Program-made: the position numbers and the translations under genes
The notes under the pieces: model-generated
Told to the model about the DNA's origin: nothing
The model's database searches: none
What the model saw: only the letters and a program-made list of their open reading frames with translations
Source of the DNA: Arenicola marina
Lineage: Eukaryota; Annelida; Polychaeta; Arenicolidae
Assembly (NCBI GenBank): GCA_964019135.1
Contig: OZ025260.1
Span: 24,174,254 to 24,238,253, forward strand
DNA: 64,000 bases
Direction: 5' to 3'
Shown: one piece after another, positions 1-64,000 of the stretch
Position numbering within the stretch: position 1 is the stretch's first letter
How the letters are laid out: every line of letters starts with the position of its first letter

Positions 1-437
1 TAATAATATTGTAGAAGCTGATGTGGTATACTGTAATAATATTGTAGAAGCTGATGTGGTATACTGTTATAATATTGTAGAAGCTGATGTGGTATACTGT
101 AATAATATTGTAGAAGCTGATGTGGTATACTGTTATAATATTGTAGAAGCTGATGTGGTATACTGTAATAATATTGTAGAAGCTGATGTGGTATACTGTT
201 ATAATATTGTAGAAGCTGATGTGGTATACTGTAATAATATTGTAGAAGCTGATGTGGTATACTGTAATAATATTGTAGAAGCTGATGTGGTATACTGTAA
301 TAATATTGTAGAAGCTGATGTGGTGTACTGTTATAATATTGTAGAAGCTGATGTGGTATACTGTTATAATATTGTAGAAGCTGATGTGGTATACTGTTAT
401 AATATTGTAGAAGCTGATGTGATATACTGTAATAACA
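1..437. repeat. 33-bp minisatellite, cut by the left window edge
   Basis: About 13 copies of a 33-bp unit with the core GTAGAAGCTGATGTGG. Units alternate between two versions beginning TAATAATATT and TTATAATATT; the first six copies alternate strictly, suggesting a 66-bp two-unit block was amplified. Because 33 is a multiple of three the array stays open in translation, but nothing marks it as coding. It lies in a FRY intron, downstream of the last visible exon on the minus strand. Confidence 0.95.
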
Positions 438-489
438 ATGCCCGTCCGCTGCTATAGAGAAGACCAACTAAAATGCTAACCCATAAGAT

Positions 490-812
490 ATGGTGCAATG
501 TATTGCTATTGACCACAATATTCCTATTGACCACAATATAGCTATTCAACACCATATCGCTATTGAACACAATATCGCTATTGAACACAATATTGCTATT
601 GACCACAATATTGCTATTGACCACAATATTGCTATTGAACGCAATATTGCTATTGAACACAATATAGCTATTGAACACAATATTGCCATTGAACACAATA
701 TTGCTATTGACTACAATATTGCTACTGAACACAATATTGCTATTGACCACAATATTGCTATTGACCACCATATTGCTATTGCACACAATATTGCTATTGA
801 ACACAATAGTAA
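490..812. repeat. 18-bp minisatellite
   Basis: About 18 copies of an 18-bp unit based on ATTGCTATTGACCACAAT, with GAACAC and GACCAC variants. It lies in the same FRY intron as the 33-bp array, about 85 bp past the donor of exon 14. The unit length is a multiple of three, so open frames here are artefacts. Confidence 0.95.
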
Positions 813-896
813 ACTAACAATTAAGTCATATTTGCTACATTAAAGTAGCAACACCTATTCCTTGACAAATAACGTTATCATATTTCTTTGCCTTAC

Positions 897-13661
<12,765 letters not shown>

Positions 13662-14179
13662 CTGCCAAACAATGAAAGAAGATATTTAATAGCCGTTAGA
13701 CACCAATGCCAGGGATTCCCTGCATAAACCTGCCATACTCTTTGACATTAAAGTGTCAGATAACCACATTATCATTAATCAAGGCTTGCATTAAACTAAA
13801 TTGTGTTGAGATTACACTTATGTGATCAAGAATCACTACTGATAACACACTTATGTGATCAAGAATTACTCTTGATAACACAGTAGTTGCAGTAGCTTTA
13901 CATATTGCATATTCATACCTAGCAACTCTCACCATGCTCAAGGAATTTATTTAGATCATAATTAGAATATTTACAATTAGAATCTTCTTTTTTTCAGACA
14001 ATGTAGCCTGGTAATTACGATCAGAAAAGAGCAACCTTGTAGATTTTTGCAATGTCTTCTGATGATAAAGGAAAACTAATACCGAGCATAGAAACTGGAA
14101 ATTTACATTTTGTTCTATATTGTAAAAACATTGTACTTTAAATTGTTCTATTTTTTTACCATGGACCTGGTGCCTACAG

Positions 14180-14324
14180 TTAGAAATATTATTATTATCA
14201 GATTCTAACTCATTGCTAGCCCCGGAATACACACCCATTCTGAGTGAGGCACATTTGCTAAACTTGAGTAAAAACACAAGGCAACTGACAGAGTGGGCTG
14301 CAGCAACAGATACAAGAGTGCCAG
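14180..14324 (+). CDS. Putative internal exon of an unrecognised gene
   Basis: 145 nt with a pyrimidine-rich acceptor ending GTGCCTACAG and donor G|GTAATGG. The frame is open for 48 codons, including APEYTPILSEAHLLNLS and TRQLTEWAAATDTRVP, and leaves one base. I do not recognise the family. It lies 0.5 kb upstream of FRY exon 1 on the opposite strand. A short frame starting MSSDDKGKLIPSIETG at about 14053 could be an upstream exon, but the intron it would need is only ~49 bp. Confidence 0.35.
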
Positions 14325-15428
14325 GTAATGGTGGAGACCTAAAAGTTAAAAATTGCAAGTCTTAGTTCATTGAAAGTATCTAGTGGTTATCTGTATGGGT
14401 CTGCATGAATAAACCAAGGGCTCAACACTAACTACCTTCGGCCAGACTGACAGAGGTAAAAATATAGCTTGGACTGGTATAATTTACAGTTTACCTGCAT
14501 GCTGGGCACCTAATTCAGTTATATAAAAGTTGGAATGGGGAAAATGTAACATTTGAGCTAGAAATATAGAGTTTTATTTTGTTTACTCATGAGGCCAATC
14601 AGTTTTTTCTTTATGACAATATCAGTGACCTGGCAGTGGTTGATATCCCTTCACATCTGTTCTGATGTCTCAGATATCTTTTAATATCATTCTTCTTCAG
14701 TGATATTTTAGGGGGAAAACCCTCAAAGCAAAGTGACTTAGATATCTGAATGTATATGAGTCAATTATGCAAATCAGCTTGGAAGTATGGACTTAGACAA
14801 ATAATTGCAGTGTAAAAAATACTATCATCAAAAAAATTACTATTCTACATGGCTGGACCTATAAATGATCAGACACACTTCTTGACAGGTTGATATATGA
14901 GCATAGGTGGGAAGGATTAATATATAGCGATAGCTACAATTGCGCTAGATCAGGTACTGCATAGCTAAGATAAATACTATAGATTTACTCTGAGGCTCAG
15001 ATTATATATTGCTACTGATGACTTGCATTATCACTACTTTATTCAGATAAATTTGACTGTTAACCAAATATATAATAAATGAATATACTTAAAAAGTTTT
15101 TATTTAATTATATGGCATGTATAATAGTTACGACAGGCCACTTCATCACTCATAGCCTTGGGGTTTAAGCCAGCTATGGTTAGTATAATAATAAATAATC
15201 TGTAAGTTTATGCTGTTTTTGACCATTTTCAATATGTACTTACTGGTACTGGGGTAATCACTGATCTGATATATATATATTTTTTAACTTATCCAAAAGC
15301 ATATTTATCATATTTAAACTAAGCTTAATAGAGATCTAATTATTTTAAATTATTGTCATTTCAAATAATAACCTCCCAAAAAATGGATGAGGGTGGTCTA
15401 TAAGTATAACATTCTATTTCCCCTCCAG

Positions 15429-15625
15429 GCGTATCTAGCAATATGACTTTAGGCTTTATAAATAGCCCAAACTTGCAAGTAACAAATGCATTGTCATCCA
15501 GTCAAAGAATCGGTGGCTGTGGTCAGCGGTCTGAAGTGAAGCAGTGTAAATTTCAACCTCTCTGGGCACTCTCGGTAAAACTGCCACTCCAGTTTACAGA
15601 GTGTACACAGCGAGGCATGTTTTAG
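15429..15625 (+). CDS. Putative terminal exon of the same unrecognised gene
   Basis: It follows a strong acceptor (TTTCCCCTCCAG), starts with two bases that complete the Gly codon left by 14180-14324, and runs VSSNMTLGFINSPNLQVTNA, then 45 more codons to a TAG at 15623. Together the two exons give at least 113 residues. A possible poly(A) signal AATAAA lies at 15889-15894. No domain was recognised; expression evidence would settle it. Confidence 0.35.
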
Positions 15626-15888
15626 GCCATATCAGGGCTATGATTATGTACAGTGTGGCTTCACCCCTTCAGTCTTCACTTCACTTTTCGACACTGCCTC
15701 CAGCTCCACTGGGAGACACTGTCACTGTGTCAGTGTCACTGTCAGTTCAGTCTTCAGCTGTTCTGTCTTCAGATTTCACACACCCTGTCCTGAGCTTTCT
15801 GTTGGTCGCATCTATCACGTCGCAACCATTCCGCCATGAGCTGTTTGCTTGAACAGGCACAGCAAAGGCATTCGTTTACAGGGACAAT

Positions 15889-15894
15889 AATAAA
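15889..15894 (+). promoter_or_regulatory. Candidate poly(A) signal
   Basis: An AATAAA hexamer 264 bp after the stop of the putative plus-strand gene. Weak alone, since the local sequence is AT-rich. Confidence 0.25.
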
Positions 15895-16716
15895 CTAACA
15901 GTTGACACAAATCCCACTGTTTATTTCAGATCCATTTCTCACTTGTAAGCGGAAGTGACTGCACGGGCCGATTTTATTGGACCAAATTTATGGAAAGCCA
16001 TGTGAACCATGCGGTTTGAAAACGTGTTAACTGGTTAATGTCGCTTTTAATTGTGTCGTTCAGGCGTTTCACGTACGCACAACTTAAACTATTTAGACCT
16101 AATCGTTAACATGTTTAAAGACATGTAGGCATGTTGTCAAAACAAAAGCCTACGCTTTTAGAATTACTTATCCTATAGTATTGGCATTCAACAAAAAAAA
16201 CGATTCACGAAATTATAAACGATATCCATATATGTATCACCCCAAACAATTAATATAGGGCCTATGCCAAAGCTGTAAATTAAGTTGTGATCGACGCCAA
16301 ATTATACACAATCGGAAAACATATTGTCGATGAAATAATCGAGATATAGCTTTGAAGCGGAGTCTAGTTCCGATATTTATATATCCTGTTAGTGCATGTA
16401 CACTAGCTGGCACCATCGATCACGAGCTCATGCAGCCCCCGAGTTGAAAGTTAATCGTGCACGCTCTTTTTCAAAAGAAACTAATTCAAGTTACACACAC
16501 AAAAGAAACAACCTTAATCTAATTTGTAGTTTCGTGTGTGAATCAGTATCACCCCATTTTCTATCTAAGACTTATGACCAGTAACTTTTTAGACAGTTAA
16601 AGTGTGTCGTCTTTACGACGTACACGGGTGCGTCATGACAACATGTTGCAGACCGAGGAAACAAATGGTGGTTTAGGTAACTTTTAGGTACATGTGCATG
16701 AACGCTAAGAAATCCA

Positions 16717-16827
16717 GGGGCGGATCCGGCCCCTTTAGGGGCGAAATTTATATCATTTATACCATTTAACATATGAAAATCAACACCGCCCCCCCCCCCC
16801 TATACAGCATATCTGGATCCGACCCTG
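16717..16827. mobile_element. Small hAT-like MITE
   Basis: It starts CAGGGGCGGATCCGG and ends with the near-complement ATCTGGATCCGACCCTG. The five bases AAATC flank both sides. The CAGGGGCGGATC terminus is common among non-autonomous hAT-type elements of invertebrates (from memory). There is no coding capacity; the interior contains a 12-C run. Confidence 0.55.
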
Positions 16828-17204
16828 AAATCTCCCGTAACCAGGAAGTGAGATTGGATCGAATTCAAAGCAAAACATGGGAAAGTGATCGATGGATGTA
16901 TTAGTGTGTCAATGATTGGTCCAAAGCATGTGATCCTGATATGCATGAGGATTATAAAGGCGGTATAGGTAAACTAAGGTCCAGAAGTACCAGAAGCCAA
17001 GACGCACGTGATAACAATTGATACACATTTGTAGATTAGAACGGATATAACTTATATGTAGATGACAAATATTCAATATATTACGTACAATAAGTGAGTA
17101 ACGTTCATTTCATTTCAAAACGTTTATAAGTTTTTTGGGAGAAATATTGTGGTATAGTAGTCACCTCAATATCAGATCATGCAGGCTATGTTGATCAGTG
17201 TGCG

Positions 17205-17520
17205 CATAGATAGGGGGGGGGGGGGGAGGGGGGGCAAGGGGGGTCGTGTTCCCAGATCACGAAGAATACATTTCTTTATTCCCAGATCATGATGAATTAA
17301 AAGGAGAACTCCCCGTATACAAAGGAAGGGCGGATACATGATACTAAATTGACGATTTCCCGATTCTCGGTTATTTAATATTAAAAATCCCTAATCACGG
17401 CGGTCGGCTAATATCCGATTCCCAGTTCACGCAGAACTGTTTCCCTCATTCACCGTTCACGGTGAAATAAAAAGCCCATTCCCAAAGAACGGAAATACCC
17501 CGTGCGCCCCCGCCCCCCCC
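17205..17520. mobile_element. Dispersed ~310-bp repeat, copy 1
   Basis: G-rich start (GGGGGCAAGGGGGGTCGTG), C-rich end, and four internal variants of TTCCCAGTTCACGAAGAA. It matches the reverse complement of 26462-26785 along its length. The ends are short inverted repeats around GGGGCAAGGGG, so it is probably a non-autonomous DNA element. Confidence 0.7.
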
Positions 17521-17891
17521 CCCTCGCCACCTCCCCCCCATAGATGCATCCACAAATAGTCTTTGGAATTTTCACTTATGCCTGGTGCAAGTATCATGTG
17601 ATGGGACTTGCACGTGTTGATGAACAGCAAACGAACTGCGTGGATCATAAATAAACGCCCGGGGAGTGACACACAGGCGGGTCTCAAAGGGGGCACGTAT
17701 GTTAGAACCCAAAACGTCATTGTGACCAAAACGTCATACCTTGGTAGAATGAAATATACAGTTTAAAGTTTAATTTCAACCATCTCGGTTATCGCTCACA
17801 CTGCGTGGCGTTTCTGAAGGAGACAGGGAGGGGCCACTCGGAGCTGAAGGATTGATTGATTGACAATTAGAGACAATTGGAGACCTCTTGG

Positions 17892-18174
17892 AGGCTTTCA
17901 TGACTATCGTCGGACAGTCCTTTCTTTGGTCGGTAGTGTATTTTCTTGTAATCCGGGCGATTTGTGTCCTCTCTCGCTTCGTTTTGAACGCTCCGCCGCT
18001 CGCCGAAAGTAAACAAACTTAGCGTGAGCACTCGCTGCCAGGCGGCGTTTGTTGACGTCCGGCAAATGGCGGAGCATTCAAAACGAAGCGAGAGGTGACA
18101 AAAATCGCCCGGATTACAAGAAAATACACTACCGACCAATAAGATGACTGTCCGACGAAAGTTATACAAGCTTC
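17892..18174. mobile_element. Foldback element with ~106-bp inverted arms
   Basis: The left arm (17892-17997) and right arm (18068-18174) are near-perfect reverse complements; both contain GTCGGACAGTC, GGTCGGTAGTGTATTTTC and TTGTAATCCGGGCGATTT. The spacer is about 70 bp. The structure suits a foldback transposon or MITE, and a transcript would form a long hairpin. No protein is encoded. Confidence 0.8.
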
Positions 18175-18687
18175 AGGAATCTAGTGGAGCAACTTGACGG
18201 GTAGGCACTGCATATTTAGTCTGTTAGGACCTTCAACTTGAGCCACCGGTCCGCGATTTCTAATTTTAGGCCTGGTGAACGACATGGCTCTCACCCTTGC
18301 TACGTTTACGGGCGTGGTAAGAGAGGCATGTACCAGGGCTAGGAGAACCCTTCATATCCCACCCTAAGGGGAACAATTACACCTTTACACGATACAGCTA
18401 GTGTCATTTTTACAGTATAATCAAGCAAGTCCAAGTCATATTTTCAGGGTTTTATTACTTACTCTTCAACTGTTTGTAAAGGAACTGAACTTGTATGGCA
18501 CCATATAGCCTAACAGGCTGAAAGTGCCATTAATTAGCCCAAATCAAATCAATCCAAGACTAAGTCCAAGGGCGTTCCCGTGAGTGTTTAAAACTCCAAT
18601 TTCACATGGAGGGGTCCATTCATTTTTGACAGTTATGATAGTGAAAGTTTTGTTGGCTAAAACTAAGCAACAACTGCCTGCAAGGAT

Positions 18688-18720
18688 CTACAGGGGCGGA
18701 TCAAGTCCTAAGAGGGTGGA
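18688..18720. mobile_element. hAT-like terminus fragment
   Basis: CAGGGGCGGATCAAG is followed by G-rich sequence, like the ends at 16717 and 27003. A matching second end was not found. Confidence 0.35.
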
Positions 18721-19668
18721 GGGGTTCTACCTGGGCAAAGTCGATCTCCCCGCCCTCACCCCCCCCCCTCTCCCATCCCCCGCGTTATATGCGCAACTAT
18801 TCCATAATGAATTGTCCTTAACCTGAAATACAAAACATTTACTTTAACAGTGGAACCTCCCTCAATACAATCATGAGTAAACCGAATTCTGTCAATATTT
18901 GCCAGAATCCTGACTTGTTATCTCGTAACGTACTTATTGAAAAACCGAAAACCTGTGTAGACCAGATATAACGTTCCAGCGCCTTCGACAATTTGCCGAG
19001 GGGTGGGGTGGGGGGGGGGGAGGGGGCGCTTACGATGTGGTCAAGGGGTGACAATACCAAGAACAATCTCATTGTTCGACTGGGGCTACGGCAGGAGACA
19101 TGGCTGCTGCACCTTTCACCCTCCCCATTGTCGTGATATCATCTATTTGAAGCTCCGTACTGCAAACCAGCCAACCAACCTCAGTCCCGTAGATTTCAGG
19201 TCGTAGTATGCATGTATCCATAGTCCCGCCGGGGGGGGGGGGAGGGTTCCTAATACATTGCTGTGGGCTGGGGGGAATCAACACACCTGTGGAACCTCCC
19301 TCCAGATTCGTATAACAGTGCCCCCCCGGGTCCATAGTATAGTCGCCGCTTCAAGAAGATATTGGTAAGCTACTCACGTATAGCCACCTAGGACGCGAAT
19401 ATTTATAGTTTAAATGTAACCCTTCGGTAATCTAAACTTACCATGAATTGCACATGTTTTACGAATATTTACTGTTATGTCTATAGGTACTGTGGGCCTG
19501 ATGGCCTTGAAGACTCAATAAATTCACGCACATAGGCCTATAGCCGCCTATCTAAAGTGTTTTTCTGTGCCATAAATATGCGAATATATACCTTTCGTGT
19601 AAACACATTCCTTATTAAGGATGCTCAGCATACATCGACCCCACCTACTCGAAATTAGGACAGCGGTG

Positions 19669-19765
19669 CATGAAATGAAATGTTGGTGTCTTAGGCAACC
19701 TTTGCACACATGAAGTAAAATTGGACCAAGAAACCTCCCGGGGAAATAAAATGGGGATAGATCAA
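19669..19765. repeat. Dispersed repeat, pair with 62706-62830
   Basis: It shares ATGAAATGAAATGTTGGTG and CCAAGAARCCTCCCGG with 62706-62830. On the minus strand the 62.7-kb copy ends in a TTTCA-type simple tail, which suits the 3' end of a non-LTR retrotransposon. The family is not identified. Confidence 0.5.
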
Positions 19766-20044
19766 GCTCAAAGGGTCTTTCATTAATGTCTATGATTATG
19801 CTGTATCTTGTATATATATAAGTGTTACCCGAATGAGAGATAGGAAGGGGTTCACATGCACACTTAGTGATACATTCCTCAATGTAACCCTACTAGAACG
19901 TGATATCGTATTTTCCCTGTTAATCGGGATTACAGTATAATTATCTTCGTGAAACGATAATTAATTGCTATTAACTCGACCCCCCCCCCCACCCCACCCC
20001 ACCCCACTTGCCCTCCACCGTCTGTCATACCCTTCACAATCATG

Positions 20045-20720
20045 ACAGTGTTCAGAAGTGACAGAAGTGTTCATATCGCGTGTTAAGCTCTCTCAAGGCC
20101 ATGACAAACCTAGGCCACACGCTGTCGGCCATGTTCTTTCACGACCATAGCAACCCACGCCTTCACATCGGCAAAACATGCCTTTACACACCGTCTGCCA
20201 TGCCTTCTGGTGGTCATGACAAACCAAGCATTCGCATCTTATTTCAATGCCTTCCGCGGTCATCACAAACCAAACATTCACATTGTACTTCAATGCCTCC
20301 CTCGGGCATGATAAACCAAGCATTGACACCATCTGCCAAGCTCTCTCCCGGTCATGCCATACCATGATGTCACATCGACTGTCAAGCCAAGCCATCTCAT
20401 GCTGATGACAAACCAAGAATTCACGTCGTCTGCCAAAACCCTCTCACGATCATGCATGACCGACAAACAAGGCCTTTATATCGTTAGCCAAGCCCTCTGA
20501 CGGACATTGCAGACCGACCATTCTCATCGTCTGCCATGCTTCCTCACGATCATGACGAAGCAAACATGAACACCTTCTGCCGACCCTCTCACGTGCACGA
20601 CAGACCAATCATTCACATCGTCTGCACTTTCACGGTAATGACAATCACACCGTCATTCAATTCCCCTCATGATAAAGAAAAAAAACAAGCATTCACATCG
20701 CCTGCCATCCTTGTCATTTT
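20045..20720. repeat. Degenerate ~46-bp tandem repeat
   Basis: About 14 decayed copies share GTCATGACAAACCAAGCATT, CACATCGTCTGCC and CCCTCTCACG motifs at 45-50 bp spacing. It is an old minisatellite with no coding support. Confidence 0.75.
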
Positions 20721-20837
20721 CATATGCGTAATTTATGGGGCTATTACAGATCATCGGGGGTTAAACCTGTCGGTGGGGGCCTCAAGCCCCCGTAGCCCCC
20801 CCCCCCCCCGCCGCTGGATCCGCCAATCGGCCTCCAT

Positions 20838-20975
20838 AGGGGTGGGGGGGTGGGGGGGGGGCAAGGGGGGTCGTGTTCCCAGCTCACGAAGAATAATTTT
20901 CCTCATTCTCAGTTCACGGTGAAATGAAAAGCCCAATCACGAAGAACGCAAGTACCCCTTGCCCGCCCTCCCCCT
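20838..20975. mobile_element. Dispersed repeat, copy 2, internally deleted
   Basis: It has both ends of the 310-bp family (GGGGGTCGTGTTCCCAG and AGTACCCCTTGCCCGCC) but only two of the internal CCCAGTTCACG motifs. The missing middle lies between internal direct repeats, so recombination between them explains the ~110-bp form. Confidence 0.65.
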
Positions 20976-21760
20976 CCTCAATATGGCGGGGAAAAACGTA
21001 CGCCAGTGGTAGGCCCAGTGTCCTCCGTCCATTTCCGAAGGAGAAAACGGATCTATTATATTTGCGTGAATTCAAATGATTGAACTCACCTGACAAAGGT
21101 GACATGAGCACGTGTTTTAATGACTCAAACACACAACAGACCGATAACCCTATCTTATAACCAGCAATAACGAGAACCAATCTGACAGAACAGTGTCATA
21201 CGATGACGAGGATATACAATCGGCCTTAATCTCCAGAGACGGATTCATGAAATTGGAGAAGAGAGGGTAAGTAGTTGCAGTCAGGGAGGGGGGGGGGGGG
21301 AGGGGGGGCACTATAATACAAATAATCTGGTGAGGGGGCGGGGAAGGTTTTCTGGGTGCCCCGGGATGCCTGACAAATGGGATATTTCTGATGAAAAAGA
21401 TACCCCTATAGAGCGGACACCCCCCACCCCCCGCCGCCATTTGCGATGAAACAGATAGAACCTTTATAACTTGCGACCGAGTGGCGGGAGACTCTGGAAA
21501 TGTGTAACAGCGGGTTTGCCGGAAAAAAAGAATTGTCAAGCGTAGCTTGAGAGGGAAGACGAAAATCGGGGTATAGGTGCAACTGACCTTGACCCGATAA
21601 CTATGAAAGGTCGCAGATAAAGTTCAGAGGCCGTATTAATAAACCCGCGTATAACATAGCTGGAGGATAGCGAGAACGTATGAATCTCAAAAAAAGTCAC
21701 TGAGCGTCAAACCCGTACCGAACGAGGTCTATTGCGAAATCGGTCACCGCGCTTATGAAG

Positions 21761-22103
21761 GTATGTAAGTGACGTCACAGACAGCGCGCGCTCACCTCTA
21801 GAAACAACCATTCTGGGTACAACGAGTCAGCGGGTCCCTATACTTTACTATGGGCGTCAAACTAGACTCGGTGATGTTTTGGATATGAATGCACTGTTAG
21901 AGTTGAAAACCATGTGGAGTAAATGTTTGGGGCTGTACCTCCATACCATACTAGTTTTAAATCGAACGACGCTGGTTTTTTTGTGCGTTTCACGCAATTA
22001 CAAAGAGCTCCCGTGTTATGTATATGGGGCGGTGAAGTGTTATGTACCCAAAACCGGATTCACTGGAGGTGAACGCGCGCTGTCTGTGACGTCACTTACA
22101 TAC
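21761..22103. mobile_element. 343-bp MITE with 60-bp terminal inverted repeats
   Basis: The terminal inverted repeats at 21761-21820 and 22044-22103 both read, from outside, GTATGTAAGTGACGTCACAG and then ACAGCGCGCG. Each contains a full CRE palindrome TGACGTCA. The interior has no open frame of note. No clear target duplication is seen. Confidence 0.75.
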
Positions 22104-22449
22104 CCCTTACATATGGCCTGTCGATGCTTCACAATGGGATTGGCCATGTTAAAGTAAGATTATTTTTTTGCGTCATAACTACCGGTTCGATTTCGATGGG
22201 ATCTGGCACACATGATGTCAGTAATATTAGGACATATTCCACCACACATATTTAATCTAACTACATGCATGTTGTCACATCGGTTTTTGTATCATTTTCG
22301 TTAAGTAAAAATTAGATCATCTAATAACTCGAAAACTATAAATGTGACGTGAAATCTGAGACCACATTTCCTTTGCGCCTCACTCTGAGGAATACTCTGA
22401 AATAAACCGCGGATCTCTAGACCCAATATTAACGGAGTTACTGCTAAAA

Positions 22450-23017
22450 TCATGTTCCGTGACCTTGACCTTGATTTGACCTTGACCTTTTACGCGTGAC
22501 CTGGATCAGTATCGTCATCCGACCCTAAATACTAATCTTATGTCCTATGCAAAGCGTCGTTTGTCTCACTTGTACCCTTCATGGAGAAATTGAGGATCCA
22601 TTTTCCCGCCAAAATCCTCTCATAGGGGTCAATGTTAAAGTTTAAGAATTTTTTGCATGAAAACTATTCGGGCGATTTGCAAAATTTAAAGACGACATAC
22701 AAGGTACTGATAGGCCTAATGCGTGAAATAATTTGCAGCGCGAATAAATGGAAACTGTGAACGTTATAGCGACTTGTCCGATTTTTGGTCCAATCTATCA
22801 ATGGTTAAGCGAATTTCAAAAAATTCCTGTGACCTTGAAATTTGACCTACATTGCCCATCTGATACTTGGGCCTGACGATGGCCACTCCGCATCTTTTTG
22901 TGAATTTGGAAGTCGATATCGTGAGGCGTTGGTGAGATAATGCGTGACAAGACAAACAGACAGACAGACAAACCGAACACACCGACATAAGACGAAAATC
23001 TGCGATTTTCGTCTTAA
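22450..23017. mobile_element. Dispersed element with GACCTTGACCTT motifs and terminal hairpin
   Basis: It begins with repeated GACCTTGACCTTGA, contains an ACAGACAGACAGAC microsatellite (22958-22972), and ends with a perfect palindrome, TAAGACGAAAATC (22988-23000) and GATTTTCGTCTTA (23004-23016). AAGACGAAAATCGG also occurs near 21558. This layout is typical of a non-autonomous repeat; the family was not named. Confidence 0.55.
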
Positions 23018-23514
23018 CAAACCGAGCCGGCCTGCAATGGGGCGGCGACAGAGAGCAGTCCCATAAAGATCGAGCAAAGAAGCCAAGGCTGTAAAGTACT
23101 GCTAACGCTTTTTCCGCCCCCACACTAACACTCATCCCGCCGCCCCCCCCCCCCCCCCCCCCCCCCACTACAGCTTCCTAAAGTCAGTGTTCATATCGGC
23201 AGATTGTGTAGGACTATAACGTCAAATTAAACTTTTATTTAGATTTTAGCTATGTTGGACGTATCATATTCACAGTCGATGTGATTCGAAATTTCATTCC
23301 CCACCCTATCCTAGGGGTGGGGGGGGGGGGGTGGGGGGAGATACCTTTTCTGACCTCCGCGATTGGTATCCAGGAATTCTTGAAGACTCACGATCAGCTG
23401 TTGGCAAATTTTGGGGGTCGTTATCCGTACAATTCCTGATTCAACACAAGGACCCTTTGCTCATTTACGGTCATCTTCCATGTAAGAACCCACGAATTGT
23501 ATTATTGTAGTAAA

Positions 23515-23575
23515 CGTTAGGCGTGAGTAATACGTGAGCTATGCTGAAACAATGGTTCGCCCTTACTTGGAAGAA
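23515..23575. repeat. Dispersed repeat fragment, pair with 4660-4735
   Basis: It contains GGCGTGAGTAATACGTGAGC and GGTTCGCCCTTACTTGGAAG, matching the FRY-intron copy. Confidence 0.6.
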
Positions 23576-24621
23576 CGACCCTATTTACCGCGATCCGTTA
23601 TAGCAATCTGTGAATTCTTCCATATACGCGATTTCTCCATTTAGGCGTTTCTCTTCGCGCTCAGCTTTAAAATGTCCTGAACTTGGAGATTCGATATTGC
23701 TCTTCCTAATTCTTGGGGATTCACGATTCAGAGATTGTATCCCCTCCCCCGCCCACCCCCATCCTGCCTCAGGTAGATGACCGGGGGTTTACCTTCGCTA
23801 TTAGACTATGAAACCATGACTCCACCCCTGAAAAAGTTAACATTTGGAAACATCAAAACTTTCAAGCTTAAATTATAGTGTCAAAATGCCTAATTAAACC
23901 GGTAAAGTCACAAATGGCCAATGTACGATGAGCTCAGCTAGCTGGGCCGATAACAAAAAAATCCAAGTTGACGAACAACGGGAATATGATATCCAATGCA
24001 ACCATCCGCTAAAATGCAAAAGAAGGAGTTCCTTTTATTTCAGCAACTAACATATAATTCGAAAATAGTTTGCCCATTAGACCGATCTAAACTCCGACAC
24101 AAAGCCTCGCTCACGCTTGAGTACTGTTTCCTTAAACGTGAGTATGAAAGCTGATGGTAGGTGCAAGCGAGAAGTATTCATCTCTGAAAGTGCATGACAA
24201 GACAAGAAAGTGACATGCTGCCTTGTTTGTACAACGTAACGTGGTAGTCCTCTTTTCACCAAATCATCGGATAAAGGCAATTGACGTCAGTGAATGATTG
24301 ACAGCCTGCATCGGTCCATTAGGTTAAGGAGAATGCCCTTGTAACAGTGCATTCTTGAAAAAGTATGATCTCAATTTCTGTTTCTAAAATGTGTGATCTT
24401 CGCTTATTTTAAGGAGAAATGTGTATCTGTTTTCGCTAGAGCATTCCATCGGGCGTCAAAGCTTCCAGTTCATCATTCATTATGATTTTGACTTGTTTCA
24501 TAAAAGCTCACTTATTGCTCACATGATTGGCACTGACTGCGATTGTCAATTTCGTAACATAGAAGGAAGATTGTTTAACTGGAATATATAGTTTGGTCTC
24601 GTCGAGTCAATCTCAATTTAT

Positions 24622-24787
24622 CAGCTCGCTAAAACAGTGCATTCTTGGAAAAGTGTGTAGTGTATACAATAGGATGACGTCATAACAGTACTTAGACTCC
24701 CAAACAGCTCGCTAAAAGAGTGCATTCTTGGAAAAGTGTGTAGTTTATACAATAGGATGACGTCATAACAGTACTTAGACTCCCAAA
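24622..24787. repeat. 83-bp tandem duplication
   Basis: Two copies of an 83-bp segment (second starting at 24705), differing at about two positions, each with GTGCATTCTTGGAAAAGTGT and GGATGACGTCATAACAG. A third partial GTGCATTCTTGAAAAAGT lies near 24350. Confidence 0.9.
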
Positions 24788-24942
24788 GTCATCGCGTTGT
24801 TGATGTAAACCGGACTCAGGACGAGTGACGTAAATACCATGCCAGGTCTCTGTTTACACCTCCGGGACTAGGCCAATTACACCCCAGTCAGGAAAAACTG
24901 GCGGGCAGGCCGCGGTGTTGTGTGAGGGTGGAGTGGCGGGGA

Positions 24943-25045
24943 TGTGGAGATACCGGGTGGACAGACAGATATAGCGGAGGGGTGCGTGGGTGGAGAGGCT
25001 GGGGCGTGGAGAGACGGGGTGGACAGGTTGATATAGCGGAGGGGG
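24943..25045. repeat. 63-bp partial tandem duplication
   Basis: GTGGAGATACCGGGTGGACA and GATATAGCGGAGGGG recur 63 bp later with changes. G-rich, no coding support. Confidence 0.6.
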
Positions 25046-26461
25046 GTTCCCCGCCGCTTGCGCGGTTCCCCACGCGCTGTCGGCCCAACTGCCGGGTTCA
25101 ACTGTGGACAAAGAGTGGAGATCCCCACTAAATGTTTTTTACACTGCACTGGCTTGAATCAAAGTGTGTCATCGCTTGGGTACTGTACAGTGGCTTTCAG
25201 TCATGAGTGGGAAATATCAACAATGTAAAAAGCCTAGCTCTACGACGTGCTTTTTATCTGTTAATGCATATTTATACTCATGTAATTAATATCATAGCAT
25301 CTTCGTACTACTCTAATTAGTAGTAGGTATAGAAGCACGTGCATGTGCCAAAATACGCTTTGTATTACTAATCTGAAAATACTTCTAACCGCATTCGTGA
25401 TAGCATGAACTTCAATTACACATATGTCCATTTAATTTCAGTCAGCTTAGAGATATATGACATATTGGTTATATGATACGCCAATGGTGGAGGAGTAAAT
25501 GCAAAGTGGTAGTGGTGGTGGTGGAGAAAATGCATTCTCCTTTCGGGTTTGCCGCTTTAAATAGGTGTGTGGGAGGGGGCGGACCGACTGTTGGAAACTC
25601 CCAATTAACTGTCAATGGAATGGTAATAAACGCCACCGCCTCGATCGTCGGCTCTGTCCCGGATCCATCAATCATCCATCACAGACAGACGGAGATATGT
25701 TTGTCACAACCACAGCTGGGCCGACCCAACATGGGTCTTTCCAGGTCATCTTTATCCATCCAATAGCCGGGCGGTTAAGTGAGATAGTTGAAAGTACGCG
25801 CCTTATCGGCGAGCCCCGATAGGCTACACACATATCCTGATGGGTGTAGGTGTAATAGGCCTTATAACAGATAACGGCCCCGTCACCAGACGTACTTACT
25901 TACTTTCCTCGAAATTTTTTTCACAAAAAAATGGGATACGGGGGAAGATGAGTAACCAGATTCTCAGAAACGAAGTGTGAAATGTTTCGAATATTGTATA
26001 TGTATATCCATTGGCATCGATCTTTCTGCCATAGAGCCAAAGAGCAGCCTGCAGACCTGGACCGCACACATGATACGCACGCCGACTTGGCTACGCCACA
26101 CTACATTATAGGAGGGCGCTTTAGTGCAGTGCAAGCGCTTTGAGGTGAATATATATATGCCATTGGCATTTTCGTCTGATGTCACATGCGTGTGCGGACA
26201 TTTGTTACTAGTAAAACTGTAAAATGTGATTACGTTGAGCGAATGTTGCGGATCGGTTGGATATTTGTTTATCTGATAGATAAACATAGTTATTGGAGAA
26301 GAGATATCGCATGATTCAAGTGTTTATAAACGTGTCTTCTGGTGCGCGTTAAATCATCTGCTCATGCATCCATTTCTACCTACATTATGATCTTCAAGAT
26401 CGTTTGGTACATGATCCTGGACACATTGTTCGTGTGAATGTTATGGCATATGTTATCATAT

Positions 26462-26785
26462 GGGGGTGGGGGTGGGGGGGCGGGGGACAAGGGGTATTTG
26501 CGTACCTCGGGATTGGGCTTTTCATTTCACCGTGAACTGGGAATGAGGAAAATAATTCTTCGTGAACTGGGAATGGAGTATTAGCCGACCGCCGTGATCA
26601 AAGATTTTCATAAATCGTGAACTGGGAATTTTAATATTAGATAACCGTGAATCGGGAAATCGTCAATTTAGTATAATCGTGTATCCGCCCTTCCATTGCA
26701 CGCGGAGAGTTCTGCTTTTAATTCATCGTGACCTGGAAATAAAAAGATTTATTCATGGTGATCTGGGTACACGACCCCCTCTCAT
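26462..26785. mobile_element. Dispersed ~310-bp repeat, copy 3 (inverted)
   Basis: Reverse complement of copy 1 over its full length, with CCGTGAACTGGGAATGAGG, GGCGGATACACGATT (minus strand) and AAATTGACGATTTCCCGATT (minus strand) in the same order. This is the best-preserved copy. Confidence 0.7.
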
Positions 26786-26919
26786 ATGTTAAAAGGCAAA
26801 CAGGTGGAAATGACGTAGAACTAGTACAGAAAGAGCCGCGACACAAGAATGAGGCATATGCCAAGCCAAGGGTAAAAAACACCCCGACACACGTGCCCAA
26901 ATTATATTATCCTCATACA

Positions 26920-27180
26920 GCATGGGCGTAGGAAGATTGTTGCGATTGGGGGGGCACAACCAATAAGTACCAGTTCCTATATTAATTTTATCGTGATGTT
27001 TCAGGGGCGGATCTAGGGGAGGGGGGGGGGGGGTCGGACAAGCGGACTTTAACAGTGTCTGTTCATGTTGATGTGAATTATTGGGGGGGGGGGGCACAAA
27101 GATACCTGTGCCCCTCCAATATTTTGTTATGGGGAGCACGTGCCCCGGATGCCCACCCCCCGGTTCCTCCGCCTATGTAC
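26920..27180. mobile_element. Nested MITE-like fragments with hAT-like end
   Basis: GGGCGTAGGAAGATTG (26924), CAGGGGCGGATCTAGGGG (27003) and a terminal CCTCCGCCTATGTAC (27164) mark ends of short elements with G-rich interiors. At least one insertion inside another is likely; boundaries are uncertain. Confidence 0.4.
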
Positions 27181-27920
27181 AGGACATCCGAAATATATAC
27201 GCCATCCTTTGGAGTGTAATTAAGTCTTGATTTTATTTACGGCCGTATATATATATGAAACTCTAGAGTAAACTTGTTTTCACTTGGGACAGAACAGTTT
27301 TACGGTACTCGTCAGGGTATGCCCCCTAGTCTACGGAATATGATCTTGATGAGTTGGACGAGGAAGTTGTCTACTTTAGAATTATGTTTTATCTTTGATG
27401 CCCTGGCGGTCTGTATAGACTGGTGGCATGTGGCATACGACTACTTTCAGAGTGTCCTGACATCATAGCACGTTGACCAATAGGGTTAGCGCATGGCAAT
27501 GCAAACATTCTCAGGGGGTTTTCCTTTTTTTTCACCATGGTCTTCGGGTCAGCTATAAGTATCATGCATACATAATACACATGCTTAAATACAGCCGTTC
27601 ACTAGGCTTACTTAATAGAAATGTTTGAGCATTTAACGGTGGAGAGTACGTGAAATCAGGTGGCTTGCAATAATTCAGTAGGCTTCTAAGGCATTGCCTT
27701 CATTCTGCTCTTTGTTAAAGGTGCTGGTGACCGTACAGGCGCATCCATACCAGACAGAGAACACCCATCGGCGGTTATCCAAGCGGACTCATTCGGACTT
27801 ACATACCCAATAATTACAGCAACATATATACTGTAATCCGAGACGGATTCTATATCTGACCAGTTTCACCGGCTGGTTAAAAAAAAAACAATTAAAATAT
27901 ATTGGTGGGAGTCAAAAGAA

Positions 27921-30132
27921 ATGGCGATGCAGGCGGAGAGACCCGTCGGCGCTGGCACGACGCTGGCGCCCCATGACGCCGCCATCCTAGTCACAATAGG
28001 GAGCGCCACCGCCGGCTTCTGCACACTCTTCGGTCTCGTTGTCCTCAAGGCCCTCACATACAGCTGTTTAACGCGATCAGCCCTTGTGACGTCATCGCCG
28101 CAACGTCGTCGGCCACCGCCAACGCCGCGTCTTCTGCCACGGCCACCGCCGCGTCGTCTGCCGCACGTCGCCATGGACACGCCGAGAATTCCCATTATGT
28201 GTAAACCGGAAGGTCCGCGATATGCCCCTTGGTTCCTCAGCGACTTGTGAGTACATAGGTCATTGTGTTTAGAACGTGTATGGTAGCATATCGGGGGGGA
28301 CGGGGCACCACATGTATTTAGGTATACATGTATTATGAACATATGTATTTTCTCTTAATCCCCCGAAGCAGGAATCTACAAGTTCTCTCGATATGCCCAT
28401 CTGAGAGACGTTTTTGGTTTCAAAAGTGCTATTCATGACTATACAGTCCAGTTGATATCGAAAGTGTTCAAATAATTAACCTCCAGACACTTTGTCATGA
28501 ATGTTAGTGTCTATTTTAGATACCTTGGTTAACCACAAATTTCGGTCAGTGTCTATGTTAGATGCCCTTTTTTTAGCTTTTAGCATACAATACTGGGCGC
28601 GCAACTAGAGTAGGGAGGGGGGGGGGGCATTCATTGGAGGAGCAACTGGCATCTTTTAAAGAAACCAAACCGGTAAAATCAATGAGCTCAATCCACTTTT
28701 GCCCCGCCATTTAAAGATAGCGGACAGCTTTAGTCTCCATATGTTGTTGGGTGGAGATCATCATGGGTGATATCATAATGCAGATTTGAAATATCATCTT
28801 TCAATTCTGTCAGTTTGATTGACAAGATGTCTGAATGTCACCTTCCATTCACTTAACTTAAGGAACGATGTGAATGCGATGCTCGCGGACAAATTCGCTA
28901 TGTTATAACCGTCCTAAATGTTTGCCATTTACTGTTACAGACCTGGTGACGTCATTGTGTATGTCGTTCAACTGATCCTGGCCTTCTACAGCCTGCACGG
29001 GACGGCCCTGCGCGGGGCACCGCTCGCGGGGGAGACCGCCTTCCTCTCGGTGGAGTCCTTCCTTTGCATGGCGACCACCCACATCGGCTACCGCCTCGTC
29101 ATGGCATTCCTGGGGCCAGGGTGGCAGTGCGCCTTCAATATCAGCGCCCTCCACAATCTGGTCGCCTTGGTGATGTACATCTCTATATTAGCCACACATC
29201 AATGCGCGGTCCTGGGCATCGTGGGCATGCTGGCGCAGTTCTCCCTCCTGTTTACATCCGTCGGCCGGGTGGCTGTGGCTTACGCGAACCCGCCGGGCGA
29301 AGGGTGTCGGGCCGCGGTGTCGGCCATCAGAGTCGTCGCCATAGCGACGTTCAGTATCGTCGTGCCAGCGGTTTATCTCAGCGTGGCTGTGATGGAGCAA
29401 GACCTGTTGTCGGTGTCCTACTACTCGATCAGCCTCTGCATCGTCAGCGTCTGCTTCTTCGGAATCTCTTACTTGATAACACTGCGGGAGGCCGCTAGGC
29501 GGTGCTGCGATTCTAAGCCTGCGAGTTACTATGCCAACCAGATGTCAATCTATGGCGGCGTGACGCTAAGGGCTGGCGGCGTGACGGCAAGGGATGGCGG
29601 CGTGACGGCAAGGGATGGCGGCGTGACGGCAAGGGATGGCGGCGTGACGCCAAGGGATGGCGGCGTGACGGCAAGGGATGGCGGCGTGACGGCAAGGGAT
29701 GGCGGCGTGACGTCAAGGGATGGTGACGTGACGTCAGAGGATGTTGGCATGACGGCAGAGGATGATAGCTTTACCCAAAAGTATGACGACAAGCCGCCAA
29801 CGTATGTCGATGTGACGCCAAAGTATGACGACAAGCCGCCAACGTATGTCGATATGACATCAAAGTATGACGACAAGCCGCCAACGTATGTCGACATGAC
29901 ACCAAAGTATGACGACAAGCCGCCAACGTATGTCGACATGACACCAAAGTATGACGACAAGCCGCCAACGTATGTCGATGTGACGCCAAAGTATGACGAC
30001 CAGTTACCAATTCGTGACTCTGTGACGTCAGTGGGAGGTGACGACGTGGCGGCCATCCACGACCCCAAGCTGCCCAGCAAATCGACAACAATTGCCGCCA
30101 CTCCAAGCGACGAGGGCAGTGATGCGTCATGA
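27921..30132 (+). CDS. Multi-pass membrane protein with repeat-built tail (2 exons)
   Basis: Exon 1 (27921-28246) ends two bases into a Leu codon at TT|GTGAGT; exon 2 (28941-30132, acceptor TTACTGTTACAG) supplies the A and runs to TGA, giving 505 residues. Hydrophobic segments fall at about 20-47, 112-129, 142-165, 179-193, 198-222, 235-258 and 266-289, so about seven TMs. A long Arg/Pro-rich loop (80-105) follows TM1. The HN pair near 180 followed by QFSLLFTSVGR faintly recalls the TLC-domain pattern, but this is a guess and no family is claimed. From residue ~314 the tail is GGVTARD heptads, then KYDDKPPTYVDVTP 14-mers, ending in a Ser/Asp-rich tail. The start is the first in-frame ATG (AGAAATGG context); an ATG two codons later is also possible. 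Confidence 0.75.
29556..29740 (+). repeat. 21-bp in-frame coding repeat
   Basis: About eight copies of GGCGGCGTGACGGCAAGGGA plus T, encoding GGVTARD. Later copies drift (GDVTSED, VGMTAED) before the 42-bp array begins in the same heptad register. Confidence 0.95.
29776..30002 (+). repeat. 42-bp in-frame coding repeat
   Basis: Between five and six copies of a 42-bp unit encoding KYDDKPPTYVDVTP, with VDM/VDV and TSK/TPK variants. 42 is twice the 21-bp unit next door, and the VT pair recurs at the same heptad position. Confidence 0.95.
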
Positions 30133-31060
30133 GCATGACAAGCTCCAGGATGTAATATTAAGCCAGAGCCACCGACAGCACGGACTGCACAAAAGTGTGT
30201 AGATACATTTACCACGGTTGTATAATTTGCACCGCAAGGGCAAGAATCTCAGCCATAATGGGATCATAGAAATTGCGGCTTCAGTCACAATGATTAGCCC
30301 CAGTATTCTGTCTCAACGCAACCATTGTCGTCATGGCAATCGGTTGTTCATTTCATGTATTAGGAGGTTCGGAATACGGACATGAAAACGACAAGCATAT
30401 CCACATGACAAAACGTTGGATTGAGCGGTGCCTCCATCTGGTGGGCTATTCCGCAGTCGAATGATTAATTATTCAGTATGTTAGCTCATTGGGATATGGT
30501 AACTGCCTCCGAGGTACGACTAGTAGTCGCAAAGCGTATGTTTCAAGCTGTATTTATATTTAAGGAGTGCCTTTGTCTGCAGTCATTATAGGGGGCATAT
30601 ATATCTGGTGTAATTGTAGAAGCCACAGAGCCATAAATCTCATGGCCAGGACATCTAATCTGGGGCATGTTTCACCAATTTCAACTTCATCGATCGTTCC
30701 GGGAGGTTGTTTGGCCCAGTTTCGCCCAAATATGTCGGTCTAAGACACCAATTCATGTCATGTTTAAAATAATGCAGCCTTTGTTTACCGTAGTTACATG
30801 TATATTTATTTAATGATTATGAAGAGTTTCATGTTTCACATTTCTCACGGTCGAGGAAGTAACGTACACATCCGGCAGTCATGTATTTATCGCTGTGTTG
30901 TGAAGTCGGTGTGTAATGTGCGTAGCTATTTATTGATACGAAACGGAGACATATCCAGCTCTGCCTATTAGTTGCTCAATTGATGCCGAAAAACACATTC
31001 CTCCCAAGTGTATATGGGCGTCCAGTGCAGATAATGGTAAATTGCGAGGACATGGCATGG

Positions 31061-31066
31061 AATAAA
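31061..31066 (+). promoter_or_regulatory. Candidate poly(A) signal
   Basis: AATAAA followed by a GT-rich stretch (GGTGTGTTC), 929 bp after the stop of the membrane-protein gene. Other AATAAA hexamers at about 31505 and 31626 are alternatives. Confidence 0.4.
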
Positions 31067-31094
31067 GGTGTGTTCATATAGGTTTACATGCACA

Positions 31095-31282
31095 CGTCAA
31101 TAAGGGAAGGGCATTTCTGTTCCTCGGGAATGGGTTTTTCATTCCCCCGTGAACTGAGAAATAGGAAAATAATTCATTGTTAACTGGGAATAGAGCATTA
31201 TAGTTGACCAACGTTATTAAGGATTTTTATTCATCGTGAACTGGAAATTTGAATATTAATTAACCGTGATCTATTGTCACTG
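31095..31282. mobile_element. Dispersed repeat, copy 4 (partial, diverged)
   Basis: Same orientation as copy 3, with CCGTGAACTGAGAAATAGG, AACTGGGAATAGAGCATTA and ATCGTGAACTGGAAATTT; about the first 190 bp only. Confidence 0.6.
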
Positions 31283-32049
31283 ATCAATTACCTAACGGGA
31301 AAAGGATAGTTTCGTGGTGGCTTATGTTTGCATGTTGCATCGTCCGCGCTTTTTACTAATATCATTGAATCCGATGCATGGGGCGAATCCATTGAGCTTA
31401 GACGCCCCTCCCCCCTCCTCAATTCTTTGTAAATTGGGAATTCAGCTTTTAGCAAAGCAGCGGAAATATGGTTCTAAAATAGAAGCACGAAACAGCGTTT
31501 GATGAATAAAAGCTTATAAACTTTGATTCGCACACATGAAATGTTTTTAGTGTGCAGCATAGAAATACCTGTAATGCGCATTTATTGTTGCGATGTACTT
31601 GTTGAAGAACTTGTTGAATAACACAATAAAACTTATAAATATATTTACGCCTTATACATGTTATATAGTGAATGGTCTTGCAGGTGCAGTTGAATCAATC
31701 GGTTGAATAGTTCAAGATCTGATTTATTTCAAGAATATTTGGCACGCTGGTTAATTACACAAAGTGCGTTGCGAACGTGATAACGCAACAGCGTCTTCTT
31801 CCTTCGATCGTGATTACGCAGATAAAAGAAATAAATAAAACAAAATGACAAATTAAACGACGTTCCTCTGCTAAATCATAATAGGTTGGCATCCGTCCGT
31901 CTGCCGGCTGATAAGACGATTGATATGCAGTTCTTGTTGTGATTTAAGGATTCTGCTTTGTTTCGCGGCAAGTGTGACCTATGACTGAATAAAGGCTATC
32001 TATCCCGAGAGGCGGGTGTAAATCTCACCCATCACCTGTTAACACATTC

Positions 32050-32728
32050 ACAGCTCACCCCCGTTAACACGTTCACAGTACAAACGGTCGCCACCACACG
32101 TCCCGGGTCACACTTTAACCACCCGTCAGTGCAAGCGGTCGCCACCACACGTCCCGGGTCACACTTTAACCACCCGTCAGTGCAAGCGGTCGCCACCACA
32201 CGTCCCGGGTCAGACTTTAACCACCCGTCAGTGCAAGCGGTCGCCACCACACGTCCAGGGTCAGACTTTAACCACCCGTCAGTGCAAGCGGTCGCCACCA
32301 TACGTCCCGGGTCAGACTTTAACCACCCGTCAGTACAAGCGGTCGCCACCACACGTCCCGGGTCAGTCTTTAACCACCCGTCAGTGCAAGCGGTCGCCAC
32401 CACACGTCCCGGGTCAGACTTTAACCACCCGTCAGTGCAAGCGGTCGCCACCACACGTCCCCGGTCAAACTTTAACCACCCGTCAGTGCAAGCGGTCACC
32501 ACCACACGTCCCGGGTCAGACTTTAACCTCCCGTCAGTACAAGCGGTCACCACCACACGTCCTGGGTCAGACTTTAACCACCCGTCAGTGCAAGCGGTCG
32601 CCACCACACGTCCCGGATCAGACTTTAACCACCCGTCAGTACAAGCGGTCGCCACCACACGTCCCGGGTCAGACTTTAACCACCCGTCAGTGCAAGCGGT
32701 CGCCACCACACGTCCCGGGTCAGACTCA
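32050..32728. repeat. 51-bp minisatellite
   Basis: About 13 copies of a 51-bp unit including GCCACCACACGTCCCGGGTC, ACTTTAACCACCCGTCAGTG and CAAGCGGT. 51 is a multiple of three, so long frames open on both strands; these are artefacts. Confidence 0.95.
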
Positions 32729-34311
32729 TTGGTATAAACCACGAACATAAATCTGATATAAGGGTAGAGAAAGTGTTTTTATTCATTTATAATAATATAT
32801 CAAATGAAAATACTGTGAAAGGAGTACCTATTAAAAATAGACATACACATACCAAACTCCGGACCGTGACATATTTATAATACCAGACACCTCTGTTATT
32901 ATCCGTTTGGAGACAAAGCAGAATATAATACTGTCAAGAGACTTTAACGTCCTTAACACAGCGCAACAAAATATGCACTGAGTTGTTGTCGACGGCAATA
33001 TTAAACACAAACTCTAGGGTCATCAAAATGACACCATCATATACTTCGATGTTTAGATAAATGTTTATCCTCTAGTTTTCTATTATCTACAATATACATA
33101 CCGGTGTCAGTAAAAATAAATAATGCTATACTGGGGAGAGTACCAACAAGTCCGTTCAGTCTCAATTCCAGGGGCCGTATATAAAAAAAAAAAGGCGAAA
33201 GTTGCGCACGAATCGCTTCTCGCAGCTTCACTACCAAGCGGTGGTTCACAGTCACACAACAGTATGTAGACTTGTTCCTTATTCTAAAAATACCTTTGAT
33301 GCGTTGTAATGCTGTTGTTTACGGGGATAACCGTTTCAAAACGACCTGCATTACAATTGCGCAGCGCAGGTCTATCTGGTCCGAAATAGTAACCAAAACC
33401 CCAGGAGGTGGGAGTTCCTAAAGTAGGAAAGTGCGTAAATGATATTACAAATCATCGTGTCCGGATCGGGGCTTCCACCACTGCGAGTTTTCACGAGAAG
33501 CCACGACGACAAGGCAGTTTTCGTGAGCCATCATTATATGGTAACCCTTACTAAAAGTTAGCTTTCAGTTGAAGTATATGAAGTCCTCAGCAGAAAGCTA
33601 GTTTTCACCAGGCCCGGGGACATGTAAATTACCCTAGTTAGAAAAAAGTTGAAATTTTGGTTGTCATGAAACTAATAATTGAAATCAGGAACTTAGAAGT
33701 GTTCATAGTTAGTAATTAGTTGAAATGAAGAAACTTGGTGAAAATCGTGAAACTAAAAAAGCTGGTTAAAATCAGGAAGATTTCAACGGTTGAAATTTGG
33801 GCAGTTGAAAACTAACAGATTTGCATGATAAATTATTTAGCTCAGGAATAAATGAATTCTAATAGCTGAAAAGTAACTATACAGTTGAAATTCGTGTCTT
33901 TTTTTTTGGAAAAGGGAACTACCGGTAGCTTATGCATGGGATTTTTATATGGGAGTATATACTCTTACTGATTTCATATCTAATTGGAAATGTACGTAGA
34001 ATGGTACGAAATCCTATGTCTATGAGTCAGGGCCTATAGGAAATACTACGGTCGGTACAGGGGCTGGGACAAAACCATAGGCGATTTTATGGCCCGTAGG
34101 TCATGTCGGGTGGAATGGAATATTCTATATTTCGGTTGGTCAACCTACGCCGCATAAAACTTCTGGTCATTCAGTGCAGGACTCCGTCACGTGATAGAAA
34201 AATTGAATAACTGGATATTTTATTTCGGTAAGAAGGAAATGACTTATGGGATAATCCCACTGTGTGTAATAGGTTAAAAAACATGCCGGAAACACCTTTG
34301 GCACAAAACAC
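32729..34311. other. Spacer, nothing supported
   Basis: AT-rich sequence without recognisable exons. A stretch at 33640-33900 has many GTTGAAAT and TGAAACTAA motifs, probably a decayed repeat. Confidence 0.5.
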
Positions 34312-34427
34312 GTGGCGCGGTAACTAAGCCACCAGGTGGCGCGGTAACTGAGCTACCACGTGGTGCGGTAACTGAGCTACCAGGTGGCGCGGTAACTGAG
34401 CTGCCACGTGGTGCGGTAACTAAGCAC
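34312..34427. repeat. 24-bp minisatellite
   Basis: Nearly five copies of GTGGCGCGGTAACTGAGCTA plus CCAC/CCAG. Alternate units carry the palindromic CCACGTGG. Confidence 0.9.
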
Positions 34428-34563
34428 ATAGTGCCGACACATCACGACAGAAACTCGTCGCGTACATGTTCTCGCGGAAAGTGCGACATAATTGGATATA
34501 CGATGCGACATGGACGCGATTTGCTGAAGCTTAGGTCGTTGACGTTATTCGCAATATTATAAC

Positions 34564-37500
34564 ATCTGTCAGGATGAGTCACGCCATCACTCAGCATGAG
34601 TCACGCCATCAGTCCGCATGAGTCACGCCATCTGTCAGCATGAGTCACGCCATCAGTCAGCATGAGTCACGCCATCAGTCAGCATGAGTCACGCCATCAG
34701 TCCGCATGAGTCACGAAATCACTCAGCATGAGTCACGCCATCAGTAAGCATGAGTCAAGCCATCAGTCCGCATGAGTCACGCCATCATTCAGCATGAGTC
34801 ACGCCATCAGTCAGCATGAGTCACGCCATCAGTCCGCATGAGTCACGCCATCTGTCAGCATGAGTCACGAAATCACTCAGCATGAGTCACGCCATCAGTA
34901 AGCATGAGTCACGAAATCACTCAGCATGAGTCACGCCATCAGTAAGCATGAGTCACGCCATCAGTCCGCATGAGTCACGCCATCTGTCAGCATGAGTCAC
35001 GCCATCAGTCAGCATGAGTCACGCCATCAGTCAGCATGAGTCCCGCCATCAGTCAGCATGAGTCACGCCATCTGTCAGCATGAGTCACGCCATGAGTCAG
35101 CATGAGTCACGCCATGAGTCAGCATGAGTCACGCCATGAGTCAGCATGAGTCACGCCATCTGTCAGCATGAGTCACGCCATCAGTCAGCATGAGTCACGC
35201 CATCTGTCAGCATGAGTCACGCCATCTGTCAGGATGAGTCACGCCATCACTCAGCATGAGACACGCCATCAGTCAGCATGAGTCACGCCATCAGTCCGCA
35301 TGAGTCACGCCATCTGTCAGCATGAGTCACGCCATCAGTCAGCATGAGTCACGCCATCAGTCAGCATGAGTCACGCCATCAGTCAGCATGAGTCACGCCA
35401 TCTGTCAGCATGAGTCACGCCATCAGTCAGCATGAGTCACGCCATCTGTCAGCATGAGTCACGCCATCTGTCAGGATGAGTCACGCCATCACTCAGCATG
35501 AGTCACGCCATCAGTCAGCATGAGTCACGCCATCAGTCCGCATGAGTCAGGCCATCTGTCAGCATGAGTCACGCCATCAGTCAGCATGAGTCACGCCATC
35601 AGTCAGCATGAGTCACGCCATCACTCAGCATGAGTCACGCCATGTCAGGATGAGTCACGCCATCTGTCAGCATGAGTCACGCCATCAGTCAGCATGAGTC
35701 ACGCCATCAGTCAGCATGCGTCACGCTATCTGTCAGGATGAGTCACGCCATCACTCAGCACGAGTCACGCCATCAGTCAGCATGAGTCACGCCATCAGTC
35801 CGCATGAGTCACGCCATCTGTCAGCATGAGTCACGCCATCTGTCAGCATGAGTCACGCCATCAGTCAACATGAGTCACGCCATCACTCAGCATGAGTCAC
35901 GCCATGTCAGGATGAGTCACGCCATCTGTCAGCATGAGTCACGCCATCAGTCAGCATGAGTCACGCCATCAGTCAGCATGAGTCACGCCATCAGTCAGCA
36001 TGAGTCACGCCATCAGTCAGCATGAGTCACGCCATCAGTCGGCATGAGTCACGCCATCTGTCGGCATGAGTCACGCCATCACTCAGCATGAGTCACGCCA
36101 TCTGTCAGCATGAGTCACGCCATCAGTCAGCATGAGTTACGCCATCTGTCAGCATGAGACACGCCATCAGTCAGGATGAGTCACGCCATCAGTCAGCATG
36201 AGTCACACCATCAGTCAGCATGAGTCACGCCATCAGTCAGCATGAGTCACGCCATCAGTCCGCATGAGTCACGCCATCTGTCAGCATGAGTCACGCCATC
36301 AGTCAGCATGAGTCACGCCATCAGTCAGTATGAGTCACGCCATCAGTCAGCATGAGTCACGCCATCAGTCAGCATGAGTCACGCCATCAGTCCGCATGAG
36401 TCACGCCATCAGTCAGCATGAGTCACGCCATGTCAGGATGAGTCACGCCATCTGTCAGCATGAGTCACGCCATCAGTCACGCCATCTGTCAGCATGAGTC
36501 ACGCCATCAGTCAGCATGAGTCACGCCATCACTCAGCATGAGTCACGCCATCTGTCAGCATGAGTCACGCCATCAGTCAGCATGAGTCACGCCATCAGTC
36601 AGCATGAGTCACGCCATCAGTCAGCATGAGTCACGCCATCTGTCAGCATGAGTCACGCCATCAGTCAGCATGAGTCACGCAATCTGTCAGCATGAGTCAC
36701 GCCATCTGTCAGCATGAGTCACGCCATCAGTCAGCATGAGTCACGCCATCACTCAGCATGAGTCACGCCATCACTCAGCATGAGTCACGCCATGTCAGGA
36801 TGAGTCACGCCATCTGTCAGCATGAGTCACGCCATCAGTCACGCCACCTGTCAGCATGAGTCACGCCATCAGTCAGCATGAGTCACGCCATCAGTCAGCA
36901 TGAGTCACGCCATCACTCAGCATGAGTCACGCCATCAGTCAGCATGAGTCACGTTATCTGTCAGCATGAGTCACGCCATCAGTCAGCATGAGTCACGCCA
37001 TCAGTCAGCATGAGTCACGCCATCAGTCAGCATGCGTCACGCCATCTGTCAGCATGAGTCACGCCATCAGTTAGCATGAGTCACGCCATCTGTCAGCATG
37101 AGTCACGCCATCTGTCAGCATGAGTCACGCCATCACTCAGCATGAGTCACGCCATGTCAGGATGAGTCACGCCATCTGTCAGCATGAGTCACGCCATCAG
37201 TCACGCCATCTGTCAGCATGAGTCACGCCATCAGTCAGCATGAGTCACGCCATCAGTCAGCATGAGTCACGCCATCACTCAGCATGAGTCACGCCATCAG
37301 TCAGCATGAGTCACGTTATCTGTCAGCATGAGTCACGCCATCAGTCAGCATGAGTCACGCCATCAGTCAGCATGAGTCACGCCATCAGTCAGCATGCGTC
37401 ACGCCATCTGTCAGCATGAGTCACGCCATCAGTCAGCATGAGTCACGCCATCTGTCAGCATGAGTCACGCCATCTGTCAGCAGGAGTCACGCCATCAGTC

Positions 37501-38120
37501 ATCATGAGTCACGCCATCAGTCAGCATGAGTCACGCCATCAGTCAGCATGAGTCACGCCATCAGTCACGCCATCTGTCGGCATGAGTCACGCCATCACTC
37601 AGCATGAGTCACGCCATCTGTCAGCATGAGTCACGCCATCAGTCAGCATGAGTCACGCCATCTGTCAGCATGAGTCACGCCATGTCAGGATGAGTCACGC
37701 CATCTGTCAGCATGAGTCACGCCATCTGTCAGCATGAGTCACGCCATCAGTCAGCATGAGTCACGCCATCAGTCAGCATGAGTCACGCCATCTGTCAGCA
37801 TGAGTCACGCCATCAGTCAGCATGAGTCACGCCATCAGTCAGCATGAGTCACGCCATCAGTCAGCATGAGTCACGCCATGTCAGGATGAGTCACGCCATC
37901 TGTCAGCATTAGTCACGCCATCTGTCAGCATGAGTCACGCCATCAGTCAGCATGAGTCACGCCATCTGTCAGCATGAGTCACGCCATCAGTCAGCATGAG
38001 TCACGCCATCTGTCAGCATGAGTCACGCCATCTGTCAGCATGAGTCACGCCATCAGTCAGCATGAGTCACGCCAACAGTCAGTATGAGTCACGCCATCAC
38101 TCAGCATGAGTCACGCCATA
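34564..38120. repeat. 22-bp minisatellite carrying AP-1-type heptamers
   Basis: About 160 copies of a 22-bp unit, CATCAGTCAGCATGAGTCAC plus GC. Almost every unit contains TGAGTCA, the AP-1 consensus. Variants (TCTGTC, TCACTC, TCCGC, GTCAGGATG) recur in the same order, showing block duplications inside the array; shortened units ending CATGTCAGGATG mark several of them. It lies between the 3' ends of two convergent genes. Confidence 0.97.
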
Positions 38121-39011
38121 AGACATCAGTTACGCAATAAAATATTATCAGTCAGACAATAAGTTACGCATTAACAAAACCACATTTACCCAATGAATAC
38201 AAAACCCCATTTACTCAATGATTACAAAAGTTACGCATTAGGACTACATCATGCACACAAATATGGCTTTCAGTGAAACCTTTTGGAATTGTTACCATTT
38301 GCATAATATATATACAATAATGTGTAATCTCGCAATGGTGATTATAATAGCGAGTGGGAATGTAACGCAAATACTACAAAAGTAGCATAAGAAACCATAA
38401 ATAAATAAATAAATTCCATTGCGAATACGCAAGCCGCGAGATTCTGCAAAATAATTTATACGTTTTCCAGAAGTAGAACAAACAAATTGAATAGGTCAAC
38501 ATTTCAACCTATACCGCTCCCCCCACCCCTCCCCCCCCAACCCACTCTCACCTCAACGTGTTCAAAATCAACCCCATAATTAAGAAAAATACACGCAAAG
38601 GCGTACAAACAAAGAAAGTGTTTTCAATAACATACACAACCCAATCACAGTTAATGCGGATGAAGCGAAATTACTTAGTACAGGGGCAAACACGATCTAT
38701 GCCACATACACCTATCCAAAAGTGGTTGACATGTTTGGTTATATTCGGCTTTCATACATCTATTTAAAGATCACGCCACTGACGGCATGCACAGAACATG
38801 ACCACGTGTCGCAACGATTCGCTCCATAAATTTCGCTGCATGTATCAGATGGTAAAGGCAAACTAAAAAAAACGAAAGCACGGCCGTGGACGCATTACAT
38901 GTCGCTTTTATACTTCTAGCGGGGTTTCCCCTTATATCTGGACTACACATTGTGTATCCATTTGGCAGGCTGTTTACGACATGTGGTGTATGACGCGCAC
39001 GAGCCAATCTG
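38121..39011. other. 3' flank of the palmitoyltransferase gene
   Basis: AT-rich with short simple repeats (AAATAAATAAAT at 38398). Probably 3' UTR on the minus strand plus spacer; no clear minus-strand poly(A) signal was found. Confidence 0.4.
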
Positions 39012-39206
39012 TCAAATGACTTTGATATGCAGCTCATCCACTTCCTCTTCCGATAGGGGTCGCTTCAATCGCAGGTGTTCGAGCAGGTTGCTGAGGCACC
39101 CCCGGTCGTACGGGTTTCTATAATTACCGCTGGAGTCCTGCAGGTATTTGTAGCGGCGGTAGTTGATTCGCTCGTTGGTCGTCAGGTTAATAGCCGCGTG
39201 GTAAAC
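39012..39206 (-). CDS. Palmitoyltransferase last exon (TTxE and PaCCT motifs)
   Basis: 195 nt, phase 0 start after CCTTGCAG, 64 residues then TGA. Residues 1-12 are VYHAAINLTTNE; 31-40 are NPYDRGCLSN; the acidic tail ends EEEVDELHIKVI. Either upstream TM exon joins it in frame. Confidence 0.92.
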   Translation of the reverse strand, partial: VYHAAINLTTNERINYRRYKYLQDSSGNYRNPYDRGCLSNLLEHLRLKRPLSEEEVDELHIKVI

Positions 39207-42200
39207 CTGCAAGGAAACCACTCTGCTTCAGTCACAAAAGGGTTAATCACTTTAGAGTACATTATTATTGACAAAAAACAAGGAGTACATTACGCGTAGC
39301 GAGGTTAACATACCGGAGAGCGCTTATGGTGCACATGAGAAGCCTATAAGCCAATCACGATGGCATGGATTGCATGGGAACCCAAGCGCCGCATATCATA
39401 CAGAATTTATAGAGATAAACCACTGATAAACTGCGTAATTATCAGCAGGATGTGCCGAGTGCTAACCAAATATGAAAAAAACGTCACTGACTTCTGTCGC
39501 TGTCAACACACGCAAATGGCTCACTGTATGTACATAACATGAGCTAAGAAAAAACTTAATTCATTTGCTCTGCACTTCTAAGTGGACTAAGGCCCTGAAT
39601 CATAACAAGAATCACCAAGCGCTTGACGATACCCCACGGAAAACCCCTTCGCCGCTTCCCAACCCGGACCCGTGTCCCCCAGAATTTCCCCGCCCCCCAC
39701 CGAGAAGTGTCTCCCGGTGTGTCGTTTCCACTGAGGGGCCTCGGGAATGAGACCGTAGGCGCCGTCAGCCACACTGGTTATAGCTCGGCACGGATATGTA
39801 TAAATCAGACGAGCGAGATAATAGGTATAATCCAGTAAACCCCAGCGCCCCTGACCCCAGCCCCCCTGGCCCCAACCACACTGGCCCCATCCCCACTGGC
39901 CCCATCCGCACTGGCCCCAGCCCCCATGGCCCCAGCCACAGTGGCCCCAGCCACAGTGGCCCCAGCCACACCGGCCCCAGCCACGCTGGCCCCCGGTCGG
40001 CTCCATCCACACTGGCTCCACCCCGTCCAGACACCTACCGTGGCGACCAAGACCAAGTAGCTGACTATGGTGCAGAAGACGAGGTCGGGCAGGGGGGCAA
40101 TGTACTCGAGAGTCCAGCGCCAGCGGTCGAGGCGCCACACGAACGCCACCAAGTACACGCTCAAGGTCGCGCAGACGCCGGTGGCAGTTACGAAGATGAA
40201 GAACGACACTCTGTAAATAAGGGACGTCTGAGAGGGGTCTGCTGACTGGGGTAAATACGGGACGTGCGGCAGTCTGAGAGGGGGCGGCCGGGGGTCTGCT
40301 AACTGGGGTAAATACGGGACGTGCGGCAGTCTGAGAGGGGGCGGCCGGGGGTCTGCTGACTGGGGTAAATACGGGACGTGCGGCAGTCTGAGAGGGGGCC
40401 GACAGGGGTCTGCTGACTGGGGTAAATACGGGACGTGCGGCAGTCTGAGAGGGGGCGGCCGGGGGCCTGCTGACTGGGGTAAATACGGGACGTGCGGCAG
40501 TCTGAGAGGGGGCGGCCAGGGGTCTGCTGACTGGGGTAAATACGGGACGTGCGGCAGTCTGAGAGGGGGCGGCCGGGGGTCTGCTGACTGGGGTAAATAC
40601 GGGACGTGCGGCAGTCTGAGAGGGGGCGGCCGGGGGTCTGCTGACTGGGGTAAATACGGGACGTGCGGCAGTCTGAGAGGGGGCGGCCGGGGGTCTGCTA
40701 ACTGGGGTAAATACGGGACGTGCGGCAGTCTGAGAGGGGGCGGCCGGGGGTCTGCTGACTGGGGTAAATACGGGACGTGCGGCAGTCTCAGAGGGGGCGG
40801 CCGGGGGTCTGCTGACTGGGGTAAATACGGGACGTGCGGCAGTCTGAGAGGGGGCGGCCAGGGGTCTGCTGACTGGGGTAAATACGGGACGTGCGGCAGT
40901 CTGAGAGGGGGCCGACAGGGGTCTGCTGACTGGGGTAAATACGGGACGTGCGGCAGTCTGAGAGGGGGCGGCCGGGGGCCTGCTGACTGGGGTAAATACG
41001 GGACGTGCGGCAGTCTGAGAGGGGGCGGCCAGGGGTCTGCTGACTGGGGTAAATACGGGACGTGCGGCAGTCTGAGAGGGGGCGGCCGGGGGTCTGCTAA
41101 CTGAGGTAAATATGGGACGTGCGGCAGTCTGAGAGGGGGCGGCCGGGGGTCTGCTGACTGGGGTAAATACGGGACGTGCGGCAGTCTGAGAGGGGGCGGC
41201 CAGGGGTCTGCTGACTGGGGTAAATACGGGACGTGCGGCAGTCTGAGAGGGGGCGGCCGGGGGTCTGCTGACTGGGGTAAATACGGGACGTGCGGCAGTC
41301 TGAGAGGGGGCCGACAGGGGTCTGCTGACTGGGGTAAATACGGGACGTGCGGCAGTCTGAGAGGGGGCGGCCGGGGGTCTGCTGACTGGGGTAAATACGG
41401 GACGTGCGGCAGTCTGAGAGGGGGCGGCCAGGGGTCTGCTGACTGGGGTAAATACGGGACGTGCGGCAGTCTGAGAGGGGGCGGCCGGGGGTCTGCTGAC
41501 TGGGGTAAATACGGGACGTGCGGCAGTCTGAGAGGGGGCGGCCGGGGGTCTGCTGACTGGGGTAAATACGGGACGTGCGGCAGTCTGAGAGGGGGCGGCC
41601 AGGGGTCTGCTGACTGGGGTAAATACGGGACGTGCGGCAGTCTGAGAGGGGGCGGCCGGGGGTCTGCTGACTGGGGTAAATACGGGACGTGCGGCAGTCT
41701 GAGAGGGGGCGGCCAGGGGTCTGCTGACTGGGGTAAATACGGGACGTGCGGCAGTCTGAGAGGGGGCGGCCGGGGGTCTGCTAACTGGGGTAAACACGGG
41801 ACGTGCGGCAGTCTGAGAGGGGGCGGCCGGGGGTCTGCTAACTGGGGTAAACACGGGACGTGCGGCAGTCTGAGAGGGGGCGGCCGGGGGTCTGCTGACT
41901 GGGGTAAATACGGGACGTGCGGCAGTCTGAGAGGGGGCGGCCGGGAGTCTGCTGACTGGGGTAAATATGGGACGTGCGGCAGTCTGAGAGGGGGCGGCCA
42001 GGGGTCTGCTGACTGGGGTAAATACGGGACGTGCGGCAGTCTGAGAGGGGGCGGCCGGGGGTCTGCTGACTGAGGTAAATACGGGACGTGCGGCAGTCTG
42101 AGAGGGGGCGGCCGGGGGTCTGCTGACTGAGGTAAACACGGGACGTGCGGCAGTCTGAGAGGGGGCGGCCGGGGGTCTGCTGACTGAGGTAAACACGGGA

Positions 42201-45200
42201 CGTGCGGCAGTCTGAGAGGGGGCGGCCGGGGGTCTGCTGACTGGGGTAAATACGGGACGTGCGGGAGTCTGAGAGGGGGCGGCCAGGGGTCTGCTGACTG
42301 GGGTAAATACGGGACGTGCGGCAGTCTAAGAGGGGGCGGCCGGGGGTCTGCTGACTGGGGTAAATACGGGACGTGCGGCAGTCTGAGAGGGGGCGGCCGG
42401 GGGTCTGCTGACTGGGGTAAATACGGGACGCGCGGCAGTCTGAGAGGGGGCGGCCGGGGGTCTGCTGACTGGGGTAAATATGGGACGTGCGGGAGTCTCA
42501 GAGGGGGCGGCCAAGAGTCTGCAGACTGGGGTAAATATGGGACGTGCGGGAGTCTGAGAGGGGGCGGCCGGGGGTCTGCTGACTGGGGTAAATACGGGAC
42601 GTGCGGCAGTCTGAGAGGGGGCGGCCGGGGGTCTGCTAACTGGGGTAAACACGGGACGTGCGGCAGTCTGAGAGGGGGCGGCCGGGGGTCTGCTGACTGG
42701 GGTAAATATGGGACGTGCGGCAGTCTGAGAGGGGGCGGCCAGGGGTCTGCTGACTGGGGTAAATATGGGACGTGCGGCAGTCTGAGAGGGGGCGGCCAGG
42801 GGTCTGCTGACTGGGGTAAATACGGGACGTGCGGCAGTCTGAGAGGGGGCGGCCAGGGGTCTGCTGACTGGTATAAATACGGGACGTGCGGCAGTCTGAG
42901 AGGGGGCGGCCAGGGGTCTGCTGACTGGGGTAAATACGGGACGTGCGGCAGTCTGAGAGGGGGCGGCCGGGGGTCTGCTGACTGGGGTAAATACGGGACG
43001 TGCGGCAGTCTGAGAGGGGGCGGCCAGGGGTCTGCAGACTGGGGTAAATATGGGACGTGCGGCAGTCTGAGAGGGGGCGGCCAGGGGTCTGCTAACTGGG
43101 GTAAATACGGGACGTGCGGCAGTCTGAGAGGGGGCGGCCAGGGGTCTGCTGACTGGGGTAAATACGGGACGTGCGGCAGTCTGAGAGGGGGCGGCCGGGG
43201 GTCTGCTGACTGGGGTAAATACGGGACGTGCGGCAGTCTGAGAGGGGGCGGCCGGGGGTCTGCTAACTGGGGTAAATACGGGACGTGCGGCAGTCTGAGA
43301 GGGGGCGGCCAGGGGTCTGCTGACTGGGGTAAATACGGGACGTGCGGCAGTCTGAGAGGGGGCGGCCAGGGGTCTGCTGACTGGGGTAAATACGGGACGT
43401 GCGGCAGTCTGAGAGGGGGCGGCCAGGGGTCTGCTGACTGGGGTAAATACGGGACGTGCGGCAGTCTGAGAGGGGGCGGCCGGGGGTCTGCTGACTGAGG
43501 TAAACACGGGACGTGCGGCAGTCTGAGAGGGGGCGGCCGGGGGTCTGCTGACTGAGGTAAACACGGGACGTGCGGCAGTCTGAGAGGGGGCGGCCGGGGG
43601 TCTGCTGACTGGGGTAAATACGGGACGTGCGGGAGTCTGAGAGGGGGCGGCCAGGGGTCTGCTGACTGGGGTAAATACGGGACGTGCGGCAGTCTGAGAG
43701 GGGGCGGCCAGGGGTCGGCTGACTGGGGTAAATACGGGACGTGCGGCAGTCTGAGAGGGGGCGGCCAGGGGTCTGCTGACTGGGGTAAATACGGGACGTG
43801 CGGCAGTCTGAGAGGGGGCGGCCAGGGGTCTGCTGACTGGGGTAAATACGGGACGTGCGGCAGTCTGAGAGGGGGCGGCCAGGGGTCTGCTGACTGGGGT
43901 AAATACGGGACGTGCGGCAGTCTGAGAGGGGGCGGCCAGGGGTCTGCTGACTGGGGTAAATACGGGACGTGCGGCAGTCTGAGAGGGGGCGGCCAGGGGT
44001 CTGCTGACTGGGGTAAATACGGGACGTGCGGCAGTCTGAGAGGGGGCGGCCAGGGGTCTGCTGACTGGGGTAAATACGGGACGTGCGGCAGTCTGAGAGG
44101 GGGCGGCCAGGGGTCTGCTGACTCGGGTAAATATGGGACGTGCGACAGTCTGAGAGGGGGCGGCCGGGGGTCTGCTGACTGGGGTAAATACGGGACGTGC
44201 GGCAGTCTGAGAGGGGGCGGCCAGGGGTCTGCTGACTGGGGTAAATACGGGACGTGCGACAGTCTGAGAGGGGGCGGCCGGGGGTCTGCTGACTGGGGTA
44301 AATACGGGACGTGCGGCAGTCTGAGAGGGGGCGGCCGGGGGTCTGCTGACTGGGGTAAATATGGGACGTGCGACAGTCTGAGAGGGGGCGGCCGGGGGTC
44401 TGCTGACTGGGGTAAATACGGGACGTGCGACAGTCTGAGAGGGGGCGGCCGGGGGTCTGCTGACTGGGGTAAATACGGGACGTGCGCCAGTCTGAGAGGG
44501 GGCGACCGGGGGTCTGCTGACTGGGGTAAATATGGGACGTGCGACAGTCTGAGAGGGGGCGGCCGGGGGTCTGCTGACTGGGGTAAATACGGGACGTGCG
44601 GCAGTCTGAGAGGGGGCGGCCGGGGGTCTGCTGACTGGGGTAAATACGGGACGTGCGGCAGTCTGAGAGGGGGCGGCCAGGGGTCTGCTGACTGGGGTAA
44701 ATATGGGACGTGCGGCAGTCTGAGAGGGGGCGGCCGGGGGTCTGCTGACTGGGGTAAATACGGGACGTGCGGCAGTCTGAGAGGGGGCGGCCAGGGGTCT
44801 GCAGACTGGGGTAAATATGGGACGTGCGGCAGTCTGAGAGGGGGCGGCCGGGGGTCTGCTGACTGGGGTAAATACGGGACGTGCGGCAGTCTGAGAGGGG
44901 GCGGCCGGGGGTCTGCTAACTGGGGTAAACACGGGACGTGCGGCAGTCTGAGAGGGGGCGGCCGGGGGTCTGCTGACTGGGGTAAATATAGGACGTGCGG
45001 CAGTCTGAGAGGGGGCGGCCAGGGGTCTGCTGACTGGGGTAAATATGGGACGTGCGGCAGTCTGAGAGGGGGCGGCCAGGGGTCTGCTGACTGGGGTAAA
45101 TACGGGACGTGCGGCAGTCTGAGAGGGGGCGGCCAGGGGTCTGCTGACTGGGGTAAATACGGGACGTGCGGCAGTCTGAGAGGGGGCGGCCAGGGGTCTG

Positions 45201-48200
45201 CTGACTGGGGTAAATACGGGACGTGCGGCAGTCTGAGAGGGGGCGGCCGGGGGTCTGCTGACTAGGGTAAATACGGGACGTCCGGCAGTCTGAGAGGGGG
45301 CGGCCAAGGGTCTGCTGACTGGGGTAAATATGGGACGTGCGGCAGTCTGAGAGGGGGCGGCCGGGGGTCTGCTAACTGGGGTAAATACGGGACGTGCGGC
45401 AGTCTGAGAGGGGGCGGCCAGGGGTCTGCTGACTGGGGTAAATACGGGACGTGCGGCAGTCTGAGAGGGGGCGGCCGGGGGTCTGCTGACTGGGGTAAAT
45501 ACGGGACGTGCGGCAGTCTGAGAGGGGGCGGCCAGGGGTCTGCTGACTGAGGTAAATACGGGACGTGCGGCAGTCTGAGAGGGGGCGGCCGGGGGTCTGC
45601 TGACTGGGTTAAATACGGGACGTGCGGCAGTCTGAGAGGGGGCGGCCGGGGGTCTGCTGACTGGGGTAAATACGGGACGTGCGGCAGTCTGAGAGGGGGC
45701 GGCCAGGGGTCTGCTGACTGGGGTAAATACGGGACGTGCGGCAGTCTGAGAGGGGGCGGCCAGGGGTCTGCTGACTGGGGTAAATACGGGACGTGCGGCA
45801 GTCTGAGAGGGGGCGGCCAGGGGTCTGCTGACTGGGGTAAATACGGGACGTGCGGCAGTCTGAGAGGGGGCGGCCAGGGGTCTACTGACTGGGGTAAATA
45901 CGGGACGTGCGGCAGTCTGAGAGGGGGCGGCCAGGGGTCTGCTGACTGGGGTAAATACGGGACGTGCGGCAGTCTGAGAGGGGGCGGCCAGGGGTCTGCT
46001 GACTGGGGTAAATACGGGACGTGCGGCAGTCTAAGAAGGGGCGGCCGGGGGTCTGCTAACTGGGGTAAATACGGGACGTGCGGCAGTCTGAGAGGGGGCG
46101 GCCAGGGGTCTGCTGACTGGGGTAAATACGGGACGTGCGGCAGTCTGAGAGGGGGCGGCCAGGGGTCTGCTGACTGGGGTAAATACGGGACGTGCGGCAG
46201 TCTGAGAGGGGGCGGCCAGGGGTCTGCTGACTGGGGTAAATACGGGACGTGCGGCAGTCTGAGAGGGGGCGGCCAGGGGTCTGCTGACTGGGGTAAATAC
46301 GGGACGTGCGGCAGTCTGAGAGGGGGCGGCCAGGGGTCTGCTGACTGGGGTAAATACGGGACGTGCGGCAGTCTGAGAGGGGGCGGCCAGGGGTCTGCTG
46401 ACTGGGGTAAATACGGGACGTCCGGCAGTCTGAGAGGGGGCGGCCAGGGGTCTGCTGACTGGGGTAAATACGGGACGTGCGGCAGTCTGAGAGGGGGCGG
46501 CCAGGGGTCTGCTGACTGGGGTAAATACAGGACGTGCGGCAGTCTGAGAGGGGGCGGCCAGGGGTCTGCTGACTGGGGTAAATACGGGACGTGCGGCAGT
46601 CTGAGAGGGGGCGGCCAGGGGTCTGCTGACTGGGGTAAATACGGGACGTGCGGCAGTCTGAGAGGGGGCGGTAAGGGGTCTGCTGACTGGGGTAAATATG
46701 GGACGTGCGACAGTCTGAGAGGGGGCGGCCGGGGGTCTGCTGACTGGGGTAAATACGGGACGTGCGGCAGTCTGAGAGGGGGCGGCCAGGGGTCTGCTGA
46801 CTGGGGTAAATACGGGACGTGCGACAGTCTGAGAGGGGGCGGCCGGGGGTCTGCTGACTGGGGTAAATACGGGACGTGCGGCAGTCTGAGAGGGGGCGGC
46901 CGGGGGTCTGCTGACTGGGGTAAATATGGGACGTGCGACAGTCTGAGAGGGGGCGGCCGGGGGTCTGCTGACTGGGGTAAATACGGGACGTGCGACAGTC
47001 TGAGCGGGGGCGGCCGGGGGTCTGCTGACTGGGGTAAATACGGGACGTGCGGCAGTCTGAGAGGGGGCGGCCGGGGGTCTGCTGACTGGCGTAAATATGG
47101 GACGTGCGACAGTCTGAGAGGGGGCGGCCGGGGGTCTGCTGACTGGGGTAAATACGGGACGTGCGACAGTCTGAGAGGGGGCGGCCGGGGGTCTGCTGAC
47201 TGGGGTAAATACGGGACGTGCGGCAGTCTGAGAGGGGGCGGCCGGGGGTCTGCTGACTGGGGTAAATATGGGACGTGCGACAGTCTGAGAGGGGGCGGCC
47301 GGGGGTCTGCTGACTGGGGTAAATACGGGACGTGCGGCAGTCTGAGAGGGGGCGGCCGGGGGTCTGCTGACTGGGGTAAATACGGGACGTGCGGCAGTCT
47401 GAGAGGGGGCGGCCAGGGGTCTGCTGACTGGGGTAAATACGGGACGTGCGGCAGTCTGAGAGGGGGCGGCCAGGGGTCTGCTGACTGGGGTAAATACGGG
47501 ACGTGCGGCAGTCTGAGAGGGGGCGGCCGGGGGGCTGCTGACTGGGGTAAATACGGGACGTGCGGCAGTCTGAGAGGGGGCGGCCGGGGGTCTGCTGACT
47601 GGGGTAAATACGGGACGTGCGGCAGTCTGAGAGGGGGCGGCCGGGGGTCTGCTGACTGAGGTAAACACGGGACGTGCGGCAGTCTGAGAGGGGGCGGCCG
47701 GGGGTCTGCTGACTGAGGTAAACACGGGACGTGCGGCAGTCTGAGAGGGGGCGGCCGGGGGTCTGCTGACTGGGGTAAATACGGGACGTGCGGGAGTCTG
47801 AGAGGGGGCGGCCAGGGGTCTGCTGACTGGGGTAAATACGGGACGTGCGGCAGTCTGAGAGGGGGCGGCCAGGGGTCGGCTGACTGGGGTAAATACGGGA
47901 CGTGCGGCAGTCTGAGAGGGGGCGGCCAGGGGTCTGCTGACTGGGGTAAATACGGGACGTGCGGCAGTCTGAGAGGGGGCGGCCAGGGGTCTGCTGACTG
48001 GGGTAAATACGGGACGTGCGGCAGTCTGAGAGGGGGCGGCCAGGGGTCTGCTGACTGGGGTAAATACGGGACGTGCGGCAGTCTGAGAGGGGGCGGCCGG
48101 GGGTCTGCTGACTGGGGTAAATACGGGACGTGCGGCAGTCTGAGAGGGGGCGGCCAGGGGTCTGCTGACTGGGGTAAATACGGGACGTGCGGCAGTCTGA

Positions 48201-51200
48201 GAGGGGGCGGCCAGGGGTCTGCTGACTGGGGTAAATACGGGACGTGCGGCAGTCTGAGAGGGGGCGGCCAGGGGTCTGCTGACTGGGGTAAATATGGGAC
48301 GTGCGACAGTCTGAGAGGGGGCGGCCGGGGGTCTGCTGACTGGGGTAAATACGGGACGTGCGGCAGTCTGAGAGGGGGCGGCCAGGGGTCTGCTGACTGG
48401 GGTAAATACGGGACGTGCGACAGTCTGAGAGGGGGCGGCCGGGGGTCTGCTGAGTGGGGTAAATACAGGACATGCGGCAAACTGAGAGGGGGCGGCCGGG
48501 GGTCTGCTGACTGGGGTAAATATGGGACGTGCGACAGTCTGAGAGGGGGCGGCCGGGGGTCTGCTGACTGGGGTAAATACGGGACGTGCGACAGTCTGAG
48601 AGGGGGCGGCCGGGGGTCTGCTGACTGGGGTAAATACGGGACGTGCGCCAGTCTGAGAGGGGGCGACCGGGGGTCTGCTGACTGGGGTAAATATGGGACG
48701 TGCGACAGTCTGAGAGGGGGCGGCCGGGGGTCTGCTGACTGGGGTAAATACGGGACGTGCGGCAGTCTGAGAGGGGGCGGCCGGGGGTCTGCTAACTGGG
48801 GTAAATACGGGACGTGCGGCAGTCTGAGAGGGGGCGGCCAGGGGTCTGCAGACTGGGGTAAATATGGGACGTGCGGCAGTCTGAGAGGGGGCGGCCGGGG
48901 GTCTGCTGACTGGGGTAAATACGGGACGTGCGGCAGTCTGAGAGGGGGCGGCCGGGGGTCTGCTAACTGGGGTAAACACGGGACGTGCGGCAGTCTGAGA
49001 GGGGGCGGCCGGGGGTCTGCTGACTGGGGTAAATATGGGACGTGCGGCAGTCTGAGAGGGGGCGGCCAGGGGTCTGCTGACTGGGGTAAATATGGGACGT
49101 GCGGCAGTCTGAGAGGGGGCGGCCAGGGGTCTGCTGACTGGGGTAAATACGGGACGTGCGGCAGTCTGAGAGGGGGCGGCCAGGGGTCTGCTGACTGGGG
49201 TAAATACGGGACGTGCGGCAGTCTGAGAGGGGGCGGCCAGGGGTCTGCTGACTGGGGTAAATACGGGACGTGCGGCAGTCTGAGAGGGGGCGGCCGGGGG
49301 TCTGCTGACTGGGGTAAATACGGGACGTCCGGCAGTCTGAGAGGGGGCGGCCAGGGGTCTGCTGACTGGGGTAAATATGGGACGTGCGGCAGTCTGAGAG
49401 GGGGCGGCCGGGGGTCTGCTAACTGGGGTAAATACGGGACGTGCGGCAGTCTGAGAGGGGGCGGCCAGGGGTCTGCTGACTGGGGTAAATACGGGACGTG
49501 CGGCAGTCTGAGAGGGGGCGGCCGGGGGTCTGCTGACTGGGGTAAATACGGGACGTGCGGCAGTCTGAGAGGGGGCGGCCAGGGGTCTGCTGACTGAGGT
49601 AAATACGGGACGTGCGGCAGTCTGAGAGGGGGCGGCCGGGGGTCTGCTAACTGGGGTAAATACGGGACGTGCGGCAGTCTGAGAGGGGGCGGCCGGGGGT
49701 CTGCTGACTGGGGTAAATACGGGACGTGCGGCAGTCTGAGAGGGGGCGGCCAGGGGTCTGCTGACTGGGGTAAATACGGGACGTGCGGCAGTCTGAGAGG
49801 GGGCGGCCAGGGGTCTGCTGACTGGGGTAAATACGGGACGTGCGGCAGTCTGAGAGGGGGCGGCCAGGGGTCTGCTGACTGGGGTAAATACGGGACGTGC
49901 GGCAGTCTGAGAGGGGGCGGCCAGGGGTCTGCTGACTGGGGTAAATACGGGACGTGCGGCAGTCTGAGAGGGGGCGGCCAGGGGTCTGCTGACTGGGGTA
50001 AATACGGGACGTGCGGCAGTCTGAGAGGGGGCGGCCAGGGGTCTGCTGACTGGGGTAAATACGGGACGTGCGGCAGTCTGAGAGGGGGCGGCCAGGGGTC
50101 TGCTGACTGGGGTAAATACGGGACGTGCGGCAGTCTGAGAGGGGGCGGCCAGGGGTCTGCTGACTGGGGTAAATACGGGACGTGCGGCAGTCTGAGAGGG
50201 GGCGGCCAGGGGTCTGCTGACTGGGGTAAATACGGGACGTGCGGCAGTCTGAGAGGGGGCGGCCAGGGGTCTGCTGACTGGGGTAAATACGGGACGTGCG
50301 GCAGTCTGAGAGGGGGCGGCCAGGGGTCTGCTGACTGGGGTAAATATGGGACGTGCGACAGTCTGAGAGGGGGCGGCCGGGGGTCGGCTGACTGGGGTAA
50401 ATACGGGACGTGCGGCAGTCTGAGAGGGGGCGGCCAGGGGTCTGCTGACTGGGGTAAATACGGGACGTGCGACAGTCTGAGAGGGGGCGGCCGGGGGTCT
50501 GCTGACTGGGGTAAATACGGGACGTGCGGCAGTCTGAGAGGGGGCGGCCGGGGGTCTGCTGACTGGGGTAAATATGGGACGTGCGGCAGTCTGAGAGGGG
50601 GCGGCCGGGGGTCTGCTGACTGGGGTAAATACGGGACGTGCGGCAGTCTGAGAGGGGGCGGCCAGGGGTCTGCTGACTGGGGTAAATACGGGACGTGCGG
50701 CAGTCTGAGAGGGGGCGGCCAGGGGTCTGCTGACTGGGTAAATACGGGACGTGCGGCAGTCTGAGAGGGGGCGGCCAGGGGTCTGCTGACTGGGGTAAAT
50801 ATGGGACGTGCGGCAGTCTGAGAGGGGGCGGCCGGGGGTCTGCTGACTGGGGTAAATATGGGACGTGCGGCAGTCTGAGAGGGGGCGGCCAGGGGTCTGC
50901 TGACTGGGGTAAATACGGGACGTGCGGCAGTCTGAGAGGGGGCGGCCAGGGGTCTGCTGACTGGGGTAAATACGGGACGTGCGGCAGTCTGAGAGGGGGC
51001 GGCCAGGGGTCTACTGACTGGGGTAAATACGGGACGTGCGGCAGTCTGAGAGGGGGCGGCCAGGGGTCTGCTGACTGGGGTAAATACGGGACGTGCGGCA
51101 GTCTGAGAGGGGGCGGCCAGGGGTCTGCTGACTGGGGTAAATACGGGACGTGCGGCAGTCTGAGAGGGGGCGGCCAGGGGTCTGCTGACTGGGGTAAATA

Positions 51201-54200
51201 CGGGACGTGCGGCAGTCTGAGAGGGGGCGGCCAGGGGTCTGCTGACTGGGGTAAATACGGGACGTCCGGCAGTCTGAGAGGGGGCGGCCAGGGGTCTGCT
51301 GACTGGGGTAAATACGGGACGTGCGGCAGTCTGAGAGGGGGCGGCCAGGGGTCTGCTGACTGGGGTAAATACAGGACGTGCGGCAGTCTGAGAGGGGGCG
51401 GCCAGGGGTCTGCTGACTGGGGTAAATACGGGACGTGCGGCAGTCTGAGAGGGGGCGGCCAGGGGTCTGCTGACTGGGGTAAATACGGGACGTGCGGCAG
51501 TCTGAGAGGGGGCGGTAAGGGGTCTGCTGACTGGGGTAAATATGGGACGTGCGACAGTCTGAGAGGGGGCGGCCGGGGGTCTGCTGACTGGGGTAAATAC
51601 GGGACGTGCGGCAGTCTGAGAGGGGGCGGCCAGGGGTCTGCTGACTGGGGTAAATACGGGACGTGCGACAGTCTGAGAGGGGGCGGCCGGGGGTCTGCTG
51701 ACTGGGGTAAATACGGGACGTGCGGCAGTCTGAGAGGGGGCGGCCGGGGGTCTGCTGACTGGGGTAAATATGGGACGTGCGACAGTCTGAGAGGGGGCGG
51801 CCGGGGGTCTGCTGACTGGGGTAAATACGGGACGTGCGACAGTCTGAGCGGGGGCGGCCGGGGGTCTGCTGACTGGGGTAAATACGGGACGTGCGGCAGT
51901 CTGAGAGGGGGCGGCCGGGGGTCTGCTGACTGGCGTAAATATGGGACGTGCGACAGTCTGAGAGGGGGCGGCCGGGGGTCTGCTGACTGGGGTAAATACG
52001 GGACGTGCGACAGTCTGAGAGGGGGCGGCCGGGGGTCTGCTGACTGGGGTAAATACGGGACGTGCGGCAGTCTGAGAGGGGGCGGCCGGGGGTCTGCTGA
52101 CTGGGGTAAATATGGGACGTGCGACAGTCTGAGAGGGGGCGGCCGGGGGTCTGCTGACTGGGGTAAATACGGGACGTGCGGCAGTCTGAGAGGGGGCGGC
52201 CGGGGGTCTGCTGACTGGGGTAAATACGGGACGTGCGGCAGTCTGAGAGGGGGCGGCCAGGGGTCTGCTGACTGGGGTAAATACGGGACGTGCGGCAGTC
52301 TGAGAGGGGGCGGCCAGGGGTCTGCTGACTGGGGTAAATACGGGACGTGCGGCAGTCTGAGAGGGGGCGGCCGGGGGTCTGCTGACTGGGGTAAATACGG
52401 GACGTGCGGCAGTCTGAGAGGGGGCGGCCGGGGGTCTGCTGACTGGGGTAAATACGGGACGTGCGGCAGTCTGAGAGGGGGCGGCCGGGGGTCTGCTGAC
52501 TGAGGTAAACACGGGACGTGCGGCAGTCTGAGAGGGGGCGGCCGGGGGTCTGCTGACTGAGGTAAACACGGGACGTGCGGCAGTCTGAGAGGGGGCGGCC
52601 GGGGGTCTGCTGACTGGGGTAAATACGGGACGTGCGGGAGTCTGAGAGGGGGCGGCCAGGGGTCTGCTGACTGGGGTAAATACGGGACGTGCGGCAGTCT
52701 GAGAGGGGGCGGCCAGGGGTCGGCTGACTGGGGTAAATACGGGACGTGCGGCAGTCTGAGAGGGGGCGGCCAGGGGTCTGCTGACTGGGGTAAATACGGG
52801 ACGTGCGGCAGTCTGAGAGGGGGCGGCCAGGGGTCTGCTGACTGGGGTAAATACGGGACGTGCGGCAGTCTGAGAGGGGGCGGCCAGGGGTCTGCTGACT
52901 GGGGTAAATACGGGACGTGCGGCAGTCTGAGAGGGGGCGGCCGGGGGTCTGCTGACTGGGGCAAATACGGGACGTGCGGCAGTCTGAGAGGGGGCGGCCA
53001 GGGGTCTGCTGACTGGGGTAAATACGGGACGTGCGGCAGTCTGAGAGGGGGCGGCCAGGGGTCTGCTGACTGGGGTAAATACGGGACGTGCGGCAGTCTG
53101 AGAGGGGGCGGCCAGGGGTCTGCTGACTGGGGTAAATATGGGACGTGCGACAGTCTGAGAGGGGGCGGCCGGGGGTCTGCTGACTGGGGTAAATACGGGA
53201 CGTGCGGCAGTCTGAGAGGGGGCGGCCAGGGGTCTGCTGACTGGGGTAAATACGGGACGTGCGACAGTCTGAGAGGGGGCGGCCGGGGGTCTGCTGACTG
53301 GGGTAAATACGGGACGTGCGGCAGTCTGAGAGGGGGCGGCCGGGGGTCTGCTGACTGGGGTAAATATGGGACGTGCGACAGTCTGAGAGGGGGCGGCCGG
53401 GGGTCTGCTGACTGGGGTAAATACGGGACGTGCGACAGTCTGAGAGGGGGCGGCCGGGGGTCTGCTGACTGGGGTAAATACGGGACGTGCGCCAGTCTGA
53501 GAGGGGGCGACCGGGGGTCTGCTGACTGGGGTAAATATGGGACGTGCGACAGTCTGAGAGGGGGCGGCCGGGGGTCTGCTGACTGGGGTAAATACGGGAC
53601 GTGCGGCAGTCTGAGAGGGGGCGGCCGGGGGTCTGCTGACTGGGGTAAATACGGGACGTGCGGCAGTCTGAGAGGGGGCGGCCAGGGGTCTGCAGACTGG
53701 GGTAAATATGGGACGTGCGGCAGTCTGAGAGGGGGCGGCCGGGGGTCTGCTGACTGGGGTAAATACGGGACGTGCGGCAGTCTGAGAGGGGGCGGCCGGG
53801 GGTCTGCTAACTGGGGTAAACACGGGACGTGCGGCAGTCTGAGAGGGGGCGGCCGGGGGTCTGCTGACTGGGGTAAATATGGGACGTGCGGCAGTCTGAG
53901 AGGGGGCGGCCAGGGGTCTGCTGACTGGGGTAAATATGGGACGTGCGGCAGTCTGAGAGGGGGCGGCCAGGGGTCTGCTGACTGGGGTAAATACGGGACG
54001 TGCGGCAGTCTGAGAGGGGGCGGCCAGGGGTCTGCTGACTGGGGTAAATACGGGACGTGCGGCAGTCTGAGAGGGGGCGGCCAGGGGTCTGCTGACTGGG
54101 GTAAATACGGGACGTGCGGCAGTCTGAGAGGGGGCGGCCGGGGGTCTGCTGACTGGGGTAAATACGGGACGTCCGGCAGTCTGAGAGGGGGCGGCCAGGG

Positions 54201-57200
54201 GTCTGCTGACTGGGGTAAATATGGGACGTGCGGCAGTCTGAGAGGGGGCGGCCGGGGGTCTGCTAACTGGGGTAAATACGGGACGTGCGGCAGTCTGAGA
54301 GGGGGCGGCCAGGGGTCTGCTGACTGGGGTAAATACGGGACGTGCGGCAGTCTGAGAGGGGGCGGCCGGGGGTCTGCTGACTGGGGTAAATACGGGACGT
54401 GCGGCAGTCTGAGAGGGGGCGGCCAGGGGTCTGCTGACTGAGGTAAATACGGGACGTGCGGCAGTCTGAGAGGGGGCGGCCGGGGGTCTGCTAACTGGGG
54501 TAAATACGGGACGTGCGGCAGTCTGAGAGGGGGCGGCCGGGGGTCTGCTGACTGGGGTAAATACGGGACGTGCGGCAGTCTGAGAGGGGGCGGCCAGGGG
54601 TCTGCTGACTGGGGTAAATACGGGACGTGCGGCAGTCTGAGAGGGGGCGGCCAGGGGTCTGCTGACTGGGGTAAATACGGGACGTGCGGCAGTCTGAGAG
54701 GGGGCGGCCAGGGGTCTGCTGACTGGGGTAAATACGGGACGTGCGGCAGTCTGAGAGGGGGCGGCCAGGGGTCTGCTGACTGGGGTAAATACGGGACGTG
54801 CGGCAGTCTGAGAGGGGGCGGCCAGGGGTCTGCTGACTGGGGTAAATACGGGACGTGCGGCAGTCTGAGAGGGGGCGGCCAGGGGTCTGCTGACTGGGGT
54901 AAATACGGGACGTGCGGCAGTCTGAGAGGGGGCGGCCAGGGGTCTGCTGACTGGGGTAAATACGGGACGTGCGGCAGTCTGAGAGGGGGCGGCCAGGGGT
55001 CTGCTGACTGGGGTAAATACGGGACGTGCGGCAGTCTGAGAGGGGGCGGCCAGGGGTCTGCTGACTGGGGTAAATACGGGACGTGCGGCAGTCTGAGAGG
55101 GGGCGGCCAGGGGTCTGCTGACTGGGGTAAATACGGGACGTGCGGCAGTCTGAGAGGGGGCGGCCAGGGGTCTGCTGACTGGGGTAAATATGGGACGTGC
55201 GACAGTCTGAGAGGGGGCGGCCGGGGGTCGGCTGACTGGGGTAAATACGGGACGTGCGGCAGTCTGAGAGGGGGCGGCCAGGGGTCTGCTGACTGGGGTA
55301 AATACGGGACGTGCGACAGTCTGAGAGGGGGCGGCCGGGGGTCTGCTGACTGGGGTAAATACGGGACGTGCGGCAGTCTGAGAGGGGGCGGCCGGGGGTC
55401 TGCTGACTGGGGTAAATATGGGACGTGCGGCAGTCTGAGAGGGGGCGGCCGGGGGTCTGCTGACTGGGGTAAATACGGGACGTGCGGCAGTCTGAGAGGG
55501 GGCGGCCAGGGGTCTGCTGACTGGGGTAAATACGGGACGTGCGGCAGTCTGAGAGGGGGCGGCCAGGGGTCTGCTGACTGGGGTAAATACGGGACGTGCG
55601 GCAGTCTGAGAGGGGGCGGCCAGGGGTCTGCTGACTGGGGTAAATATGGGACGTGCGGCAGTCTGAGAGGGGGCGGCCGGGGGTCTGCTGACTGGGGTAA
55701 ATATGGGACGTGCGGCAGTCTGAGAGGGGGCGGCCAGGGGTCTGCTGACTGGGGTAAATACGGGACGTGCGGCAGTCTGAGAGGGGGCGGCCGGGGGTCT
55801 GCTGACTGGGGTAAATACGGGACGTGCGGCAGTCTGAGAGGGGGCGGCCAGGGGTCTGCTGACTGGGGTAAATACGGGACGTGCGGCAGTCTGAGAGGGG
55901 GCGGCCGGGGGTCTGCTGACTAGGGTAAATACGGGACGTGCGGCAGTCTGAGAGGGGGCGGCCGGGGGTCTGCTAACTGGGGTAAACACGGGACGTGCGG
56001 CAGTCTGAGAGGGGGCGGCCGGGGGTCTGCTGACTGGGGTAAATACGGGACGTGCGGCAGTCTGAGAGGGGGCGGCCGGGGGTCTGCTGACTGGGGTAAA
56101 TACGGGACGTGCGGCAGTCTGAGAGGAGGCGGCCGGGGGTCTGCTGACTGAGGTAAACACGGGACGTGCGGCAGTCTGAGAGGGGGCGGCCGGGGGTCTG
56201 CTGACTGAGGTAAACACGGGACGTGCGGCAGTCTGAAAGGGGGCGGCCGGGGGTCTGCTGACTGGGGTAAATACGGGACGTGCGGGAGTCTGAGAGGGGG
56301 CGGCCAGGGGTCTGCTGACTGGGGTAAATACGGGACGTGCGGCAGTCTAAGAGGGGGCGGCCGGGGGTCTGCTGACTGGGGTAAATACGGGACGTGCGGC
56401 AGTCTGAGAGGGGGCGGCCGGGGGTCTGCTGACTGGGGTAAATACGGGACGTGCGGGAGTCTGAGAGGGGGCGGCCGGGGGTCTGCTGACTGGGGTAAAT
56501 ACGGGACGTGCGGCAGTCTGAGAAGGGGCGGCCAGGGGTCTGCTAACTGGGGTAAACACGGGACGTGCGGCAGTCTGAGAGGGGGCGGCCGGGGGTCTGC
56601 TGACTGGGGTAAATATGGGACGTGCGGGAGTCTCAGAGGGGGCGGCCAAGAGTCTGCAGACTGGGGTAAATATGGGACGTGCGGGAGTCTGAGAGGGGGC
56701 GGCCGGGGGTCTGCTGACTGGGGTAAATACAGGAGGTGCGGCAGTCTGAGAGGGGGCGGCCGGGGGTCTGCTAACTGGGGTAAACACGGGACGTGCGGCA
56801 GTCTGAGAGGGGGCGGCCGGGGGTCTGCTGACTGGGGTAAATATGAGACGTGCGGCAGTCTGAGAGGGGGCGGCCAGGGGTCTGCTGACTGGGGTAAATA
56901 CGGGACGTGCGGCAGTCTGAGAGGGGGCGGCCAGGGGTCTGCTGACTGGGGTAAATATGGGACGTGCGGCAGTCTGAGAGGGGGCGGCCAGGGGTCTGCT
57001 GACTGGGGTAAATACGGGACGTGCGGCAGTCTGAGAGGGGGCGGCCAGGGGTCTGCTGACTGGGGTAAATACGGGACGTGCGGCAGTCTGAGAGGGGGCG
57101 GCCAGGGGTCTGCTGACTGGGGTAAATACGGGACGTGCGGCAGTCTGAGAGGGGGCGGCCGGGGGTCTGGTGACTGGGGTAAATACGGGACGTGCGGCAG

Positions 57201-60200
57201 TCTGAGAGGGGGCGGCCAGGGGTCTGCTGACTGGGGTAAATATGGGACGTGCGGCAGTCTGAGAGGGGGCGGCCGGGGGTCTGCTAACTGGGGTAAATAC
57301 GGGACGTGCGGCAGTCTGAGAGGGGGCGGCCGGGGGTCTGCTGACTGGGGTAAATACGGGACGTGCGGCAGTCTGAGAGGGGGCGGCCAGGGGTATGCTG
57401 ACTGGGGTAAATACGGGACGTGCGGCAGTCTGAGAGGGGGCGGCCAGGGGTCTGCTGACTGGGGTAAATACGGGACGTGCGGCAGTCTGAGAGGGGGCGG
57501 CCAGGGGTCTGCTGACTGGGGTAAATACGGGACGTGCGGCAGTCTGAGAGGGGGCGGCCAGGGGTCTGCTGACTGGGGTAAATACGGGACGTGCGGCAGT
57601 CTGAGAGGGGGCGGCCAGGGGTCTGCTGACTGGGGTAAATACGGGACGTGCGGCAGTCTGAGAGGGGGCGGCCAGGGGTCTGCTGACTGGGGTAAATACG
57701 GGACGTGCGGCAGTCTGAGAGGGGGCGGCCAGGGGTCTGCTGACTGGGGTAAATACGGGACGTGCGGCAGTCTGAGAGGGGGCGGCCAGGGGTCTGCTGA
57801 CTGGGGTAAATACGGGACGTGCGGCAGTCTGAGAGGGGGCGGCCGGGGGTCTGCTGACTGGGGTAAATATGGGACGTGCGACAGTCTGAGAGGGGGCGGC
57901 CGGGGGTCTGCTGACTGGGGTAAATATGGGACGTGCGGGAGTCTCAGAGGGGGCGGCCAAGAGTCTGCAGACTGGGGTAAATATGGGACGTGCGGGAGTC
58001 TGAGAGGGGGCGGCCGGGGGTCTGCTGACTGGGGTAAATACAGGAGGTGCGGCAGTCTGAGAGGGGGCGGCCGGGGGTCTGCTAACTGGGGTAAACACGG
58101 GACGTGCGGCAGTCTGAGAGGGGGCGGCCGGGGGTCTGCTGACTGGGGTAAATATGAGACGTGCGGCAGTCTGAGAGGGGGCGGCCAGGGGTCTGCTGAC
58201 TGGGGTAAATACGGGACGTGCGGCAGTCTGAGAGGGGGCGGCCAGGGGTCTGCTGACTGGGGTAAATATGGGACGTGCGGCAGTCTGAGAGGGGGCGGCC
58301 AGGGGTCTGCTGACTGGGGTAAATACGGGACGTGCGGCAGTCTGAGAGGGGGCGGCCAGGGGTCTGCTGACTGGGGTAAATACGGGACGTGCGGCAGTCT
58401 GAGAGGGGGCGGCCAGGGGTCTGCTGACTGGGGTAAATACGGGACGTGCGGCAGTCTGAGAGGGGGCGGCCGGGGGTCTGGTGACTGGGGTAAATACGGG
58501 ACGTGCGGCAGTCTGAGAGGGGGCGGCCAGGGGTCTGCTGACTGGGGTAAATATGGGACGTGCGGCAGTCTGAGAGGGGGCGGCCGGGGGTCTGCTAACT
58601 GGGGTAAATACGGGACGTGCGGCAGTCTGAGAGGGGGCGGCCGGGGGTCTGCTGACTGGGGTAAATACGGGACGTGCGGCAGTCTGAGAGGGGGCGGCCA
58701 GGGGTATGCTGACTGGGGTAAATACGGGACGTGCGGCAGTCTGAGAGGGGGCGGCCAGGGGTCTGCTGACTGGGGTAAATACGGGACGTGCGGCAGTCTG
58801 AGAGGGGGCGGCCAGGGGTCTGCTGACTGGGGTAAATACGGGACGTGCGGCAGTCTGAGAGGGGGCGGCCAGGGGTCTGCTGACTGGGGTAAATACGGGA
58901 CGTGCGGCAGTCTGAGAGGGGGCGGCCAGGGGTCTGCTGACTGGGGTAAATACGGGACGTGCGGCAGTCTGAGAGGGGGCGGCCATTGGTCTGCTGACTG
59001 GGGTAAATACGGGACGTGCGGCAGTCTGAGAGGGGGCGGCCAGGGGTCTGCTGACTGGGGTAAATACGGGACGTGCGGCAGTCTGAGAGGGGGCGGCCAG
59101 GGGTCTGCTGACTGGGGTAAATACGGGACGTGCGGCAGTCTGAGAGGGGGCGGCCGGGGGTCTGCTGACTGGGGTAAATATGGGACGTGCGACAGTCTGA
59201 GAGGGGGCGGCCGGGGGTCTGCTGACTGGGGTAAATACGGGACGTGCGACAGTCTGAGAGGGGGCGGCCGGGGTCTGCTGACTGGGGTAAATACGGGACG
59301 TGCGGCAGTCTGAGAGGGGGCGGCCGGGGGTCTGCTGACTGGGGTAAATATGGGACGTGCGACAGTCTGAGAGGGGGCGGCCGGGGGTCTGCTGACTGGG
59401 GTAAATACGGGACGTGCGGCAGTCTGAGAGGGGGCGGCCAGGGGTCTGCTGACTGGGGTAAATACGGGACGTGCGGCAGTCTGAGAGGGGGCGGCCAGGG
59501 GTCTGCTGACTGGGGTAAATACGGGACGTGCGGCAGTCTGAGAGGGAGCGGCCAGGGGTCTGCTGACTGGGGTAAATACGGGACGTGCGGCAGTCTGAGA
59601 GGGGGCGGCCAGGGGTCTGCTGACTGGGGTAAATACGGGACGTGCGGCAGTCTGAGAGGGGGCGGCCAGGGGTCTGCTGACTGGGGTAAATACGGGACGT
59701 GCGGCAGTCTGAGAGGGGGCGGCCAGGGGTCTGCTGACTGGGGTAAATATGGGACGTGCGGGAGTCTCAGAGGGGGCGGCCAAGAGTCTGCAGACTGGGG
59801 TAAATATGAGACGTGCGGGAGTCTCAGAGGGGGCGGCCGGGGGTCTGCTGACTGGGGCAAACACGGAAAGTGCGGGAGTCTGAGAGGGGATGGCCGGGGG
59901 TCTGCTGACTGGGGTCAACATGGGACGTGCGGGAATCTGAGAGGGGGCGGTCGGGGGTCTATTGACTGGGGCATATACCGGCATAGGGGGTTTGATAACC
60001 GGGGGTCTACCGACATGAAGGTCTACCAACCGGGGGATCTACCGACTGAGGGGACGGGAACAATGCTGACCAGAGAAGAACCTACCGCAAACCGGGGCTT
60101 CAACCGACTGGGGATCTACAAACCAGGGATAACAGACAGGGGGCCCACAGACCGGGGGTCAGCGACTGGGTAAAGACAGACAGGGGGCCTACAGACCTGG

Positions 60201-63200
60201 GGTCAGTAACCGGAAAAAAATGACAGACAGGGGGCTGACAGACCTGGGGTCAGTGACCGGGTTATGACAGACAGGGGGCCTACAGACCGGGGGTCAGTGA
60301 CCGTATACTGACAGACAGGGGGCCTACAGACCTGGGGCCAGTGACCGGATAATGACAGACAGGGGGCTGACAGACCTGGGGTCAGTGACCGGATAATGAC
60401 AGACAGGGGGCCTACAGAACTGGGGTCAGTGACCGGATAATGACAGACAGGGGCCGACAGACCTGGGGTCAGAGACCGGATAATGACAGACAGGGGGCCT
60501 ACAGAACTGGGGTCAGTGACCGGATAATGACAGATAGGGGGCCTACAGACCGGGGGTCAGTGACCGGATAATGACAGACAGGGGGCCGACAGACCGGGGG
60601 TCAGTGACCGGATAATGACAGGCAGTGGGCCTACAGACCGGGGGTCAGTGGCCGTATAATGACAGACAGGAGGCAGACAGATATGGGGTCAGTGATCGGA
60701 TAATGACAGACAGGGGGCCGACAGACCTGGGGTCAGTGACCGGATAATGACAGACAGGGGGCCGACAGACCTGGGGTCAGTGACCAGATAATGACAGACA
60801 GGGGGCCTACAGAACTGGGGTCAGTGACCGGAAAATGACAGACAGGGGGCCGACAGACCTGGGGTCAGTGACCGGATAATGACAGACAGGGGCCTACAGA
60901 ACTGGGGTCAGTGACCGGATAATGACAGACAGAGGGCCGACAGACCTGGGGTCAGTGACCGGATAATGACAGACATGGGGCCGACAGACCTGGGGTCAGT
61001 GACCAGATAATGACAGACAGGGGGCCTACAGACCGGGGGTCAGTGACCGGATAATGACAGACAAGGGGCCTATAGACCTGGGGTCAGTGACCGAATAATG
61101 ACAGACAGGGGGCCGACAGACCTGGGGTCAGTGACCAGATAATGACAGACCGGGGGCCGACAGACCTGGGCTTAGTGACCGGATAATGACAGACAGGGGG
61201 CCTACAGAACTGGGGTCAGTAACCGGAAAATGACAGACAGGAGGCAGACAGATCTGGGGTCAGTGACCGGATAATGACAGAGAGGGGGCCTACAGACCTG
61301 GGGTCAGTAACCGGAAAATGACAGACAGGGGACTGACAGACCTGGGGTCAGTGACCGGATAATGACAGACAGGGGGCCTACAGAACTGGGGTCAGTAACC
61401 GGAAAATGACAGACAGGAGGCAGACAGATCTGGGGTCAGTGACCGGATAATGACAGACAGGGGGCCTACAGAACTGGGGTCAGTGACCGGATAATGACAG
61501 ACAGGGGGCCTACAGACCGGGGGTCAGTGACCGGATAATGACAGACAGGGGGCCGACAGACCTGGGGTCAGTGACCGGATAATGACAGGCAGTGGGCTTA
61601 CAGACCGGGGGTCAGTGGCCGTATAATGACAGACAGGAGGCAGACAGATATGGGGTCAGTGAGCGGATAATGACAGACAGGGGGCCGACAGACCTGGGGT
61701 CAGTGACCGGATAATGACAGACAGGGGGCCGACAGACCTGGGGTCAGTGACCAGATAATGACAGACAGGGGGCCTACAGAACTGGGGTCAGTGACCGCAT
61801 AATGACAGAGAGGGGGCCTACAGACCTGGGGTCAGTGACCGGATAATGACAGACAGGGGCCTGACAGACCTGGGGTCAGTTACCGGGTTATGACAGACAG
61901 GGGGCCTACATACCTGGGGTCAGTGACCGGATAATGACAGACAGGAGGCAGACAGATCTGGGTCAGTGACCGGATAATGACAGACAGGGGGCCGACAGAC
62001 CTGGGGTCAGTGACCAGATAATAACAGACAGGGAGCCTACAGACCTGGGGTCAGTGACCAGATAATGACAGACAGGGGGCCTACAGACCGAGGGTCAGTG
62101 ACCGTATAATGACAGACAGGAGGCAGACAGATCTGGGGTCAGTGACCGGATAATGACAGACAGGGGGCCGACAGTCCTGAGGTGAGTGACCGCATAATGA
62201 CAGAGAGTGGGCCGACAGCCCTGGGGTGAGTGACCGGATAATGACAGACAGGGGGTCTACAGACCTGGGGTCAGTGACCGGATAATGACAGACAGGGGGC
62301 CTACAGACCGGGAGTCAGTGACTGTATAATGACAGACAGGGGGCCTACAGACCGGGAGTCAGTGACTGTATAATGACAGACAGGAGGCAGACAGATCTGG
62401 GGTCAGTGACGGTATACTGACCGACAGGGGGCCGACAGACCTGGGGTCAGTGACCGGATAATGACAGACAGGGGGCCGACAGACCTGGGGTCAGTGACCG
62501 GATAATGACAGACAGGGGGCCTATAGACCTGGGGTCAGCGACCGGATAATGAGAGACAGGGGGCCGACAGACCTGGGGTCAGTGACCAGATAATGACAGA
62601 CAGGGGGCCTACAGACCTGGGGTCAGTGACCGCATAATGACAGACAGGAAGCAGATAGATCTGGGGTCAGTGACGGGATGATTCTAGTAAACCCCACATG
62701 GCCGGCGTACGAGAGCAATGAAATGAAATGTTGGTGATCAGGTCGCCGTGGAGCCCATCAGGGTACACTAGGGCCAAGAAGCCTCCCGGAACAATGATTT
62801 GGGGTTGGATGAACTGTTCCACCATCAGCCTGCTAAGGACGGTGTACTGTGGCGTACAGCACTGTACAATAGTGTATAGCGGTGTACATCAGGGTACAGC
62901 GGTGTACAGCAGTGTACAGAGGTGTACAGCAGTGTACAGCAGTGTACAGCAGTGCACAGCAGTGTACAGCAGTGTACTGTACAGCGATGTACAGCAGTGT
63001 ACAGCGGTGTACAGCAGTGTACAGCGGTGTACAGCAGTGTACAGCAGTGTACAGCAGTGTACAGCAGTGTACAGCGCTGTACAATAGTGTACAGCGGTGT
63101 ACATCAGTGTACAGCGGTGTACATCAGTGTACAGCGGTGTACATCAGTGTACATCAGTGTACATCAGTGTACATCAGTGTACAGCAGTGTACTCACGGCG

Positions 63201-63362
63201 CAAGCTACCAGGAGGATGACCATCACAGTGAAGGCTGCCATCTCGAGGCCGGCGAGGACCAGGAGGCAGTCCCAGCCCGCCACCCGCCACAGGAACCCAA
63301 TGAAATAGTCCGCCAGGAAGATGTTGAGGCAGCAGGAGCTGATGAAGAGGAGGAAACCCACC
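39012..63362 (-). CDS. DHHC palmitoyltransferase, C-terminal part (HIP14-like)
   Basis: DHHC enzymes transfer palmitate to cysteines of membrane and peripheral proteins, mostly at the Golgi and plasma membrane (family knowledge). Seen here are the last exon (39012-39206) and two alternative-looking versions of the exon before it (40039-40210 and 63197-63362). The last exon carries TTNERINYRRYKY, containing the TTxE motif just after the final TM, and NPYDRGCLSN, the PaCCT-like motif. TTNER-N-RRYK resembles the HIP14/ZDHHC13-17 and plant TIP1 ankyrin group as I recall them. The catalytic DHHC cysteine-rich domain and the N-terminus must lie right of the window. The intron between the two TM exons is almost entirely minisatellite. 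Joining both TM exons together would break the frame. Confidence 0.85.
39846..40018. repeat. 15-bp minisatellite beside a donor
   Basis: About 11 copies of a 15-bp unit around GGCCCCAGCCACACT. On the minus strand it begins some 20 bases after the GTAGGT donor of the 40039-40210 exon. Confidence 0.9.
40039..40210 (-). CDS. Palmitoyltransferase TM exon, version B (proximal)
   Basis: 172 nt: one base, then 57 codons ending ACG|GTAGGT in phase 0. Acceptor CTTATTTACAG. It encodes VSFFIFVTATGVCATL, VYLVAFVWR and DLVFCTIVSYLVLVAT, i.e. the two TMs that precede TTxE. If the upstream exon ends in AG or CG, the split codon is Arg, as expected for the conserved N-H-R before this TM. Homologous to 63197-63362. 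Confidence 0.87.
40213..59990 (-). repeat. 57-bp minisatellite, ~347 copies, ~19.8 kb
   Basis: The unit on the plus strand runs TAAATACGGGACGTGCGGCA, GTCTGAGAGGGGGCGGCC, then GGGGTCTGCTGACTGGGG. The first, shorter unit (40213-40250) includes the acceptor region of the 40210 exon. Unit length is 19 codons, so all three minus frames stay open for kilobases. Single-base deletions near 50738 and 59270 switch frame. Units are highly homogeneous in the middle and decay at the right edge (59850-59990). Higher-order repeats are visible: 85-unit, 71-unit and 23-unit blocks. Confidence 0.98.
59991..60119. repeat. Diverged transition between 57-bp and 44-bp arrays
   Basis: Short phrases such as ACCGGGGGATCTACCGACTG recall both neighbours, suggesting that one array arose from degenerate sequence of the other. 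Confidence 0.5.
60120..62690. repeat. 44-bp minisatellite, ~58 copies
   Basis: Units based on CAGTGACCGGATAATGACAG, ACAGGGGGCCTACAGACCTG and GGGT, with GGCCGACAG and GGAGGCAGACAG variants. Blocks of several variant units recur in order (for example the 60500 and 61450 regions). It lies in the same minus-strand intron as the 57-bp array. Confidence 0.95.
62706..62830. mobile_element. Dispersed repeat (possible non-LTR 3' end), pair with 19669-19765
   Basis: ATGAAATGAAATGTTGGTGA and CCAAGAAGCCTCCCGG are shared with 19669-19765. It sits between the 44-bp and 10-bp arrays, the only non-tandem piece in the intron. Confidence 0.45.
62838..63190 (-). repeat. 10-bp minisatellite beginning at the +5 of an intron
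   Basis: About 35 copies of GTGTACAGCA/G with GTGTACATCA variants. Read on the minus strand it starts inside the donor GTGAGTACACTGCTGTACAC of the 63197-63362 exon, so the unit seems to come from the intron's first bases. Confidence 0.95.
63197..63362 (-). CDS. Palmitoyltransferase TM exon, version A (distal)
   Basis: 166 nt: one base, then 55 codons ending GCC|GTGAGT in phase 0. Acceptor GACACCAG after a C-rich tract. It encodes VGFLLFISSCCLNIFL, YFIGFLWRVAGW and MAAFTVMVILLVACA. Compared with version B it has the same phases, nearly equal length, and shared residues V1, F3, F6, L16, Y19, F23, W25, R26 and W30. ILLVACA then VYH aligns well with the HIP14 sequence before TTNER. Confidence 0.75.
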
Positions 63363-64000
63363 CTGGTGTCCAGAATCGCCGCCAGGGGGGGGGGTGCAGC
63401 ACAAAGTCCAGAGAGTGACAGAGAGAGAGGGGGTGGAGAGGGGAGAAGCGCACACAGGAAAACTGTTAGTTTGTGATCAAAACGCTAATTACTTCTACAC
63501 AAAACAATAGTAATCACGAAGCCATTGCCAGCAACAATTAGACACGGTTAATCAATGAAACCGAAAGAAACGCAAGAGTCTGTTAGTGAAAAACTACTAT
63601 TAAGGGCAGAATATTCGATAAGAACTTTAAAATAAATCCCAGTTATAAATCAATAGTATCTTCCATATATGAGAATGTGGGCTTTACAGGTGTTGTCATT
63701 CTGACGATTTCTGACAGCTACTGACATCTAGCGTCATCATATGGAGTGATTGGTAGCTAATGATCTTAAGTCCTTTATTTGGGTATCGGTGTAAGGCAGC
63801 AACACCATGGGAAATTTATAACCCTTTACACAAAGACAGGATAACTGTAACATTCAGCTTCACATTCAGTTTATCACATCACAAAGCGTTTTTTTTTCAT
63901 ATATATATTGTTAATAGTCGACTCTGATACTGAAAAATTGTATTCTTGTCCAAACATCACAACAGGCTAGGTTATAGTAGCGCAACATGCAGAACATGCC
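63363..64000. other. Upstream intron of the palmitoyltransferase gene
   Basis: AT-rich, with a short GAGAGAGAGG patch (63417-63432) close to the exon. No exon for the DHHC domain is visible, so it lies further right. Confidence 0.5.

What the first reader, a model, noticed from the sequence alone, without database searches (positions are those of the whole stretch)
39012..63362. Candidate mutually exclusive exons swapping the last two TMs of a palmitoyltransferase
Exons 40039-40210 and 63197-63362 encode homologous TM pairs (shared V1, F3, F6, L16, Y19, F23, W25, R26, W30). Both start with one base of a split codon and both end in phase 0. Joining one to the other shifts the frame, while each joins the last exon (VYHAAINLTTNE) in frame, and no second last exon is seen between them. 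If both are used, one gene makes two enzymes with different membrane segments next to the active site. In DHHC enzymes the TMs form the acyl-chain cavity (known from structures), so the choice could alter lipid preference.
Basis: partly seen in the sequence, partly recalled or inferred. Interest (0 to 1): 0.88.

Follow-up and report, generated by a model that had tools for sequence, protein, structure and literature searches.

The report
Palmitoyltransferase with two swappable membrane halves
A gene in this genome, likely that of a polychaete worm, carries two different exons for the same pair of membrane helices beside the active site of a predicted palmitoyltransferase, and since snails and clams encode what appear to be the same two kinds, the animal likely makes two versions of the enzyme by an ancient either/or splicing choice.

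Summary
Exons 63197-63362 (A) and 40039-40210 (B), minus strand, encode alternative versions of the last two membrane helices of one predicted ankyrin-DHHC palmitoyltransferase (Patsas type). Ankyrin, membrane and DHHC exons lie just upstream of the window. Either exon joins in frame to the single last exon and completes an Arg codon; using both or neither shifts the frame. No second last exon was found in 173 kb, and no second DHHC exon on this chromosome. Comparative evidence is new. Lophotrochozoan homologues fall into two hairpin classes, 55 aa (A) or usually 56-58 aa (B). Profiles class 39 of 39 left-out segments correctly and put window A in class A and window B, more weakly, in class B. 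In the clam Mya the classes are isoforms X2 and X1 of one gene; in two Elysia slugs both sit A-then-B in one predicted protein. Cytochrome oxidase makes the owner likely a phyllodocid polychaete; the annelid Owenia also has class B, so the pair likely predates the annelid-mollusc split, though an independent duplication is not excluded. Transcripts, exclusivity and lipid preference remain untested.

The parts
63197..63362 (-). Exon A: hairpin of the last two membrane helices, class A, 55 codons plus one base of a split Arg codon
   Evidence: Open frame, AG/GT sites; class-A profile 34.9 bits vs class B -0.0; 55 aa like 23 of 23 class-A segments
40039..40210 (-). Exon B: alternative hairpin, class B, 57 codons plus one base of a split Arg codon
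   Evidence: Open frame, AG/GT sites; class-B profile 23.3 bits vs class A 12.4; 57 aa, the length of 9 of 17 class-B segments
39012..39206 (-). Exon C: single last coding exon (TTNE, C-terminus, stop)
   Evidence: In frame after A or B; only last exon found in 173 kb
40211..63196 (-). 22,986-nt intron between A and B, 98.5% tandem repeats
40233..59978 (.). 57-bp tandem array, 346.5 copies; a degenerate unit at its edge supplies the exon-B acceptor
   Evidence: alignment of the exon-B 3' splice region to the unit
60132..62679 (.). 44-bp tandem array, 57.9 copies
62854..63192 (.). 10-bp tandem array, 34.4 copies, starting 4 nt after exon A

Best explanation
One ankyrin-DHHC gene carries two homologous exons, A and B, for the pair of membrane helices that follows the DHHC motif, and the mRNA likely takes one or the other, giving two predicted palmitoyltransferases that would differ only in that membrane half. 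Shown: gene structure, phases, one DHHC exon on the chromosome and one last exon in 173 kb, frame loss if both or neither is used, similarity of A and B, and two matching hairpin classes in molluscs. Inferred: that both exons are spliced in vivo and never together. Also inferred: that the pair was present in the annelid-mollusc ancestor. Untested: that the swap changes acyl-chain or protein-substrate choice; in human DHHC20 residues of these two helices help form the acyl-chain cavity.
For: Both spliced forms are open, and their DHHC-to-end parts hit Pfam DHHC at 78.8 and 85.6 bits against a cut-off of 28.7. Of 35 DHHC matches in the genome, 1 lies on this chromosome, in the upstream exon. Both exons complete an Arg codon. 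Profiles: 39 of 39 left-out segments are classed correctly; window A 34.9 (A) vs -0.0 (B); window B 23.3 (B) vs 12.4 (A); 0 of 1000 shuffles reach either own-class score. Of 104 segments outside both sets, 3 score B above A, by at most 5.1 bits, against 10.9 for window B. Mya LOC128228063 X2 (A) and X1 (B) are identical over 409 residues, then diverge. Elysia crispata and E. chlorotica proteins hold A then B in series. Mercenaria (A) and Ruditapes (B) are 97.6% identical over 413 residues upstream, Patella (A) and Lottia (B) 92% over 264.
Against: No transcript was seen for either exon here. Both window hairpins score at the low end of their class: A 34.9 against 33.8-84.1 for left-out members, B 23.3 against 37.4-74.9. 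Window B also scores 12.4 with class A, which only 1 of 1000 shuffles reaches. The branch joining window B to class B has support 57/0.7, and AU tests reject neither window A and B as sisters (p 0.19) nor both inside class A (p 0.24). The ankyrin-DHHC part does not group the window with the annelid Owenia. In Mya, and between Mercenaria and Ruditapes, the tails after the hairpin differ too (40% and 44% identical), so the single-last-exon layout is not universal. Stops in the last exon would not trigger exon-junction NMD. The high third-position GC of B (0.91) sits in GC-rich surroundings (0.65-0.68) and proves little.
Confidence: 0.83

Rival explanations
1. Two tandem paralogous genes, with the last exon of the first and the upstream exons of the second lost when the assembly collapsed across the arrays.
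For: The interval between A and B is 98.5% tandem repeat, where assemblies can fail. Nucella has two separate proteins, P0016 (A) and P0033 (B), on contigs of different length, that differ throughout.
Against: No N in the window; one DHHC match on this contig among 35 in the genome; A then B recurs in two Elysia proteins, and both classes are isoforms of one Mya gene.
Confidence: 0.07
2. One exon, most likely B, is a silent relic: only the other is used.
For: No RNA evidence; window B scores lower with its class (23.3 bits) than any of the 17 left-out class-B members (37.4-74.9).
Against: 57 open codons, correct phase at both ends and GT/AG sites, and a class-B preference that neutral drift would likely have erased if it dates from the annelid-mollusc ancestor.
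Confidence: 0.09
3. The pair is real and alternative but arose by a separate duplication in this lineage, not from the ancestral class B.
For: Window A and B share F23, W25, R26 and W30 and are 27% identical; AU tests do not reject them as sisters, p 0.19, or both inside class A, p 0.24.
Against: Window B prefers the class-B profile by 10.9 bits and has the commonest class-B length; none of the 126 non-B segments tested (22, 104) prefers B by more than 5.1 bits.
Confidence: 0.22

Closest known systems
Mutually exclusive tandem-duplicated exons (e.g. ion channels, Dscam, myosin heavy chain)
   Same: Homologous neighbouring exons, equal flanking phases, one used per product; [quoted passage not shown] Dscam and myosin seen only in search listings)
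   Different: Here the swapped part is the membrane half of a predicted lipid transferase, and the exons are 23 kb apart across tandem arrays
Patsas (insect ankyrin-DHHC palmitoyltransferase; 'probable protein S-acyltransferase 23' in other animals)
   Same: Ankyrin repeats, membrane helices, DHHC, two more membrane helices, TTxE; three listed homologues are named Patsas
   Different: 100 of the 104 segments outside classes A and B are 55 aa, the class-A length; the 12 passages seen of PMC12795455 mention no second hairpin
Human ZDHHC17/ZDHHC13 (HIP14/HIP14L)
   Same: Ankyrin-DHHC layout; the HIP14 ankyrin domain ranks second and first among structural matches of the Mya models
   Different: Whether these genes have a second hairpin was not searched for here
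Mya arenaria LOC128228063 isoforms X1/X2
   Same: One gene name, shared ankyrin-DHHC part, class-B or class-A hairpin
   Different: The tails after the hairpin differ too (40% identical), so there the choice appears to be of 3'-terminal modules

Membership tests
Mutually exclusive homologous exons | Two neighbouring homologous exons between shared exons | tested here: met
   A and B between DHHC exon and C; alignment score 63 vs shuffle mean 0.8
Mutually exclusive homologous exons | Same phase at both ends, either one gives an open frame | tested here: met
   Partial proteins of 488 aa (A) and 490 aa (B), both open; both complete Arg
Mutually exclusive homologous exons | Double inclusion is non-productive | tested here: met
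   A+B frameshift, stop 17 nt into C
Mutually exclusive homologous exons | Both exons found in transcripts, never together | not testable with these tools
   No RNA data for this genome; indirect support from the names of Mya X1/X2
Mutually exclusive homologous exons | The same pair conserved in other species | tested here: inconclusive
   Both classes in one Mya gene and in two Elysia proteins and window exons fit them by profile, but AU tests leave an independent duplication open
Patsas-type ankyrin-DHHC palmitoyltransferase | Ankyrin repeats N-terminal to the membrane part | tested here: met
   Pfam Ank on the open frames holding the three ankyrin exons; the third only weakly (Ank_2 E 0.0057, below cut-off)
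Patsas-type ankyrin-DHHC palmitoyltransferase | DHHC domain with intact DHHC motif, then two membrane helices and TTxE | tested here: met
   DHHC above cut-off; hydropathy peaks after the motif in both forms; LTTNE in C
Patsas-type ankyrin-DHHC palmitoyltransferase | Palmitoyltransferase activity | not testable with these tools
   Needs expression and assay

The most novel reading that the evidence does not exclude
Since before annelids and molluscs parted, one palmitoyltransferase gene has kept a splicing switch that exchanges half of the acyl-chain cavity, letting the same ankyrin substrate-binding arm serve two active sites with different lipid preference; in this worm the choice is set by a 23-kb intron of tandem arrays whose edge forms the acceptor of exon B and whose 332 CCCCTCTCAG repeats act as decoy acceptors.
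Probability: 0.18. Interest if true: 0.85.

Novelty: new member of a known kind. Interest (0 to 1): 0.64.

Why it matters
DHHC enzymes set which proteins carry which fatty acid, and how lipid choice evolves is open. A natural pair of enzymes identical except for the two helices after the DHHC motif would be a ready-made test of what those helices do. The two classes appear in mollusc and annelid proteins, so the idea can be tested in species with transcriptomes at hand. Paper searches joining mutually exclusive exons with palmitoyltransferases (13 of 13 listed), DHHC with mollusc splicing terms (15 of 25 listed), ZDHHC splice isoforms (5 of 5), mollusc and annelid exon terms (12 of 207, 10 of 1,055) and patsas (2 of 2) listed no report of this switch by title or start of abstract; the library holds open-licence PMC papers only.

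Tried and rejected
Rejected: A and B in series in one functional protein (frame); a second complete gene in the array; clashing splice-site types as the cause of exclusivity (A donor GTGAGT, B donor GTAGGT, DHHC donor GTATGT are of one kind); steric exclusion by a short intron (22,986 nt).

Led nowhere or limited: the whole-genome protein search for further hairpin exons did not complete. Structure models of Mya A and B (P0010, P0027; mean pLDDT 78.4 each) show two long helices in both after the DHHC motif (A 406-437 and 441-470; B 409-436 and 442-472), but the zinc-finger part is mostly at pLDDT 49-67, so the cavity could not be compared; the 50 listed fold matches of each were dominated by ankyrin domains and say nothing on the hairpins. 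Tree of hairpins: too few columns. First profile run gave no scores, I think because of an option clash, repeated; one search failed and was repeated; one search stopped half-way and was completed; one search printed only matches of A, those of B and C came; one search translated the wrong stretch of L015, repeated; one search was a report with a format fault.

Changed on re-check: I had called the hairpin TM5-TM6 by analogy with HIP14 (recalled). Hydropathy of the window protein shows one clear peak before the DHHC motif, and the Mya models two long helices before it, so a four-helix count is likelier; I now say 'last two helices'.

Rows dropped: hairpins could be cut from 140 of 155 homologues by pattern; of the 15 missed, the two Elysia proteins were cut as two segments each by separate rules, the other 13 not used. 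P0140 and P0143 were left out of the all-A profile but are among the 104. P0097 was not in the class-A profile. Classes A and B were first chosen by eye, then tested by leaving each out.

Full report
Observation. A and B start with one base of a split codon and end in phase 0. A+B is out of frame. The nine shared residues are present.

Gene model. The window is bases 24174254-24238253 of contig C13 in an 867-Mb assembly. I fetched 59 kb upstream and found more of the gene: ankyrin exons at window-frame positions 68620-69026, 68220-68353 and 67543-67685, membrane exons 67047-67143 and 66205-66357, and the DHHC exon 65448-65620. The start exon was not found. With A the partial protein is 488 aa, with B 490 aa, both open. 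The DHHC exon ends with AG of a split codon: A adds G, B adds A, so both give Arg. If A and B are joined, or both skipped, the first stop falls 17 or 22 nt into C, which exon-junction NMD would not be expected to see; such products would lack the TTxE region. Pfam finds ankyrin repeats, weakest in the third ankyrin exon, and a DHHC domain. Solved relatives by sequence include ZDHHC9, DHHC20, ZDHHC5 and ERF2. Hydropathy peaks follow the DHHC motif in both forms.

One gene, not two. Of 35 DHHC matches in the genome (a lower bound, by the tool's own note), one is on C13, in the DHHC exon upstream. Tails of 152 homologues found no other last exon or hairpin exon in window plus upstream, and nothing convincing in 50 kb downstream, where the best of the weak matches had E 0.004.

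Comparative evidence. The spliced A form found 277 homologues at E up to 1e-10, best 120 listed, across animals; a second search with a Haliotis C-terminal part listed 120 of 122. Hairpins were cut from 140 of 155 proteins, plus four segments from two Elysia proteins. Two classes stand out. Class A, chosen from molluscs, nemerteans and unnamed sources, is 55 aa in 23 of 23 segments, and 100 of 104 remaining segments are also 55 aa. Class B is 56-58 aa in 16 of 17 segments, the exception being a 50-aa cut from Elysia chlorotica. Class B comes from 13 named molluscs, the annelid Owenia and one unnamed source. Profiles built from 22 A and 17 B segments class all 39 correctly when each is left out. 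Window A scores 34.9 (A) and -0.0 (B); window B 12.4 (A) and 23.3 (B); no shuffle of 1000 reaches either own-class score, while 1 of 1000 shuffles of B reaches its class-A score. Both window scores lie at or below the low end of their class.

Same gene in other species. Mya X1 and X2 carry the same locus name, are identical up to NNR, then take class B or A. A further Mya prediction holds the later part of A followed by B. Elysia crispata and E. chlorotica predictions run A then B then one tail. Mercenaria (A) and Ruditapes (B) are 97.6% identical upstream yet 31% in the hairpin; Patella (A) and Lottia (B) 92% and 13%. The limpet tails are 87% identical, as expected from a shared last exon; the Mya tails are 40% and the Mercenaria-Ruditapes tails 44% identical, so there the last exon appears to be swapped too. 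Biomphalaria has two class-B forms on identical upstream parts, with different tails. I saw these as protein records and names, not reads or genomic exons.

Which animal. The assembly's cytochrome oxidase I (C762, translated) is closest, among the 120 listed of 7,999 scored, to Pilargis wolfi (92%; order Phyllodocida) and other annelids. The owner is therefore likely a phyllodocid polychaete. The ankyrin-DHHC tree does not confirm this: the window row is long and sits with two unnamed rows, away from Owenia.

Age. With class B in molluscs, in Owenia and, by profile, in the window, the simplest reading is one duplication before annelids and molluscs split. The hairpin tree cannot prove it: the branch has support 57/0.7, and neither window A and B as sisters (p 0.19) nor both inside class A (p 0.24) is rejected.

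Function. In the passages seen of PMC9105814, changing Ser29 or Tyr181 shifts human DHHC20's acyl-chain preference in experiments cited there, and simulation names Ser29, Val185 and Ser217 as the cavity's ceiling. By numbering (my inference; helix assignment recalled) 181 and 185 lie in the first, 217 in the second helix after the DHHC motif, the helices swapped here. Ungapped counting, unsure by one residue, puts Asn and Ala in A and Cys and Ser in B at 181 and 185. This makes different chain preference plausible, not shown. Drosophila Patsas is reported Golgi-localised and needed for secretory granule-endosome and granule-lysosome fusion (PMC12795455, abstract start and 12 passages seen).

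Intron. The 22,986 nt between A and B are 98.5% tandem arrays. The region before exon B aligns to a shortened copy of the 57-bp unit, so the acceptor of B lies at the array's edge; CCCCTCTCAG occurs 332 times in sense and never in antisense. The next AG upstream of B's acceptor is 17 nt away, but exons ank3 and C have such an AG at 17 and 14 nt, so this alone is not unusual. A regulatory role is conjecture.

Verdict.

Noticed in passing
40211-40260 and 63193-63197: Both splice sites facing the A-B intron abut tandem arrays: exon B's acceptor lies in a degenerate copy of the 57-bp unit, exon A's donor is 4 nt from a 10-bp array.
   Followed up: partly
28918-30132 (+): 404-aa open frame with several hydrophobic-looking stretches, then tandem peptide repeats; its first 214 aa hit no Pfam family at E up to 0.1.
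   Followed up: partly
31985-32778: Tandem repeat open in three listed frames, two plus and one minus.
   Followed up: no
G000:C9:39543422-39859038: Five DHHC matches within 316 kb, four with open frames over 330 aa, a likely cluster of other DHHC genes.
   Followed up: no
P0011 and P0020 (Biomphalaria glabrata): Identical for 398 residues, then two different class-B hairpins with different tails: some pulmonates may have more than two choices.
   Followed up: partly
P0016 and P0033 (Nucella lapillus): Separate proteins of class A and class B that differ throughout, as if the exon choice had become two genes in some whelks.
   Followed up: no
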